Shown here: piece after piece, positions 1 to 62,187 of the stretch
How the letters are laid out: the number at the start of each line of letters is the position of its first letter
How positions within the stretch are numbered: the first letter of the stretch is position 1
Origin: Lentzea indica
GTDB taxonomy: Bacteria > Actinomycetota > Actinomycetes > Mycobacteriales > Pseudonocardiaceae
Length of the DNA: 62,187 bases
Direction of reading: 5' to 3'
NCBI RefSeq assembly: GCF_012184385.1
Contig: NZ_VSRL01000025.1
Coordinates: 1 to 62,187 of the forward strand
The notes under the pieces: model-generated
Databases searched by the model: none
What the model saw: the letters and a program-made list of their open reading frames with translations, nothing else
What the model was told of the DNA's origin: nothing
Translations under genes and position numbers: made by a program

Positions 1-618
1 CCTGGCCAGCCCAGCAGCTCGGTGCCGAGCGCGATGCCCGCGGCCGTGGCGCCGCTGCCCTGCGGCACGACGATGGTGGCGTTGTCGATGCCGCGCTCGC
101 CGAAGCTGCTCGACGAGCTCGATCGCCGCCGCGACGTACCCGAGCGTGCCCAGGCCGTTCGAGCCGCCGACGGGCAGCGTGACGGCCTTGTCGTGGTTGA
201 CCCGCTCGTAGGCCTCGACGGTCTCCTCGGCGTCCGCGCAGATGTGCACGTTCGCGCCGAACATGTGGTCCAGCACGACATTGCCGGACTTCTCGTACGC
301 GTCACCCTTCATCGGCACCTTGGCCGTGAGCACGAGTTCGCAGCGCAGGCCCAGCTTCGCGCACGCCGCCGCGGTCTGACGGCCGTGGTTGGTCTGCAGC
401 GCGCCGAACGTGATGATCGTGTCCGCGCCCTGGTCGACGGCCTGCCCGAGCAGGAACTCCAGCTTGCGGAGCTTGTTGCCGCCGGCGCCCAGTCCGTTGA
501 CGTCGTCGCGCTTGATCAGGACCGGCGGGCTGCCGAGCGCGGCCGCGAGCCTCGGGGCGTCGTCCAGCGGGGTCGGCCAGCTGCCCAGTGCGACTCGCGG
601 GAACGCGCTCAGGTCCAT
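1..618 (-). CDS. PLP-dependent D-cysteine desulfhydrase / ACC deaminase family protein (partial, one frame break)
   Basis: Fold-type II PLP enzyme, 3' end outside the window. The product begins MDLSAFPRVALGSWPTPLDD and shows the family's cofactor region (KRDDVNGLGAGGNKLRKLEF, about residues 37-56), in which the lysine of GGNK is the expected Schiff-base residue, then FGALQTNHGRQTAAACAKLG, typical of D-cysteine desulfhydrase/1-aminocyclopropane-1-carboxylate deaminase relatives. Start is the ATG at 618. Near 103-104 an extra base shifts the frame; past it the expected text (GERGIDNATIVVPQGSGAT) continues in another frame, so this is one gene with a probable sequence error. Substrate (D-Cys, ACC or another amino acid) cannot be assigned. 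It lies 14 bp downstream of the NUDIX gene on the same strand, perhaps co-transcribed. Confidence 0.75.
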   Translation of the reverse strand, partial: MDLSAFPRVALGSWPTPLDDAPRLAAALGSPPVLIKRDDVNGLGAGGNKLRKLEFLLGQAVDQGADTIITFGALQTNHGRQTAAACAKLGLRCELVLTAKVPMKGDAYEKSGNVVLDHMFGANVHICADAEETVEAYERVNHDKAVTLPVGGSNGLGTLGYVAAAIELVEQLRRARHRQRHHRRAAGQRRHGRGHRARHRAAGLAR

Positions 619-632
619 GGTGCGAGCTTAGG

Positions 633-1163
633 TCAGACCTCGCGGCCGAACTCCGCGTAGCGCGCGGAACCGCTCTCAAGTGCCGCGACGGCGAGGGTGA
701 GCCTGCGGTGCAGTGACGGGTAGATCTTGGGCTTGGCCTCGTCGAGCGTCAGGTACGCCACGCCCGACAGCTCGGGGTCGTGCGCCACGGCACCGTTCAC
801 GACACCGCCGTCGAACACGAACTGGTGGCAGTCGCGCCAGACACCGTTGCGCGGGGTCCAGTCCACGACGAGCAACGGCCCGAGCTCGACGTCGAGACCG
901 AGCTCCTCGCGGATCTCCCGGATCGTGGCGGCCTTCGGGGACTCGTTGTCCTCGGTCATGCCGCCAGGGATGTCCAGCACCGTCTTGTACGCCGGCACCA
1001 CGAACAGGACGCGTCCCGCGGAATCGCGGATCAGCGCGCCACCGGCACACGTCTTGGTTGGCCGGCTCGACGCCACTCCCGGCACGAACTCGAGTTCGGC
1101 AGGACCCTCGTCGAGAACATCGACGGCGAATGCGGCGGGGTCACCCGCGTGCAGAGCAGACAC
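633..1163 (-). CDS. NUDIX hydrolase
   Basis: Predicted to hydrolyse a nucleoside-diphosphate-linked substrate in the cytoplasm. The full NUDIX box is visible as GGMTEDNESPKAATIREIRE followed by ELGL, matching GX5EX7REUXEEXGU, in the middle of a roughly 176-residue protein that starts at the GTG at 1163 (VSALHAGDP). The frame stays open further upstream to 1259, but that segment has no family-like sequence, so I chose 1163; the start is uncertain. The substrate is not predictable from the sequence. It ends 14 bp before the PLP enzyme start, suggesting a two-gene unit on the minus strand. Confidence 0.8.
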   Translation of the reverse strand: MSALHAGDPAAFAVDVLDEGPAELEFVPGVASSRPTKTCAGGALIRDSAGRVLFVVPAYKTVLDIPGGMTEDNESPKAATIREIREELGLDVELGPLLVVDWTPRNGVWRDCHQFVFDGGVVNGAVAHDPELSGVAYLTLDEAKPKIYPSLHRRLTLAVAALESGSARYAEFGREV

Positions 1164-1340
1164 AAGTTGATGATCACACCACAGAGTGAATCCCGCACGG
1201 GCTGTACGGGCGTTCGTGCCTGGTAAGCAGGTGTCCCCGTGATGACGGAATGCAACCAAACGATCAGAGAGTACGCTTGGCGCTGTAACTCCGTGCGATC
1301 AATCGCCGATGTCCAGGCAACATCGGTGGAGGTGACGCCA

Positions 1341-1688
1341 ATGGGGGCAACCGGTGCCGCCAAGCGCAGACGCGACGGTAGATCGGCCCCGTGGTCGGTG
1401 GTCGGGCTGACTGTCGTTTTCGTCGTGGTGGCCCAGGTCCAGTTCGCCATCGCGATCGCGGAATCGGTCTGGTGGCCGGCCGCGGTCGGGCTGTTGCTGC
1501 TGGCCGTGGCGGTCGCGTTCGTGAAGACGGCGCGCAGGCTGCGTTGGGAAGACAGCGACCCGTACGAGGCACCGCCCGAGGTGGCCAAGCCGCTTCCCGC
1601 CGAGTACGAGCGCCACGTCGACGCCGACGGAAGTCTTGCTCGCGCGGTCGGCGACGTGGTCCACGCGTCGCGGCGCTGGCGGGCCTGA
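1341..1688 (+). CDS. Small two-helix membrane protein, unknown function
   Basis: A 115-residue protein starting at ATG 1341 (MGATGAAKRRRDG), with a good ribosome-binding site GGAGGTGA 6 bases upstream. It has a basic N-terminus, two closely spaced hydrophobic helices (about residues 18-62), then a charged cytoplasmic-type tail rich in Glu/Pro/Arg. I do not recognise a family. The neighbours do not suggest a role. The 177 bp between the NUDIX start and this gene is probably the shared divergent promoter region, although no clear -35/-10 pair was seen. Confidence 0.6.
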   Translation: MGATGAAKRRRDGRSAPWSVVGLTVVFVVVAQVQFAIAIAESVWWPAAVGLLLLAVAVAFVKTARRLRWEDSDPYEAPPEVAKPLPAEYERHVDADGSLARAVGDVVHASRRWRA

Positions 1689-1840
1689 CAGCCTCACAGG
1701 GCTCCGGCTGGGCGAGGCAGGGTCGCCCAGCCGTTTCCGCACGTCCGCCCCTGGATTTCAGGTTTCCGGCAAGGTTCTGGTCATGGCTCGTCCCCCAGGC
1801 TCGGTAGCGCAAGGGAAACCTCGCTCCGAAGGGGGAGAAC

Positions 1841-2305
1841 ATGAAGATCGCATCTGTGGCCGGTGCCACCGGCCTGCTGCTCGCTGCGGCGACCTCGATG
1901 ATCATGGCAGGCCCGGCGAACGCGGCAGGGGAGAAGCCGTTGGGGGAGTACACCGGCCTGCCGGACACGGTCGAGACGACCGCGCCCGGTGACGTTTCGG
2001 CGATGCACTGCGGCCACGCGCACAGCAACCGCGACACCCGGACCGGCAACTTCTTCGACGCCAACGCCGTGGCCATCCGCAGGGGCCCGCACACGCCGGA
2101 GTGCGCGGCGGACGGGCAGGGGCAGCTCAGCCACCGCGTCGACTACCACTGCTGGACGAACGGTGACGCCGTGACCCGCGGCGGCGTCACCTACCGCACG
2201 TGGTCGTACCTCCGCGACGTCACGACCGGCGTTTCGGGCTGGGTCAGCGACGCCTACCTGGACCGCAACCCCGCCAGCTCCAGGGGCAGCACGTCGCCCT
2301 GCTAA
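1841..2305 (+). CDS. Secreted SH3-like small protein
   Basis: A 154-residue exported protein. ATG 1841 follows a strong Shine-Dalgarno (AGGGGGAGA). A Sec signal peptide is visible: MKIASVAGATG, a hydrophobic core, and a likely cleavage after PANAA near residue 29. The mature part has several cysteines (CGHAHSN, PECAA, HCWTNG, a final SPC) and ends with a strand-rich region (VTYRTWSYLRDVTTGVSGWV) resembling bacterial SH3-like extracellular domains seen in actinomycete secreted proteins. Role unknown. Its stop overlaps that of the convergent SARP gene by 3-4 bases. Confidence 0.65.
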   Translation: MKIASVAGATGLLLAAATSMIMAGPANAAGEKPLGEYTGLPDTVETTAPGDVSAMHCGHAHSNRDTRTGNFFDANAVAIRRGPHTPECAADGQGQLSHRVDYHCWTNGDAVTRGGVTYRTWSYLRDVTTGVSGWVSDAYLDRNPASSRGSTSPC

Positions 2306-5300
2306 CGCTGAGCGGTGAGCCGGGCCAGCAGGCTCACCGTGTCGGTGTGGCCGGGACGGTGGCCGGTCTCGAGGTGGATCCCCAGAGCCTCCTCAGCGCT
2401 GGCCACCGCCTCGTCCATCGCGCCGTTGGCACCATGAGCGACCGCGAGAGCGGTCAGCGCGCGGCCGTGCAGCACCCGCAACCCGGCGTCGCGGGCGAGG
2501 CCGGCCGCGCGTTCCGCCGTCTCGGCGGCGTCCTCGCCGAGTGCGACGAGAGCGGAGCTGAGCTCGATCAGCGCCTCCACCTCGCCCCGGCGGTAACCGT
2601 CCTGGCGTGCGAGGTCGAGCGCGCGCCGATGCCGTTCCACGGCCTCGCCGAACCGGCCCCAGTGCCGATCTACGACGCCCAGCACGTTGTGCGCGTCCAG
2701 TTCCGTGGCGCGGCTCTCGGTCTCCTGGGCCAGTTTCAACGCGTGCAGCGCGTCCGCCTCGGCCCGGTCGTGGTCATCGAGCTGACACCGCACGAGGGCG
2801 AGCAAGATCAGCGTTGAGCCCTCCATCTCGCGCGCCGCCATGTCGCGCTGGATCTCCAGCGCATCGGTCACGTAACCGGCCGCCCGCTCGTACTCGCCCA
2901 GCTCGAAGCAGATCTGACCGAGCAGGCTGAGGTCGATCGCCTCCCCGACCCGTGACGAGTGCTCCCGGTGGATCTTCAACGCCAGCGTGCAGTGCTCTTC
3001 CGCCAGCCGCAGCCGGCCCAGTTCGAAGTAGACGTTGCCGAGGTTGCCCAGCACCTCGGCCTCACGGACGCGGGCACCGATCCGCCGCACCACGGCCAAA
3101 GCGTTCGCGTGGTGCGCCGCGGCCTCCATCAGCCGGCCCCGGTGCCGGTGGATCACCCCGAGGTTGCCCAGCGCGGCGGCCTGCGCCTCGTGCCAGCCAG
3201 CCCGTTCGCTGAACCGCCTGGCGAGCTCGAAGTGCTCGATCGCGGGCTCGTACCGGCTGAGGCTCACGCCGCGCGGTGGCGATGCCGTGGTGCATGGCGG
3301 CCTGGGCCATGAGATCGCCGCCGAACCGGGCCGCGCGCAGGCCGTCGGACAGCGCCGCCAGCCAGTCGTCGTGGTACTTGCGCAACCAGAAGAAACCGCG
3401 CAACGCGTCGGCGAGCCGCCACGCCAGCCGCCGGTCCTCGGTCGTGGCGGTGTGCCGGATCACCGCGACCAGGTTGCGGCGCTCGGTCTCCAGCCAGCCG
3501 AGCCCGTCGGCCGGGTCGTCGGAGCTGAACTCGGGCCGCGGCAGGTGCAGCATCGCCGGGTTCACCTGATCCGCGGCCCGGTAGGCGGTGTGCAGGTATC
3601 CGATCGCCATCCGCCGCACCGCCCCGGCTCGTTCGGCGGCGTCGTCGTGGCGCTCCGCCAGTTCTCGCGCGTACATCCGCAGCAGATCGTGCAGCTGGAA
3701 CCGGTCCGGTGTGGTCTGTTCGACCAGGTGTGCCGATCTCAGCACGTCCAGCAGCCGCCGCGCGGTGGCCACGTCGGTGCCGGCGAGCCAGGCCGCGGCC
3801 GCGGTGTCGAAATCCGGCCCCGGATGCAGTCCGAGCAACCGGAACAACCGTCCGGCAGGCCCTGGCAACGCCAGGTACGACCACGAGAACACGACCCGCA
3901 CGGCCGAGGCCGGATCACCCGGCACGTCCAGGTCTTCAAGCTCTGTCACGAGTTCGGCCAGCGGTACGTCATCACGTCGCACGGCCCGTTCAGCGGCAAC
4001 CCGCAACGCGAGCGGCAGCAACGCGCATCGGCGGGCGAGATCGAGAGCCGCGGCGGGTTCGGCGGCCACCCGGTTCGCACCGAGCACCTGACGCAGCAAC
4101 TCCACGGCTTCCCGCTCGCTCAGCCGTTCCAGCCTGAGCCGGTGTGCGCCGTCCCGCGCCACCAGCCCCGCCAGGTCGTCGCGGCTCGTGACCAGCGCGA
4201 CGCAGCCGTGCCGGCCCGGCAGCAACGGCCGTACCTGATCCGCCGACCGCGCGTTGTCGAGCAGCACCAGCATCCGCCGTCCCGCCAGCGCCGACCGGAA
4301 GAGAGCGGACCGTTCGTCCACAGTGGACGGTATCGCCGCCGGATCGAAGCCCAGCGTGCGCAGAAACCCTTCCAGCGCGGCGTTCGGCGTCATCGGCTCG
4401 GCCACGTCGTAGCCGCGCAGGTTCACGTACAGCTGCCCGTCGGGGAAGTCGTCCGCGTGCTGATGCGCCCACTGCACCGCGAGCGCCGTCTTCCCCACGC
4501 CTCCTGTGCCCGCGACGGCCGAGATCACCACCGGTGCCGCCAGGCCGAGGAGGGTGTCCAGCTCGCGCAGGGCGTCGTGCCGGCCGGAGAAGTGCGGTAC
4601 CGGTGGCGGCAACTGCGCCGTCAGGTGGGCAGGCATCGGCTTCTTGACGGCACGCACGGCAGGCGGTGCGAGCCCCGGATCCTGCCGCAGGATCGACGTG
4701 TGCAGCCGCTGCAGCTCCGGCCACGGATCGACGCCCAGTTCGTCGGAGAGCCGGTCTCGCAGCCGCTGGTAGGCGCTCAGTGCCTCGGCCTGCCGCCCCG
4801 ACCGGTACAGCGCGAGCATGAACTGACCAGTCAGCCGTTCGTCCAGCGGATGTCGCCGGGTGGCCGCCGCCAGCTCCGTCAGGAGCTCGCCGTGCCTGCC
4901 GAGACCGAGCTGCAGGTCGATCCGGTCCAGCTCGGCGGCGAACCGCTCCTTCGCGAGCTCCTGCCGGACGTTGTCCAGCCACGGCGTGTCCAGCTCGGCG
5001 AACGCCTCTCCCTGCCACAACGCCAAGGCCTGGTCGAGCAGCGCCAGCTTCGCCGTCCCGTCCGCCGCGCGTCCCTCGGCCAGCAGCCGGTGGAACTCGT
5101 GCAGGTCGACCGCCGCCGGGTCAACGGTCAGCACGTACCCGCCGGACTTCCGCGTGATCGCCGCCCCTTCGATCCGGCGGAACACGTTTCTCAGCCGGGA
5201 AACGTAGGCGTACAGCGTGTCCTTCCCCTGGCGCGGCGCGTTTTCTCCCCACGCGCGCTCCATCAGTCCTTCCGCGGACACCACCTGGTTCGCGTCGACC

Positions 5301-5407
5301 AGCAGTGCCGCCAGCACACATCGTCTGCGTCCGTGCCCGAGATCGACGGGCATGCCGTCGCTCCACACCCCCACCGCCCCGAGCAGCCGGAACTCCGTGC
5401 CCCCCAT
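2302..5407 (-). CDS. SARP-family transcriptional regulator with NB-ARC and TPR domains (one frame break)
   Basis: Large AfsR/DnrI-like activator of about 1035 residues. Order: OmpR-type winged helix (about 1-95, ends SGGYVLTVDP), bacterial transcriptional activation domain (about 100-245, LALYRSGRQAEALSAYQRLR), NB-ARC ATPase with Walker A GTGGVGKTALA near residue 300, then helical TPR repeats to the C-terminus (GNLGVIHRHRGRLMEA, GNLGNVYFELGRLRLAEEH). Such proteins bind heptameric direct repeats and recruit RNA polymerase to antibiotic-cluster promoters. A frame break lies near 3270 (net +1 or -2) in the linker before the TPRs; both halves are conserved, so I treat it as one gene. ATG 5407 gives the canonical N-terminus. 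It is a good candidate controller of the NRPS-PKS operon starting at 10344, which has matching repeats upstream. Confidence 0.85.
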
Positions 5408-5500
5408 GTCTTTTGGGATAGCACAATCGCCGAGCCTCCGTACCCGTTTCCGGAATCTCCCCGCGCGACCTGGAATCGGGCTCGTGGCGGCCCGGACGTG

Positions 5501-6921
5501 TCAGCGGTTGGACCGTTCGGACCAAGGATTGGGCAGGTACGCCCACGCCGTCGTCTTCGGGTCGAGCCGCATCAGCGTGAGCGGCTTGGCAGGCAGAGGG
5601 TCGTGCAGCAACGCCTGCCGGTCAGGCGTGTCCGGGACCGCCTTCGCCACCACGTCCCAGAGCTCGGCGTCCGGTGCGTCGAGTGCGGAGACCAGCCCGG
5701 TCAGAGCGGTCGCGAAGAACGTGGCGAACGTCTTGGCGCGCAAGCCTTCCTGGCTCGCGTGCAGTCGCGCGGGCAGGTCCGCGCGCGGGCTGACCCGGAT
5801 GTCGGCCAGGTCGCGGTAGATCAACCGGCGCGGCCTGCCGTTCACCAGCCCCACCAGCAGGTTCTGCTCGTGCGCCTCCAGCGCCACACCTCGCGCGAGC
5901 AGCGTCATCAGCGGCGGGACGGCCAGCTCGGCGAACTCCGCGAGCCACCTGACCGGGTCGCCGAGCCGCGGATCGGTGGAGGGCCGCCGTCGACCGGGCG
6001 TGCGGTCAGCGCGGCCAGCGGCAGCAGGGTTTCCCGAGGACGTGGCACGGGCTTGTCGCGCAGGATCACGCCCAGCGCGCGGTTCGGTTCGCCGTCGGTG
6101 AGCACCGCGGCCGACGCGCGGTTGTGCTGCAGTTCGATCCCCTCGACGACGTCGGCGAGGAAGCCGGAAACCGTGGTGGCCGTGGCGATCGAGCCGCCGG
6201 AGATGTCCCGCACGGCCGAGGTGATCTGCGCGCTGAGCGTCGTTTTCACGTGCCAGCCGCCGGCGGACAACGTCCGCAGCGCCATCAGCGGGTGAGCGGT
6301 CAGCGTGCCGGTGCTGGACACGTTCAGGCGTCCGGCCTGCCACGGGTGTACCGGGAGGAGGATTCGTTCGCCGTCGCGGAGCTCGGAAGGCCAGTCGCCG
6401 AACACCACGTGGTCGCGAGCGGGGTGCAGGCGCAGGGCGACCGTCGGGCGGTGCTCGGGGCCGTACGCCAGGTGGTCGTGGGCGGTGAACCCGGTGCGGT
6501 TGCGGCAGCACGGGTGCAGCGGATGGCCGTCGACCACGCTCTGCTCGTGCTCCTCCAGCGACCGTTCGAGGAATGGAGTCGTCAACGGGCTCGTTGTGCG
6601 GGAGAGCGCCAGTCCGGCCACGCTGTGGGCGACCTCGGCGATCAGGTTCCCAGAGCCGGGCCAGCGCAGTGCGGTGAGGAGGTCGACCGGGTGGAGGTAC
6701 TCGGCCGGATCGGCGCTGACCTGCGGCAACGGCTCGATCGCGAAGGCGCGCCGCAGGCGCGCGAGGATCGCCGCGCGGGCTCCCGGCAGCGCCGTGAGGA
6801 ACCGCTCGGCGCGCTCTCCGTCCAGTGCGGCGGCGAATTCGGACTCGACCGGTGTTTGCGTCAGAATGATCAGATCCTGACACAGCGCCAGAGGGAAGCG
6901 GACACCGGTGGAATCGATCAC
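5501..6921 (-). CDS. IucA/IucC-family siderophore synthetase (one frame break)
   Basis: NRPS-independent siderophore (NIS) synthetase: ATP-dependent adenylation of a carboxylate (often citrate or a citrate derivative) followed by condensation with an amine or alcohol. Family text includes HPWQAGRLNVSSTGTLTAHP, LRTLSAGGWHVKTTLSAQIT and HEQNLLVGLVNGRPRRLIYR (FhuF-like C-terminal region). The frame breaks near 5985 by loss of one C in a CCCC-like run; the C-terminal part (DPRLGDPVRWLAEF to SERSNR) follows in the next frame. The start is unresolved: family similarity begins about 6860, no canonical codon lies there, and the nearest in-frame GTG is 6921, which would overlap the divergent neighbour by 14 bp. 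Confidence 0.8.
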
Positions 6922-8368
6922 TGATCCCGACGGCATCACCACGACCGCCCTGCTGAACTGCCTGCGCCGCGAGGTGGGCGAGCAGGGGGCGGGTGGCACG
7001 ATCCGCCTGCCTCGCACCGGCGTCCTGCTGCGTGCGCGGGAGGGTCGCTGGCTGTCGGATCCCGAGGTGTTCTCCGGCTCGTGGCAACCCGTGTCGTGGC
7101 AGGAGCTCGCGGTGCTCATCACCAAGGAGCTCGGTGACCCGCCGGTCGGTTTCCTCGACGAGATCGCGGGTTCGCGGTCCGCCATCGCCGCCGTGCTCGA
7201 CGCCCGTCCCGCTCCGCCGGAAGACCTCTACCAGCGGACCGAGCAGGCGTTGATCGCCGGTCACCGCTACCACCCCGCGCCGAAGGGCCGCGGTGGCGTG
7301 CCCGCGCGGGAGTGGTTGCCGTACGCGCCCGAGGTGCACGCCCGGTTCTCGTTGGCACGCCTGGAAGGTGAGTTCGTCGACGACGGCGACGTCCCGTTGC
7401 CCGCGGGTGTTCTGCCCGCGCATCCCTGGCAGCTGTCCCTGCTCGGCCTCTCCGCCGATGCGGTCGGTCACGAGGTGTGGCCGACGTCGTCGGTGCGCAC
7501 GGTCTACGACCCGGCCGCCGACCTGTTCTACAAGTTCAGCCTCGACGTGCAGATCACCAACGACGTGCGCCGTTTGTGGGCGCACGACCTGCGCTGGATC
7601 CCGCCTCTTGCCCGCCTGCTCAGACCGGTGTTCGCGGACATCGCGTCCGCGTATCCCGGCACGGCGTTCCTGATCGACCGCGGCTACCGGACGTCCCCGG
7701 AATCCTTTGAGGGACTCGCGGTGGTGGTGCGTGACGGAGTTCGGCAGCACACTCTGCCCGGCGCGACCCCGTTGCTGGCGGCCGGAATCAGCGAGGGCTT
7801 CGACGGAAACCCGTTGAACGGCTTGGACCGCGACGGCGCCCTGCGGTGGTTCCGGCAGTACGTCTCGGTCGTCGTTCCGCCTGTGCTCCATGCCTTTTTC
7901 GCGCACGGTGTCGTGATGGAGTGCCACCTGCAGAACGTCCTGGTCGGTGTGGACTCCGACGGGATGCCGGTCCAGGCGATCTACCGGGACCCGGAAGGCA
8001 TGCGGCTGCTGCCACGCCACGCCCGGCTGCTGTCCGAAGTGGACGGATCGGGTGGATCGCGGGGCGTTTCCGAGGCGAAGGGCTGGGAGCGGCTCCAGTA
8101 CTGCCTCGTCGTGAACCACCTCATCGAGATCGCGGGTGCCGTGCAGGCCCGGCACCCCTGCCTGGACGTGTGGCCGGAAGCGCGGTCCGTTTTCCTTGCG
8201 TATGCCAGGGATCACGGTTCCCAAGAGCTTCTGACGTCGTTGCTGGAGAGCCCGTCCGTGCCCGCGAAGGCGAACCTGTTGCTGCGGTGGACGCGGGCGG
8301 AGGGCGCGGCGAGCCGGTACGTCGACTGCCCGAACCCGTTGTACCGTAAGGCGTTCAGCGCGCGCTGA
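6908..8368 (+). CDS. IucA/IucC-family siderophore synthetase
   Basis: Intact 486-residue NIS synthetase, divergent from the preceding one. GTG 6908 follows GAGGGA at about 10 bases. The first 80 residues are less typical; conserved features then appear: [13 protein letters not shown] near residue 120 (nucleotide-binding region), [11 protein letters not shown] near 170, [16 protein letters not shown] near 210 (the KTS/KFS-type motif), and [17 protein letters not shown] near 335, the IucC C-terminal signature. The pair with its divergent partner implies two successive condensations building a polycarboxylate or hydroxamate siderophore, but no monooxygenase, acyltransferase or iron transporter is next to them, so the product is unknown. 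Its stop overlaps the convergent TIM-barrel gene by 14 bp. Confidence 0.88.
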
Positions 8369-9191
8369 TCGACGTGAACCTCTGGGTCTGGCCGGTGATC
8401 GCGGTCTCGACCGGTGTGCGCTCGAGCGACGACGCGCCGTAGAAGCCGTGCACGCCCGTGGTGTGCTTGAGAACGTGAGCGACGTCCTCCGGCTCGGCGA
8501 GCGGGCCGCCGTGACACAGCACGAGGACGTCGTCGCGGACGGCGAGCGCCGCGTCGGCCCACTCCTGCAGCAGGGCGACGCTCTCGTCGAGGGTCGGACC
8601 GCTGACGGCACCGATCGTGCCGCCGATCGTGAGGCCGAGGTGGCACACCACGACGTCGGCACAGGCCTCCGCCATCGCGGCGGCGTCCTGGGCGGAGAAC
8701 ACGTACGGGGCGGTGACGAGGTCGTGGCGGCGGGCCGTCGCGATCATCTCCACCTCCACGCCGTACCCCATCCCGGTGGCTTCCAGGTTGGCGCGGAAGT
8801 TCCCGTCGATCAGCCCGACCGTGGGGAAGTTCTGCACACCGGCGAAACCGAGGCGCGCGAGCTCCGGCAGGAAGACCTCGGGCGAGTAGAACGGATCGGT
8901 GGCGTTCACGCCGGCCAGTACGGGCGTTCGCTTCACCACCGGGAGGATCTCTCCCGCCATGTCGACCACGACCTCGTTGGCGTTGCCGTACGCCAGCAGG
9001 CCCGCCAGTGAACCGCGCCCGGCCATCCGGTAGCGGCCCGAGTTGAAGACGGTGAGCAGGTCGATGCCACCGGCCTCCTGGCACTTGGCCGACAGGCCGC
9101 TGCCCGCGCCGCCGCCGATGATCGCCTCACCGCGCGTTGCCTTGGCGCGCAGGCGTTCCAGCACCTGCGCGCGGGTGAAGCCCACGCTCAC
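8355..9191 (-). CDS. Phosphoenolpyruvate-hydrolase-family TIM-barrel protein
   Basis: A 278-residue protein of the family annotated as phosphoenolpyruvate hydrolase/TIM-barrel signal transduction protein (Pfam PEP_hydrolase). Characteristic stretches are [20 protein letters not shown] (about 21-40), [40 protein letters not shown] and [15 protein letters not shown] near the C-terminus. The name PEP hydrolase comes from superfamily membership and the true reaction is not established. GTG 9191 overlaps the stop of the upstream dehydrogenase (GTGA), indicating translational coupling. Similar proteins pair with UPF0261 proteins elsewhere; here the partner is a dehydrogenase. Confidence 0.8.
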
Positions 9192-10024
9192 TTCCCGCGG
9201 ACGTGGTTGAGCACGGCGCTGATGTCGTTCTCCGCCAAGCCGTCCGCGACGGCCGCGGCGAGCTTCTCCTGTGCGCCGGCGGCCACGCCGTTCGCCACAC
9301 CGCCCGCGTCGAGCACGAGGCGGAGGTCCTTCTCCGCCAGGCCGAGCGAGAACTGGGTGGAGCCGGGGTTCTCGAGCTTCGCGCGCACCCGCGGGATCAG
9401 CGAGCCGACCGCGGTGCCCTCCAGCGCGGTGAGTGCGGCGTCGGTCTCGACGCCGAGCTCGTCCGCGAGCGCCAGCGCCTCGGCCACCATGACGAACGAC
9501 GATCCGAGCACCAGGTTCACGAGCAGCTTCACCGACGCCCCCGCGCCGGGGGGACCGACGTGCTTGACCTTGCCGAGCACGGCGAGCACGTCCGCGGCCT
9601 CCGCGAGGTCGGTCTCGGTGGCGCCCGCGTAGATGCCGAGCTCGCCGGAGCTCGCGGCGGGCAGGCTGCCCTTCACCGGCGCGTCGATCAGGCGCACGCC
9701 GTCGGGAAGGGTTTCCCGCAGTGCGGCAAGGGCCTGCGGGCCGATCGTGGACATCTCGACGACGATCGTGCCGGGCTTCAGCGCTTCCGCCGCGTTCGCG
9801 TAGACCTCCTGCACGGCCTCCGGGCCGAACAGCATGGAGATGACGAGATCCGCGCCCGCCACGGCCTCCGCCGGCGTGCTCGCGGCCGAAGCGCCCGCTT
9901 CGACGAGCGGCGCCGTCCGGTCCGCGGTGCGGTTCCACACGGTGAGGTCATGTCCTGCTGCCGCCAGCCTGGTCGCCATCAGTGCGCCCATGCGGCCCAG
10001 TCCCAGAAACGCGATGCGAGTCAC
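9188..10024 (-). CDS. NAD(P)-dependent 3-hydroxyisobutyrate dehydrogenase-like oxidoreductase
   Basis: Beta-hydroxyacid dehydrogenase family, 278 residues, ATG 10024. The N-terminus has the Rossmann motif [17 protein letters not shown] (GxGxxG), followed by [13 protein letters not shown]-type substrate motif appears as [15 protein letters not shown] (about 115-130), and the catalytic lysine region as [16 protein letters not shown] (about 165-180). Family members oxidise or reduce short 3-hydroxyacids or glyoxylate/succinic semialdehyde. It is translationally coupled to the TIM-barrel gene downstream; the two likely form a small catabolic or moonlighting unit unrelated to the siderophore synthetases. 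Start follows no strong Shine-Dalgarno. Confidence 0.85.
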
Positions 10025-10092
10025 GTGGCCGGACAGTACAGGAGCTCCGCGGTCGTGCTGTTGGGTTTCACGAAACTCAGATGTCGCAACGA

Positions 10093-10110
10093 CTTCACGT
10101 TCCGTTCACT
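10093..10110 (+). promoter_or_regulatory. Candidate SARP operator, upstream pair
   Basis: Two heptamers, CTTCACG (10093-10099) and GTTCACT (10104-10110), separated by 4 bases, give the 11-bp periodicity typical of SARP binding sites. The second heptamer sits inside a perfect inverted repeat, ACGTTCC (10097-10103) and GGAACGT (10111-10117), so another dimeric regulator could also bind. Located about 235 bp upstream of the first NRPS gene and about 70 bp upstream of the divergent dehydrogenase gene. Function is inferred from spacing and context only. Confidence 0.4.
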
Positions 10111-10212
10111 GGAACGTTCCAAGCGCGTGCATGCCCGGTCACGGATCGTTCATGATCGACTGGTGCGGCGGACCTATTTGTTTCATTAATTGCCACGAAC
10201 GGTCTATTGGTC

Positions 10213-10230
10213 GTTCACCTTCAGTTCACT
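10213..10230 (+). promoter_or_regulatory. Candidate SARP operator, downstream pair
   Basis: GTTCACC (10213-10219), a 4-base spacer, and GTTCACT (10224-10230): near-identical heptamers on the same face of the helix at an 11-bp repeat, the arrangement bound by SARP regulators just upstream of a -10 element. It repeats the heptamer found at 10104-10110. The NRPS start codon lies about 114 bp downstream. The intervening sequence is G-rich and no convincing -10 hexamer was identified. The rest of the 319-bp interval 10025-10343 holds nothing else I can name. Confidence 0.5.
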
Positions 10231-10343
10231 ACCGTTGCTCCTCACGTGACGGTGGGGGGTCGCGCCGAGGGAGGGGCATTCGGGCCTGGGAGGGGCCGAG
10301 TGCAGGTGTGCAACCGTCAGATCTGGGCTTTCAGGGGAGAATC

Positions 10344-12058
10344 GTGGCGTTTCCGGACGCGCGCAGTGGATGCTGCGTGCCCGAACTCGTCCGTGGCTGG
10401 GTTGATCAACTTCCGTCCGCTCACGCGGTGGTCGATCCTGTGACCGACGAATCACTTACATACCAACAACTTTGGCACCTCTCCGGAGGGCTGGCCGCTG
10501 AGCTGACCGAACGGGGAGTCGCTCGGGGAGAGATCGTCGCCGTGAGCGGTGGACGGTCTGTCGGCATGGTCGTGGCGATGCTGGGCATCGCACGAGCGGG
10601 TGCCGCATACCTGCCGTTGGACGCGCATGCGCCCGCCGAACGGCTCACCGCGTTGCTCGAAGAGGCGGGCACGCGGTTCGTGGTCGGTGACAGCCCCGAG
10701 TTCCCGGGCGTGCGCAGGGTCTCCGCACAGGCGGAGAAGACCTTCAGCGCCAAGGAAATCGGACCGGACGACCCGTTCTACGTGAACTACACGTCCGGAT
10801 CGACCGGACGGCCCAAGGGCGTCGTGGTGCCGCATCGCGCGGTCGTGCGGCTCGTGTCGAATCCGGTGTTCTGCACGATCGAGCCGGGTGACCGCGTCGC
10901 GAACCAGTCCAACCCCGCGTTCGACGCCACGACGTTCGAGCTGTGGAACACGCTGACGTCCGGTGGCACCGTCGTGGTGCTGCCCGCCATCACCGACCTG
11001 CGCATCGACGACTGGATCGCGCTGGTCAGGGACTCGGGCATCTCGACGATGTTCTTGACGACGTCGCTGTTCCACATGGTCGCGCGGGAACGGCCCGCGG
11101 CGTTGCGCGGGCTGAAGACGCTGATCGCGGGCGGCGAGCAGATGGACATGGCCGCCACCCTGCGCGTGCTGGAGTCGGGACCGCCGGCCAGGCTCGTCAA
11201 CGGGTACGGCCGACCGAGACGACCACGTTCGCCACCTACTACGACTGCACGCTCGAAAGCCTGGCGGGCCTCGACCGGGTGCCGGTCGGATTCCCGTTGC
11301 AGGACACGACTTTGCACCTCATCGACGGCGAGCTGTGCGTCGGTGGTCCCGGTGTCGCGCTGGGGTACCTGCACCGCCCGGAGCTCACCGCCGAGCGGTT
11401 CGTGTCGGACCCGGTGTCGGGAAACCTCATGTACCGCACCGGTGACCTCGCCAGGGAGCTGCCGAACGGCGCGCTGGAGCTGCTCGGCCGGCGGGACCGG
11501 CAGGTGAAGCTGCGCGGGTTCCGCATCGAGCTGGAGGAGATCGAGCAGGCGGTCCTGGCGACCGGGCTCGCCGACAGCGCGTTCGTGGAGAAGGTGGGGG
11601 AGGGGCCGGCGGCGTCGCTCGTCGGGTTCGTCCTGCCCCGGTCCACGGTGGACGGTTCGGCTTTCAGCGAAGCGTTGCGCGCCAAGCTTCCCGCGTACAT
11701 GGTGCCCGCGCGCTGGCACGTGCTGACCGAGCTTCCGTACGGCCCCACCGGCAAGGTGGACAGGGCGAAACTGCTCGCCGAAATTTCTGGTGATTCAGTG
11801 GTATCAGAGGGCGATGAAGTCACTCCTACTGATGTGACAGACCATGTTGGACTCATCTGGCGGGAGGTGCTGGGAGTTCCCGGCGCCGATCCGGCGGACA
11901 ACTTCATCGACTCCGGCGGGAACTCGATCCTCGCGATCCAGCTGGCCTCGCGCCTGCGGGAACGACTCGCGATCGACCTCGGGCCCACCGACGTCCTGCT
12001 GGCCGATTCGCTGGCAGAACTGGCCACGCGCGTTCGGGATGAAGTAGCCGCCCGGTAA
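10344..12058 (+). CDS. NRPS loading module, A-PCP (one frame break)
   Basis: Starter module of the assembly line, about 571 residues: adenylation domain (about 15-495) and carrier protein (about 505-565). Core motifs: YTSGSTGRPKGVVVPHRA (A3), NGYG-PTETTTF (A5), YRTGDLARELPNGALELLGR (A7-A8), GPTGKVDR (A10) and DSGGNSILAIQLASRL with the phosphopantetheine serine. Reading the pocket residues against GrsA gives approximately D-A-F-F-I-G-G-T-F-K, one change from the known valine code D-A-F-W-I-G-G-T-F-K, so valine or another branched aliphatic amino acid is predicted. GTG 10344 has AGGGGAGA upstream. One C is missing near 11211 (within GGC-CCG), splitting the frame. No condensation domain, consistent with initiation. 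Confidence 0.88.
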
Positions 12059-12074
12059 CCGGGTTCTCCCCTCA

Positions 12075-12101
12075 GCACACGCCGATCTGGGCCGTGTGCG
12101 G
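12075..12101 (+). other. Inverted repeat between NRPS genes
   Basis: GCACACG and CGTGTGC form a 7-bp stem around an 11-base loop in the 83-bp gap between the two NRPS genes. It is not followed by a T-run, so it is more likely an mRNA processing or attenuation structure than a full terminator. This is the only sizeable gap inside the operon's biosynthetic core. Confidence 0.3.
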
Positions 12102-12141
12102 GTTCAACGCGCCCTTTTCCGACTATCACGGAGTTTCGCGA

Positions 12142-15100
12142 GTGACTCAGTTGCATCCGCTGTCGTTCGCACAGGAACGGCTCTGGTTCATCGACGCCGC
12201 CGCGCCTGCCGCGCCGACGTACAACGTGCCGCTGCTGATGAGGTGGCGGGAGAAGATCGACCTGCCGAGGCTCACCGCCGCGCTGCACGCGGTCGCCGCC
12301 AAGCACGAGGTGCTGCGGACCCGCTACGAGCTGCGCGACGGCCGCCCGGTTCAGGTCGTCGGCGACCCGCACGTGCCGGTCGAGGTGGTGTCCGATGTGG
12401 ACGACGTGCGCGCCGACGCGCTGCGCAGGGCGCGCGAGGGTTTCGACCTCGCCGCCGCGCCGCCGATCCGCTGCACGCTCTGGCCTGGCGAGCAGGACCT
12501 GCTGCTGGTCAACGTGCACCACATCGCCATCGACGGCTGGTCGCTCGCCGCGTTCTTCGACGACCTCGCCGCCGCGTACGCCGGTGCCGCTCTGCTGCCG
12601 CTTTCGCTGCAGTACAAGGACTTCGCCCGGCAGGACAGGTCGTCCTTCGACACCGCGGCGATGCGGGACCTCCTCGCACGCCGGGTCGAGGAGCTCAGCG
12701 AGCTCCCCGCCGGCCTCACCCTCGGCTCGCCGCGACGGCCACCGGGCCGGTCAGGCCGGGTGAGCAGCACGTCTTCACGATCCCGGACGAACTCTGGGAC
12801 CGCACGGCCGAACTGGCGAAGTCGTTGCGCGCCACCCCGTTCGTCGTGCTGTTCGCCGCTTACCAGGCCGTGTTGCAGCGCTGGTCGGGCCGCGACGAGT
12901 TCGTCGTCGGCACGGTCACCGCGAACCGCCCGCACGCCGAGGCAGAACACCTCGTCGGGTTCTTCGTCAACACCGTGCCGTTGCGCTGCCTGCCGCGGCC
13001 GGGCCAGACGTTCGCCGCGCTGTGCAAGGAAGTCCGCGTCGAGGCGTTCAAGTCGCTGACCTACCAGAGCATTCCGTTCGACCAGCTGACGGCGAGTGGC
13101 GCCCGCGGCGTGGTCGACGTCGGCTTCGCGTTGCAGAACATGCTCCCGCCCAAGGCCGGCACCCCGTGGAGCACGCCAGAGCTGCTGCCCACGGGCACTG
13201 CGAAGTTCGACCTGATCCTCATCGTCGAGGACGACGCCGAGGGGCGGCGCGGGCGGATCGAGTTCGCGACCGACCAGTACTCGGCCGACATGGCCCGGCG
13301 TCTGGGCGACAACTTCCTGACGTTGCTGCGTGCCGCCGTCGACGAACCCGCGACGCCGCTCGCCACACTGCCGTTGACAGCCAATGGATCTGTCGTTCTC
13401 GGTGCGGAACAGGACCTCGGCGGTGCCACCTCGGTGCTCGACGTCGTGGGCCACGCGTACGCACCGGACGCGCCGGCGGTGAGCGTCGCGGGCGACAGTG
13501 TTTCGTGGCGTGAGCTGGACGACTGGTCCTGGGCCGTCGCGAACCGCGTCACGGGCAGCGGTGAGTTCGTGCCGGTGCTGGCCGCCCGCAGCCCTGCCCT
13601 CGTCGCCGCCTGGCTCGGCGTTCTCCGCGCGGGAGCGGCCTACGCGCCGTTGAGCCTCGACACCCCGGCCGACCGCCTGGACCACGTTCTGGCGGAGCTG
13701 GACGCGAAGATCGTGCTGGCCGACCAAGCGGGCGCGGACCTGATCGCCCGGCACGGCACCGATGTCGAAGTCGTGCGGATCGAGGACTTCCGGCGAGCGA
13801 CCGGTACGCCGCGCACGCTCGACCTGATCGGCCAGGAACCCGCTGTCGTGATCTACACGTCCGGCACGACGGGCAGGCCGAAGGGCGTGCTCGTCCCGCA
13901 CAACGGCATGCTCAACACCTGCGTGTGGTGGGCGCGCGACATCGACCTCGGTCCCGGTGACCGGGTGTTGTGCACGTGGTCGACCTCGTTCGACGGCGCG
14001 ACGCACGAGGTGTTCCGCGCGTTGATCGCCGGGGCGGAGCTGGTGTTCGCCGACGACGTCGAGCGGCGCGACCCTCCTGCGCTGGCACGGTTGCTGCGCG
14101 AGGTCACCGTCACGTCGATGACGCCGAGCCTGCTGCGCGCCATCCTCGACGCCGACCAGGACGGTCCCACGACGCTGCGCACGGTGTACGTGGGCGGTGA
14201 GGGACTTCCCACGACGCTCGCAGAGGAATGCACCCGCCGCTGGGGTGTGCCGATGCGCAACATCTACGGCCCGACCGAGGCCAGCTGCATCAGCACGTTC
14301 GCGCCGGTGACGCTCGACGGCAGACCGCCCGCCATCGGCGTACCGGTGCCGAACACCCGCGCGTACGTTCTCGGTCCACAGCAGGAGGAGCTGCCCGACG
14401 GCGTTCCCGGTGAGCTGTGTGTCGCGGGCGCCGGAGTGGCGCTGGGCTACCTCGGTCAGCCCGACCGCACCGAGGCCGCGTTCCTGCTGGACCCGCTGGG
14501 CGGCCGGATGTACCGCACCGGCGACCGCGTCGTGCTGCGCGAGGACGGGCAGATCGAGTACCTCGGCCGGGTCGACGACCAGGTGAAGGTGCTCGGCAAC
14601 CGGATCGAGCTCGGCGAGGTCCGCAAGCTGCTGGAGGACCAGCCGTCGGTGAAGACCGCCGCGGTCAAGGCGGAGGGCACGCCGCTGCGCCTGGTCGCGT
14701 GGGTCGAGCTGACCGGTGCCGCGCCGGACCGCGACGAGCTGCTGAAGCCGTTGCTGCGCTGGGTTCCCGCGGCCGTGCTGCCGTCCGAGGTGTACGTCGT
14801 CGACACGATTCCGATGACGGGCAACGACAAGATGGACTTCACCGCGCTCGACGCGATGCGTGGCACCAGGCTGCCGGATGCCGTGCGCGGTGCCGTCGAG
14901 CTGACGCCGGAACAATGCCGCGCGGCCGAGCTGTTCGGCAGGGCGCTGGACCGGGACGCGGACGAGCTCCCGCTGGACGGCGACTTCTTCACCCTCGGCG
15001 GCCACTCGCTGCTCGCGGTGCGGATGCTCGCCGACACTCCGGTGGCGTTGCGGGACTTCCTCGCCGACCCGACCGTGGCGGGGCTCGGCGCTCTGCTCGG

Positions 15101-16360
15101 CACGACGGCCCAGGAGAACGTCGAGGTCGTCGTGACGAGCACCCGGCGACCTCGGTGCAGCAACGGTTCTGGTTCATCGACAAGGTGTCCGCGTTGCGCA
15201 CCGCCTACCTGGCACCGGTTCTCGCCGAGTTCGCCGGGCCCGTCGACGTCGAACGCCTCCGTGCCGCCACCGAACTGGTGCTCGGCAGGCACCCCGCGCT
15301 GCGCTCCCGCTTCATGTTGAACGCCAAGCAGCGCAAGGTGTTCTACCGCACCGACGGCAGCGCTCCCGAGGTGCACGTCACCGACGCGGCGCAGTGGACG
15401 GAGACGGAGCTCGCCGAGCACCTCGCGCAGGTGTGCTGGACGCCGTTCGACCTCGCCACCGAGGCACCGGCCTACGGCGAGATCGTCACGACCGCGGACC
15501 GCACGTTGCTCGTCCTGGTCACTCACCACATCGTCGCCGACGGGTGGTCGCACCAGGTGCTCGCCGAGCAGATCTCCCAGGCCTACCAAGGCAAGTCGCT
15601 AGCCGACCCGGTTCACCCGGCCGCGATCACCACGGGCGAGACCGGCGCGGAGGAGATCATCGCCAGCCTGGCGGGCGCACCGATCGACATAGAGCTTCCG
15701 CACGACAGTTCGCGCGGCCAAGTCCAGTCGACCGAAGGCACGACCTTGACAACGACTCTGCCCGCTCACGTCACCACGAAGTTGCAGGAGCTCGGCAGCA
15801 CGACGTTCATGACGGTGGCGGCGGTGCTCGCGGTCGCGCTGGCCCGGCGTGGCACGCAGCGGGACTTCCTGTTCGCGTTCCCGTGGGCCGGCCGGGACAA
15901 GGCGCAAGACGCCGTCGGCATGTTCGTGAACACCTTGGTGCTGCGCGTCGATCTGCGCGACGAACCAACGTGGCGGCAGCTGTTGGAGCGCGTGCGTGAG
16001 CACAGCACGACCTGCTACCGCAACGCCGACGTGCCGTTCGACGCGATCGCCACGGCGCTGCATCCCGGCCGCGACCTCAGCAGGCCCGCCGTCACCCCCG
16101 TGTACGTGACCGCGCTGCCCGGCCACGCCGCACCACCGGATCTCGGTGCGCCCGCGCGGTATCTGCAGCCGGAACCGTTGCACATCAAGTACGAGCTCGA
16201 GCTCACCGCCACGGACACGACCGAGGAACTGGAGCTGTCGCTCGCCTACGCGACGGCGCTGTTCGAGAAGTCCACTGTGGACGACCTGCTCGCTTCGGTG
16301 GTCACCGCCGCGACCGACCTGGCCATCGATCCCGATGCGCCCGCACTGAAGGAGATCTGA
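12142..16360 (+). CDS. NRPS elongation protein, C-A-PCP-C (two frame breaks)
   Basis: About 1406 residues. First condensation domain with active site VHHIAIDGWS near residue 127; adenylation domain about 440-915 (IYTSGTTGRPKGVLVPHN, IYGPTEASCIST, YRTGDRVVLREDGQIEYLGR, and an atypical A10 TGNDKMDF); carrier protein FFTLGGHSLLAVRML near 953; second condensation domain with THHIVADGWS near 1129. Pocket residues read about D-G-H-S-Y-G-I-C-I-K, which I cannot match to a known substrate. The terminal C domain has no A domain after it, so its acceptor is probably the free carrier protein encoded next. GTG 12142 is preferred over the upstream GTG 12094 because GGAG lies 8 bases before it. Single bases are missing near 12733 and 15150 (C runs). 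Confidence 0.88.
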
Positions 16361-16660
16361 GTGAACACTGCGACGCGCGACCAGGTGCGCCTGGCGTGGG
16401 CCGAGGTGCTGGACGTCGAGTCCGTACCGGACGACGTCAACTTCTTCGAGCTCGGCGGTGACTCGCTGCTGCTCATCGTTCTGCTGGAACGGCTCAACGC
16501 GATGACCGAACGCGATCTGGAGGCCGCCGACCTCTTCCAGCACAGCACCGTCACCGGGCAGGTCGAGCTGCTGACCTCGCCGGAGACGAAGCGCGAGCTC
16601 GTGGAACTGGGTGCGACGAACCGGCGTGGCCTGATCGGCCGCGCCCGACAGGGGAACTGA
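16361..16660 (+). CDS. Free-standing peptidyl carrier protein
   Basis: A 99-residue carrier protein beginning at GTG 16361, immediately after the NRPS stop, with AAGGAG as ribosome-binding site inside the previous gene's end. The phosphopantetheine attachment serine lies in FFELGGDSLLLIVLLERLN (about residues 27-45). A tail after residue 75 is rich in charged residues and may be a docking segment. Because the previous protein ends in an orphan C domain and a stand-alone adenylation domain lies at 24180, this carrier probably receives its amino acid in trans and presents it to that C domain, then hands the chain to the KS. Confidence 0.88.
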   Translation: MNTATRDQVRLAWAEVLDVESVPDDVNFFELGGDSLLLIVLLERLNAMTERDLEAADLFQHSTVTGQVELLTSPETKRELVELGATNRRGLIGRARQGN

Positions 16661-16662
16661 AC

Positions 16663-19600
16663 GTGAGCGACACCGACATCGCGGTGGTGGGCGTGGGCTG
16701 CCGGTTCCCGGACGCCTGGACGCCACAGGAGTTCTGGCGCAACATCGGCGACGGCGTGGTGTCCACGCGGGAGCTGCCGGAGGAGGCGTTGCGCGCGGCC
16801 GGGGTGTCCGACGCGCTGCTGACCGACCCCGGTTTCGTCCGCGTCGGCGCCACCCTGCCCGGCGTCGCGGACTTCGCCGCGGAGTTCTTCTCCTACCCGC
16901 CCACCGAGGCCGAGCTGATCGACCCGCAGCAGCGGGTCTTCCTGGAGGCCTCGTGGGAGGCGCTGGAGACCGCAGGCCACCCGCCGCGTCTCGACGGACC
17001 CGTCGTCGGCGTGTTCGCCGGCGGCGCGTCGAGCACCTACACCTCGATGTTGTTCGCCGCCAAGGCACAGGCGGAGGGCCTGGCCGCGGCGATCGACGAC
17101 GTCGACCTGCACCTCGGCGGGCTCGGGGACTTCCTGACCTCGCGGGTCGCCTACAAGCTCGGCCTGCGCGGCGACGGTCGGCGTGCAGACCGCGTGCTCG
17201 TCCTCGCTCTACGCCGTGCACTACGCGACGCTGAGCCTGCTTTCCGGTGAGTGCGACATCGCCCTCGCCGGTGGCGCGACGGTGCTGGAACCCCTGGCGG
17301 GCTACCGGTACCAGGCAGGCGGGCTGATGTCGGCGGACGGCCTGTGCCGCGCGTTCGACGCGAAGTCCACCGGAACGTCGTTCAGCTCCGGCGTCGGAGT
17401 CGTGGCACTGCGCAGGCTCTCCGACGCCCTGGCCGACGGGGACCGGATCCTCGCCGTGGTCAAGGGAAGCGCGGTCGGCAACGACGGCTCCGGCCGCTCC
17501 GGCTTCACCGCGCCGAACCCGTCCGGTGTGGCCGAGGTCGTGGCCGGCGCGCTGCGGATCTCCGGCGTCAGCGCCGACGAGCTGCGGTACGTCGAGGCGC
17601 ACGGCTCCGGCACCTCGCTCGGTGACCACATCGAGCTGCGCGGCCTCACCGAGGGACTGAGGGCGAGCTCGTCCGGCACGAACTTCGCCGGGCTGGGCAG
17701 CGTGAAGGTCAACATCGGCCACACCGGTCCCGCCGCCGGCATCGCCGGGTTCATCAAGGCGGTCAACGTGGTCGCGACCGGCGACCTGCCCGCGCACCCT
17801 CTGTTCGAACGCCCGCGCGACCCCGGTGTGCTCGCCGAGAGCCCGTTCTTCGTGTCGTCGGAAGCGGGCCGCACGAACGATCGCGACCGGCACGTATTGA
17901 TCAACTCGATGGGTCTGGGCGGCACCAACGTCGCCGCGGTGATCGCACCCGCCGCCGTCGCCCACGCGGCCCAGCGCGCCGGCGTCCGACGTCGTGCGGC
18001 TGGTGCTGTCGGCGCGCACCCGCACGGAGCTGGACGCGATGTCGAAACGGCTCGCCGAGTCGATCGACCCCGCGGAGGCCGCCGATGTCGCGCACACGTT
18101 GCGCGTGGGACGTAAGGCCTTCCCGGAACGCCGCGTGGTCACCGCCCCGGCGGAGAAGCTCGCCGCCGCGTTGAAGCTGCCCCGGCCGCCGTTCGTGAAG
18201 ACCGTGCGCACGACGGCCCGGAAAGCGGTCGTGGTGGGCTCGGAGAACCTCGACCGGTTCCGGCTCGCGTTCGGCGCGGATGTCGAGGTACGTGCGGAGC
18301 AAGGCGTGCTGCCCGAGGGCGTGCACGTGGTGTCCACTTCGAACGACTTCGACGAGGCCGTCACCACGGCCTGGCTCAACGGTGTCGACGTGAACTGGGC
18401 GGCGCTCGCCGGTGACACCGGCCTGCGCGTGCCACTGCCCGCGTACCCGTTGCCGCGCAAGCGGTACTGGGCACTGGACCGCCTGCCCGCACTCGGTCAG
18501 GCCACGGCGGCGCCCGCGTGCGCCGTGGTGCCCAAGACGGTTGCCTCGGACGACGTCGAGGCGCAGCTGCTGGACGTGTGGCGCGACCTGTTCGGTGCGG
18601 AGTCCATCGGTGTCGACGACGAGTTCGGGATGCTCGGCGGGTCGTCGCTGCTGTCCGTCCGGATGGCACTGGAGGTGCAGCAACGCACCGGTGTGCTGGT
18701 GAACGTCCACCGCGCCGGCGGCAGCAAGGCCACCGTGCGGCGCATCGCGGAGATCGTGCGCGGTGTCCAGGCGGGCGCGGAACGCGGCGCCGCCGACATC
18801 GACCCGATCGCGGACGGCGACGGTGATCTCGTCGACCTGGACATGGCTCTGCCGCTGGGTGAGCTGGCAGCGCACGAGGCCGCGGGCAAGGACGTGCTGC
18901 TCACCGGCGCGACCGGATTCCTCGGCACGTTCCTGCTGCACGAGCTGCTGACCGCGACCGGCGGCCGCGTCTACTGCACCGTCCGCGCGGACGACGAGGA
19001 GCACGCCCGCAAGCGGTTGCGCGAGGCGTCCGAGAAGCTCTGCCTGCCGGAGCCGGACCCCCAGCGTGTCCGGATCGTGCTGGGCGACCTCAAGGACGGC
19101 GTGCTGGAGTCCTATCGGGACGGTGAGCTGGCCAGGCGCGTCGGCTACGTCCTGCACTGCGCGGCGAAGGTCGTGTTCACGGAGCCGTACCGGGTGCTGC
19201 GCGAGGACAACGTGCTCGCGATGGTCGACCTGCTGCGCTGGATGCGCGGCCACGGCATCCGCGACTTCAGCTTCGTGTCGACGGTCGCCGCGACGCACTA
19301 CGCGATGGGCACCGACAACCGGATCCTGGAGACCCGGCAGCAGCCGCTCGACCCGCAGCAGGGTGGGTACGGCGTCAGCAAGTGGGTCTCCGAACGCATC
19401 CTGGAGCGCGCGGAGGAGGACGGCATGCGAGTGCGGATCTTCCGCCCCGGCTTCATCCTCGGTTCCACGAAGACCGGTGCCTGCAACGACAAGGACCTCA
19501 TCTGGAACGTCCTCACCAGCGGTCTGGCCGTCGGCGCGCACCCGCTCGACGACCGTGCGATGCCGATGGCACCGGTGGACGTCGTCGCCCGCGCGATGGC

Positions 19601-19997
19601 GGAACTGACCGTGTCGCCGGGTTCGGTCGGCCGGGTCTATCACCTCGTCGACCGTGTCGCCTACAGCCCGCGCCGGATGTTCTCGTTGCTCGACGATGCC
19701 GGCCTCGCGACGGAGGCGGTGACGCCGAAGACGTGGCAGCAACGCATCGCGGACAAGGCGCTCGACAGCGGCAGCGCGCTGCTCTCGACCATGGCGCTCT
19801 ACGAACTGGAAGGCCACGAACTGGCCGACGACGGACTCGAAGCCGTCGCCTGGCGTCCGTGGCTGGAACGCGCGGAGCTGTCCAGCGCGCCGACGGGTGA
19901 GTTGCTGCGCCGCTGCCTGACCTTTCTCGCCGAACGCCACGACAAGTTCGGCGAGCTCATCACCGGCGTCCTCGGCGCCGACCTCGTGGAGGCATAG
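16663..19997 (+). CDS. PKS module KS-ACP-thioester reductase, no AT domain (two frame breaks)
   Basis: About 1112 residues. Ketosynthase (about 1-430) has all catalytic residues: VQTACSSSLYAVH (Cys near 178), EAHGSGTSLGDHIELRG and VNIGHTGPAAGIAGFIKAV. Next comes a short linker ending in VPLPAYPLPRKRYWALD, the post-AT signature, but no acyltransferase domain lies between. An ACP follows (EFGMLGGSSLLSVRM, near 659) and then a C-terminal NAD(P)H-dependent reductase: GATGFLG near 749, FVSTVAATHY, and YGVSKWVSE (Tyr-x3-Lys). The R domain should release the chain as an aldehyde or alcohol. Frame breaks near 17170 and 17970 (each net +1 or -2). GTG 16663 lies 2 bp after the carrier gene. Confidence 0.87.
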
Positions 19998-20000
19998 AAC

Positions 20001-20846
20001 ATGAACCACCGCATCGGTGTGCTCGGCGCGGGCGTCATGGGCGCCGCGATCGCCACGCTCGCGATCGGCCACGGCGTGCCCGTCGTGCTGGTCGACGTCG
20101 ACGAGGACACGCTCGCCAAGGCGCGCAAGGAGGTCCGCCAGCAGCTCAAGCTGGCCAGGTTGATGGGCAAGCTGCCCCGCACCGGCGAGGCGGAGCTCGT
20201 CACCACGACCGACTACGCGGATCTCGCGGACGTGACGTCGGTGATCGAGGCCGTCACGGAGAAGCCGGAGCTGAAGGCGAAGGTGCTCGCCGAGGTCTCC
20301 GGCGTCGTGCGGCCGGGCACGGTCATCGTGTCCAACACCTCGGCCATCCCCGTCGACGAGATGGCCGACTCGGTGGCGCGGCCGGAAGACCTGTGCGCCA
20401 TCCACTTCATGAACCCGCCGTACCTGATCCGCGCGGTCGAGGTGATCCGCGGGCCGCGCACCGGCGACGAGACCATGAGCCGGGTCACCGACCTGCTCGC
20501 GGCACTGGACCGCGACGGCGTGGTGGTCGGCGACGGGCCGGGGTTCGTGATCAACCGCATCCTGCAGCGCTCGATCAACGAGGCCGCGCGCATCGTCGAG
20601 GAGGGCAGGGCGACACCGGAGGCCGTCGACGCCGCCTTCGAGGGTTGCCTCGGACACCGCACGGGACCGCTCGCGACTGCCGATCTGATCGGTCTCGACA
20701 ACGTCGTGGACTCGTTGCGCGTACTGCACGACCGCACAGGGGACCGGGGCTACGAGCCCTGCGACCTGCTGGTGGCGAAGGTCGCCGCCGGGGACTTCGG
20801 CCGCAAGACCGGCCGCGGATTCTACGAGCACGGAGGAGCACTGTGA
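20001..20846 (+). CDS. FkbK-like 3-hydroxyacyl-ACP dehydrogenase (hydroxymalonyl pathway)
   Basis: A 281-residue relative of 3-hydroxyacyl-CoA dehydrogenase. In the glycerate-derived extender pathway it oxidises the C3 hydroxyl of glyceryl-ACP. Visible: dinucleotide-binding motif IGVLGAGVMGAAIA at the N-terminus, NTSAIPVDEMA near 115, catalytic-histidine segment CAIHFMNPPYLIRAVEVIRG (about 133-152), and the C-terminal FGRKTGRGFYEH. ATG 20001 lies 3 bp after the PKS stop. The adjacent ACP, acyl dehydrogenase and FkbH homologues make the pathway assignment strong; alone, the sequence could not be distinguished from a fatty-acid enzyme. Confidence 0.87.
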   Translation: MNHRIGVLGAGVMGAAIATLAIGHGVPVVLVDVDEDTLAKARKEVRQQLKLARLMGKLPRTGEAELVTTTDYADLADVTSVIEAVTEKPELKAKVLAEVSGVVRPGTVIVSNTSAIPVDEMADSVARPEDLCAIHFMNPPYLIRAVEVIRGPRTGDETMSRVTDLLAALDRDGVVVGDGPGFVINRILQRSINEAARIVEEGRATPEAVDAAFEGCLGHRTGPLATADLIGLDNVVDSLRVLHDRTGDRGYEPCDLLVAKVAAGDFGRKTGRGFYEHGGAL

Positions 20847-21100
20847 CCACGTCCGTCAACCACGCAGCCGAGATCGAGCGGCAGCTTCTGGCATTCGTCG
20901 AGAAGCACACGAAGAAGACGTGGACGCCGGACGACGACTTCTTCGCGGCCGGTGCCGTGTCGTCCATGTTCGCGATGCAGCTCGTCGTGTTCATCGAGAG
21001 CACGTTCGACGTCGAGGTGTCCGGCGACGACCTGGTGATCGACAACTTCCGGACCGTCGGCTCGATGACCTCGCTGGTGTCGAGGTTGCGCGGTGAGTGA
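20843..21100 (+). CDS. FkbJ-like acyl carrier protein
   Basis: An 85-residue discrete carrier protein on which the three-carbon glycerate unit is oxidised to hydroxymalonyl. The modified serine is in FFAAGAVSSMFAMQLVVFIE (about 34-53); the usual Asp before Ser is replaced by Ser, as occurs in some FkbJ homologues. GTG 20843 overlaps the preceding stop (GTGA) and follows GGAGGA. It overlaps the acyl dehydrogenase gene by 8 bp, so expression of FkbK/J/I homologues is tightly coupled. Confidence 0.85.
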   Translation: MTTSVNHAAEIERQLLAFVEKHTKKTWTPDDDFFAAGAVSSMFAMQLVVFIESTFDVEVSGDDLVIDNFRTVGSMTSLVSRLRGE

Positions 21101-22193
21101 GGAGCTGTATGCGCTGGTCACCGATCTCGTCGGTGATCGCGCGGACGAGTGGGACCGCGTCGGCGTGATCCCCGCCGACGTCGTCCGGAAGCTCGGGCGC
21201 GCGGGAGCGCTCTGCCCCGAGGTACCGGTGAAGTTCGGCGGGCTCGGCCTGTCGAGCCTTGAGAACGGCGAGTTCACCGCACACGTCGGTGCGTTGTGCA
21301 GCTCGTTGCGCAGCCTGATGACCTCGCAGGGCATGGCGGCGTGGGCGATCCAGCGGTTCGGCTCGGCCGAGCAGCGCGCCCACTACCTCGCCAGGCTCAC
21401 GTCGGGAGAGCTGGTCGGCATCGCGTTCAGCGAACGCGGTGCAGGCAGTGACCTCGCCGCGATGGCCACCACGATCAAGGTCGAGGGCGACGAAGTCGTC
21501 GTCGACGGAGCCAAGGTCTGGGTCACCGGCGCGGGCTACGCCGACCTGATCGTGGTGATCGGCCGGTTCGGTGACGGCGCCGCCGCGGTCGTCGTGCCGG
21601 TCGACGCGCCGGGCGTGAAGGTCAGCAGGGTCGCGAACCCGATGGGCTGCCGTGCCGCCGGACATTCCAATGTGGACCTTCACGACGTACGTCTGCCGGC
21701 GGACGCGTTGCTGCGCGGTGCGGGCCAGCCGTTGTCGATGCTGGTCACCTCGGCGCTCACGTACGGCCGGGTGTCGGTGGCGTGGGGCTGCGTCGGCATC
21801 CTGCGGGCATGCCTCGGTGCCGCCGCACGGCACGCCAAGGCGCGCCAGCAGTTCGGCAAGCCGTTGGCAGAACACCAGCTCGTGAGCCGTCACCTGGCGG
21901 AGCTGCTGGTCGCCGAGCAGGTCGCGACCCGTGCCTGCGAGCACGCCTCACGGTGCTGGGACGACAACTCACCCGAGATGATCACCGCCGCCGTCGTGGC
22001 CAAGCACGTCAGCGCGGGCAACGCGGCGCGTGGTGCGTCCAGCGCGGTGCAGGTGCTCGGGTCGTCCGGTGCGAACGACGGCCACGTGGTCGCCCGCGCC
22101 TACCGGGACGCGAAGCTCATGGAGATCATCGAGGGCAGCAACGAGATCTGTCAGCTCGTGCTGGCCGAGCACGCTCTGGCGGTGGCGTCATGA
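21093..22193 (+). CDS. FkbI-like acyl-ACP dehydrogenase
   Basis: A 366-residue FAD-dependent acyl-CoA dehydrogenase family enzyme. In this pathway it performs the second oxidation on the carrier-bound three-carbon unit. Motifs: GIAFSERGAGSDLAAMATTI (flavin/substrate region, about 108-127), YGRVSVAWGCVGILRAC, RQQFGKPLAEHQLV, and the catalytic-base region AKLMEIIEGSNEICQLV near the C-terminus. GTG 21093 (VSEELYALV) sits inside the end of the carrier gene; the stop TGA overlaps the next ATG (ATGA). Length is typical of FkbI homologues. Confidence 0.87.
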   Translation: MSEELYALVTDLVGDRADEWDRVGVIPADVVRKLGRAGALCPEVPVKFGGLGLSSLENGEFTAHVGALCSSLRSLMTSQGMAAWAIQRFGSAEQRAHYLARLTSGELVGIAFSERGAGSDLAAMATTIKVEGDEVVVDGAKVWVTGAGYADLIVVIGRFGDGAAAVVVPVDAPGVKVSRVANPMGCRAAGHSNVDLHDVRLPADALLRGAGQPLSMLVTSALTYGRVSVAWGCVGILRACLGAAARHAKARQQFGKPLAEHQLVSRHLAELLVAEQVATRACEHASRCWDDNSPEMITAAVVAKHVSAGNAARGASSAVQVLGSSGANDGHVVARAYRDAKLMEIIEGSNEICQLVLAEHALAVAS

Positions 22194-23149
22194 CCTCTGC
22201 GATCGGCATTGGTGCGATTCACTGCCTGCTGCCGGACGAGCGGACCAAGGTCGTCGACCTGCCCGAGTTCGGATTGCTGGGCCACGACGAGCAGGAGTTC
22301 GCGCGAGCGTCCGGAGTGGACACCGTCTCGGTGTTCGAGGACGCGGCGACGACCGACCTCGCCGCCCGTGCGATCGCCGGGCTCGGGCCGGTCGATCCGG
22401 ACGTGCTCATGCTCGTCGGCCCGCGGTCGCCGGAGGTGCTGCTGGGATCGGACTCGGGTTCGGTCGAACACCAGGCGGGACTGAAGAAGGCGTTCTCGTT
22501 CACCGTGGACGGCCTGGGCTGCGCGGGTTCCAGCGCGGCATGGGCGCTTGCGGCGGACCTGTTGAAGGCAGACGCCGGTCGCGAGTCCGTGGTGATCGCG
22601 CACGCCAGCCGGCCCACCGGCGCGGACCGGATCCGGTTCCCCGTCACGGTGATCGGCGACGGCGCGTACGCGATGACGATGGTGCGCGGCGGACGTCCGG
22701 TCCTGCGTGCCCACCGGCAGGAGACCGACGGGTCGTTCCACGACCTGTTCCGCGTCGACTACAAGCAGGCGCCCTGGTACGAGTGGCGCGAGGAGTGCGA
22801 GTCGGCGGACAGGTACCGCTTCGAACTGGCCATGCACAGCCAGAAGCGGCTCGGCCGGCTCGTGCGGGAGGTGCTCGCCGACGCGGGCGTGGAGATCCCC
22901 CAGGTCTCCGCGACGCTCATGCAGAACGTCACGGCCAGCGCCTACGGGTTCTACGAGACGTTGCTCGGCGTGCCGATCCACCCCGTCTGCGGGCGGCACC
23001 TGAGCGAGCTGGGCCACCTCGGCGCCATGGACGTCGTGCTGAACCTGGACCGCCTGCTGCGGTCCGGCGAGCTGCGGGAGGGGGATCTGGTGCTGGTGCT
23101 GAACAACAGCCCGGTCGCCGCGTGGGCGGTGACCCTGTGGGAAGTGTAG
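22190..23149 (+). CDS. KAS III-like protein with altered catalytic triad
   Basis: A 319-residue thiolase-fold protein related to 3-oxoacyl-ACP synthase III. The nucleophile is retained in DGLGCAGSSAAWALAADLL (Cys about 110). The usual His (PHQAN-type motif) aligns with TLMQNVTASAYGF and the usual Asn (GNTS-type) with ELGHLGAMDVVLNL, so the Cys-His-Asn triad is not conserved. Such variants in glycerate-using pathways (for example tetronate clusters) or acyltransferase-type KAS III proteins move acyl groups rather than perform decarboxylative condensation. Here it may transfer the hydroxymalonyl unit from the free ACP to the AT-less PKS module; that is an inference. Translationally coupled to its neighbour at 22190. 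Confidence 0.78.
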   Translation: MTSAIGIGAIHCLLPDERTKVVDLPEFGLLGHDEQEFARASGVDTVSVFEDAATTDLAARAIAGLGPVDPDVLMLVGPRSPEVLLGSDSGSVEHQAGLKKAFSFTVDGLGCAGSSAAWALAADLLKADAGRESVVIAHASRPTGADRIRFPVTVIGDGAYAMTMVRGGRPVLRAHRQETDGSFHDLFRVDYKQAPWYEWREECESADRYRFELAMHSQKRLGRLVREVLADAGVEIPQVSATLMQNVTASAYGFYETLLGVPIHPVCGRHLSELGHLGAMDVVLNLDRLLRSGELREGDLVLVLNNSPVAAWAVTLWEV

Positions 23150-23157
23150 GTGCAGCG

Positions 23158-24179
23158 GTGAGCGACACCGTCAAATGCCTCGTGTGGGACCTCGACCACA
23201 CGCTGTGGCAAGGAATCCTGCTCGAGGACGGCGACGTCACGCTGACCGGCGAGATGCGCTCGGTGGTCGCCGAGCTCGACTCGCGCGGCATCCTGCAGTC
23301 GGTCGCCAGCCGCAACGACCACGACAACGCGTGGGCCAAGCTCGAAGCGCTCGGCATGGCGGAGTACTTCGTGCACCCGCAGATCGGCTGGGGGCGCAAG
23401 TCCGACTCCGTCAAGGCGATCGCGGACTCGTTGAACTTCGCCCTCCACACCATCGCGTTCATCGACGACACGCCGACCGAACGCGCCGAGGTGGCGTTCC
23501 ACCACCCCGAAGTGCGGTGCTACGAGGCCGAACGTGCCCTCACGCTGCCGAGCCTGCCGGAGTTCAGCCCCGCCGTCGTCACGGTCGACGCACGTCGCCG
23601 CCGTGAGATGTACCAGGCCGGCTTCCAACGCGAGGCCGCGCGGACCGACCACGACGGCCCCGACGAGGAGTTCCTCAAGTCGCTCGGCCTGGAGCTGCGC
23701 ATCCACCGCGCCGGCGACGAGGAGATCTCGCGCGTCGAGGAACTCACGCTGCGCACCAGCCAGATGAACGCGACCGGCGTGCACTACTCGGACGCGGACC
23801 TGCGCGCGCTGCTGGCCGACCCACGCCACGAGGTGCTGGTCACCACGCTGACGGACCGCTTCGGCCCGCACGGTGCGGTGGGCGTCATGCTCATCGAGAA
23901 GCATCGCGACGTGTGGAACCTCAAGCTGCTCGCGACGTCGTGCCGCGTGGTGTCGTTCGGCACCGGCGCGGTGATCCTGCGGTGGCTCACCGACCAGGCC
24001 GCCGCGCGGGCGTGCACCTGGTGGCCGACTTCCGCAAGACCGACCGCAACCGCATGATGGAGGTCGCGTACCGGTTTGCGGGCTTCAACACAGCGGAATG
24101 CTCTTGCCGTGCAACGCTTTCTGAGACCGACGTCCAGCGCCTGCACCTCGTGCCGACGCGGCAGTGCGAGCCGACGACG

Positions 24180-24183
<4 letters not shown>
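23158..24183 (+). CDS. FkbH-like glyceryl-ACP synthase (one frame break)
   Basis: HAD-superfamily enzyme that takes 1,3-bisphosphoglycerate, dephosphorylates it and loads a glyceryl unit onto the carrier protein. The HAD motif LVWDLDHTLWQGILLEDGDV is at residues about 8-27 (catalytic Asp of DLDxT), AFIDDTPTERAEV near 100, and a transfer-domain cysteine in ATSCRVVSFGTGAV near 262. GTG 23158. A base is missing near 24005; the C-terminus (GVHLVADFRKTDRNRMMEVA to QRLHLVPTR) continues in the next frame. In that frame no stop occurs before the following adenylation domain, so either a second indel hides the stop (a TGA lies at 24181-24183 in the original frame) or the two are truly fused. Confidence 0.85.
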
Positions 24184-25724
<1,541 letters not shown>

Positions 25725-25728
25725 GAAG

Positions 25729-26969
25729 ATGTCGTTCCTCCGTCATCTGGTCCCGCCACCGGGACCGATCCGGATCCTCGCCGCCAGCAGCCTGGGCCGC
25801 AGTGTCGGCCACGGAATGCTGCTGTCGGTCAGCGTGCTGTTCTTCACCAGATCGGTGGGGCTGCCCGCGACCCAGGTCGGCCTGGGGCTCACCATCGCCG
25901 CGGTCGTGGGAATGCTCACCAGCGTTCCGGCAGGCCACGCGGCGGACGTGCTGGGCGCCCGCACCACGGCGACGTTCTTCGTCGTGCTGCAAGGCGTACT
26001 CATCTGCGGGTACGCGTTGGTGGGCGGGTTCGTGGGATTCCTGATCGCGGCGAGCCTCGTCGTGATGGCGGAGGCCGGCTCCGACGCCTCCCGCGGCGCG
26101 CTCGTGGCCGGTGTCGTGCCGCAGGGTGAACGCGTGAAGGCGCGTGCGTTCATCCGCTCGGTCAACAACATCGGCATCTCGCTCGGCGCCGTGAGCGGTG
26201 GTGTCGCGCTGCACTTCGACACCAGGTCCGTGTACGTCGGTCTCCTGATCGCGTGCGGTGTGGTGTACGCCGCGGCCGGTCTGGTCTACCTGGTGCTGCC
26301 TAAGGTCGAGCCCGCTGCGAAGAAGAGGGACGAGGACGGCGGCCCGCGCTGGGTCGTGCTGCGCGACCGCCCGTTCGTCGTGGTGGCGCTGATCAACGCG
26401 GTGCTGGTGATGAACGGCGGCATCCTCACCGTGGCGTTGCCGATCTGGATCGCGCAGCGCACCACGGCACCGACCTGGGTCTACGCGGCGATCCTCGTGC
26501 TGAACACGGTGATGGTCGTGCTGTTCCAGGTGAGGGTGAGCCAGGGCACCGACGACGCGGCGGGTGGCGCGAAGGCCTTGCGCCGCGCCGGTCTCGCTCT
26601 GGCGGCCTGCTGCGGGTTGTTCGCACTGGCCGCCGGTCAGCCGGCGTGGGTCGCGGTGGCGCGCTGGCGGCGGGTGCGCTGGTGCACGTGTTCGGTGAGC
26701 TGCTGGCCGCCGCCGGTGGCTGGGCGCTGGCCTACGAGCTGGCACCGGAACACGCGATCGGGCAGTACCAGGGCCTGTTCGGCATGACCGACCAGCTCGC
26801 GGCGGCGGTCACCCCGGTGGCCGCGACGGTGCTGATCATCGGTGTCGGCTGGCCGGGCTGGCTCGTGTTCGGCGTCCTGATGCTCGCGGCCGGTGCCGTC
26901 GCGCCGATCGCCCAGGGCTGGGCGTCGCGCACCAGGGAGCGGTACGGGGTGATGGTCCACAGTGGATGA
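25729..26969 (+). CDS. MFS transporter, probable product exporter (one frame break)
   Basis: Major facilitator superfamily protein, about 413 residues with around 12 hydrophobic helices. The loop between helices 2 and 3 carries SVPAGHAADVLGARTTA, an MFS motif-A relative, and LIAASLVVMAEAGSDASRGA follows. ATG 25729 comes 4 bp after the adenylation gene with AGAGGTAAG upstream. One G is missing near 26660 in a GTGGG run; the last helices (GALAAGALVHVFGELLAAAG onward) are in the next frame. Position inside the operon suggests export of, and self-resistance to, the cluster product. Confidence 0.83.
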
Positions 26970-26982
26970 AAAGGGGAGAGAC

Positions 26983-27906
26983 TTGAACCGGAGCTGCTAC
27001 GGCTTCCCGGTGGAGTGTTCGGCACACCCGGACGCGACGCACGTGATCGACGGCTTCTTCGGCCCCGCGGCTGGGCCTGTCGTGCCCGGTGCGCCGGTCG
27101 TGCGCGTGCTCGTCGACGTCGTCGAGCAGGGCGGGGACCAGACCGAACCACCGTACTTCCCGGAGAACTGGGAAACCGCCGAGAAGATCACCATCGACGT
27201 CGGCCGCACCACGGCGGTCGTCGACCCTGAGGCCTGGACCGTGCGCATCTCGTTGTCGCGTCAGGACCTGCACGACCAGATCGTCTGGGGACGCTGGATC
27301 CTTGAGCGCGCCTTCATCTACCTGGTGTGCCGGTCTCAGCGGCACTACCCGTTGCACGCGGGCGCGGTGTCGGTCGGCGGCCGGACCGCGGTCGTCACGG
27401 CGGACAGCGGCGTCGGCAAGTCGACGTTCTCCGCGTGGGCGCTTCGCCGCGGGGCTGACTTCGCGGGCGAGGACATCGTGGTGCGGCACATGGACGACGA
27501 GTCGGGCTCGCTGTGGGGTTATCCCCGCGTCACCTACCTGTCGCCACAACTGCTGGAGCTCTGGCCCCAGCTCGAAGGCGCGCAGAGCGCCGAGGTGCCG
27601 AAGCGCGACAAGTTCCGCGTGATCCTGCCGTCGTCGTTCGACTCACGGATGCTGGCCGGCTCGGTGCCCCACTGCCTGCTGTTCCTCGCGCGCGGCAACG
27701 GGGAGCTGCGGGACGTGGAAATCGACCACGCCATCGAGCGCACCCGGTCCGACTGGAACACCGGCAAGATCGGCACCTCGTTCGAGGCGGACGTGGAGAA
27801 GGACCTGCGCGGCCTGCTGGAGGGCATGCCGGTCTGGGAGCTCGCGCTGACGCCGGACTTCGACACCAACCACGACACCCTGGTCGCCGCGATGGAGAGG
27901 AGCTGA
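26983..27906 (+). CDS. HPr-kinase-like P-loop protein 1
   Basis: A 307-residue protein with an N-terminal domain of about 115 residues (SCYGFPVECSAHPDATHVID) and an HPr kinase/phosphorylase C-terminal-like ATPase domain. The latter shows HYPLHAGAVSVGGRTAVV, Walker A TADSGVGKSTFSAW (about 148-161, nearly the HprK sequence GDSGVGKS) and FAGEDIVVRH at the HprK acidic motif. TTG 26983 is chosen because AGGGGAG lies 5 bases upstream and the length then matches its paralogue at 29442; an in-frame GTG at 26962 is the alternative. HprK-like enzymes phosphorylate serine hydroxyls on HPr or, in some lasso-peptide clusters, on a peptide. In this operon a small-molecule or carrier-bound substrate is plausible but unproven. 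Confidence 0.8.
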   Translation: MNRSCYGFPVECSAHPDATHVIDGFFGPAAGPVVPGAPVVRVLVDVVEQGGDQTEPPYFPENWETAEKITIDVGRTTAVVDPEAWTVRISLSRQDLHDQIVWGRWILERAFIYLVCRSQRHYPLHAGAVSVGGRTAVVTADSGVGKSTFSAWALRRGADFAGEDIVVRHMDDESGSLWGYPRVTYLSPQLLELWPQLEGAQSAEVPKRDKFRVILPSSFDSRMLAGSVPHCLLFLARGNGELRDVEIDHAIERTRSDWNTGKIGTSFEADVEKDLRGLLEGMPVWELALTPDFDTNHDTLVAAMERS

Positions 27907-27907
27907 C

Positions 27908-28960
27908 GTGGACTTCAGCCTGTTCTACTTCGCCAACAACAGCCGCGAGCTCGAGAGCGACCGTTACCGGCTGCTGCTCGACGGCGCGAAGTTCGCCGAC
28001 CGCAACGGTTTCTCCGCGGTGTGGACGCCGGAACGGCACTTCCACGAGTTCGGCGGTCTCTACCCGAACCCGTCGGTGACCGGTGCCGCGGTCGCCGCCG
28101 TCACCGAACGGATCCAGATCCGCGCGGGCAGCGTGGTCGCACCGTTGCACAACCCGTTGCGCATCGCCGAAGAATGGTCCGTGGTGGACAACATCTCCGG
28201 CGGCCGCGTGGGACTCTCGTTCGCGTCCGGCTGGCACGCGGTGGACTTCGCGCTGAAGCCGGAGAACTACGAGAACCGCCGCGAGATCCTGATCTCCTAC
28301 ACGGACCAGGTCCGCAGGCTCTGGCGCGGTGAGAAGATCGACGTCGTCGACGGCACGGGGAAACCGCAGCAGGTCGGCATCTTCCCGCCGCCCGTGCAGG
28401 CGGAGCTGCCGGTGTGGATCACCAGCGCGGGCGGTGTCGAGACGTTCCGCAACGCGGGCCGCGCCGGCGCCGGGCTGCTGACCCACCTGCTCGGCCAGGA
28501 CCTCGGCGAGCTGGAGGCGAAGATCGCCGAGTACCGCGCCGCGTCCGTCGAGCACCACGGCAAGGACGGCCACGTCGTGCTGATGGTGCACACGTTCCTC
28601 GGCGAGGACGAGGACGAGGTGCGCGAGCTGGTGCGCGGCCCGATGTCGGACTACCTGCGCAGCTCGCTCGGGCTGCTGCTGGGCTCCCAGCAGGGCAGCG
28701 CGCGCAAGATCGACCCGTCCACGTTGCGGGAGAAGGACGTCGACTTCCTCGTGGAGCGGGCGTTCGAGCGCTACTACGAGGACGGCGCGTTGCTCGGCAC
28801 GGTCGACAAGACCCGCAAGATCGTCGACAGGGCGGCGGGCATCGGCGTGGACGAGATCGCCTGCCTGATCGACTTCGGCCTGCCGCAGGACACCGTCCTT
28901 TCCGGACTGAACCACCTGAACGCGTTACGTCAGAGCGTGTCAGTTTCGGGCAAGTCATGA
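27908..28960 (+). CDS. Luciferase-like FMN-dependent monooxygenase (MupA/Atu6239 type), with TTA codon
   Basis: A 350-residue LLM-class flavin monooxygenase of the subgroup commonly found with NRPS/PKS genes (MupA/Atu6239 family, TIGR04020). Typical text: MDFSLFYFANNSRELESDRY, FSAVWTPERHFHEFGGLYPN, GSVVAPLHNPLRIAEEWSVV, VGLSFASGWHAVDFALKPEN. It uses FMNH2, presumably from the reductase encoded next, to hydroxylate or oxidise the chain; the exact step is unknown. GTG 27908 is 1 bp after the kinase-like gene. A TTA leucine codon at 28925-28927, near the 3' end, may make translation depend on the bldA tRNA. Confidence 0.88.
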   Translation: MDFSLFYFANNSRELESDRYRLLLDGAKFADRNGFSAVWTPERHFHEFGGLYPNPSVTGAAVAAVTERIQIRAGSVVAPLHNPLRIAEEWSVVDNISGGRVGLSFASGWHAVDFALKPENYENRREILISYTDQVRRLWRGEKIDVVDGTGKPQQVGIFPPPVQAELPVWITSAGGVETFRNAGRAGAGLLTHLLGQDLGELEAKIAEYRAASVEHHGKDGHVVLMVHTFLGEDEDEVRELVRGPMSDYLRSSLGLLLGSQQGSARKIDPSTLREKDVDFLVERAFERYYEDGALLGTVDKTRKIVDRAAGIGVDEIACLIDFGLPQDTVLSGLNHLNALRQSVSVSGKS

Positions 28961-29439
28961 ACACCCGCTTCCGCAGCACCGCGGCGACGTTCCCAACCGG
29001 CGTGACCGTGCTGAGCACGGTGTCGGACGGCGAGCCGCACGGCATGACCGTGAACTCGTTCGCGTCGATCTCCATCGACCCGCTGCTGGTGCTGGTGTCG
29101 GTGAACAGCTCGTCGCGCACCTACGAGCGGATCGTCCGCTCCGGCACGTTCGCGGTGACCGTGCTGAGCGACTGTCAGCAGGAGGTCGCCAGGTGGTTCG
29201 CGAACTCAGGGAGGCCGTCCGGCGCCGAGGGGTTCGCCGGTGTCTCGTGGAAACCAGCGCCGCACTCGCGGTCGCCGGTCCTGCTGGACGGGATCAGCTA
29301 CTTCGACTGCGAGCTCGACCAGGCACACACGGCCGGTGACCACACGATGCTCATCGGTGCTGTGCGCGCGTACGACGTCTTGTCCGACCGGCCGCCCCTG
29401 CTCTTCGTGCGCAGCCGGTTCACCGAACTGAGGAAGTGA
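28957..29439 (+). CDS. Flavin reductase family protein
   Basis: A 160-residue flavin reductase domain protein: RSTAATFPTGVTVLSTVSDG at the N-terminus, GMTVNSFASISIDPLLVLVS (flavin-binding region), SSRTYERIVRSGTFAVTVLS, and GDHTMLIGAVRAYD near the end. It should reduce FMN with NAD(P)H and supply it to the adjacent monooxygenase. ATG 28957 overlaps the monooxygenase stop (ATGA), so the two-component system is translationally coupled. Length and motifs are normal for the family. Confidence 0.88.
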   Translation: MNTRFRSTAATFPTGVTVLSTVSDGEPHGMTVNSFASISIDPLLVLVSVNSSSRTYERIVRSGTFAVTVLSDCQQEVARWFANSGRPSGAEGFAGVSWKPAPHSRSPVLLDGISYFDCELDQAHTAGDHTMLIGAVRAYDVLSDRPPLLFVRSRFTELRK

Positions 29440-29441
29440 GC

Positions 29442-30356
29442 ATGGAACTGGTCAAGGAGTGCTACGGGTTCCGGGTGGTCTGCTCGGTGCACCCCGAGGC
29501 ACGCGACGTGGTCGAGGCGTTCTTTGGCGACGGCGAACCCGCGCCGGGCGCGCAGGAGGTGCACCTGACCTTCGACGTGGTGGACGGAGCCGGTGTGCCG
29601 TCGGAGAACCCGCCGCACACGTTGGAGGTCATCGCCGCGAACCCGATCACCATCGACACCGGCAACTCCCGCGCGGTGATCACTCCCGACGACTGGACGG
29701 CCACGGTCGTCCTGGCGCGCGGCGACCTCTCCGACCAGATCGTGTGGGGCCGCTGGATCCTGGAGCGCCTGTTCCTGTACCTGGTGTGCCGTTCGCCCCG
29801 GCACTACCCGCTGCACGCGGGCGCGGTCGGCGTCGACGGCCGCACGATCATGCTGTCCGCGCCCACCGGCACCGGCAAGTCCACGTTCACGTTCTGGTGC
29901 CTGCACCGCGGTGCCGAGCTCTTCGGCGAGGACATCATGGTGCGCCACATGGACGACCCGTCCCGGACCGCGTGGGGCTACTCGCAGGTCGTGTACCTGG
30001 ACGAGGAAACGATCACGCGCGCCGCGCTCACCGACGCCGACGTCAGTGCCGTGGCACCGGGGGAGAAAGCCCGCGTGCGGCTTCCCGCGTCGTTCAGCGA
30101 CAGGCTGCGCACCAGAGCCGACCTCGACGCGGCGGTGTTCCTGGTCCGCGACGGCTCGACCGGCACCCGCCCGTTGTCCCTCGACGATGCCGTGAAGCGT
30201 TGCTGGGACGACATCACCACCGGCAAGACCGACCAGGCCGTGCTGGACGCGGTCGACGCGGATCTGCGGACGCTGCTCGCCGATCTCCCGCTGCGCGAGT
30301 TCGCGCTCGACGGCGATCTGGACGAGTGCTACGACGGGCTGCGCCGCCTGCACTGA
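29442..30356 (+). CDS. HPr-kinase-like P-loop protein 2
   Basis: A 304-residue paralogue of the protein at 26983, alignable along the whole length: ECYGFRVVCSVHPEARDVVE, DQIVWGRWILERLFLYLVCR, HYPLHAGAVGVDG, Walker A SAPTGTGKSTFTFW, FGEDIMVRHMDD. The Walker A differs from HprK more than in copy 1 (APTGTGKS against ADSGVGKS), and C-terminal halves diverge, suggesting different substrates or a kinase plus a phosphatase/regulatory partner. ATG 29442 has AGGAAG upstream; an in-frame GTG at 29436 overlaps the reductase stop. It is the last gene of the operon, 18 bp before a strong terminator. Confidence 0.8.
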   Translation: MELVKECYGFRVVCSVHPEARDVVEAFFGDGEPAPGAQEVHLTFDVVDGAGVPSENPPHTLEVIAANPITIDTGNSRAVITPDDWTATVVLARGDLSDQIVWGRWILERLFLYLVCRSPRHYPLHAGAVGVDGRTIMLSAPTGTGKSTFTFWCLHRGAELFGEDIMVRHMDDPSRTAWGYSQVVYLDEETITRAALTDADVSAVAPGEKARVRLPASFSDRLRTRADLDAAVFLVRDGSTGTRPLSLDDAVKRCWDDITTGKTDQAVLDAVDADLRTLLADLPLREFALDGDLDECYDGLRRLH

Positions 30357-30373
30357 GGCAACGACCTGTGAGG

Positions 30374-30396
30374 GGCCCGGAACCTGGTTCCGGGCC
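30374..30396 (+). terminator. Operon terminator hairpin
   Basis: GGCCCGGAAC and GTTCCGGGCC form a perfect 10-bp stem with a 3-base loop, followed by TTCG. It lies 18 bp after the last biosynthetic gene and marks the likely 3' end of the 20-kb transcript. There is only a weak T-tract, as is usual in high-GC actinomycetes. Confidence 0.75.
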
Positions 30397-30657
30397 TTCG
30401 TCGTACCCGCGGAAGCTGAACCGGCAGCCGACGATCTGGACGATCAGCCGGCCGGGCTGGCTGTCGTTGATCGGATGGGCCTATCCCGCGTTCGCGCTGC
30501 TCACGTTGATCGTGATCGCGCTCGCGGTGAGGGCCCCGGTACGGCGCGGTCTGCCTCGTCGGTCCACCCTCGCGTTGACGGCCTAGGCCGATCGGGTGCT
30601 CACCCGCAACACGCGGCCCCCTTCCGGCGATTTCACTCATGGGCGGGGACCGAGGGG
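30397..30657 (+). other. Gap with possible membrane-protein remnant
   Basis: No intact gene. One frame ending at a stop at 30584-30586 reads NRQPTIWTISRPGWLSLIGW then a hydrophobic helix (AFALLTLIVIALAVR) and a basic tail, which looks like the C-terminal piece of a membrane protein. It has no start codon after the terminator hairpin, so I regard it as a possible remnant rather than a gene. The last 70 bp should contain the promoter of the TIR gene. Confidence 0.3.
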
Positions 30658-32074
30658 ATGAGCGGCCATCATTTTCGTCAGCTACACCAGGAACGACGAA
30701 CCGATCGTGCAGGCGCTGCGAGAAGACCTCGAGCGGCTGCACTGGCCGGTGTGGATGGACCACGAGATCCACGGCGGCGAGCAGTGGTGGCGCGAGATCA
30801 TCCAGACCATCCAGCAGACCACGGTGTTCCTGTTCGCGTTGTCCGACGCGTCGTGGCGCTCGCGGCCGTGCCAGGAGGAGCTCGACTACGCCAAGAAGCT
30901 CGGGATCCCGGTGTTGCCGGTGCAGGTCGGCGCCGTGCACAACACCCGCATCCCGATCATGGAGACGCAGGCGATCGACTACCGCGAGCGCACGCCGGAA
31001 GCAGTGCTGTCGCTGGTCGCGGCGCTCTCCGACCTGGCGCGGCGCCAGGTGCGGCTGCCGGACCCGCTGCCGGATCCGCCGAAGGTGCCTTTCGAGTACC
31101 TGTACCGGATGGCGGAGCGGCTCGGGCCGAAACCGATTCCCGCCGACGACCAGGAGCTGCTCATCGGCCAGTTCCGCAGCAAACTGCGCAACGAGGACGA
31201 CGCGGTCGCGCGCGCCGACATCGTCAAGCTGCTGAAGGAACTTCGCGGCCGCAGGGAGCTCACGGTCGGCAACGCCGAGGAGATCGACTCGCTGCTGGAG
31301 ACCGCGGAACCCCTGGTGGCGGAACCGGACGACGGCGCGACCCGACTGCCGCCGACCGACCACTGGCGCAAGGGCAGGACGGACACCGAGCCACTGCCGC
31401 GGCAGATCCCGGAACCCAAGACGCCTCCGCTTCCCCCTGCCGCTCCGCCGCCCCGCGTCAGGAAGTCCGACCCACCGGTCAGGCCGGAACCGGTGCACCG
31501 CTGGCCCGTACCGGAGTGGGTGAAAACTGAGTCGGTGCAGGCCGAGCGCACGAAGGCTGAGTCGGTGCAGGCGGAGCCCGTGAACGCGGAGCCGGTGAAG
31601 CAGGAGCCTGCTGCCGTGCAGAAGGACGAACCACAGGGGGACGCGGCACCGGACTGGTTGCGCCAGCTCGTCGCGAACGGTCCTGCCGAACAGTCTCCTC
31701 CCGCCACGGCACCCGCCGCGCCGACCCAGGTGTGGTGGGGCGCGCCGCAGCAGCGCGAAACACCGGCGGTACAACCGGAATCCCCGCAACCGGAATCCCC
31801 CCGACCGGAATCCGCGCGGCCGAAGGGGCTCGCGTTCGCGAGCGCGGTGCTCGGCGCGACGGGCTTGCCGTTCCTGTACTTCGGGCCGGCGGAGGGCAGT
31901 CGTGACGCGGCGCGGGCAGGTGTGGTGATCCTGCTGATCGTCGTGGTGCTGGGCGTGTCGCTCGCACTCGTCTCGGTGACGCGCAAGGAACAGGGTGCCC
32001 GCGCCGCCGTGGCGATCGCCGTCGCCGGCCTGGTCGGTGTCGTCGCGTACGCCGCGCTTTCCGGCGTGTTCTAA
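30658..32074 (+). CDS. TIR-domain protein with C-terminal membrane segments (start region uncertain)
   Basis: About 470 residues. The N-terminus is a TIR domain: box 1 IIFVSYTRNDEPIVQALRED, then WPVWMDHEIHGGEQWW and FALSDASWRSRPCQEELDYA (box 2 region), ending about residue 150. A proline-rich, acidic, low-complexity linker with repeats such as TESVQAE/AESVQAEP follows, then three hydrophobic helices at the C-terminus. The box 1 text at 30668-30700 lies upstream of the first in-frame start (GTG 30707) and directly after an in-frame stop (30659-30661); an ATG at 30658 is in the adjacent frame, so an indel near 30667 is likely. TIR domains can be NADases or scaffolds; it faces a kinase/PP2C/vWA operon and its stop overlaps that operon's last stop. 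Confidence 0.78.
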
Positions 32075-33336
32075 CCGGATCTGCCGCGCCGCACGAACCC
32101 GACGATCAGGGCGACCACGAACGCGAGAATGCCGAACAGCCCGGCAAGCTCCGGGTCCGCGCCCGTCGCTTCGAGCACGCCCGCCACGAGTGCACCGACT
32201 CCCAGCCACGCCGCCAAAGCCGACACGATGATGAGCCAGACAGCGGGCTTCTTCTTCCTCTGCTGCGGCACGGGCGGGGCGGTGCGTTGAGCGGCCGCTT
32301 CCCACCAGTTCGCGGCGGCGGGCCTCGGCGGGACCGGCTGTGGTTGTGGCTGTGGTTGTTGCTGTGGCGGTATTTCCGGCCTCGGCTGCGGAACCTGATG
32401 CGTCGCGCTTCCCGCGACAACGGTCGCCGTGCGCTGCCACCACGGCACCACTGCGGGACCGAGCAGGTCTTCGAGGCCTCCCGCCGCCACCCACCCCGGA
32501 GTGCAACAGGCTTGGAGCCGGACCGCCAGCTCGTCGACCTGCGGGTCGCTCAAGTCCGCGAGGTGCCGCCACACCGGTGTGTCGAACGAACGGAAGTCCT
32601 GCTGGGTGAAGAGCAGGTTGTCGTCGGTGTTGAGGGTCGCCCACGTCGGGCGGCGCGCCAGTGCCGACAGCGACAGGTAGATCACGAGGCCTGGGAACGT
32701 GTCCATCCAGCGTCCCCACGGCCGGTCGGGTGGCTGGTAGTTGTGGTGCCCGGTCTCGGTCGGTGGCGGGTCGGCGGCGAAGTCCTCGATCCACGCGCAG
32801 TCGAAGTCGACGAGTCGCAACTCACCGCGAGTGTTGACGAGGACGTTGCCGTGCTGCAGGTCGCCGTGCGCGAAACCGGATTGCTGCAACCGGTTCACCA
32901 GACCGCGCCACGACTGCGCGAGATTGGTGAGCGCACCGACGTCCTGGCGGACCACCAGGTCGTCCACGTGCCGATTAAGCGTGTGGCCCTCCACCCACGG
33001 CATCTCGACGACAGGCCAGGTGCTGCCGTTGACCCGGATGCCGTCGTCGATCCACCGCGGCAGTGCAACGGCGTCGGTGAGACTCCGAGCGGTGAAGTAC
33101 CCGTGCAGGGCGTCGTACCGCGCGCTGTCGCTCGCGTCCGCACGCGTGAAGAACCGCAAGGCGCGCGCCTCGTTGCCGGCCATCGCCTTGAACACCACCG
33201 CGCTCGCGCCTGATGCGGGCGAAGGGATCTGGTAGATCGGGTGCACGACCAGTTCGAGAGCGCGCAACTCCTCGGTGGTGAACGCGTCCGGCTGTTGCAC
33301 CGCTTTCATGTAGTCGTCGAACCGGGGAAATCGCAT
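32071..33336 (-). CDS. Protein kinase-like protein with C-terminal membrane helices
   Basis: A 421-residue protein. Kinase-fold signatures: catalytic-loop equivalent SGFAHGDLQHGNVLVNTRGE (HGD with Asn 5 after) and LRLVDFDCAWIED (DFD in place of DFG). The beta-3 lysine is not obvious (EARALRFF), so activity may be atypical. After the lobe (about residue 300) a Gln/Pro-rich linker leads to a basic patch (QQRKKKP) and two hydrophobic helices. ATG 33336 overlaps the PP2C stop (TGATG), so the genes are coupled. It is the kinase member of a kinase/PP2C/vWA triad. Confidence 0.78.
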   Translation of the reverse strand: MRFPRFDDYMKAVQQPDAFTTEELRALELVVHPIYQIPSPASGASAVVFKAMAGNEARALRFFTRADASDSARYDALHGYFTARSLTDAVALPRWIDDGIRVNGSTWPVVEMPWVEGHTLNRHVDDLVVRQDVGALTNLAQSWRGLVNRLQQSGFAHGDLQHGNVLVNTRGELRLVDFDCAWIEDFAADPPPTETGHHNYQPPDRPWGRWMDTFPGLVIYLSLSALARRPTWATLNTDDNLLFTQQDFRSFDTPVWRHLADLSDPQVDELAVRLQACCTPGWVAAGGLEDLLGPAVVPWWQRTATVVAGSATHQVPQPRPEIPPQQQPQPQPQPVPPRPAAANWWEAAAQRTAPPVPQQRKKKPAVWLIIVSALAAWLGVGALVAGVLEATGADPELAGLFGILAFVVALIVGFVRRGRSG

Positions 33337-34130
33337 CACACGCACACCACCAGCTGGTCCGGCCACGTGGCCGCGACGCTGATCCGCATCAGGGTGACGT
33401 CGTCGTTGGCCATCTCCCGCGTGGCACGCCGGTCATCGACAAGCGCCAGGAAGCGCTTCGGATGGTTCAGGCCGGCGAGAACCGACCACAGCTGTTCCTG
33501 GTCTTCGTGGCACTCCCTCACCATCCAGTGCGCGAACGCGTCCGTCGCCAGGTAGACCAGATCACCGGGTGCCAGGTCCCCTTCCGCGAACCCCATCTGG
33601 TCGATCACGCCCGGCAGCGCGTCCCGTGCCGTTGGCACACCAGAGGGGTTCACGCCGAAGCCGTCAATGGAGATCTCCGGGAACTGGGCGATCAGCTTCC
33701 CGTGCCGCACGTGGAACAGCACCGTGTCGCCCAGAGCGACGGCACGCCAGTGCGGGCGTCGGCCCCCGAGATCGGCGAACTCACAGCCGAGGAACGTGGC
33801 GAACGCACCGACACTGTCCAGTTTGAACAGTTCCAGGCCGGTCGCGCCCGACAGCAGCGGATCGTGCCGCCACTCGTGCTGCGCGCGAGAAGCCCACCCC
33901 AGCAGCGACCGTTCGGTCAGCTCGACGTCCGCCGCGAGGAACCCCTCGACAAGTTGCATCGCCCACCGCGTCGAACCGAAGCCCTCCGTGGCACCGTCCG
34001 CCATCGCGAACCTGGGGCCGCGCCCGGTCACGTCCGCCGGCGCCGCGGCAGCGCCGTCCTCCCACTCCCACGGATCGTTGCCCTTCTTGGCGGCGGAGAA
34101 GACGACGGGCCACGCGTGCACAGGCGTCAC
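33336..34130 (-). CDS. PP2C-type protein phosphatase
   Basis: A 264-residue phosphatase-like protein starting at GTG 34130, which overlaps the vWA stop (GTGA). PP2C elements appear as RFAMADGATEGFGSTRWAMQ (DG motif, with DGATEG replacing DGHGG), FHVRHGKLIAQFPE, GDLVYLATDAFAHWMV (TDG-like, here TDAF) and ANDDVTLMRISV (the metal-binding DD-x-T region). The metal-binding aspartates look retained although spacing is divergent. It should reverse phosphorylation by the coupled kinase-like protein, possibly on the vWA protein; that is inferred from gene order. Confidence 0.77.
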   Translation of the reverse strand: MTPVHAWPVVFSAAKKGNDPWEWEDGAAAAPADVTGRGPRFAMADGATEGFGSTRWAMQLVEGFLAADVELTERSLLGWASRAQHEWRHDPLLSGATGLELFKLDSVGAFATFLGCEFADLGGRRPHWRAVALGDTVLFHVRHGKLIAQFPEISIDGFGVNPSGVPTARDALPGVIDQMGFAEGDLAPGDLVYLATDAFAHWMVRECHEDQEQLWSVLAGLNHPKRFLALVDDRRATREMANDDVTLMRISVAATWPDQLVVCV

Positions 34131-34996
34131 CGCGACCGATCCGGCACCCTGGTGCCGATCTGCAGCACCCGCAGCAACGTCGACCGGCCGACGTTGAACG
34201 CGAGCCCGCGCGCACCCTGTCGCACGTCGTAGCCGTCGGCCCTGGCGTTCTCCGCCATCGGCGGCGGCAGCTCGCTGCTCAGCGCGAACAGCTCGGGCCC
34301 CGGCATCGGCAGGCCGGCGGGACCGGACGGGAAGACGATCTCCTGCGAGGCGGTGGGCGAGAGGAACACGTTGAAGAACAACGCGGGTCCGTCGCTGGTC
34401 TCGATCGACGTCAGCCGCTTCGCCCAGTCGTGCAGCGTCGCTCCCTGATGCGGGCTGTCGGTCACCATGCCGTCGGTGATGTTGATGACGATCGGCGGGA
34501 ACGAGTCGGGATGCGCCGAGACCCAGTCGAAGACGTGCGCCCCGGCGACCTCGACCGCCTGGCACATCGGGGTGCGGTAACCGTGCACGGGGTCCACCCA
34601 CACCGGCATCTTCACGCTGACCGGCATGGCGTCGATGGACGGTTCCTCGCGCACGGCGACCGGGTTGGCCGCCAGCTCCGGTAGCGGCACCAGTCCGCGA
34701 CCGGCCAACGTGCCGCTGAACGCGCTCTCCACGCCCTCGCCACCGGGTCCGGTGATCCGCGCTCCGTAGCTGAACACACCGACGTCGAAGTAATGCCGCA
34801 CCGGTGCGTTGACCTCGATCGTCGCTTTGACGCACATGTCGAGCAGGATGTTGTTGACCGCCAGCGCCGCGCCCGCCGCGAGCGACCCGCCGGACGTGCC
34901 CCACGTCAGCTTCATGGAGTCGGACCGGTCGAGCAGGATGACGACACATCCGGGTGTCGCCCGCGAGACCCATTGCCGGTAGGTGCCCGTGGTCAT
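34127..34996 (-). CDS. vWA-domain protein (TerY-like)
   Basis: A 289-residue von Willebrand factor A domain protein. The MIDAS metal site is intact at the N-terminus, CVVILLDRSDSMKLTWGTSG (DxSxS), with TPMCQAVEVAGAHVFDWVSA and PIVINITDGMVTDSPHQG as further MIDAS loops. ATG 34996 follows AAGGAG. Together with the PP2C and kinase-like genes it matches the vWA/PP2C/kinase triads described around TerY proteins. It overlaps the zinc-ribbon gene upstream (ATGA). Confidence 0.82.
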   Translation of the reverse strand: MTTGTYRQWVSRATPGCVVILLDRSDSMKLTWGTSGGSLAAGAALAVNNILLDMCVKATIEVNAPVRHYFDVGVFSYGARITGPGGEGVESAFSGTLAGRGLVPLPELAANPVAVREEPSIDAMPVSVKMPVWVDPVHGYRTPMCQAVEVAGAHVFDWVSAHPDSFPPIVINITDGMVTDSPHQGATLHDWAKRLTSIETSDGPALFFNVFLSPTASQEIVFPSGPAGLPMPGPELFALSSELPPPMAENARADGYDVRQGARGLAFNVGRSTLLRVLQIGTRVPDRSR

Positions 34997-35562
34997 CTGC
35001 GCTCCTTGTCGGCAGTGGCGGCCATGATCAGGTTGTGCCGGACGACGGTGGCCGGCCATGCCGTCCCCGGCAGCCACTCCCACCTGGTGCGGCAGTGCGG
35101 GTTGTGGCACTCGAACGCGTACGCCTGCCCGTCGCGCCGCACGTCCAACTCGAATCCCGCGCACCGCGGGCACTGCGCGATCTGCACCCGGTGCGCGTCG
35201 AAGTCCGTCAACGGCACCGACTTCGTCTCGGCCTGCGCCACCGGCGGCGGTGCGGGTTTGCCGGTCTGGTTCCACCACTGGTCGTTCGTCTTCGGCGCGG
35301 GTGCGGGTAGCGCCGGCCTCGGCGGCGGCGGTGGCGTTGGTGGCGGTGGTTGCATGATCGGTTGCGGCTCAGGTGTGCTCTCGTCGGGCAGCCACAGCAA
35401 CAGGAGCGCGACCGTGCTGCCGAACAGCGCGCTGAACGAGACGACGAGCAGCATTCGCGTGGTGCCGAGCCCGTCGAAGAAGGTGACGCCGAGCGCGGCG
35501 CCCGCCACCGCGAGCACCACCGCCGCCCCGAGGACCAGCCGAGCGATGACCCGTTCGGACAA
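34993..35562 (-). CDS. Membrane protein with zinc ribbon
   Basis: A 189-residue protein starting at TTG 35562, chosen because AAGGAGG lies 7 bases upstream. Two hydrophobic helices (about 6-30 and 37-58), a proline-rich linker, and a C-terminal zinc ribbon IAQCPRCAGFELDV ... FECHNPHCRTRW (two CxnC pairs). TerY-type vWA proteins often carry a zinc ribbon in cis; here it is supplied by a membrane-anchored neighbour. Probably anchors or scaffolds the vWA/PP2C/kinase proteins at the membrane, which is an inference. Confidence 0.7.
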   Translation of the reverse strand: MSERVIARLVLGAAVVLAVAGAALGVTFFDGLGTTRMLLVVSFSALFGSTVALLLLWLPDESTPEPQPIMQPPPPTPPPPPRPALPAPAPKTNDQWWNQTGKPAPPPVAQAETKSVPLTDFDAHRVQIAQCPRCAGFELDVRRDGQAYAFECHNPHCRTRWEWLPGTAWPATVVRHNLIMAATADKERR

Positions 35563-35564
35563 GA

Positions 35565-36002
35565 TCAGCCCTCCTTGACGACGAGGTTGAATGGGCCGGT
35601 TCTGGGGTCGACGTTCCAGCACGGAGCCTGCGGATCGCTGTCAGGTGCCACGTTGACCCCTGTCCACCTTTTCGGCAGATTCGGCAGGCACACCCTCAAC
35701 GGACCATCGACGAGGGTGTGTTTGACCGTGCCGTCCATGCCGACCGTGAGCTCCGCTTCGGAAGTCACCGGCTGGATGGTCACCGGGGTGCCTTTCAGCC
35801 CGTCCGCGGCCTCCGTGATCCGCCTGCCCGGCTGGACCGTCTTTTCGGTGACCAGGCGAATCGTCAACGTGCCCTGCTGTTGTTCAGGCTGGTTCGGTGC
35901 GTCAGCGGGTTCCATGGCCGCGCCGAGCGCGAGCGCTACACCGAGCGAGATCAGCAACGCGTACACCGGCGCCATGAACTGACTGCGCATCCACTCAGGC
36001 AT
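35565..36002 (-). CDS. Membrane-anchored protein of unknown function
   Basis: First gene of the minus-strand kinase/PP2C/vWA operon, 145 residues, ATG 36002. It has one N-terminal hydrophobic segment (APVYALLISLGVALALGAA) and an external domain of about 110 residues rich in beta-type sequence with two cysteines (VCLPN, PCWNV). No family was recognised. Its stop is 2 bp before the TTG of the zinc-ribbon gene, whose Shine-Dalgarno lies in its last codons. A sensor or assembly role would fit the operon but nothing in the sequence proves it. Confidence 0.65.
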   Translation of the reverse strand: MPEWMRSQFMAPVYALLISLGVALALGAAMEPADAPNQPEQQQGTLTIRLVTEKTVQPGRRITEAADGLKGTPVTIQPVTSEAELTVGMDGTVKHTLVDGPLRVCLPNLPKRWTGVNVAPDSDPQAPCWNVDPRTGPFNLVVKEG

Positions 36003-36130
36003 TGCGGTTCACCGGACGCCTCCGTGCGGTCGGGTGAGTGCTCACCTGTCAGTCGCCCGCGGGCGGTGATGCGTGTCAGCGGATGCGCCGCATTCCCACT
36101 AATGGTCCAGTGGACAATGATCAAAGCGGC

Positions 36131-36157
36131 GGCTTCAACGGCACGTCGACCGGGTAG
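36131..36157 (+). promoter_or_regulatory. Candidate stress-sigma (SigB/SigH-type) promoter
   Basis: GGCTTC (36131-36136), 15 bases, then GGGTAG (36152-36157) resembles the GNNTT-N14-16-GGGTAT promoters used by SigB/SigH-family sigma factors in actinomycetes. It would place transcription start about 35 bp before the STAS gene at 36198, a typical target. Motif match is approximate. Confidence 0.35.
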
Positions 36158-36197
36158 GTAGCGTGGTACGGACAATTCGGCCTGGAGGTTTCATCCC

Positions 36198-36563
36198 GTG
36201 GACGAGGGCGCAGGCGTTCCGTTGAAGGTGGACGCGGAACGGCGTGAGGACGCTGTGGTGTTGAGGGCCGCGGGCGAGGTCGACTCCTACTCAGCTGGGG
36301 CGTTGCGCGACAGCCTGGCCTCGGCGTTCACCGACGCGGCGGACGCGGGGCTTCCCGTGGTGCTCGACCTGAGCGGCGTCGCCTTCTTCGCGTCGTCCGG
36401 TCTCTCGGTGCTGGTGGAGTACCACCTGCTCGGGGACGAGCGGGGTACGCCGCTTCGGCTGGTGTCGCCTTCCGGGAGCGTGTTGCGGGCGCTGCGGGCC
36501 ACCATGCTGCACCAGGAGCTGGAGCTGTACTTCAGCCTGGCCGACGCACTCGCGGCCCGCTGA
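36198..36563 (+). CDS. Anti-sigma factor antagonist (STAS domain)
   Basis: A 121-residue SpoIIAA/RsbV-like protein beginning at GTG 36198 with GGAGG about 10 bases upstream. The STAS core is GEVDSYSAGALRDSL, then PVVLDLSGVAFFASSGLSVL, where the serine of ASSG corresponds to the phosphorylated serine. It would bind an anti-sigma kinase when unphosphorylated and free a sigma factor. No cognate kinase gene lies in the window. It ends 6 bp from the convergent desaturase stop. Another STAS protein at 40115 lacks this serine. Confidence 0.85.
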   Translation: MDEGAGVPLKVDAERREDAVVLRAAGEVDSYSAGALRDSLASAFTDAADAGLPVVLDLSGVAFFASSGLSVLVEYHLLGDERGTPLRLVSPSGSVLRALRATMLHQELELYFSLADALAAR

Positions 36564-36569
36564 CCCGGC

Positions 36570-37610
36570 TCACCGTGCCGGGTGACGCAGAGGCGCGCCG
36601 GCGTCGTGCAGGTGGCGCAAAACCTGGGCATAGGAGCGACGCAGGGTGGTTTTGCTGTAGGGGATGCCGATCCGGATGCAGAAGTCCTCGACGAGAGGTT
36701 GCGCGCGACGCAGGTTCGGGCGGGGCATGTGCGGGTAGAGGTGGTGCTCGATCTGGTGGTTGAGACCACCGAGCAGGGCGTCGACCCACCGGCCGCCGGT
36801 GACGTTGCGCGAGGTCAGCACCTGCTTGTGGAGGTGGTCCAGCCGCTGGCCTTCGGCGATGATCGGCATGCCCTTGTGGTTCGGCGCGAACGAGCAGCCC
36901 AGGTAGACGCCCATCAGGCCTTGGTGCACGGCGATGAACACGACCGCTTTCACGGGGGAGAGCACGAGGAACACCGCCGCCAGGTAGGCGGCCAACGGCA
37001 TGATCTGGAGCGCGGCTTCCCGCCACGGGTTGCGCAGTTCGTTGCGGCACAACGCGACCAGGCCGGAGATCCGCAGCACGGCCGCCTCAGCCAACAGCAG
37101 CGGGAAGAACAGGAACGCCTGGTACTTGGTGATCCAGCTGTACAGGCCGCGCTTGCCGGCGGCCTGCGCGCGGCTGAAGGCGAGGGCGTGGATCTCGATG
37201 TCCGGATCGTGGTCCTCGTGGTTGGGGTTGGCGTGGTGACGGTTGTGCTTGGCCACCCACCACTGGTAGCTGATGCCGGTGAGGCTGCCGTGCAGATGCC
37301 CGACAACGTCGTTGTGGCGGTGGCTGCGGAAGATCTGCCGATGTCCCGCGTCGTGTCCGATGAACGCCAGCTGCGTCGAGGCCACGGCCAGGACGGCCGC
37401 TGTGACCACCTGCCACCAGGAGTTGCCCAGCATCGCGAACGTCACGGCGATCGCGCCGAGCAGCAGCGCGTTGACCGCCATCCGCGCCAGGTAGTAGCCG
37501 CGCCGGTGGTTCAGCAGCCCGGCGGCCTTGAGCTCCTTGGTGAGGCGGGCGAAGTCGCTGCCGCGCGGGCGGTCGTCCGTGGCTGTCAGTACGTCGTGCG
37601 TTGAGGTCAT
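36570..37610 (-). CDS. Membrane fatty acid desaturase (front-end/acyl-lipid type)
   Basis: A 346-residue di-iron membrane desaturase. Three histidine boxes are intact: FIGHDAGHRQIF (about 86-97), WVAKHNRHHANPNHEDHD (about 117-134), and GGLNHQIEHHLYPHMPRPNL (about 285-304), with Gln in the third box as in acyl-lipid and front-end desaturases. Hydrophobic helices flank the boxes. It inserts a cis double bond in membrane lipid acyl chains; the position is not predictable. ATG 37610. The AI-2E-type transporter lies 45 bp upstream on the same strand. Confidence 0.87.
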   Translation of the reverse strand: MTSTHDVLTATDDRPRGSDFARLTKELKAAGLLNHRRGYYLARMAVNALLLGAIAVTFAMLGNSWWQVVTAAVLAVASTQLAFIGHDAGHRQIFRSHRHNDVVGHLHGSLTGISYQWWVAKHNRHHANPNHEDHDPDIEIHALAFSRAQAAGKRGLYSWITKYQAFLFFPLLLAEAAVLRISGLVALCRNELRNPWREAALQIMPLAAYLAAVFLVLSPVKAVVFIAVHQGLMGVYLGCSFAPNHKGMPIIAEGQRLDHLHKQVLTSRNVTGGRWVDALLGGLNHQIEHHLYPHMPRPNLRRAQPLVEDFCIRIGIPYSKTTLRRSYAQVLRHLHDAGAPLRHPAR

Positions 37611-37655
37611 CTATCTGCTCCGGATGGTTTGGGTGTGAAAAGCCGTCGTCGGCTC

Positions 37656-38891
37656 TCATTTCTCGGCTTCGGTGTCCAGCCCGGGCTCGTCCGGTCCGGA
37701 CGCCTCCGGTTGGCTGGTGTGCACGTCGGCGGGCAACACGTGTTCGTCTGCTTCGCTGAGCAGGGAGCGCGCCGCGGAGTTGAGCACCGCCAGCAGCGGA
37801 ACCGCGAGCAACGCGCCCGCGATTCCCGCGACGAGCAGCCCGGCCGCGATGGCCAGCACCACCGCGAGCGGATGCAACTTGACCGCCCGTCCCAGCAGGA
37901 ACGGTTGCAGGATGTGGCTTTCCAGCTGGTTCACCGCGATGACGATGATCAGGACGATCGCCGCGGTGACGGGACCGTTCGCGACGAGTGCGATGAGGAC
38001 GGCCACGGCACCCGCCACCACAGCGCCGAAGATGGGGACGAACGCGCAGATGAACACCAGCGCGGCCAGCGGAACCGCCAGGGGCACGCGCAGCACGGCG
38101 AGTCCGATGCCGATGCCGACCGCGTCCACCACCGCCACCGCCCCGGTCGCACGGATGTAGCTGACCAGCGCGGCGAGGCTGCGCCTGCCCGCGACATCGA
38201 CTCGCCGGCGGGTCGGGCTGGGGACGACTCGGATGAGGAACTGCCAGATCCGGGGGCCGTCGTAGAGGAAGAACGCGAGCGAGAACAGCACCAGGAGCAT
38301 CTCGGCGAAGGTCTCGCCGACCGTCGCGGCGGTGGTAACGGCACCCGCCGTGATGCCGGACTGGTTGTCCTGCAAGGTTTTCACGATCCGGTCCGCGAAG
38401 TCCCGCAGCTGTGTCTCGCTCAGCTGCAGCGGTCCGTTGACCAGCCAGCCGGACACCGCGTCGATGCTGCGGGCCAGCTGCGCGGTCAGGTCCGGCAGGC
38501 CGTTGATGAAGGTCATCACGACGAACGTGAGCAGTCCGCCGAGCACGACCAGCCCACCGACGAGCACGAGAACGGTGGCGAGGGCCCTGGGAACCCGGTG
38601 CTTCAGCAGAAAGCCCACAGCCGGCGCGAGCAGTGCCGCCAGGAGCAGTGCGATCGCGAGTGGGACGACGAGCGCCGCCAGCCTGCCGAAGATGAAACCT
38701 ATGACGTAGAGCGCCGCGACCACGACGAGAAAGCGCCAGCTCAGTGCCGCGCTGACACGCAGTGCGGCGGGGATCGCGCTGCGCGTGGGCGGCGCGTCGT
38801 CGTGGATGGTCTGCGCGCCTTCGTCGCCCGGCCCGCCGGGGAGAACCTCCGGATGAGGCGAGCGGAATCGTCGATCCGCTCTGGTGCTCAC
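37656..38891 (-). CDS. AI-2E family transporter (PerM-like)
   Basis: A 411-residue integral membrane protein with about seven to eight helices. Family text: FIFGRLAALVVPLAIALLLA, GLVVLGGLLTFVVMTFINGL, VFICAFVPIFGAVVAGAVAV and IAVNQLESHILQPFLLGRAV, the last being the most conserved AI-2E-exporter segment. Members export varied substrates and some act as sodium/proton antiporters; the substrate is unknown. GTG 38891 (MSTRAD) is preceded by GGAGG, adjacent to a 10-bp hairpin (38905-38927). Possibly co-transcribed with the desaturase downstream as a membrane-stress unit. Confidence 0.83.
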   Translation of the reverse strand: MSTRADRRFRSPHPEVLPGGPGDEGAQTIHDDAPPTRSAIPAALRVSAALSWRFLVVVAALYVIGFIFGRLAALVVPLAIALLLAALLAPAVGFLLKHRVPRALATVLVLVGGLVVLGGLLTFVVMTFINGLPDLTAQLARSIDAVSGWLVNGPLQLSETQLRDFADRIVKTLQDNQSGITAGAVTTAATVGETFAEMLLVLFSLAFFLYDGPRIWQFLIRVVPSPTRRRVDVAGRRSLAALVSYIRATGAVAVVDAVGIGIGLAVLRVPLAVPLAALVFICAFVPIFGAVVAGAVAVLIALVANGPVTAAIVLIIVIAVNQLESHILQPFLLGRAVKLHPLAVVLAIAAGLLVAGIAGALLAVPLLAVLNSAARSLLSEADEHVLPADVHTSQPEASGPDEPGLDTEAEK

Positions 38892-38904
38892 AACGTGTGT
38901 ACCT

Positions 38905-38927
38905 CCGGCGTCGGTCTCCGACGCCGG
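38905..38927 (-). promoter_or_regulatory. 5' leader hairpin next to the Shine-Dalgarno
   Basis: CCGGCGTCGG and CCGACGCCGG make a perfect 10-bp stem with a 3-base loop in the leader of the transporter mRNA. The stem's 3' edge touches the Shine-Dalgarno (GGAGG), so folding could limit ribosome access. Part of this leader (GACCCCGGCG, GCCGGAGGTAC) recurs in front of the desaturase at 46356. Confidence 0.4.
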
Positions 38928-39057
38928 GGTCTGGGGTCATCGGTGAGGCGGCGACGTTCGCAGCGCCTCTGATAGGGATTCCCCTTCATGCTACTGGCAA
39001 ACCCGGTGGACCCGCCGCCGTCCGAGGGTTGAGGGTCGTCCAGGCGGGCATCCTGGG

Positions 39058-39174
39058 GTGGACGTCGCACCTGAGACTCAGGTGTCGGGAAGAACCGAGG
39101 GCAAGGTCGACCAGGCGAAGGGTCACCTCAAGGAGTCGGCAGAGAAGGTCGAGTACGCCTTCAAGAAGGACTGA
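39058..39174 (+). CDS. Short CsbD-like stress protein (truncated N-terminus)
   Basis: A 38-residue frame from GTG 39058 (or 30 residues from GTG 39082) ending at TGA 39172-39174. It reads GRTEGKVDQAKGHLKESAEK then VEYAFKKD, the C-terminal half of CsbD-family general stress proteins, which normally have about 55-70 residues. No CsbD-like N-terminus could be read in any frame upstream, so the gene may be truncated. A strong hairpin follows at 39192. Confidence 0.5.
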   Translation: MDVAPETQVSGRTEGKVDQAKGHLKESAEKVEYAFKKD

Positions 39175-39191
39175 CTCACTCACCGCCCTCC

Positions 39192-39227
39192 GCAGGAGCG
39201 TGCCACCGTCTCGGTGCACGCTCCTGC
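39192..39227. terminator. Bidirectional terminator
   Basis: GCAGGAGCGTG and CACGCTCCTGC (11 bp) enclose a second stem CACCG/CGGTG with a TCT loop, followed on the plus strand by TCGTTTCTC. It separates the CsbD-like gene from the convergent membrane-protein gene and can serve both. Confidence 0.75.
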
Positions 39228-39234
39228 TCGTTTC

Positions 39235-39855
39235 TCAGCTCCAGACGGAGGTCACCAGCCCTGCCAGGAGGAGCACCGCGCTCACGGCGGCGCCGAGCAG
39301 TTCGACCGGCACCAGTCGTCGCCGGGCCCACCGGGCGAACGCCACGTCCACCGCGACGTGCGCGGACGCGGTGACCGGCACCCACCACGGTCCGGCCGCC
39401 AGGAGCAGGGTCGCACCGAGATGGAACACGGTCGCGGTGATGCCGCGAACGCCACCGTGCACGGGATGCGTGCTGATGAACCCGCCCTGCGACCTCAGTT
39501 GCTCGGCCGCCTGTCGACCGATGGGCCAGCTGAACTGCGTGAGCTGGGTGGCGGCCACGAACACGAGCTCGGCCAACGCCCAGCCGAAGCCCGCCCAGAG
39601 CGCCGATCCGGCACCACTGACGACGATCAGCACGAGCGCGAGCCTGACCACCTCGTCGGTGATCCCCGACGCCACCGCGAGGATGGTGTCGCGCCGCCTG
39701 ACCGCGTGCAGCCGCCCTGCCGATGCCAGCACCGGCAGGCGTGCCGCCAGTGCGACCAGCCATCCCAGCACGCCCAGCAGCGCCGTGCTCGCCTCTGAGA
39801 CGCCGAGCATCATCGCCAGGGTGGCCGCGAGAAGCACGAGAACGCCCGCCATCAC
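39235..39855 (-). CDS. Integral membrane protein, unknown function
   Basis: A 206-residue protein with about six hydrophobic helices (for example LVLLAATLAMMLGVSEASTA, LALVLIVVSGAGSALWAGFG, LVPVELLGAAVSAVLLLAGL). The layout, with a short loop HPVHGGVRGITATVFHLGAT, recalls CPBP-type or DUF-type membrane proteins but I see no defining motif. The start is taken at 39855 (GTG ATG); the frame is open about 90 bp further upstream. Upstream, 39856-40114 holds no gene. Confidence 0.6.
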   Translation of the reverse strand: MMAGVLVLLAATLAMMLGVSEASTALLGVLGWLVALAARLPVLASAGRLHAVRRRDTILAVASGITDEVVRLALVLIVVSGAGSALWAGFGWALAELVFVAATQLTQFSWPIGRQAAEQLRSQGGFISTHPVHGGVRGITATVFHLGATLLLAAGPWWVPVTASAHVAVDVAFARWARRRLVPVELLGAAVSAVLLLAGLVTSVWS

Positions 39856-40114
39856 GGCGGCGCTCGCCCGGATCCTCCCGGTGACCCTGGTCGAGCCGGT
39901 GCGGGGTCGTTCCCCGCTCGCAGAGTCGTCGATGACCCAACGCTACGCCGGAACCCGGCTTCCGCAGAAGGCATCCGGACGACAACTGTCTATTGTGGAG
40001 TGACTACGGGCGAGACCGGCCGGCCGACGATTCCGCGTTGTCCGGGGCAGGGTGTAGCGTCTGGGCCAAGTGCCCTGGACCCCGGCGTGGCGTCAGCCGA
40101 CCGAGGAGCGTCCC

Positions 40115-40573
40115 GTGGCACATCTCGATCACACCACGAATGTCACCGTGCATCCCGCTCCGATCGACAGGGCCGGTGCTGAGCTCCTGACCGTCACTGC
40201 GCGAGCCGTCCCGTCCGGGGCGGTCGTGGTCGCCGTGCACGGCGAGGTGGACGGGACGAACTGTCCGTTGTTGCTCGACCGTCTCATGGCACACGGGCGA
40301 TCCACCCACCACCTGATCCTCGACCTCGGTGAGGTGAGCTTCTTCTGCGCGGCCGGTCTCACCGTTCTGGTCGTCGTGAGGGAGGCGGCACTGCTCGCCG
40401 ATCGCAAGCTGTGTGTGATCGCACGTACCCGCCAGGTGCGCCGACCCCTGATGATCACCGGACTGGCCCGCGTGCTCGACCTCCACACCGACCTCGCCGG
40501 CGCGCTCGTGTGCCCTGAGCTACCAGCGGGGCCGCGGCTGGTTGATCCTCGTCAGCCCGCCGACCTCCGGTGA
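40115..40573 (+). CDS. STAS-domain protein lacking the phospho-acceptor serine
   Basis: A 152-residue anti-sigma-antagonist-like protein from GTG 40115, with GAGGAG 7 bases upstream. The core is VVVAVHGEVDGTNCPLLLDR and HLILDLGEVSFFCAAGLTVL. In SpoIIAA-type antagonists the FF-x-SSG loop bears the regulated serine; here it reads CAAG, so it probably cannot be switched by an anti-sigma kinase and may be constitutively active or have another partner. An extra N-terminal 30 residues and C-terminal tail extend the domain. Its 3' end overlaps the GAF-ANTAR gene on the other strand by 54 bp. Confidence 0.75.
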   Translation: MAHLDHTTNVTVHPAPIDRAGAELLTVTARAVPSGAVVVAVHGEVDGTNCPLLLDRLMAHGRSTHHLILDLGEVSFFCAAGLTVLVVVREAALLADRKLCVIARTRQVRRPLMITGLARVLDLHTDLAGALVCPELPAGPRLVDPRQPADLR

Positions 40574-41263
40574 CCGGGCGGTGACCTGCTGGGCGACGTC
40601 GGACAGCAGCTGGTTGGTGTTGCGGGCGTAGGTCCGCATGAGGGAGAAGGCGTCCGCGACATCGATCTGCAGGCGTTCGGTCAGCACACCCTTGGCCTGT
40701 TCGATCACGACACGGCTCGTCAGTGCGGCCTGCAGCTGCTCGGCGAGCATCTCGTTCTGCCGGATCGCCCGCACCTGGAGGAGGCTGATCGTCGCGACGT
40801 TCGCGAACGACTGCGCCAGCGCCGCACTCCCTTCGGGGAGTGCGCCAGGTGAGGTGCGGAACAGGTTCAACGAACCGATGACCTCGTCCCGCAACCGCAT
40901 CGGCACCGCGTCGACCGCGGCGAACCCGAGCTCCAGCGCGGCGACGCTGAACCGCGGCCACCGTTGTGGTTGCACGCGCAGGTCGGGGCACCGCACTGTC
41001 TGTCCGGAGTGGAAACATTTCTCGGACGGGCCTTCTTCGCTCGGGAGCGGGAACCGCTCCAGAGGCAGTTCGCTGGAGGCGGCCACCAGCTCGAGCGCAC
41101 CCCGTTCGTCAGCCAGCAGGACCCCGGCGGCGTCCACGGTCAGCAGCTCGACACAACGTTCGGCCAGCACGTGCAGGAACTCGATGCTGTCGAACCGCTC
41201 CACGAGCGTGTCAGCCAGCTCGACGAAGGTCTGTGCGACCCGTTGGTCCGGCACCTGTGCCAC
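40520..41263 (-). CDS. GAF-ANTAR transcription antitermination regulator
   Basis: A 247-residue sensor-regulator. N-terminal GAF domain (about 10-155; FVELADTLVERFDSIEFLHV, VDAVPMRLRDEVIGSLNLFR) and C-terminal ANTAR RNA-binding domain (about 165-230; ALTSRVVIEQAKGVLTERLQ, DAFSLMRTYARNTNQ). ANTAR proteins bind paired hairpins in nascent RNA to prevent termination. Start at GTG 41263 or the in-frame GTG 41254. It follows the GAF-only gene by 3 bp, so the two are co-transcribed. No ANTAR-type dual hairpin target was identified. Confidence 0.85.
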   Translation of the reverse strand: MAQVPDQRVAQTFVELADTLVERFDSIEFLHVLAERCVELLTVDAAGVLLADERGALELVAASSELPLERFPLPSEEGPSEKCFHSGQTVRCPDLRVQPQRWPRFSVAALELGFAAVDAVPMRLRDEVIGSLNLFRTSPGALPEGSAALAQSFANVATISLLQVRAIRQNEMLAEQLQAALTSRVVIEQAKGVLTERLQIDVADAFSLMRTYARNTNQLLSDVAQQVTARSPEVGGLTRINQPRPRW

Positions 41264-41266
41264 CTC

Positions 41267-41749
41267 TCACGCCGACTGGTCCAGCAGCAGGGTCATCGCC
41301 ACGCCGACCAGCTGCACCACCTCGGCGATCTCGCCCGGCGTCAGTGAGCCGTCGGTGTCGCGGTGGACCTCCAGTGCACCGAGCGACAGCGCGCCCATCG
41401 TCAACGGGAACGCGAACACCGCCGCAACCCCGGTCGCGATCGCGGCAGGGGTGAAGAACGGCCAGCGCGCCGCGATCGAGGAGTTCGTGAGATCCGGCAC
41501 GAGCACCGGCCAGTTCTGCCGCGTCGCCGCGGAGGCCGGTCCCTCCTCGTGCACGGTCTGCAGTTCCGCGATCTCCTCGCCGCAGCAGCCGGTGCTCTCG
41601 AACGGGCGGACGGCGCCTCTGCCCGCCCGCAGGTAGATCGCCGTGCCGACCGCGTTCGTCCTGACTCCGCAGGCGATGCAGACATGGCGAACGGCGGCCT
41701 GCTTCTCGTACGCGGCCATCACTGACACATCTGCCGGAACCGCGTTCAT
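41267..41749 (-). CDS. GAF-domain protein without output domain
   Basis: A 160-residue protein covering one GAF-like domain: VGTAIYLRAGRGAVRPFEST, GPASAATRQNWPVLVPDLTN, WPFFTPAAIATGVAAVFAFP, LGALEVHRDTDGSLTPGEIA. It has no ANTAR or kinase domain and may modulate the coupled GAF-ANTAR protein. Start at ATG 41749; a GAGGAG-preceded GTG at 41773 opens an 8-codon frame ending at that ATG (TGA overlap), which may be a tiny leader or an indel masking the true start. Confidence 0.7.
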   Translation of the reverse strand: MNAVPADVSVMAAYEKQAAVRHVCIACGVRTNAVGTAIYLRAGRGAVRPFESTGCCGEEIAELQTVHEEGPASAATRQNWPVLVPDLTNSSIAARWPFFTPAAIATGVAAVFAFPLTMGALSLGALEVHRDTDGSLTPGEIAEVVQLVGVAMTLLLDQSA

Positions 41750-42128
41750 GCGTTGCCGCTGACGGTGCTCACTGACATCTCCTCGCGAGATCAGAGAGAC
41801 CGCAGGGTCCGGGCGGTTTTTCTCAGAGTAGCCCCGGCGTGGCCGAGATCAAACATTTTACCCATTTCGCGCCACCTGCGTCAGCCATCTGCTGAAGGTG
41901 GGCCGAGAATTCGGCCCTCGAACGGCCGAGCAGCCGGAACACGGCGTCTAGCAGCGCAGACAGGGTGGTCCGGCGGTCGAAGATATCCGACATCTTTCCC
42001 GCCGATCACGGTGGAAAGAGAGTAGTGTCGATTTTGTCGAGAGCATCTCGTACCTGGGCGGTCAAGCTCATGTCGTGCTCGGCGAAACCTGAACCGGCCC
42101 CATTTCGGCCGGAGACGGGAGTTCCGGA
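41750..42128. other. Divergent intergenic region with inverted repeat
   Basis: No gene found in 379 bp between the GAF gene and the DUF5994 gene. It holds a perfect 7-bp inverted repeat with 4-base loop (GGGCCGA 41900-41906, TCGGCCC 41911-41917) and an unusually A/T-rich patch near 41853-41865 that, read on the minus strand, includes GGGTAA, a possible stress-sigma -10 for the GAF operon. It presumably contains both divergent promoters. Confidence 0.4.
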
Positions 42129-42575
42129 ATGATGTCGGCCCCTCACCTTTCCATCACCTCACCGGCCGTCACGGCCACTGAGCAGCCTCGGTATCCGCTG
42201 CGATTGCGGTTGCGGCCGAAGGCGCTCACCACGGGGGATGTTGACGGTGCGTGGTGGCCGCGTTCCCGGGACCTCGCCGCCGAACTGCCCACGCTGCTCG
42301 CGGTGCTGGCAGTTCGGCTGGGCGAGATCCCGCGGGTGAGCTACAACCTGACCGAGTGGGACACCGCGCCGAGCCAGATCGCCATCGGCGGTGTCCGGGT
42401 CCGGCTCAGCGGGTTCTGGTCCAGGCCGCCGCACACCGTGAGCGTCGTCGCGGCTGACCGGCGCCGCCTCACTCTGCTCCTCGTGCCGCCGGACACCGAC
42501 CCGTCCACCGCCCACCAGACCATGATGCGCGCCGCTTTCCGCGAGAACGCCATGAGTCTGTCCACAGTGGATTAG
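42129..42575 (+). CDS. DUF5994 family protein
   Basis: A 148-residue actinobacterial protein. Conserved text: LRLRLRPKALTTGDVDGAWW, PRSRDLAAELPTLLAVLAVR, RVSYNLTEWDTAPSQIAIGG, and HTVSVVAADRRRLTLLLVPP, matching DUF5994. Function is unknown; members commonly lie near GAF/ANTAR or stress regulators, as here. ATG 42129 and 42132 are both possible, with GGGAGTTCCGG upstream. Convergent with the next GAF-ANTAR gene (5 bp between stops). Confidence 0.8.
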   Translation: MMSAPHLSITSPAVTATEQPRYPLRLRLRPKALTTGDVDGAWWPRSRDLAAELPTLLAVLAVRLGEIPRVSYNLTEWDTAPSQIAIGGVRVRLSGFWSRPPHTVSVVAADRRRLTLLLVPPDTDPSTAHQTMMRAAFRENAMSLSTVD

Positions 42576-42580
42576 CCTGG

Positions 42581-43336
42581 CTACTGCTGTGGGCGTCGTG
42601 CCGACAGGTCTGCCGTACTGACGACCTTCAGCGCGGACATGTCGATCGTGCCGGCGATGACATCTTCCGCCACCTTGCTGAGGTACTCGTTGTGGCTCCT
42701 CGAATACCGGCGCAGGGTCTCGAACGCCCGGCTCATGTCGATCTGCAGGCGCTCGGCGAGCACGCCCTTCGCCTGTTCGATGAGCACCCTGCTCTGCAAC
42801 GCCTTCTGCAGCTGCACGGCGAGCAGCTCGCGATGACTGATGACCTGGGCCTGCAGCAGGCCGATGGTGGCGACGTCCGCCATGGCCTGCGCGACCCTGA
42901 GCGTCGGCTCGCTCAGCACTCCCTCGGCGACGGTGAACAGGTTCAGCGCACCGACGGTCTGCTCGCGCAACCGCATCGGCAGCGCGTGCAGAGCACCGAA
43001 CCCGGCATCCCCGGCCACCGAGGAGAACTCGGGCCATCGTTGCGGCGTTTCGGTGAAGCTGGCGACCGTCACCGGCGCGCTGGTGAGATAGCACTCCATG
43101 CACGGGCCCTGCCGGTGCTGGAGCTCGAAGAGCTCGAGCAACCGGGCACGGTCGCTGGAGGCGGCGACCACCTGCAGCTCACCGTGGTGGTCGACGAGCA
43201 GGATGCCGGCGGCGTCCACATGCAGCGTGGTGACGCAGCGGTCGGCCAGGAGGTGCATGAACTCGACCGGGTCGAAGTCGGCCACCAGGGTGTCGGCCAG
43301 CTCGACGAAGGTCTCCGCCAGATTCTCCATGGACAT
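42581..43336 (-). CDS. GAF-ANTAR transcription antitermination regulator
   Basis: A 251-residue protein closely similar to that at 40520: NLAETFVELADTLVADFDPV, FGALHALPMRLREQTVGALN (GAF), and ALQSRVLIEQAKGVLAERLQ, RAFETLRRYSRSHNEYLSKV (ANTAR). I start at ATG 43336 (MSMENLAE) because GAGGTGG is 7 bases upstream; an ATG at 43381 is in frame but lacks a site and would overlap the preceding gene. Paralogy with 40520 and 43378 suggests local duplication and divergence of sensory GAF domains. Confidence 0.85.
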   Translation of the reverse strand: MSMENLAETFVELADTLVADFDPVEFMHLLADRCVTTLHVDAAGILLVDHHGELQVVAASSDRARLLELFELQHRQGPCMECYLTSAPVTVASFTETPQRWPEFSSVAGDAGFGALHALPMRLREQTVGALNLFTVAEGVLSEPTLRVAQAMADVATIGLLQAQVISHRELLAVQLQKALQSRVLIEQAKGVLAERLQIDMSRAFETLRRYSRSHNEYLSKVAEDVIAGTIDMSALKVVSTADLSARRPQQ

Positions 43337-43377
43337 GGGAGCCACCTCTGTTGGTCGGTCGCCGGACGGAGAAGCGA

Positions 43378-44109
43378 TCATCTGGGATCAGCCCAGCCCT
43401 CCGGACTCAGTCGCAAGCGCCGGGCGACGATGTCCCGGGAGACCTCGACGACCGACTGGTCAAGAGCGAACGCGTGTGCACGCAGTCGCACCAGTGCTTC
43501 GTCCATGGTCACCCCCATCTGGACGGACAGCATCCCGGTGGCCTGGTGCACCTCGGCACGGCTGAGCGGCACCCCGTCGGCTGGAGGAACGTCGGCGTCG
43601 AGGTGCAGGCGCGTCAACTCGTCCAGCAGCAACGACATGATGATGTCCGCCACGACGTGTGCGTCATAGACCTGCTCGGGAGTCAGTGGTCCCGGGCTCG
43701 TCCGGTGCAGCACGAGCGCACCGATCCGGATCGCACCGCTGCGCAACGGGAACACGAACACCGCTCGTGCGCCGGCGGCGTTGGCGGCCGGCACGAAAAG
43801 GGGCCACCTCTGGCGGTTCTCCCAGGAGTCCAGCTCTTCCACCAGCACCGGCACACCGGTTCGCACCGCGTCCTCGCACGGTCCCTCGCCCAGGGTGAAC
43901 CGCAGGTTGTCGAGCTGGCTGCCGATCTCGTTCGTGGAATACCGGGACTCGCCCCGGCCCGTGCCGTTCATCAGGGTCAGCTGGGCGCCGCTCACCCCGA
44001 TCAGCACGACGGACGCCTCGCACGCCGCCTCGGTGGAAGCCGTGATGCCGCGGGCCGCCGCGTCGTTGGCGAGGTGTGCCAGCACCTTGGCCAGTCGCTC
44101 ACCGCTCAC
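43378..44109 (-). CDS. GAF-ANTAR regulator (divergent ANTAR)
   Basis: A protein of about 243 residues (GTG 44109; ATG 44142 possible). GAF part: VVLIGVSGAQLTLMNGTGRG, FTLGEGPCEDAVRTGVPVLV, ARAVFVFPLRSGAIRIGALV. C-terminal ANTAR-like helix bundle: VHQATGMLSVQMGVTMDEAL, RLRAHAFALDQSVVEVSRDI. It is less similar to the two other GAF-ANTAR proteins than they are to each other. It lies 43 bp downstream of the sigma-region-4 gene and 41 bp before the next GAF-ANTAR gene on the same strand, suggesting one transcript. Confidence 0.8.
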   Translation of the reverse strand: MSGERLAKVLAHLANDAAARGITASTEAACEASVVLIGVSGAQLTLMNGTGRGESRYSTNEIGSQLDNLRFTLGEGPCEDAVRTGVPVLVEELDSWENRQRWPLFVPAANAAGARAVFVFPLRSGAIRIGALVLHRTSPGPLTPEQVYDAHVVADIIMSLLLDELTRLHLDADVPPADGVPLSRAEVHQATGMLSVQMGVTMDEALVRLRAHAFALDQSVVEVSRDIVARRLRLSPEGWADPR

Positions 44110-44152
44110 CGGCTCCGCCTTCCGTTGTGAAGAGCATCCCACGTGGAGCGGT

Positions 44153-44365
44153 TCACGGAGGGAGGGGCCACGCCCGTGCGATCACCGCTCGAAGCGCTTC
44201 GAGTGCCTCGTGCTGCACCAGGCGCACCGCCGCCGGAGTGGAGCCCAGCACCAGTGCCGTCTGCTCGGCGGACAGACCGTGAACGACGCGCAGCTTCAGC
44301 ACCGCGCGTTGCTCGTCGGTGAGCACCTCCAGGTGCCACGGCCCAGGCTGGGCCTGATCGCTCAC
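44153..44365 (-). CDS. Sigma-70 region 4-like small protein
   Basis: A 70-residue protein that contains only a sigma-70 region 4 helix-turn-helix: LTDEQRAVLKLRVVHGLSAE, QTALVLGSTPAAVRLVQHEA. There is no region 2, so it cannot be a complete sigma factor; it could be a DNA-binding adaptor or a partial copy of an ECF sigma gene. ATG 44365 overlaps the stop of the upstream TPR-like gene (ATGA), so the two are coupled and may act together. Confidence 0.75.
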   Translation of the reverse strand: MSDQAQPGPWHLEVLTDEQRAVLKLRVVHGLSAEQTALVLGSTPAAVRLVQHEALEALRAVIARAWPLPP

Positions 44366-45390
44366 GGCACCGGCGGCGCCGGTGTGGTGTTACCGGCGTC
44401 GATCCGCTCAGCGAGCTCCCGCGCGCCGGCGTGGTCGGGGTGGTTGCGCGCCTGCGACGCGAGCGGGCGGAAACGATCGCGCACGCGGGCCGAGCCCATG
44501 GTTTCCGACGCCGCCAGCGCCCGCAGTCCGGTGTCCACGCCGACCTGGACGTTCCCTTCGATCAGATGGCTGGTGGACAACAGGATCAGGCTGAGCGTTC
44601 GGCTGCGGACCATGCCCCCGCCGTACCCGTTGACCGCCGTGGTGAGCAACGAAACGGCGCTCCGCGCGTACTGCCGCCCCGCGGTGCCTGCCAGGTCCGT
44701 GTGCACGGCGCCGGCCAGTCCGGACAGATCCGCCTCGGTGAAGAACTCCGCCCAGCCAGCCACGACGCCGGTGCGGTTCGCGGCGGTGAACTGCTCCTGA
44801 CCGCGGTCGAGCAGGGTGCGGGCGCCGTGCTCGGCGCCCTTCTTGGCACACGCCCACGCCTCGTTGACCGACAGGATGCTGGCCGCGAGGTCGTCGCCGG
44901 ACCGGGAGGCCGCGAGCTGCCCGAGTTCGAAGTACCGCAACGCCTCGTCGAGGTGTCCGTGGTGCAGGAACACGCGGCCGAGCCGGTAGCAGACGTTGGC
45001 GGTCAGCCCGTCCGCACGAGCAAGCCCTGCCAGTACCAGCGCGTGACAGAAGTGGTTGTGCGCGTTGTTGACCAGGCCGGCGTCGAAGCACACCCAGCCC
45101 GCCAGATTGCGCAGATCCGCCAAGGCGACGTGCAGCCGCTGCCGCACGTGCTCAGGCGCGGTCGCGGTGAGCAGCGGAAGACTTTCGCGGATCCGCAGCC
45201 GAACACCGTCGAGACAGCTCTCACCGCCACTGCGGTAGTCCATCTCCCGCAACGCGCGGGTGTCTTCCTCCAGCCACGCGACATCGGAAAGCCCGATCAT
45301 GACAGGCAGCACCCCGGACCGGAGTTTGGTGGTGCGTGGCACCGCCGGGGGCCGGGGCGGTCGTTGGTCACCGATCTTAGTGCTCACCAC
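44362..45390 (-). CDS. TPR-like helical regulatory protein
   Basis: A 342-residue protein of actinobacterial regulators usually annotated as transcriptional regulator, made of helical repeats: WLEEDTRALREMDYRSGGES, HVALADLRNLAGWVCFDAGL, RLGRVFLHHGHLDEALRYFE. A helix-turn-helix domain is not visible; DNA binding may come from the coupled sigma-region-4 protein. Starts at GTG 45390 or 45387 inside the end of the desaturase gene. The operon order is desaturase, this protein, sigma-region-4 protein, then GAF-ANTAR genes. Confidence 0.65.
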   Translation of the reverse strand: MVSTKIGDQRPPRPPAVPRTTKLRSGVLPVMIGLSDVAWLEEDTRALREMDYRSGGESCLDGVRLRIRESLPLLTATAPEHVRQRLHVALADLRNLAGWVCFDAGLVNNAHNHFCHALVLAGLARADGLTANVCYRLGRVFLHHGHLDEALRYFELGQLAASRSGDDLAASILSVNEAWACAKKGAEHGARTLLDRGQEQFTAANRTGVVAGWAEFFTEADLSGLAGAVHTDLAGTAGRQYARSAVSLLTTAVNGYGGGMVRSRTLSLILLSTSHLIEGNVQVGVDTGLRALAASETMGSARVRDRFRPLASQARNHPDHAGARELAERIDAGNTTPAPPVP

Positions 45391-46356
45391 CGTCGGGTTC
45401 GGCCACTGTTCGGCCGCAGGTGTCCGCCTTGAGCTTGCGCGCGAACCGCTCCTGTCGCGGCCAGCGCACGGCGGTGGCCCAGCCGAGGATCTCGAACACC
45501 CGGATCAGCCGCGCGGAGATGTCGATCTGACCGCGGCGAACGCCGTGGCGCGCGCACGTGGGGTCGGCGTGGTGGGAGTTGTGCCAGGACTCGCCCATCG
45601 ACAGGATCGCGAGCGGCCAGAAGTTCGCGGACTTGTCACGCGCCTCGAACGGCCGGTCGCCGATCATGTGGCAGATCGAGTTGACCGACCACGTGACGTG
45701 ATGCAGCACGGCCACCCGCACGAGACCGGCCCAGAAGAACGCGGTCACCGCGCCCCACCAGCTCCAGGAGATCAGCCCACCCGCCGCCGCCGGCGCGACG
45801 AGCGTGACGGCCGTCAGCGCGGGGAACCAGCGGTTGACGCGCTGGATGTCCGCGTCGGCGAGCAGGTCGGGCGCGAAGCGGGCGGCGTTGGTCAGTTCGC
45901 GCCGGAACATCCAGCCCATGTGCGCGTGCCAGAACCCTTTGCCAGCGCGACGGCCGACGTGCCGAACAGCCAGGGGGAGTGCGGATCGCCCTCGCGGTCG
46001 GCGTAGGCGTGATGGCGGCGGTGGTCGGCGACCCAGCCGATGATCGGGCCCTGCATCGCCATGCTGCCGGTGAGCGCGAGCCCGATCCGCAGCGCGCGAG
46101 TGGCCTTGAAAGCACCGTGGGTGAAGTAGCGGTGGAATCCGATCGTCACGCCGAGGCTGGTGGCGGTGTAGAAGAACGCGGCGAGACCGATGTCGATCCA
46201 GTCGAGGCCCCATCCCCACGCGAGCGGAACCGCGGCAGCCAGCGCCAGTGCGGGAATCAGCGCGAAGAGTTTGACCAGGAACATCTCGAACGGGGTCTTC
46301 TCACCCGCGAGCATCGGCTGCGGTGCAGCCCGAACGCGGGAATCTGTCGTGCTCAC
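45377..46356 (-). CDS. Acyl-CoA delta-9 desaturase (one frame break)
   Basis: Stearoyl-CoA-desaturase-type membrane di-iron enzyme, about 327 residues. Histidine boxes: GFHRYFTHGAF (HxxxxH), VADHRRHHAYADREGDPHSP (HxxHH) and GESWHNSHHADPTCARHG (HxxHH). Hydrophobic helices lie between boxes 1 and 2 regions. A single base is missing near 45945 in AAGGG; the downstream part (GKGFWHAHMGWMF) is in the next frame. GTG 46356 is chosen since GGAGG stands 8 bases upstream. Membrane fluidity adjustment under the same operon as regulators. Confidence 0.87.
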
Positions 46357-46544
46357 GTCGCGTACCTCCGGCAACAGCGTTTGCGCCGCCGGGGTCTCGG
46401 GCGATCGTGTGTCGTGAAAAGCCAGCGCCGGCGCTGCTCGCCGGTCGTCGACACTTCCAGGCTACCCGTGGCTCAGCAGTGACGAAACCGCGCGACATGG
46501 AGCGCTTCTTCCCCCGCTGAATCCACCGGCGCACACTTGCGGTT

Positions 46545-47057
46545 GTGGACACGCAGGCCGTTCACGACGACTTCGAGCGTGCGAGGGCGACGTTTCGCAC
46601 GTTGCTGGACAGCGCCACGAACGATGAGCTGCGACACCGCTCAAACGGCACGCGGTGGACCAACCGGCAGCTGCTGTTCCACATGCTGCTCGGCTTCCTG
46701 ATCATGCGGGCGTTGCTGGCTCTGACGAAGATCGTCGCCCGGCTGCCGTCGTGGGCGGGCCGCGGCTGGGCGAGGCTGCTCAACGCGGGCACGAAGCCGT
46801 TCGACGTGGTCAACTTCGCGGGTTCGTGGCTCGGCGGCAGCGTGATGCCTCGCAGGGCGATGGTGGTGTTGTGCGATCGCACCATCGCGGCGTTGCATCG
46901 GCGTCTCGACCGCGAGACCGACAGCAGCCTGGCGAAAGGGATGCCGTATCCGACTCGGTGGGACCCGTTCTTCCGCGAGTTCATGACGGTGGCGGACCTG
47001 TACCGGTTCCCGGTGCGGCACTTCGACTTCCACCGTGAGCAGCTCTCGCTGAGCTGA
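46545..47057 (+). CDS. DinB superfamily protein
   Basis: A 170-residue four-helix-bundle protein of the DinB/YfiT superfamily: FRTLLDSATNDELRHRSNGT near the N-terminus, RWTNRQLLFHMLLGFLIMRA with the usual first His ligand, and FREFMTVADLYRFPVRHFDF with HREQL (later His ligands). Such proteins bind a divalent metal and act as thiol-dependent transferases or unknown stress proteins. GTG 46545. It is convergent with the ArsR-ArsN gene. Confidence 0.75.
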   Translation: MDTQAVHDDFERARATFRTLLDSATNDELRHRSNGTRWTNRQLLFHMLLGFLIMRALLALTKIVARLPSWAGRGWARLLNAGTKPFDVVNFAGSWLGGSVMPRRAMVVLCDRTIAALHRRLDRETDSSLAKGMPYPTRWDPFFREFMTVADLYRFPVRHFDFHREQLSLS

Positions 47058-47066
47058 TCCGGAGGT

Positions 47067-47903
47067 CTAGTCGGCCGCGCGGCGTTCGAGGAAGACGGTG
47101 TCGCGCCACACCCCGTGGTGCTGCGCGATGCGTTCGCGGACGCCGAGGGTGCGGAAGCCCGCAGAGTGGTGCAGGGCAAGGCTGGCGCGGTTCTCGGGGA
47201 AGATCGAGGTCTGCAACGTCCACAGGCCCGCGGCGTCGGCGGCGTTGACGAGCTTGTGCAGCAAGGCTTTGCCGACTCCCCGGCCACGGAAGTCGGCGGC
47301 GACGTAGACGGAGTGCTCGGCCACACCGGCGTAACAGTCCCGTGTGGACACCGGTGCGGCCGCCGCCCAGCCCGCCACCGCGCCATCGACCTCGGCGATC
47401 CAGCGGTGGTCGCGCAGCCACTTGGCGTCGAGCGCCCTGCGTTGGGGGACTTCGGTTTCGAACGTCGCATCGCCGGTGGCGATGCCCTCGGCGTAGATGC
47501 GGCGCACGGCGGTCCAGTCGTCGTCGCGCATCGCGCGCACGGTGACGTCGAGCGGCAGGTCGTCCGGGCAGCACGGGCGGGGTGCGAGCACGCCCATGAC
47601 GACGTCGGCCGCATGTGGGAGGCCGGTGCAGCAGGACGGATTGACTGAGACGTGCGTGGCGGTGCCTTCCTTGTGCACTCGCACGAAGCCGACCTCGGCC
47701 AGCTTGCGCACGTGGTGCGAGCAGGTGGACTGGCTGATTCCGAGCAGTTCGGTCAGCTCACCGACGGTCATCGAGCGTCCCGCCGTCGCGACCGCGTGCA
47801 GCAGCCGCACGCGCGTCGGCTCGGCGAGGCACGCGAACCAGTCCGCGTACGTTGCGGCGTCGTCGGTGGGCAGCACGGCCGGTGAGGCCGCTGTCGTGGT
47901 CAT
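47067..47903 (-). CDS. ArsR-GNAT (ArsN-like) fusion protein
   Basis: A 278-residue fusion. Residues about 1-100 form an ArsR winged helix (LAEPTRVRLLHAVATAGRSM, ELLGISQSTCSHHVRKLAEV) with a cysteine pair in VNPSCCTGLPHAADVVMG. Residues about 115-278 are a GNAT acetyltransferase of the phosphinothricin/ArsN type (VRRIYAEGIATGDATFETEV, YVAADFRGRGVGKALLHKLV, NRASLALHHSAGFRTLGVRE). ArsN enzymes acetylate arsinothricin-like or phosphinothricin-like amino acids. ATG 47903 is the first codon after an extended operator-like region. A repressor fused to a resistance enzyme would autoregulate the divergent operon. Confidence 0.85.
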   Translation of the reverse strand: MTTTAASPAVLPTDDAATYADWFACLAEPTRVRLLHAVATAGRSMTVGELTELLGISQSTCSHHVRKLAEVGFVRVHKEGTATHVSVNPSCCTGLPHAADVVMGVLAPRPCCPDDLPLDVTVRAMRDDDWTAVRRIYAEGIATGDATFETEVPQRRALDAKWLRDHRWIAEVDGAVAGWAAAAPVSTRDCYAGVAEHSVYVAADFRGRGVGKALLHKLVNAADAAGLWTLQTSIFPENRASLALHHSAGFRTLGVRERIAQHHGVWRDTVFLERRAAD

Positions 47904-47910
47904 GGCTGAA

Positions 47911-47956
47911 GTATCGACGCAAATCGATGGTTGCGTCAATCGATCCCGGTCGATAC
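47911..47956. promoter_or_regulatory. ArsR operator-like inverted repeats
   Basis: Perfect inverted repeat GACGCAA (47916-47922) and TTGCGTC (47931-47937) with an 8-base spacer, flanked by GTATCGA (47911-47917) and TCGATAC (47950-47956), which are also mutually inverted. It lies just upstream of the ArsR-ArsN start and 50-90 bp from the divergent flavoprotein start, the expected place for an ArsR site controlling both. TCGATAC recurs near 47973. Confidence 0.6.
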
Positions 47957-48001
47957 AGTCCCTGGTGTTGATTCGAAATGTGTCGATACAAGGGGTGCGT
48001 C

Positions 48002-49333
48002 GTGAGCGAGTTGCCAGTCGTCGTGGTGGGTGCTGGACCTGCGGGTTTGTCCGCGGCGGCACACCTGGTCGAACGGGGCGAGCAGGTGCTCGTGCTGGAG
48101 GCGGGCGACCGGGCCGGTGCCGCCGTGTCGCAGTGGAACCACGTCCGGTTGTTCTCGCGATGGAGCGAGCTGGTCGACCCGGCGGCCGAGCGTCTGCTGA
48201 CGCCGACCGGCTGGGTGCGTCCCGACGGTGGCGCTACCCGACTGGCGCGGAGTGGGCGGAGTCGTACCTGCCGGCCGCTGGCCGCGGTGCCTCGGCGACC
48301 GGGTGCGGCTCGGTGCACGGGTTGTGGGCGTCGCGCGGCGTGGCCGTGACCGGGTGGTCGACGCCGGACGTGAAGACGAGCCGGTGACCGTGCACGTGCT
48401 GACCGCGGACGGGGAGGAGCGGATCACGGCACGAGCGGTTGTCGACGCTTCCGGCACCTGGGGATCGCCGAACCCGCTGGGCGGTGACGGTCTTCCCGCG
48501 GCAGGGGAGAAGGCGGCGGCCGCGCGGATCAACTACCGCGTGCCGGACCTCGCGGTGGAACGGGCGCGGTACGCGGGCAAGCGGATCGCGGTCGCGGGCA
48601 GCGGCACTCGGCGTTGACCGCGTTGGTGGCGCTGGCGGACCTGGCCGAGCATGAACCCGGCACGAAGATCGTGTGGCTGCTCCGGCGCGGCGCGGTCGGC
48701 AACGCCTTCGGCGGTGGCGAAGCGGACCAGCTCCCGGCGCGCGGTGCGTTGGGGCTGCGTGCGAGGAAGGCAGCCGAGGCCGGTCACATCGAGACGGTGA
48801 CGGGGTTCCGCACGGCATCCGTCGAACGGGCGGCGGACGGCAGCCTCACGCTGGAGTCGTTCGACGGCCACCAGGTCGAGGGCATCGACGAGATCGTGGT
48901 GCTGACCGGGTTCCGGCCGGACCTGTCGTGGCTGTCGGAGATCCGCCTCGACCTCGACCCGGTGTTGCAGGCGCCGACGAAGCTCGCGCCACTCATCGAC
49001 CCGAACGTCCACTCCTGCGGCACGGTCTACCCCCACGGTGAGGCGGAGCTGCGTCACCCGGAGCCGAACGTGTACCTGGTGGGCATGAAGAGCTACGGAC
49101 GCGCGCCGACGTTCCTGTCGCTGACCGGCTACGAGCAGGCTCGCTCGGTCGTGGCCGCGATCGCCGGTGACCACGAGTCGGCCGGACGTGTCGAGCTCGT
49201 GCTGCCGGAGACCGGCGTGTGCGGTGGTGCCGGCGTGTTCGACGCACCGGCGGAGCAGAAGAACAGCGGCGGATGCTGCAGTGCGCCTGAGACGGTCGAC
49301 GTGTCGATCGGCCTCGCGGCCAGTGCACGTTGA
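48002..49333 (+). CDS. FAD/NAD(P)-dependent flavoprotein of the ars locus (three frame breaks)
   Basis: About 444 residues of a two-dinucleotide-binding oxidoreductase: PVVVVGAGPAGLSAAAHLVE (FAD), IAVAGSG-HSALTALVALAD (NAD(P)), and EIVVLTGFRPDLSWLSEIRL. The C-terminus has GVCGGAGVF and SGGCCSAPETV, cysteine-rich segments seen in flavoproteins of actinobacterial arsenic islands. GTG 48002. Bases are missing near 48233, 48285 and 48605, giving four consecutive frames; conserved text lies in each. It is divergent from ArsR-ArsN and overlaps the MFS gene, indicating an arsenical-handling role (oxidation or activation before export), inferred from context. Confidence 0.8.
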
Positions 49334-50510
49334 GACGACGGCGCAGCCCGGTATCGATGCCGGGCTGCGCCGCGTCCTGATCGTGTTGTGCACCACCGAG
49401 ATCATCAGCTGGGGTGTGCTCTTCTACGCGTTCCCGGTGCTGCTGCCGACGATCAGCGCGCGCACGGGATGGTCGCTGGCCGCCATCACGGCCGGGTTCT
49501 CCGCGAGCCAGGTCGTGGCGGCGCTCGTGGGTGTGCCGGTCGGGAGACTGCTCGACCGGCACGGTCCCCGAGCCATCATGACCGCAGGCTCGGTCATCGC
49601 CGTCCCGGCGCTGATAGCGCTGGCGACCGCGCAGTCGTTGGCGTGGTTCACGGTCGCGTGGCTGCTGGCCGGTGTCGCGATGGCCGGGGTGTTCTACGCA
49701 CCCGCGTTCGCCGCGTTGACCCGCTGGTACGGGCCGAAGCGCGTAACAGCGCTGACGGCCGTGACACTGGTGGCGGGGCTGGCCAGCACGGTGTTCGCGC
49801 CGCTGACCGCTGTCCTCAACGCCTACCTGGACTGGCGCACCACCTACCTCGTGCTGGCCGGCTTCCTCGCTGTCACAACGATTCCGCTGCACTTGTGGGG
49901 CTTGCGGCTGCCGTGGCCGCCGATCGAGCACGAGACGGAGCACCGCCCGTCCGCCGTGGCACGCAGCAAGCCTTTCCTTGTGCTCACGGTCGCGATGAGC
50001 CTGGCCGCGTTCAGCGTGTACGCGGTCGTGGTCAACCTCGTGCCCCTGCTGACCGAACGCGGCATGTCGACATCAGCGGCCGCCGTGGCCCTGGGCCTCG
50101 GTGGGGTGGGCCAGGTCCTCGGTCGGCTGGGCTACGCGAGGTTGACCGCGAAGACGTCGGTGCGCACCCGGACGGCGCTCGTGTTGCTCGCGAGTGCGGT
50201 GATCACGACGCTGCTGGGCGTGGTGCCAGGTCCGGCTCTGCTGCTGATCGCGGGAGCGGTGCTCGCCGGCGTGGCACGCGGCATCTTCACGCTGGTGCAG
50301 GCGACGGCGATCACGGACCGCTGGGGTGCGGTCCACTATGGACAGTTGAGCGGCCTGCTCGCCGTGCCGGTGACACTGACCGCGGCGATCGCTCCGTGGG
50401 CAGGCAGTGCGATGGCCTCGTGGCTGGGTGGTTATCCAGCGGTGTTCGTGGTGCTGGGGGCGATCGGGGTGCTGGCGGCCGCGTTGTCGACCGCCGGCGT
50501 GCCTCGTTAG
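49323..50510 (+). CDS. MFS transporter, probable organoarsenical or arsenical exporter
   Basis: A 395-residue major facilitator protein with about 12 helices: EIISWGVLFYAFPVLLPTIS near the start, VGVPVGRLLDRHGPRAIMTA (motif A), GVFYAPAFAALTRWYGPKRV, and second-half motif GRLGYARLTAKTSVRTRTAL. GTG 49323 overlaps the flavoprotein stop by 11 bp. Being in the ArsR-controlled operon it likely exports an arsenical, acetylated or oxidised product. The sequence is of the general ArsJ/ArsK-like transporter type but I cannot assign a subfamily. Confidence 0.8.
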   Translation: MHVETTAQPGIDAGLRRVLIVLCTTEIISWGVLFYAFPVLLPTISARTGWSLAAITAGFSASQVVAALVGVPVGRLLDRHGPRAIMTAGSVIAVPALIALATAQSLAWFTVAWLLAGVAMAGVFYAPAFAALTRWYGPKRVTALTAVTLVAGLASTVFAPLTAVLNAYLDWRTTYLVLAGFLAVTTIPLHLWGLRLPWPPIEHETEHRPSAVARSKPFLVLTVAMSLAAFSVYAVVVNLVPLLTERGMSTSAAAVALGLGGVGQVLGRLGYARLTAKTSVRTRTALVLLASAVITTLLGVVPGPALLLIAGAVLAGVARGIFTLVQATAITDRWGAVHYGQLSGLLAVPVTLTAAIAPWAGSAMASWLGGYPAVFVVLGAIGVLAAALSTAGVPR

Positions 50511-50662
50511 CCGAGCAGTTCGGCGACCAGGCCGGCGGGGTCTTCGAGCTGCCAGTCGAGGTAGCGCTTGCCGGGGAACACCGGGCAGGTGTCGCCACAG
50601 CCCATCGTGATCACCACGTCGGAGGCTGCAGCAGTGCCGCGGCGTTCGTCGATGCAGATCAC
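50507..50662 (-). pseudogene. C-terminal remnant of arsenate reductase (ArsC, LMW-phosphatase type)
   Basis: A 51-residue frame from GTG 50662 reads AASDVVITMGCGDTCPVFPG then KRYLDWQLEDPAGLVAELLG and stops at TAA 50507-50509. This is the C-terminal third of thioredoxin- or mycothiol-linked arsenate reductases. The N-terminal CX5R phosphate-binding loop and the central part are absent, so it is inactive. Its 3' end overlaps the MFS stop, consistent with a deletion that removed most of arsC. Confidence 0.75.
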
Positions 50663-50749
50663 ACCTCTTGTATCGACGGTTGTCAATCCAGGTCGCTAGG
50701 GTGATCGTCATGACGAGCCCGGATCAGACGCTGCACCCAGGAGAACCTG

Positions 50750-51751
50750 TTGAGCACCATGGGGCTGCCCGTGCTCAGGTCTGACGTCGTGGTGATCGGC
50801 GGCGGCCAGGCAGGGCTGGCCGCCGCCTACTACCTGCGCCGCGCGGGCGTCGACCACGTGGTGCTCGACGCACAGCCGCTGCCGGGCGGAGCGTGGCCGC
50901 AGACGTGGAACTCCCTGCGCCTGTTCTCCATCGCGCGCCACAGCTCGCTGCCCGGCTGGCCCATGCCGTCCCTTTCGGACGGATACCCGACCGCACACCA
51001 CGTCGTCGACTACCTCGCCGCTTACGAGAAGCGCTACGACGTCCCCGTTCATCGGCCCGTTCAGGTGACCTCGGTCAGCCGCGGCGAGGACCGGCTCCTG
51101 GTGCACACCGACGCCGGAACCTGGTCGGCGCGACACGTCATCAGCGCGACCGGCACGTGGTGGCGGCCGTTCCGGCCGCTGCTCGACCTGCCCGGCCGCC
51201 AACTGCACACCGCCGACTACCACGACCCGCTCGAGTTCGCGGGACAGAAGGTCGTCGTGGTCGGTGGCGGCAACTCCGGCGCACAGATCGCGGCCGACCT
51301 GCTGCCGCACACCAACCTGACCTGGATGACCCGCCGGCCACCGCGGTACATGCCGGACGAGATCGACGGCAAAGCCCTGTTCGACATCGCCACGCGACGC
51401 GGCGGGGTCGGTGACCTCGGGGACATCGTGGCAGTGCCGCCCGTGCGCGAGGCACGCGACAGCGGTCTGCTTGTCGCCACACAAATGGACACCGCGGCGT
51501 TGTCCGAAGCTGATGCCGTGGTGTGGTGCACCGGATTCCGGCCCGCCCTCAGTCACCTCGCTCCGCTGCGACTGCGCGACACCGAAGGACGCGTCGCCGT
51601 CGACGGCACGTCCGCCGTGGAGGAACCGCGCCTGCATCTGCTCGGGTACGGAAGCTGGACCGGTCCCGCGTCCGCGACCCTCATCGGCGTGGGGTCGACC
51701 GCGAAAGCGACGGTCGCGAAGATCTCCGCCGCCCTGGCCCTCAGGCCGTGA
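50750..51751 (+). CDS. ArsO-like flavin-dependent monooxygenase
   Basis: A 333-residue flavoprotein monooxygenase: DVVVIGGGQAGLAAAYYLRR (FAD), GGAWPQTWNSLRLFSIARHS, VVVVGGGNSGAQIAADLLPH (NADPH), and AVVWCTGFRPALSHLAPLRL. The domain order matches ArsO proteins of arsenic operons. TTG 50750 has CAGGAGA 5 bases upstream; ATG 50759 is the alternative. It overlaps the second ArsR gene by 11 bp at their 3' ends. Intact, unlike the upstream flavoprotein, which may explain the presence of two. Confidence 0.82.
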   Translation: MSTMGLPVLRSDVVVIGGGQAGLAAAYYLRRAGVDHVVLDAQPLPGGAWPQTWNSLRLFSIARHSSLPGWPMPSLSDGYPTAHHVVDYLAAYEKRYDVPVHRPVQVTSVSRGEDRLLVHTDAGTWSARHVISATGTWWRPFRPLLDLPGRQLHTADYHDPLEFAGQKVVVVGGGNSGAQIAADLLPHTNLTWMTRRPPRYMPDEIDGKALFDIATRRGGVGDLGDIVAVPPVREARDSGLLVATQMDTAALSEADAVVWCTGFRPALSHLAPLRLRDTEGRVAVDGTSAVEEPRLHLLGYGSWTGPASATLIGVGSTAKATVAKISAALALRP

Positions 51752-52097
51752 CCACGCGCCGTTCGCTGCTCACGCTGCTCAGCACCGCCGCCATCCGGTC
51801 GGTCGTCTCCGGGCGCACGCGGTAGTACACCCACGTGCCCCTGCGTTCCGAGTCGACCAGACCCGCCTGGCGCAGCAGCTTGAGGTGATGCGAGATCGTC
51901 GGCTGAGACAGGTCGAACGCCGGCGTGAGCTCGCAGACGCAGACCTCACCGTCGGGCTGTGAGGCGATCATCGACAGCAGCCGCAGGCGCACCGGATCGC
52001 CGAGCGCCTTGAACATCGTCGACAGCTCCGCCGCCTGTTGCTCGGCGAGCGGTCCCTCCGACAGCGGCTCGCAGCAGCTTGCCTCTTGCTTCGACAT
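51741..52097 (-). CDS. ArsR-family metalloregulator
   Basis: A 118-residue winged-helix repressor starting at ATG 52097. It contains FKALGDPVRLRLLSMIASQP, an As(III) site with vicinal cysteines in EVCVCELTPAF, the recognition helix LSQPTISHHLKLLRQAGLVD and wing RRGTWVYYRVRP. N-terminal CCEP could add a ligand. Divergently oriented to the XRE gene? no: same strand as the MmyB-type gene, with 50 bp between. A perfect palindrome CAATATTG (52102-52109) directly before its start may be its operator. Confidence 0.88.
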   Translation of the reverse strand: MSKQEASCCEPLSEGPLAEQQAAELSTMFKALGDPVRLRLLSMIASQPDGEVCVCELTPAFDLSQPTISHHLKLLRQAGLVDSERRGTWVYYRVRPETTDRMAAVLSSVSSERRVVTA

Positions 52098-52101
52098 CTT
52101 T

Positions 52102-52109
52102 CAATATTG
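52102..52109. promoter_or_regulatory. Palindrome before arsR
   Basis: CAATATTG, 4 bases upstream of the ArsR start codon in an A/T-rich patch; position suits autoregulation. A short motif, so assignment is tentative. Confidence 0.3.
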
Positions 52110-52149
52110 TAGGTACTTCGGGTTCCGCGCAACACGTCCGCGCAAGCGC

Positions 52150-52944
52150 TCACGACGACATGGCCGGGCGCCGGAGGATTTCGGCGGTGGTCTCGTCGAC
52201 TGGCAGCCAGGCCTCCAGGTGCAGCTCGGCGAGGGTGACGTCGACGGCGGTGGCGAACGACGTCAGCGTCGTGAGCAGCTGGAGGGTGCCGGCCGGTGTG
52301 TGCAGCTGCAACGGGACCGCGAAGCCCAGGTAGTCAAGGCCGGGCGGCGGTGCGTCCGGCAGGTACCCGGACAGTTCGGTGATCAACTCGCTGAGCTGCG
52401 GATCGGGGTGGCGCGCAGCCCTGGCACGCAGGCCTTCGATCACGTGCCTGCCCCAGACGGCCAGGTTCTTCACCCGAGCGGCCATGCCGCCGGGGTGCAG
52501 CGCCAGCCGCCAGATGTTCATCGGGCCGGCCAGCAGTTCCGGCGCGGCGCCTTCGGTGAGCACGCCGATCGCATCGTTGGCGGCGACGATCTGCCCGAGC
52601 GGGCCCGCGACCAGCGCCGGGTAGGGCATGTGCCCGGTGAGCACCTGGTGCAGCGCTTCGCGCACCGGGCGCATCCGGGGATCGTCAAGGTTCGTCTCCC
52701 CGAACGCGGGCGCGTAGCCGGCCGCGATCAGCAGCGCGTTGCGTTCCCGCAGCGACAGGTCCAGCGACTCGGCGAGGCGCAGCACGAGAGGGCGGCCGGG
52801 AAGCGAGCGGCCGGTTTCCACGAAGCTCAGATGCCGTTGGGTGGTGCCCGCCCTCGTGGCCAGCTCCAGCTGGCTGACTCGGCGTGCGTCGCGCCACCGG
52901 CGCAGCTCGCTCCCCAGAGCGCTGTGGTTCTCGATCGTCCGCAC
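52150..52944 (-). CDS. XRE-family regulator with MmyB-like ligand-binding domain
   Basis: A 264-residue regulator: helix-turn-helix (ELRRWRDARRVSQLELATRA, TTQRHLSFVETGRSLPGRPL, about 10-65) followed by an MmyB-like domain (LTGHMPYPALVAGPLGQIVA, GPMNIWRLALHPGGMAARVK, VPLQLHTPAGTLQLLTTLTS) that binds fatty acids or other hydrophobic ligands in related proteins. GTG 52944 has GGAAGGA at 4-5 bases. Divergent from the small NTF2-like remnant and oxidoreductase gene (87 bp between starts), which it probably controls. Confidence 0.83.
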   Translation of the reverse strand: MRTIENHSALGSELRRWRDARRVSQLELATRAGTTQRHLSFVETGRSLPGRPLVLRLAESLDLSLRERNALLIAAGYAPAFGETNLDDPRMRPVREALHQVLTGHMPYPALVAGPLGQIVAANDAIGVLTEGAAPELLAGPMNIWRLALHPGGMAARVKNLAVWGRHVIEGLRARAARHPDPQLSELITELSGYLPDAPPPGLDYLGFAVPLQLHTPAGTLQLLTTLTSFATAVDVTLAELHLEAWLPVDETTAEILRRPAMSS

Positions 52945-53030
52945 GTGTTCCTTCCCAGCCGGTCGCGATGGCGTGTGCCCATTCCTCACAGGGAATTGTC
53001 CGGCCTCGCCGGAGCTCACAAGATCGGTTC

Positions 53031-53189
53031 ATGACCGATGTGAGTGAAGTGATCAACCGGTTCAACGCCGCGTTCGCCGGCCCGCCTGACCACGTGCGTG
53101 GCGTGAACCTGATGCGGGTCCGGGACGGGCTGATCGTGGAAGCGCTCGGGTACAGCAAGAGCGCGCCGCGCGAGGCCGCGGATGCGTAG
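53031..53189 (+). pseudogene. NTF2/SnoaL-like fragment
   Basis: A 52-residue frame from ATG 53031: VSEVINRFNAAFAGPPDHVR followed by GVNLMRVRDGLIVEALGYSK. Joined ends of a SnoaL-like (NTF2 fold) protein, whose usual length is about 120-140 residues; about 70 central residues are missing. The open frame is intact so it may be expressed, but a folded NTF2 barrel is unlikely. It overlaps the oxidoreductase start by 8 bp, as a coupled upstream gene would. Confidence 0.55.
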
Positions 53190-54177
53190 CTGGCGGGCGA
53201 TCAGCGGTGCGGGGATCGACGGGCTGACCCTGAGGGAGACACCCGCGCCGGTACCGGGACCGGGCGAGGTGCTGGTGGCGGTGCGGGCGGTGTCACTCAG
53301 CTTCCGGGAGCTCCTCGTGCTGCGCGGCACCTACGTGCTGCCGGTCAAGCCGGACCTGGTTCCGGTGTCGGACGGCGCCGGTGAGGTGGTGGCGCTGGGG
53401 CCTGGTGTTCAACGGACACGAGTCGGCGACCGGGTCATCGCCGGGTTGTTCCCCAGCTGGCTGGACGGCCCGTTCGGGCCCGAGCACCTGCCCCAGCTCG
53501 GCGGGTCGTTGGACGGGATGCTGGCCGAACTGGTGGTCCTGCCGGAATCCGCGCTGGTTCCGGTGCCCCAGCACCTGTCGTTCGCGGAGGCAGCGACGCT
53601 TCCGTGCGCCGCCGTGACGGCCTGGAACGCACTGTCGGGCGTCCACGCGGGCGACACGGTCGTCACGCTGGGCACCGGCGGCGTGTCGCTGTTCGCGGTG
53701 CAGTTCGCCGAACTGCTCGGCGCCCAGGTCCTCGCCACCACGAGCGCCCACGACAAGGCCCAACGGTTGAAGGCGCTGGGCGCTCACGAGGTGCTGAACC
53801 ACCGCACCACACCGGACTGGCCCGCCGAGGTGCGGAAGTCGACGGGTGGCCGCGGCGCCGACCGCGTCGTCGACGTGGTCGGCGACCTGTCGCGGTCGCT
53901 GCGAGCGGTGGCGGTGTCCGGGCAGGTGGCGCTCGTCGGGTTCGTCGGCGGCGACGTGCCCGCGTTCGACCCGAGGGTGCTGTTCGGCACCGGTGCGAGC
54001 GTCCGGTCGATCGCCGTCGGCAGTCAGGCCCAGTTCCAGGCGATGAACCGCGCGATCGAGGTCAACCGCCTCCGCCCGGTTGTGGACCGGGAGTTCGCGT
54101 TCGAGGATGCCGTGCAGGCGTTCCGGTACTACGAGGATGAGCAACCGCTTGGGAAGGTTGTCATCATGGTGGGCTGA
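53182..54177 (+). CDS. Zinc-independent MDR-family alcohol dehydrogenase/quinone oxidoreductase
   Basis: A 331-residue medium-chain dehydrogenase/reductase. GroES-like part: PVPGPGEVLVAVRAVSLSFR, VSDGAGEVVALGPGVQRTRV, GDRVIAGLF; Rossmann part: VTLGTGGVSLFAVQFAELLG and RLKALGAHEVLNHRTTPDWP. The zinc ligand Cys/His set at the usual place is not apparent (SFRELLVLRG), as in quinone oxidoreductases. ATG 53182. Likely controlled by the divergent MmyB-type regulator, whose ligand could be its substrate. Confidence 0.83.
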   Translation: MRSWRAISGAGIDGLTLRETPAPVPGPGEVLVAVRAVSLSFRELLVLRGTYVLPVKPDLVPVSDGAGEVVALGPGVQRTRVGDRVIAGLFPSWLDGPFGPEHLPQLGGSLDGMLAELVVLPESALVPVPQHLSFAEAATLPCAAVTAWNALSGVHAGDTVVTLGTGGVSLFAVQFAELLGAQVLATTSAHDKAQRLKALGAHEVLNHRTTPDWPAEVRKSTGGRGADRVVDVVGDLSRSLRAVAVSGQVALVGFVGGDVPAFDPRVLFGTGASVRSIAVGSQAQFQAMNRAIEVNRLRPVVDREFAFEDAVQAFRYYEDEQPLGKVVIMVG

Positions 54178-54204
54178 CCACCGTTGACGTGATGTGAGGT
54201 TGAC

Positions 54205-54957
54205 GTGCTGATGCTCGACTACCGGCTCGACGAGTCGTACGAGTCGTACCAGCAGCACATCAACCTCGCCACGGCGGACGAGTGGGTGCTCGGCTCCGAC
54301 TGCTTCCTCGGCGAGGTCTGCTTCGCCGCGGGCCGGCAGGACCTCAAGGTCGGGCCGGTGCCCGTCCCGGTCCTCTCCGTCGCCAGGGGGCTCTACCTCG
54401 CGGTGGCGGAGGGCCACTCCTACTCCGAGGCGTACGAGGTGGAACGGCTCGTCGAGTTCACGTTCCGCAACGACGCCGCAGTGGTGCGCTCCCGGTTCAC
54501 CGGCGGCAGCGCCGAAGTCGACCGCACCGTGCTGCACGTGGCGTTGCGCGAGTTTTGCGCGCGGGTCGTCCGCGAGCTGGGGGAGCAGCACCCCGCGTTG
54601 CTCGGCAACAACATCGTCACCATGCTGCTGGACCGCATTCGGCGCGACGACACCGCCGCGCCGGAGCTGGTGCGGGTGCTGCCCAGGGACCCGGACGGGA
54701 TCGGTGACCGGATGGGCGCTCTGATCTGGTCGGGCGGTGGTCTCGTGGGCACGTCACTGAGCCGGGTCGACGTGGAGCTGATGCCCGCGGCCGAGCCGGA
54801 GCTGGACGAGCAGCCGGATCTGGCGGACTTCAGCCGGCCGCTGTTCCTCGCCGCTGGGCCGGTGGAGGCGGTACCTGGTCTGGTGCGCCGTGCCGTGCGG
54901 GTCGCGCTCACGCTGCACGGGCTGGATGACCACCCGGCGGCGCGCCTGCTCGGATGA
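54205..54957 (+). CDS. Hypothetical protein
   Basis: A 250-residue soluble protein from GTG 54205. I recognise no domain. It starts MLMLDYRLDESYESYQQHIN, has an acidic, mixed alpha/beta composition, no signal peptide and no membrane helix. It lies 27 bp after the oxidoreductase and convergent with the DUF4241 gene (16 bp between stops). Position could place it in the oxidoreductase operon; nothing else points to function. Confidence 0.55.
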   Translation: MLMLDYRLDESYESYQQHINLATADEWVLGSDCFLGEVCFAAGRQDLKVGPVPVPVLSVARGLYLAVAEGHSYSEAYEVERLVEFTFRNDAAVVRSRFTGGSAEVDRTVLHVALREFCARVVRELGEQHPALLGNNIVTMLLDRIRRDDTAAPELVRVLPRDPDGIGDRMGALIWSGGGLVGTSLSRVDVELMPAAEPELDEQPDLADFSRPLFLAAGPVEAVPGLVRRAVRVALTLHGLDDHPAARLLG

Positions 54958-54973
54958 GTGTTCGCCGGCAAGA

Positions 54974-56377
54974 TCAGCCGGGCTCGGCGGTGGCCAGCTC
55001 GGGCACCCGGAAGTCGAGGACGAAGCGGCTGAGGGAGCCGTCCTCGGCGCGGCCGAGCCACACGGGGAACGCGCCGTCGCTCCAGCCCGGCACGATGATC
55101 ATGTCGGTCTGGCCGGCGGAAAGGGTGTGATAGGCGGCTTTGCCGGTCATGGCGGCGTCGATGTCGGTGCGTGGGAACGCCGTCGCGCCGGTGTGATCGA
55201 CCAGTGCGAGCGTGGCGGTGTCCACCGGGTTGCCGAAGAACTCGCCGTCGCCCAGTTCCAGTTCGTGGTCGCCGTCGCGCAACGCCAAGTGCCATGACGT
55301 GACCAGTGCGTCCGTGACGGTCACTCGGCACGCGACCGTCCAGGTTGTTTGCGGCGCCTCGTTTTCCGTCACCTGGAACACGTCCACCGGATACTCGCCG
55401 GATGGAGCCGTCGCGGCCAGCGGTGCGGAGGCGGCGTCGAGCCAGCTGGGGTCTCCGACGAGCAACTTGCCGCTGGGCAGCCGGATCTTGCCGGCGGGGA
55501 TCTGCTTCACGGTCAGGGCGCGACCGTCCTGCGTGCGGAACCGCGCCCCGTCGGTGGTGAGTTCGGTGACGTGGCGCGGGCGCAGCGGGTGCGGCGGACG
55601 CCACGGGAACGTGGCGGGGACTTCCTCGGGGCCGGAACGGACGGTCACGGGCCCGGTCATGCCGGCGAGCACCGGCCAGCCGTCGACCTCGGGTGCGGCG
55701 ATGTCCTCCTGGGGTCGCGTCGGCTCCGGCCAGTTCGTCCAGTCACGCGAGGTCTGGAGCTTGCCGCCGTTGGACAGCTCCGTGTCGACCGAGACCGCCT
55801 TGATCGCCGCGGTTGCGTCGCGGCGGACACGGGCCCGGAACGTCGGCTCGTCGCCGTCGAACTCCGGTGCGTCCTGCTCGGCGTAGCTCCAGCCGCGCAC
55901 CTCGAACAGCCGCAACCGCCCGTCCGGCCAGCGCCGGTAGGCGACACCCCGGTACCGGCGACCGTTGGCGTCGATGAACCACACCTCGGCGTGGTGCGCC
56001 GACCCGCACACCTCCACGACTGCCCGCACCACTCCGCCGGCCAGCAAGACCACGGCGTACTGGCCGCCCGCGGCGTCCTGGGCGCGTGCGACCGACTCGG
56101 ACATCGGTGACACCGGGGCACGCGAGGCGGAGTCCCATCCCGCGCAGTACACGACCTCGACCGGCTCGTTCGTGGGGGCGGGCTCGGGCACCGTCGGCAG
56201 ATCTTCCCCGATGAGCGGATCGTCGGCGTGAGGGCTGCTGGAACGCCCGTGTGCCAGCAGTCCGGCGGCCACCAGCGACGCGGCCAAGGCGCCGGACAGG
56301 ATCGCGGTTCGTCGTGAGAGGCGCGTTGGCGGTCTGTCCTCCGGCACCGGTGAGTTCACACCTCGAACGCGTTCCAC
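54974..56377 (-). CDS. Membrane-anchored DUF4241 protein
   Basis: A 467-residue protein with an N-terminal membrane segment (AILSGALAASLVAAGLLAHG, about 28-47) and a large external region. The C-terminal 200 residues fit DUF4241: SGEYPVDVFQVTENEAPQTT, ATAFPRTDIDAAMTGKAAYH and GWSDGAFPVWLGRAEDGSLS with VLDFRVPE. DUF4241 proteins often accompany polymorphic-toxin or immunity loci, but no toxin is visible here. The start (GTG 56377) is not supported by a clear Shine-Dalgarno; a GTG about 21 bp downstream is an alternative. Confidence 0.7.
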   Translation of the reverse strand: MERVRGVNSPVPEDRPPTRLSRRTAILSGALAASLVAAGLLAHGRSSSPHADDPLIGEDLPTVPEPAPTNEPVEVVYCAGWDSASRAPVSPMSESVARAQDAAGGQYAVVLLAGGVVRAVVEVCGSAHHAEVWFIDANGRRYRGVAYRRWPDGRLRLFEVRGWSYAEQDAPEFDGDEPTFRARVRRDATAAIKAVSVDTELSNGGKLQTSRDWTNWPEPTRPQEDIAAPEVDGWPVLAGMTGPVTVRSGPEEVPATFPWRPPHPLRPRHVTELTTDGARFRTQDGRALTVKQIPAGKIRLPSGKLLVGDPSWLDAASAPLAATAPSGEYPVDVFQVTENEAPQTTWTVACRVTVTDALVTSWHLALRDGDHELELGDGEFFGNPVDTATLALVDHTGATAFPRTDIDAAMTGKAAYHTLSAGQTDMIIVPGWSDGAFPVWLGRAEDGSLSRFVLDFRVPELATAEPG

Positions 56378-56425
56378 GGCGATGAAACCTCCACGCCCTC
56401 GCCCTCCCCGTTCGGGTCATGTTGC

Positions 56426-56578
56426 CTCAAGCTGCCGGCGGTCTACACCGCGACGCCTGCCGCCGACTGCCCGCCGAACGACCTGCGCGCCCACGACGCG
56501 CACTGGCAGCCAGGCAACTACGAAACCAACCAGGCCCTCGTCCGTGACGTGGGTGCGATCGCCGAGTGGAAGGGCTGA
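56426..56578 (+). pseudogene. 3' fragment of an unidentified gene
   Basis: A frame without a start codon reads LKLPAVYTATPAADCPPNDL, later HWQPGNYETNQALVRDVGAI and AEWKG before TGA 56576-56578. Codon usage is typical of coding DNA. I take it as the C-terminal remnant of a secreted or hydrolytic enzyme, parent unknown. It sits between the DUF4241 gene start and the GH62 promoter, so the GH62 gene may have been inserted next to a disrupted gene. Confidence 0.4.
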
Positions 56579-56656
56579 AGCCGAGCCTCGGCAAGAGCCT
56601 GCGTCTCACGTGGGACTTCTCCTGGAAAACTCTCCGTTACATCTTGACGCGATAGA

Positions 56657-56670
56657 TGTTATCGCTCACA
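56657..56670 (+). promoter_or_regulatory. LacI-type operator, distal copy
   Basis: TGTTATCGCTCACA, 12 of 14 matches to the perfect palindrome found exactly 100 bp downstream. Two such sites in a likely promoter region fit looping or cooperative repression by a LacI-family sugar regulator; no regulator gene is present in the window. Confidence 0.5.
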
Positions 56671-56756
56671 GTCCACATGTCCAGTTCAGTCGCACCGCTG
56701 ATTGGCTACCTACCACCTAAATCCCCAAATATTCCTACCCGGATCAGGCTCGCAAA

Positions 56757-56770
56757 TGTTAGCGCTAACA
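56757..56770 (+). promoter_or_regulatory. LacI-type operator, proximal copy
   Basis: TGTTAGCGCTAACA is a perfect 14-bp palindrome, with the central CG typical of LacI-family operators for glycosidase genes in actinomycetes. It lies 104 bp upstream of the GH62 start. The 295 bp from 56579 to 56873 otherwise contain only this regulatory region, which is A/T-rich for this genome. Confidence 0.65.
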
Positions 56771-56873
56771 CGCTGCTTGCCGGGCCGTTGTCCCGTGCGC
56801 GGGTGTCGTCGGAAGTCCGCGCCGATGCGCCCGCCTCATGCCGGTGGTCCCAAATGATGAAAGGAAAAATGCT

Positions 56874-58355
56874 ATGTCGATTGGGTTTGCGCGCACCGCG
56901 AGGTGGCGTCGTCGGTGGCGGTCGGGGTTGGCCGCTGCGGCAGTCGCTACGGCCGTGGGCGGGCTGCTCACGGTGGCCCCCACGTCGGTGTCGGCCGCCA
57001 CGGTGGACAGCAGCGCCTGGTACGTACTGGTGAACCGCAACAGCGGCAAGGCCCTCGACATCAACGGCGCATCGACCGCCGACGGCGGCAACCTCGTCCA
57101 GTGGACCCGCACCAACGCCAACAACCAGCAATTCCAGTTCGTGGACTCCGGCGGCGGCTACTACCGGCTGCGCGCGCGGCACTCCGGCAAGGTGCTCGAC
57201 GTCTTCAACTGGTCGACAGCGGACGGTGCCGCGGTCGTGCAGTGGGCCGACGGCAACGGCGCCAACCAGCAGTTCCGGCTGGCCGACTCCGACAGCGGCT
57301 ACGTCCGGCTGGTCAACCGCAACAGCGGCAAGGCGGTCGAGGTGCAGGGCTTCTCGAGCGCCGACGGCGCCGGCGTGGTGCAGTGGAGCGACTTGAACGG
57401 CAGCAACCAGCAGTGGCAGCTCGTCCGGGTTGACGGGGGCAGCGGCGCATGCGCGCTGCCGTCGACGTACCGCTGGTCATCGACCGGCCCGCTGGCCAAC
57501 CCGAAGCCGGGATGGGTGTCGCTCAAGGACTTCAGCGCCGTCGTCCACAACGGGCGGAACCTGGTCTACGGCACCTCTCACGACACCGGGGAGAGTTGGG
57601 GAGGGATGAGCTTCAGCCCCTTCACGAACTGGTCCGACATGGCCAGCGCCACCCAGCACACGTTGCCCTTCAGTGCCGTCGCGCCGACGCTGTTCTACTT
57701 CGCCCCGAAGAACATCTGGGTGATCGCCTACCAGTGGGGCTGGCCGGACACCTTCTCCTACCGCACCTCGAGCGACCCCACCAACCCCAACAGCTGGTCC
57801 GCGCAGCAGCAGCTGTTCACGGGCACCCTCCCCGTCGGGGCTCCCATCGACCAGACTCTCATCGCCGACGACAGGAACATGTACATGTTCTTCGCCGACG
57901 ACCTCGGCAACATCTACCGCGCCAGCATGCCACTCGGGAACTTCCCAGGCAGCTTTGGCTCGAGCTACACGAGGATCATGAGCGACACGGCGGAAAACCT
58001 GTTCGAGGCGGTCGAGGTCTACAAGGTCAAGGACCAGAACCAGTACCTCATGATCGTCGAGGCGCAGGGGTCGAACGGGCGCTTCTTCCGCTCCTTCACC
58101 GCCACCAGCCTGGACGGCTCGTGGACGCCGCAGGCCGCCACCCAGAGCAATCCCTTCGCCGGCAAGGCCAACAGTGGCGCCACCTGGACCAACGACATCA
58201 GCCACGGTGATCTGATCCGCACCAATCCCGATCAGACCAAGACCGTCGACCCTTGCAACATGCAGTTGCTCTACCAGGGACGCAACCCCAACTCCGACGG
58301 CATGGAGTACGGCAAACTGCCTTACCGGCCAGGCGTGCTGACACTGCAACGCTAG
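56874..58355 (+). CDS. Secreted alpha-L-arabinofuranosidase, GH62 with CBM13
   Basis: A 493-residue extracellular enzyme removing arabinose side chains from xylan. ATG 56874 ([15 protein letters not shown]) follows AAAGGA; a twin-arginine-like or basic N-region, hydrophobic core and VSAATVD give a signal peptide cut near residue 41. A ricin-type CBM13 has three QxW-type repeats (NNQQFQF, NQQFRL, NQQWQL; residues about 45-175). GH62 follows: [20 protein letters not shown] (catalytic Asp), [40 protein letters not shown] (catalytic Glu), ending at [12 protein letters not shown]. Controlled by the two upstream LacI-type sites, presumably induced by arabinoxylan products. Confidence 0.92.
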
Positions 58356-58447
58356 CCAGTGGCGTGACGGCGGGCTCGGTGCAAGGCCGAGCCCGCCCGC
58401 GCCCAGTGATCACCTCGGACGCCGGCGACGACTCGACAGCGCAGAAT

Positions 58448-58996
58448 GTGACCGTGACGATCACGCTGTCCGTGCCGAAGACCGAGTCGGCAGTCGCCTT
58501 GCGGCTGCGCCCGTGGCGGTTGGACGACCTACCGGCACTGCTCACGACGCATCGCGACCCGGTCCTGCGCCGCTGGCTGGCCACGTCGCTGACCGACGAG
58601 ACCGATGCCCGGCAGTGGCTGGACGCACAGGCAGCCGGCTGGGCCTCCGCAACACGGTTCAGTTTCGCCGTGGTGGCCGATGAAGAGGACAACGCGCCCA
58701 TCGGTCACGTGGTGGTGAAGGTCGGGACCGCAGGCGTGGCAGAGGTCGGCTACTGGACGGCGCCCGCCGTCCGGGGTCAAGGCATCGCCTCCCGTGCCCT
58801 GGACACCGTGTCGCGATGGGCGCTGGGCACGCAGAACCTGGTCCACCTGACCCGCCTGGACTTGTTGCATGCCAAGGACAACCGAGCCTCCTGCCGTGTG
58901 GCGGAGAAGTGCGGCTACCTCCTGCACGACCTGCTACCGGCCGCACCGTCCGCCTTCCCGGACAGCGGACACCGGCATGTGCGCACGCCGTCATGA
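58448..58996 (+). CDS. GNAT-family N-acetyltransferase
   Basis: A 182-residue RimJ/RimL-like acetyltransferase: LRLRPWRLDDLPALLTTHRD at the N-terminus, IGHVVVKVGTAGVAEVGYWT, the acetyl-CoA loop APAVRGQGIASRALDTVSRW, and LDLLHAKDNRASCRVAEKCG. GTG 58448; an ATG 2 bases earlier is out of frame. Substrate unknown. It is 92 bp after the GH62 gene and not obviously linked to it. Confidence 0.82.
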   Translation: MTVTITLSVPKTESAVALRLRPWRLDDLPALLTTHRDPVLRRWLATSLTDETDARQWLDAQAAGWASATRFSFAVVADEEDNAPIGHVVVKVGTAGVAEVGYWTAPAVRGQGIASRALDTVSRWALGTQNLVHLTRLDLLHAKDNRASCRVAEKCGYLLHDLLPAAPSAFPDSGHRHVRTPS

Positions 58997-59095
58997 AGCT
59001 GACGTGCCGCGACAGAGCCCACGGCACCGCTGGGGTTATGGGTCGATGCGAAAGGTCAACGGCGCTCGGTGTTCCGGCTCCGGCATACTCGCGGG

Positions 59096-59674
59096 ATGCC
59101 GGAGGATCTCTCGCTCACCGACCATCAACGGGACCTGCGGGCAAAGTTTCTGGCCGCGCCGACGGTGCCGGCGCCCCAGCCGTGGCGTCCGGCTGACTGC
59201 CACGTGGTCGCTGTCGGCGGGCTGCTCGGTGTTGGATTCGCCACTGATCCCGACAGCGGCCGCGACCTGTTGTTGGTGGCGTCCACACGCGGGCTCGGGT
59301 TGTTCGACACCGTCACCGGTGAGCGCCTGGCCCGCGACAGCGAGCCTGATTCGGGTTGGCCGGACGACAACGACTTGACGTGCCAGGGAATCGGGCCGAT
59401 CGCGCAGCATCGCGTGCCGATGGCCGGGCTGGCCGGCGGCGGTCTGCACACCGGCACCACGGGTTGGTCGGTGGACGTCGCCAGCCCGGACTGGCCGCAC
59501 GAGCGGGTGCTGTTGTCCACCGGGAGTCCGTACACCGGTGGGGCGCACGGCGAGACCTGGTGGCACATCTTCCATTCGCGCTACTCCGAACTGCGTGCGG
59601 CCGGGTTCTCCCCATCCGGGGCGACGCTGGTGGTGGCGACCAGCAGCGACATCAACCTGTGGACCAGGGCCTGA
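59096..59674 (+). CDS. Hypothetical protein with possible beta-propeller-like repeats
   Basis: A 192-residue soluble protein from ATG 59096 (MPEDLSLTDHQRDLRAKFLA). Strand-rich segments such as LLGVGFATDPDSGRDLLLVA, GLGLFDTVTGERLARD and AAGFSPSGATLVVATSSDIN with LWTRA resemble WD40-like or quinoprotein-like blades, but too few are present for a closed propeller. Could be truncated at its N-terminus; the frame is open to 59069. Function unknown. No tight linkage to its neighbours. Confidence 0.6.
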   Translation: MPEDLSLTDHQRDLRAKFLAAPTVPAPQPWRPADCHVVAVGGLLGVGFATDPDSGRDLLLVASTRGLGLFDTVTGERLARDSEPDSGWPDDNDLTCQGIGPIAQHRVPMAGLAGGGLHTGTTGWSVDVASPDWPHERVLLSTGSPYTGGAHGETWWHIFHSRYSELRAAGFSPSGATLVVATSSDINLWTRA

Positions 59675-59769
59675 CCCCAGACCGGAGCAGTGGCGTTGAC
59701 ATTTGTCATCACCACCTGGTGACTCCGCCTCACTACTGGCGACCACCTCACCCGGTCAGGCTGAGCACC

Positions 59770-60660
59770 ATGGAAACGGTGCTCGAAGTACGCGGGGCGC
59801 GGCACAACTACGGCGCCACGCCGGCCCTGGCCGGCGTCGATCTCGATGTCGGTGCCGGGGAGTGTGTGGCGTTGCTCGGGCCGAACGGCGCGGGCAAGAC
59901 GACGCTGGTGAACCTGGTGGTCGGGCTGTTGCCCGCGAAGGAGGGCCGGGTTCGCGTCTGCGGCGGTGACCCGCGCCTCGCGTCAACTCGCCGGCGGCTC
60001 GGTGTGGTTCAGCAGTCCCTCGGTTTCCCGAACACGCTGAAGGTGGTCGAGCTGGTCACCGGCGCCGCGGTGCGTGCGGGGATGCCGAGGTCGGCCGCCG
60101 GGCCGGTCATGGCCGAGCTGGACCTGACCGACTTGGCCGGGCGGCGAGCGGCGAAGCTCTCGGGTGGCCAGAGACAACGGCTGCAGCTCGCCATGGCGCT
60201 GGTCGCCGATCCGAGGTTGCTGGTGCTGGACGAGCCGACGGCGGGTCTGGACGTGCCTGCCCGCAAGAGGTTCTGGCAGCTGCTGGTGGAACGCCGGGCG
60301 CGGGGAACCGGCGTGCTGGTCACCACGCACCTCATCGAGGAGTCCTCGGCCGTCGCCGATCGCGTGGTGGTGCTCAACCACGGTCGCGTGCTCGCCAGCG
60401 GGACGCCGGACGAACTGGTGGCTCGGTTGCCGGACCGCACGGTGATCGCGCGGACGGCGCTGGGCAGGGACCGGCTCGCGGTGTTGCCGGGTGTGGTGTC
60501 GGTGCGCAACGACGGCGAGCACGTTCATCTGGGCACTCGTACGCCGGAGGCGTTGTTGCGGGTGTTGCTCGCGGAGGACCCCGGTCTGAGCGATCTGCGG
60601 GTCGAGGGCGCCGGGCTGGAAGAGGCAGTGGCGGGTTTGATCGAGAGAGGTGCGGCATGA
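59770..60660 (+). CDS. ABC transporter ATP-binding protein
   Basis: A 296-residue ABC-2-type exporter ATPase: Walker A LLGPNGAGKTTLVNLVVGLL, Q-loop GVVQQSLGFP, signature KLSGGQRQRLQLAMALVADP, Walker B LLVLDEPTAGLDVPARKRFW, and H-loop VTTHLIEESSAVADR. Typical of drug or lipid exporters. ATG 59770 and its stop overlap the permease start (ATGA), so the three genes ATPase, permease and sensor kinase are translationally chained. Regulated probably by the kinase and a response regulator beyond the window. Confidence 0.92.
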   Translation: METVLEVRGARHNYGATPALAGVDLDVGAGECVALLGPNGAGKTTLVNLVVGLLPAKEGRVRVCGGDPRLASTRRRLGVVQQSLGFPNTLKVVELVTGAAVRAGMPRSAAGPVMAELDLTDLAGRRAAKLSGGQRQRLQLAMALVADPRLLVLDEPTAGLDVPARKRFWQLLVERRARGTGVLVTTHLIEESSAVADRVVVLNHGRVLASGTPDELVARLPDRTVIARTALGRDRLAVLPGVVSVRNDGEHVHLGTRTPEALLRVLLAEDPGLSDLRVEGAGLEEAVAGLIERGAA

Positions 60661-61394
60661 ATGCGAAGGTCTTCGGTGTCGAGCTCACGGACGAGCTGAG
60701 GGGTATCGTCCGCGAGCCCACCGCGCTGTTCTTCTCCATCGTGATGCCGGTGGCGTTCTTCGCGCTTTTCGTGTCCCTGTTCGGAAAGTTCAGCAGCGGA
60801 GGGTTGTCGGCGGGCACCACGATGGTCGCCACGTTCGGCGCGTTCGGCGTGGTGTCGGTCGTGCTGATGAATCCCGGCATCGGCGTCGCGGCCGATCGGG
60901 AACGTGGCTGGCTGCGGGCGAAACAGGTGTCCGCGGTGCCGATCGGCGTGACGCTCGCGGCGAAGGTGATCGCCGCGCTGCCTTACGCGGCGGGTGTGCT
61001 GCTCGCGATGACGGCGACCGCGGCGGCCACCGGTGCGCTGGACGCGCCGGTGCCCGCGCTCCTGCGGATTCTCGCCGTGCTGATGGTGGGCGCGTTGCCG
61101 TTCGCGTTGCTGAGCCTGGCGATCGGGTTCCAGACCGGGGCGGGCGCCGCTACCGCTGTGCTCAACGCGATCCTCATCCCATCGGCCGTCCTTTCCGGAC
61201 TCTGGATGCCGCTCGAGATCATGCCCGCGTTCTTCGGTGACGTCGCACCGTTCTTGCCCACCTACCACCTGGCCCAGCTGGCGCTCGCCCAGCTGACCGG
61301 TGCTCCCGTGCTCACGCACGTGCTCGTGCTGCTCGGCACGACGATCGTGGCCGCGGCGCTGGCCGCGGTGTCGTATCGTCATGCTCGGTCATGA
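60657..61394 (+). CDS. ABC-2 type transporter permease
   Basis: A 245-residue permease with about six membrane helices: TALFFSIVMPVAFFALFVSL, TTMVATFGAFGVVSVVLMNP, GVAADRERGWLRAKQVSAVP (cytoplasmic loop typical of ABC-2 permeases), ALPFALLSLAIGFQTGAGAA and ILIPSAVLSGLWMPLEIMPA. ATG 60657 overlaps the ATPase stop and its own stop overlaps the kinase start. Paired with the ATPase it forms a homodimeric half-size exporter. Confidence 0.9.
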   Translation: MNAKVFGVELTDELRGIVREPTALFFSIVMPVAFFALFVSLFGKFSSGGLSAGTTMVATFGAFGVVSVVLMNPGIGVAADRERGWLRAKQVSAVPIGVTLAAKVIAALPYAAGVLLAMTATAAATGALDAPVPALLRILAVLMVGALPFALLSLAIGFQTGAGAATAVLNAILIPSAVLSGLWMPLEIMPAFFGDVAPFLPTYHLAQLALAQLTGAPVLTHVLVLLGTTIVAAALAAVSYRHARS

Positions 61395-62187
61395 AAAAAG
61401 TCGCAGGGATCTCGCGCTGGTTCCACCTGCTCTATCTCGGGAACCTGTTGTGGGCACCGGTGTTCGACCCGGCCGCGGGCTGGGTGGACTGGGTGCTCGT
61501 GGGCGGCGTGGTCGCGGCCTTCGTCCCGATGTACGTGCTGGCGTGGCAGCGGCCGTCGCTGGTCCGCTGGCGTTGCACGGTGCCGACGGTGGTGCTCGGC
61601 GCGCTCGTGACACCGTTCAACACCGGCGCCGCGGTGCTCTTCGTCTACGCGGCGGCGTTCGCGGGTCTCTCGGAGTCCCGGCGTCTGGCGATGCGGTGGT
61701 TCGTCGGCCTGTCCGCGCTGATCTGCCTGTTCTCCGTGGTGTCGGTGGTCGAGATGCCTTACCGGCTGTGGGGGTTGCTCCCGTCGTTGATCTTCCTGTG
61801 GCTGATCGGCATCCTGCAGGTCGAGTGGGCCGAACGGGAACGCGAGGCCGGCGAGCTGCGCATCCGCAACGTGCGCATCGAACATCTCGCCACCCTCGCG
61901 GAACGTGAGCGCATCGCCCGCGACCTCCACGATCTGCTCGGCCACACGCTGACCGCGATCATCGTCCGCGCCCAGCTGGTCGCCGCGGATCCCGCACGGG
62001 TGCAAGAGGAAGCGGCGGAGATCGAGCGCACCGCCCGCGCGGCGCTGGGCGAGATCCGCGACGCCGTCACCGGCTGGCGCAGCGCGAGCCTCGAGACCGA
62101 GCGTGGAGGCGGCGCGCGCCGCGTTGACGAGCCTCGGCGCGAGGTCGTGGTGCGGCGGGATCCGGACCTCGTGACGTCGGCTCGACC
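61391..62187 (+). CDS. Sensor histidine kinase, NarL/DesK type (partial, two compensating indels)
   Basis: Membrane sensor of a two-component system, 3' end outside the window. ATG 61391 overlaps the permease stop (ATGA). Five or six N-terminal helices (for example WVDWVLVGGVVAAFVPMYVL, GLSALICLFSVVSVVEMPYR) and a HisKA_3 dimerisation domain with ERERIARDLHDLLGHTLTAI, whose His is the phosphorylation site (about residue 180). From 62103 an extra base and near 62142 a missing base make the frame read RGGGARR between two normal stretches. The neighbouring ABC exporter is its likely target. Confidence 0.88.
   Translation, partial: MKKVAGISRWFHLLYLGNLLWAPVFDPAAGWVDWVLVGGVVAAFVPMYVLAWQRPSLVRWRCTVPTVVLGALVTPFNTGAAVLFVYAAAFAGLSESRRLAMRWFVGLSALICLFSVVSVVEMPYRLWGLLPSLIFLWLIGILQVEWAEREREAGELRIRNVRIEHLATLAERERIARDLHDLLGHTLTAIIVRAQLVAADPARVQEEAAEIERTARAALGEIRDAVTGWRSASLETERGGGARRVDEPRREVVVRRDPDLVTSAR

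What the first reader, a model, noticed from the sequence alone, without database searches (positions are those of the whole stretch)
10344..30356. NRPS-PKS operon combining hydroxymalonyl-ACP supply, reductive release and paired HprK-like proteins
Seen: A-PCP, C-A-PCP-C, free PCP, AT-less KS-ACP-R, FkbK/J/I/H-like set, KAS III-like protein, stand-alone A domain, exporter, flavin monooxygenase plus reductase, and two HPr-kinase-like proteins, all contiguous and mostly overlapping. Known: the Fkb set makes hydroxymalonyl-ACP; R domains release aldehydes or alcohols. Inferred: a short peptide (Val-like starter, one unassigned residue, one trans-loaded residue) extended by a hydroxymalonyl-type unit and released reductively, giving an alpha-hydroxy-beta-keto terminus, then oxidised and perhaps phosphorylated. 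I do not recognise this combination from a characterised cluster.
Basis: partly seen in the sequence, partly recalled or inferred. Interest (0 to 1): 0.88.

Follow-up and report, generated by a model that had tools for sequence, protein, structure and literature searches.

The report
Peptide-polyketide gene cluster with kinase pair
A soil bacterium carries an uncharacterised set of genes that probably builds a short peptide, adds a hydroxylated carbon unit without the usual loading domain, releases it as an aldehyde or alcohol and may then attach phosphate with two unusual kinases.

Summary
Seven frame breaks in the window are probably assembly indels: Lentzea aerocolonigenes NBRC 13195 has the same cluster unbroken. 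Gene order recurs in two Micromonospora genomes. The KAS III-like gene leads to 34 actinobacterial loci.

Missed points:

(1) The KAS III-like protein has C-Q-H in place of the C-H-N triad, in 34 of 34 complete sequences. Its model resembles FabH and the acyltransferases ChlB3 and CerJ. ATs were found in 2 of 34 loci, never on the core KS. I infer that it replaces the AT by shuttling the ACP-bound unit.

(2) The two HprK-like proteins form two old clades with a PEPCK/HprK-type fold, below every curated HprK cut-off. One clade is fused to FkbH in four Streptomycetaceae loci; S. capoamus adds CYTH, phosphatase and NDK-like genes. This favours a phosphorylated product, not shown.

(3) FkbH is fused to the separate A domain in Lentzea.

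(4) A divergent hydroxyaldehyde-reductase-like gene probably belongs to the set.

Product and kinase substrate remain unknown. New variant of a known kind.

The parts
9188..10024 (-). beta-hydroxyacid dehydrogenase (sulfolactaldehyde/tartronate-semialdehyde reductase/HIBDH superfamily); proposed aldehyde reductase of the pathway
   Evidence: PF03446+PF14833; best NCBIfam sulfolactaldehyde reductase 151.2 bits, cut-off 348 not reached; same divergent place in G215 93%, G264 58%, G295 50%; close orthologue in 2 of 24 Lentzea genomes, the same 2 that have the full-length KAS III-like gene
10344..12058 (+). NRPS A-PCP (Val/Ile-like code DAFFIGGTF, reading recalled); frame break about 11211
   Evidence: PF00501, PF00550; unbroken orthologue G215; code
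12094..16360 (+). NRPS C-A-PCP-C (code DGHSYGICI read in G215, residue unassigned); frame breaks about 12724-12744 and 15132-15146
   Evidence: PF00668, PF00501, PF00550; G215 single ORF
16361..16660 (+). free PCP
   Evidence: PF00550 52.2 bits
16654..19997 (+). PKS module KS-linker-ACP-R without AT; frame breaks about 17172 and 17930-17994
   Evidence: PF00109/PF02801, RhiE/CurL linker, PF00550, PF07993; TIGR01746 241 bits over cut-off; unbroken orthologue has no AT
20001..20846 (+). 3-hydroxyacyl-CoA-dehydrogenase-like (FkbK/ZmaG role)
   Evidence: PF02737, PF00725
20843..21100 (+). discrete ACP (FkbJ role)
   Evidence: PF00550 28.5 bits
21093..22193 (+). acyl-CoA-dehydrogenase-like (FkbI role)
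   Evidence: PF00441/PF02771/PF02770
22190..23149 (+). KAS III-like protein, C111/Q245/H276; proposed transacylase for the ACP-bound extender
23146..24004 (+). FkbH-type glyceryl transferase, continuous with the next A domain in G215
   Evidence: TIGR01686 331.8 bits; fusion
24003..25724 (+). A domain acting in trans (code DPFFIIVVA read in G215), fused to FkbH in Lentzea
   Evidence: PF00501/PF13193; TIGR01733 320.6 bits, cut-off 317.4; code
25729..26969 (+). MFS exporter; frame break between 26554 and 26745
   Evidence: PF07690; G215 unbroken
26962..27906 (+). HprK-like kinase, beta clade
27908..28960 (+). MupA/Atu3671-type FMN luciferase-like monooxygenase
   Evidence: TIGR04020 489.3 bits
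28957..29439 (+). flavin reductase partner
   Evidence: PF01613 148.8 bits
29436..30356 (+). HprK-like kinase, alpha clade
30374..30396 (+). GC-rich hairpin after the last gene, terminator-like
   Evidence: read in the sequence printed; not tested statistically

Best explanation
A biosynthetic operon for a short NRPS-PKS product. A-PCP loads a Val/Ile-like starter; C-A-PCP-C adds a second residue; the trans A domain (continuous with FkbH in Lentzea) probably charges the free PCP with a third, joined by the last C domain. FkbH puts a glyceryl unit from 1,3-bisphosphoglycerate on the discrete ACP; the two dehydrogenases oxidise it to hydroxymalonyl-ACP. Because no AT was found in the cluster, the KAS III-like protein, which has lost the decarboxylation triad, carries the unit from the discrete ACP to the module's ACP. 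The KS condenses it with the peptide, giving a beta-keto-alpha-hydroxy thioester, and R releases an alpha-hydroxy-beta-keto aldehyde. The divergent reductase may reduce it to the primary alcohol, the luciferase-like monooxygenase oxidises the product at an unknown site, the MFS protein exports it, and the two HprK-like kinases phosphorylate a hydroxyl. Shown: gene content, conservation, predicted folds, lost triad, no AT found. Inferred: each catalytic step, order of loading, the phosphate.
For: Domain calls. Synteny with three other genomes. The four-gene hydroxymalonyl set plus KAS3 recurs: ACP in 34, HBDH in 31, ACDH in 29, FkbH in 27 and KS-ACP-R in 25 of 34 loci, some of them cut by contig ends. 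AT in 2 of 34 loci and not on the core KS (85). C-Q-H in 34 of 34 complete KAS3 sequences. Structure neighbours: FabH first, then the acyltransferase ChlB3, with CerJ twelfth; ChlB3 and CerJ have 22-24% identity against 14-21% for the FabH entries in the listed top 50; one CerJ entry there is titled as holding malonic acid on its catalytic Cys. HprK model pLDDT 92.6; nearest folds are PEPCK (E 1.8e-9) and, lower, HprK/P (E 2.6e-7); H132, G150/G152/K153/S154/T155, E170-D171 and R175 invariant in 13 sequences. Phosphate-linked neighbours in S. capoamus. In zwittermicin the hydroxymalonyl unit passes from one ACP to a second by an AT (PMC4207774, abstract and outline). HprK homologues phosphorylate a C-terminal Ser hydroxyl of lasso peptides, some repeatedly (PMC8498205, passages).
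Against: Nothing biochemical supports it. KAS3 also occurs in loci where no KS was found in the stretch held: 8 of 34, of which L045, L060, L062 and L064 lie near contig ends but L042, L047, L049 and L050 have 10 kb held on both sides; and in three loci without FkbH but with NRPS domains (L049, L050, L064), so its role may be broader than loading a KS module. L058 has a normal AT module, L056 a second KS with AT. KAS3 scores best against ketosynthase models (PRK06840 50.6 bits, cut-off 315) and its first structural match is a FabH. HprK is found in only 6 of 34 loci, so phosphate is not needed for the core chemistry. Foldseek TM-scores to the query are moderate (PEPCK about 0.5-0.6, HprK about 0.3, rmsd 6 A or more), and the kinase could act on a protein or a regulator. 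The R domain could give aldehyde or alcohol.
Confidence: 0.5

Rival explanations
1. The KAS III-like protein is itself a condensing or coupling enzyme (C-C, ester or amide forming, as recalled for the tetronate FabH-like enzymes), and the AT-less KS is loaded by an AT from elsewhere in the genome.
For: KAS3 persists in loci without a KS in the held stretch: L042 and L047 hold A-PCP, HBDH, ACP, ACDH, KAS3 and FkbH. Active Cys is kept in 35 of 35. The genome has many other PKS genes.
Against: The His and Asn needed by FabH for decarboxylation are Gln and His in 34 of 34; a KS with its Cys-His-His motifs is already there in the window (motifs recalled); FabH cut-off missed by far (27.8 of 292.1 bits).
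Confidence: 0.25
2. The HprK-like proteins are not tailoring kinases: they regulate the assembly line by phosphorylating a carrier protein or enzyme, or serve self-protection by keeping the product inactive inside the cell.
For: Canonical HprK phosphorylates a protein (established knowledge). An FkbH-HprK fusion in 4 loci could mean control of the glyceryl step. 28 of 34 loci lack them. S. capoamus has a phosphatase and an aminopeptidase N beside them.
Against: Two kinases of separate clades kept together in Lentzea and Streptomycetaceae, plus CYTH and NDK-like neighbours, fit small-molecule phosphates better. Lasso-peptide HprK homologues modify the peptide itself.
Confidence: 0.3
3. The trans A domain loads the discrete ACP with serine or another amino acid to make an aminomalonyl-type unit (as ZmaJ in zwittermicin), so that the extender is not hydroxymalonyl.
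For: In zwittermicin a dedicated seryl-AMP synthetase sits beside an ACP/dehydrogenase set (PMC6395733, passages). The A domain is fused to FkbH in G215.
Against: FkbH, specific to the glyceryl route, is in 27 of 34 loci. The A code DPFFIIVVA is not the serine code (recalled). Zwittermicin uses two ACPs and two ACDHs for the two routes, here there is one of each, while a PCP without A needs loading.
Confidence: 0.15
4. The cluster is a decaying pseudogene cluster in the window strain.
For: Seven frame breaks in 20 kb; a 3.8-kb stretch present in G215 is missing just downstream.
Against: Each gene lies in one open frame in G215 at 88-98% identity. Broken frames also occur elsewhere in this 634-contig draft.
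Confidence: 0.1

Closest known systems
Hydroxymalonyl-/methoxymalonyl-ACP supply of zwittermicin, FK520, ansamitocin, galbonolide
   Same: FkbH, discrete ACP, acyl-CoA-dehydrogenase-like and 3-hydroxyacyl-CoA-dehydrogenase-like genes side by side
   Different: No O-methyltransferase seen and no AT that could accept the ACP-bound unit; a C-Q-H KAS III-like gene sits inside the set; FkbH is fused to an A domain (Lentzea) or to an HprK-like kinase (four Streptomycetaceae loci)
KAS III-like acyltransferases CerJ and ChlB3
   Same: FabH fold; conserved Cys; ChlB3 and CerJ are among the twelve closest solved structures
   Different: C-Q-H instead of a triad with His at the FabH His position (CerJ's triad recalled); proposed acceptor is a module ACP, not a sugar or other hydroxyl; only 22-24% identity
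HPr kinase/phosphorylase and the lasso-peptide kinases (PadeK, ThcoK, SyanK)
   Same: PEPCK/HprK-type P-loop fold, P-loop, upstream His and acidic pair; sits in a biosynthetic operon
   Different: Below every curated HprK cut-off tested; two old clades; NRPS-PKS product instead of a ribosomal precursor; lasso-kinase sequences were not compared here
Foxicin cluster (PMC5318452)
   Same: NRPS-PKS with FkbH domain and separate A domain, widespread in Streptomyces
   Different: KS-AT modules, TE release, FkbH inside the PKS; no KAS III-like, HBDH, R or HprK-like gene named in the part of its gene table that I saw (passages; the table is cut before its last rows, and foxC is an unspecified ATP/GTP-binding protein)
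Peptide aldehyde/alcohol NRPSs ending in R (myxochelin type)
   Same: Terminal thioester reductase (TIGR01746 over cut-off)
   Different: R follows a PKS extension with a hydroxymalonyl-type unit instead of an amino acid

Membership tests
FkbH-type hydroxymalonyl-ACP cassette | FkbH glyceryl transferase | tested here: met
   TIGR01686 331.8 bits, cut-off 146.65
FkbH-type hydroxymalonyl-ACP cassette | Discrete ACP, acyl-CoA-dehydrogenase-like and 3-hydroxyacyl-CoA-dehydrogenase-like partners adjacent | tested here: met
   kept together in G215, G264, G295
FkbH-type hydroxymalonyl-ACP cassette | Hydroxymalonyl actually formed and incorporated | not testable with these tools
   needs enzymes or labelling
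AT-dependent use of ACP-linked extenders (zwittermicin, FK520) | AT domain on the module or beside it | tested here: not met
   no AT in window pieces or unbroken orthologue
FabH / KAS III ketosynthase | Cys-His-Asn triad and TIGR00747 cut-off | tested here: not met
   C111 kept, His and Asn are Q245 and H276 in 34 of 34; 27.8 of 292.1 bits
KAS III-like acyltransferase (CerJ/ChlB3 type) | FabH fold with Cys and without the decarboxylating triad; acyl transfer | tested here: inconclusive
   fold and near structures fit, but FabH ranks first; activity not testable
HPr kinase/phosphorylase | TIGR00679/PF07475 over cut-off | tested here: not met
   11.9 of 240 bits for the first protein, no hit listed for the second; PF07475 14.6 of 33.3 bits for the first, none for the second
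HprK-related kinase A or B (TIGR04352/TIGR04355) | model cut-off 200 bits | tested here: not met
   18.3-24.8 bits
PEPCK/HprK-type P-loop kinase fold | fold shared by PEPCK and HprK, with P-loop | tested here: met
   AF2 model 92.6 pLDDT; PEPCK E 1.8e-9, HprK/P E 2.6e-7, TM to query 0.3-0.6; only the first protein was modelled
Lasso peptide kinase system | ribosomal precursor with B/C lasso enzymes | not tested
   not searched for
MupA/Atu3671 luciferase-like monooxygenase | TIGR04020 cut-off | tested here: met
   489.3 of 244.45 bits
Terminal thioester reductase (R) release | TIGR01746 cut-off | tested here: met
   241 of 213.35 bits
Aminomalonyl-ACP route (ZmaJ type) | serine-activating A domain loading a discrete ACP | tested here: inconclusive
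   code DPFFIIVVA is not the recalled serine code; activity not testable

The most novel reading that the evidence does not exclude
A family of actinobacterial assembly lines in which a triad-swapped KAS III-like protein has taken over the job of the acyltransferase for ACP-bound extender units, and in one branch two dedicated PEPCK/HprK-fold kinases (one sometimes fused to the glyceryl-loading FkbH) phosphorylate, perhaps more than once, the hydroxyl that the glyceryl-derived unit brings in. That would be a new loading logic for AT-less modules and, as far as my searches show, the first HprK-type kinases tailoring a non-ribosomal product.
Probability: 0.3. Interest if true: 0.82.

Novelty: new variant of a known kind. 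Interest (0 to 1): 0.63.

Why it matters
If right, it gives a testable answer to how an AT-less module receives an extender that exists only on a carrier protein, and points to phosphorylated peptide-polyketides in a branch of a cluster family with 34 sequenced loci. The natural set of clusters with 0, 1 or 2 HprK-like genes is a ready comparison for what the kinases do.

Tried and rejected
Rejected: decay of the cluster (open frames in G215). Foxicin as the known product (domain content differs). Serine-fed aminomalonyl as the only extender (FkbH present; A code not that of serine, recalled). HprK pair as a recent tandem copy: the tree separates the two by a 100/98 split shared by Lentzea and Streptomycetaceae (L041, G295 and one L035 row are long branches). 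Rfam hit for the conserved stretch after 30414: none; the DNA search shows that G215 carries an extra 3.8 kb there, with a gene of no Pfam match and two GT87 genes, so the conserved stretch is probably the tail of a GT87-type gene left by a deletion; that reading of the frame was made by eye.

Led nowhere: literature searches for HPr kinase with NRPS clusters listed lasso-peptide papers only; for hydroxymalonyl with thioester reductase and luciferase-like monooxygenase nothing fitting; for KASIII-like trans loading nothing fitting among the 15 of 53 papers listed. The VIA-align library was not available. The G318 stretch fetched as upstream of L054 was an unrelated contig (L084; no cluster gene matched). 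A-domain codes of the second and third A domains match no residue I can name. I recall galbonolide work naming a KAS near the methoxymalonyl genes but could not read it; only its reference line was seen.

Limits: loci carry at most 10 kb each side and several end with their contig, so absences are of the stretch held, except HprK, searched in the whole 34 genomes (matches in 7 of 34; 6 full length, G325 only 25 bits over 44 positions). In the genome samples only part of the first-look candidates was scored (up to 7 a genome, 5). Presence means a best-assigned tblastn match of at least 40% identity, FkbH at E 1e-20; so weaker HBDH or ACDH relatives in L049, L050, L064 count partly as absent, and L062 shows only the 3' half of KS-ACP-R. 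'Aalone' hits include the FkbH tail that the query carries, so its 30 of 34 is not a count of A domains. The FkbH query was out of frame; one search uses the window's FkbH instead. ATs were sought with two AT queries by tblastn and by Pfam on selected proteins. Catalytic positions by alignment to 2ebd.
Full report
What is there. The window is contig C177 of a 9.97-Mb, 634-contig draft genome. G215, in the window's genus, carries the cluster on a contig of 371567 bases, the length of the Lentzea aerocolonigenes NBRC 13195 record that holds L032, so the window strain is a Lentzea. In the same way G264 is the Micromonospora arborensis genome of L041 (239942 bases), and G295 shares its genus code. 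The luciferase-like monooxygenase, FkbH, R and trans-acting A models pass their curated cut-offs. After HprK2 a GC-rich hairpin follows (read), and upstream the first gene is divergent from a beta-hydroxyacid dehydrogenase.

Frames. Codon-position GC and piecewise translation show seven frame changes between 10344 and 26745. In G215 each gene lies in one open frame, and another KS in the same draft is split over three frames. There FkbH and the 'stand-alone' A domain form one 882-codon frame, while in G264 and G295 they are separate frames. G295 itself has a frame change between the first C and the A domain of its C-A-PCP-C.

The cluster family. HprK1 as query found full-length relatives in 4 of 298 genomes of the order, own genome included; the other 9 of the 13 matching genomes have matches of 18-22 bits. 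Fetching around them showed the full gene order in G215, G264 and G295. A profile of the KAS III-like protein gave 34 loci in named genomes. Counts over these 34: ACP 34, HBDH 31, ACDH 29, FkbH 27, KS-ACP-R 25 (L062 its 3' half only), LLM 12, MFS 11, HprK 6. Within Lentzea the full-length KAS3 is in 2 of 24 genomes; 16 more show matches of at most 38.9 bits. In a class-wide sample of 394 genomes only the window's own has full-length HprK-like matches; the other 22 matching genomes have at most 47 bits over at most 133 positions.

The KAS III-like protein. The profile aligns to FabH 2ebd with Cys kept and the His and Asn of the triad replaced by Gln and His. Over 35 sequences C111 is invariant; Q245 and H276 are invariant in the 34 that reach that far. 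The AF2 model (pLDDT 88.9) has FabH first and ChlB3 and CerJ among the twelve nearest solved structures; ChlB3 and CerJ have the higher identities (22-24%), and a CerJ entry is titled as carrying malonic acid on the catalytic cysteine. A tblastn search with two AT domains found ATs in 2 of 34 loci: on a second, distant KS in L056 and on a PKS module in L058; none on the core KS. In zwittermicin an AT moves hydroxymalonyl from the discrete ACP to a second ACP (PMC4207774, abstract and outline). Here the KAS III-like protein is the best candidate in the cluster for that step. Against this: eight loci show no KS in the held stretch; L045, L060, L062 and L064 lie near contig ends (L060 carries KR, DH and ACP of a PKS), but L042, L047, L049 and L050 have 10 kb on both sides. 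L042 and L047 hold A-PCP, HBDH, ACP, ACDH, KAS3 and FkbH, in L042 between housekeeping genes. In L049, L050 and L064 NRPS domains stand beside KAS3 without FkbH; L049 also has a P450 and a TE. The L061 locus has two KS without AT, in a KS-DH-KR-ACP arrangement; in L060 an O-methyltransferase sits in the cassette. So moving a carrier-bound acyl unit fits these contexts, but the acceptor may differ and condensation is not excluded.

The kinases. Sequence models place them only loosely near HprK (in one search a different P-loop protein ranks first). The predicted fold of the first is firm (pLDDT 92.6) and its nearest solved folds are PEPCK (TM to query about 0.5-0.6) and then HprK/P (about 0.3). 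H132, the P-loop, E170-D171 and R175 are invariant in 13 sequences. A tree of 14 sequences separates an alpha clade (Lentzea HprK2, the FkbH-linked Streptomycetaceae copy, the single copies of L041 and G295) from the Lentzea HprK1 and second Streptomycetaceae copy by a 100/98 split (the root is arbitrary). In L033, L034, L035 and L063 the alpha copy is in one open frame with FkbH. In L033 the next genes are an A domain, a CYTH-domain protein (26.3 bits, cut-off 23.2), a tyrosine-phosphatase-family protein, aminopeptidase N (TIGR02412, 1077.7 bits), the second HprK and an NDK-like protein (PF00334 40.5 bits over cut-off, but 24.1 of 155 bits for the NCBIfam NDK model); a 730-aa FAD/NAD(P)-binding protein lies upstream. 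This phosphate-handling company is the best argument for a phosphorylated, perhaps polyphosphorylated, product; lasso-peptide kinases described as HPr kinase homologues do this to a terminal Ser (PMC8498205, passages). The six HprK-bearing stretches whose second A domain I could read have codes of one type (G215, G295, CAPO, L034, L063, PARM; that of G264 was not read; CAPO and PARM are my names for the S. capoamus and Streptantibioticus stretches), but L054 has a similar A domain and no HprK in its genome, so the residue does not explain it alone. L036 and L039, without HprK, lack the second A domain altogether (C-PCP-C); the same break in the match is seen in L040, L043, L044, L046 and L048.

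The upstream reductase. 9188-10024 (-) belongs to the sulfolactaldehyde/tartronate-semialdehyde reductase superfamily without passing a cut-off. It is kept in the same divergent place in G215, G264 and G295 (93, 58, 50%). In 24 Lentzea genomes the close copy is in the two with the cluster, next best 52%. The neighbouring PEP-hydrolase and IucA/IucC genes are not found in the Micromonospora stretches held. The stretches upstream of the S. capoamus and Streptantibioticus clusters gave no match to it. A reductase of 2-hydroxy-3-oxo acids is what an alpha-hydroxy aldehyde would call for; inference only.

Product guess. Val/Ile-like residue, an unassigned residue, a third residue loaded in trans, then CO-CH(OH)-CHO or CO-CH(OH)-CH2OH, oxidised by the MupA-type monooxygenase and phosphorylated. 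A-domain codes were read by alignment with recalled GrsA positions; the final Lys of each code was assumed. No product of this family was met in ten literature searches of open-access PMC (listings, and passages or abstracts of four papers); subscription papers and MIBiG were out of reach, so a described product cannot be excluded.

Verdict. Observation confirmed, interpretation partly supported. A new variant of a known kind, with two features of real interest: a triad-swapped KAS III-like protein in place of the AT, and a pair of undescribed PEPCK/HprK-fold kinases.

Noticed in passing
L042 and L047: Two loci of nearly the same layout (A-PCP, HBDH, ACP, ACDH, KAS3, FkbH) come from records named Kibdelosporangium aridum and Rhodococcus rhodnii NRRL B-16535; the latter genome is 12.4 Mb, so its name looks wrong. 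FkbH of L047 is split over two frames.
   Followed up: partly
L033:14600-20415: CYTH protein, tyrosine-phosphatase-family protein, aminopeptidase N and NDK-like protein inside the S. capoamus cluster; the aminopeptidase may be a resistance copy of the target.
   Followed up: partly
window 30357-30760: About 3.8 kb present in G215 (two GT87-like genes and one gene without Pfam match) is missing here; a 113-bp stretch (30414-30526) matched at 80-88% in a number of Lentzea genomes remains.
   Followed up: partly
window 30707-32074: TIR-domain protein directly after the cluster, kept in G215 (75%).
   Followed up: no
window 5908-8368: Two divergent IucA/IucC-type siderophore synthetase genes.
   Followed up: no
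window 8355-9191: PEP-hydrolase-like gene (PF09370, 402.6 bits) adjoining the upstream reductase.
   Followed up: no
L049, L050, L064: A different use of the KAS III-like protein: NRPS domains with ACP and distant HBDH/ACDH (and in L049 a P450 and a TE), without FkbH or KS in the stretch held.
   Followed up: partly
L058, L060, L061: Type I PKS loci where the KAS III-like gene sits with HBDH, ACP, ACDH and FkbH (O-methyltransferase seen in L060); the two KS of L061 lack AT, L058 has one.
   Followed up: partly
L030 (G295), C-A-PCP-C gene: G295 has a frame change inside C-A-PCP-C between C and A; assembly error or split gene not told apart.
   Followed up: no
window 56955-58355: GH62 arabinofuranosidase with ricin-type lectin domain.
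   Followed up: no
window 3062-5407: BTAD/NB-ARC (SARP-like) regulator near the cluster; a BTAD protein also lies after the flavin reductase in G264.
   Followed up: no
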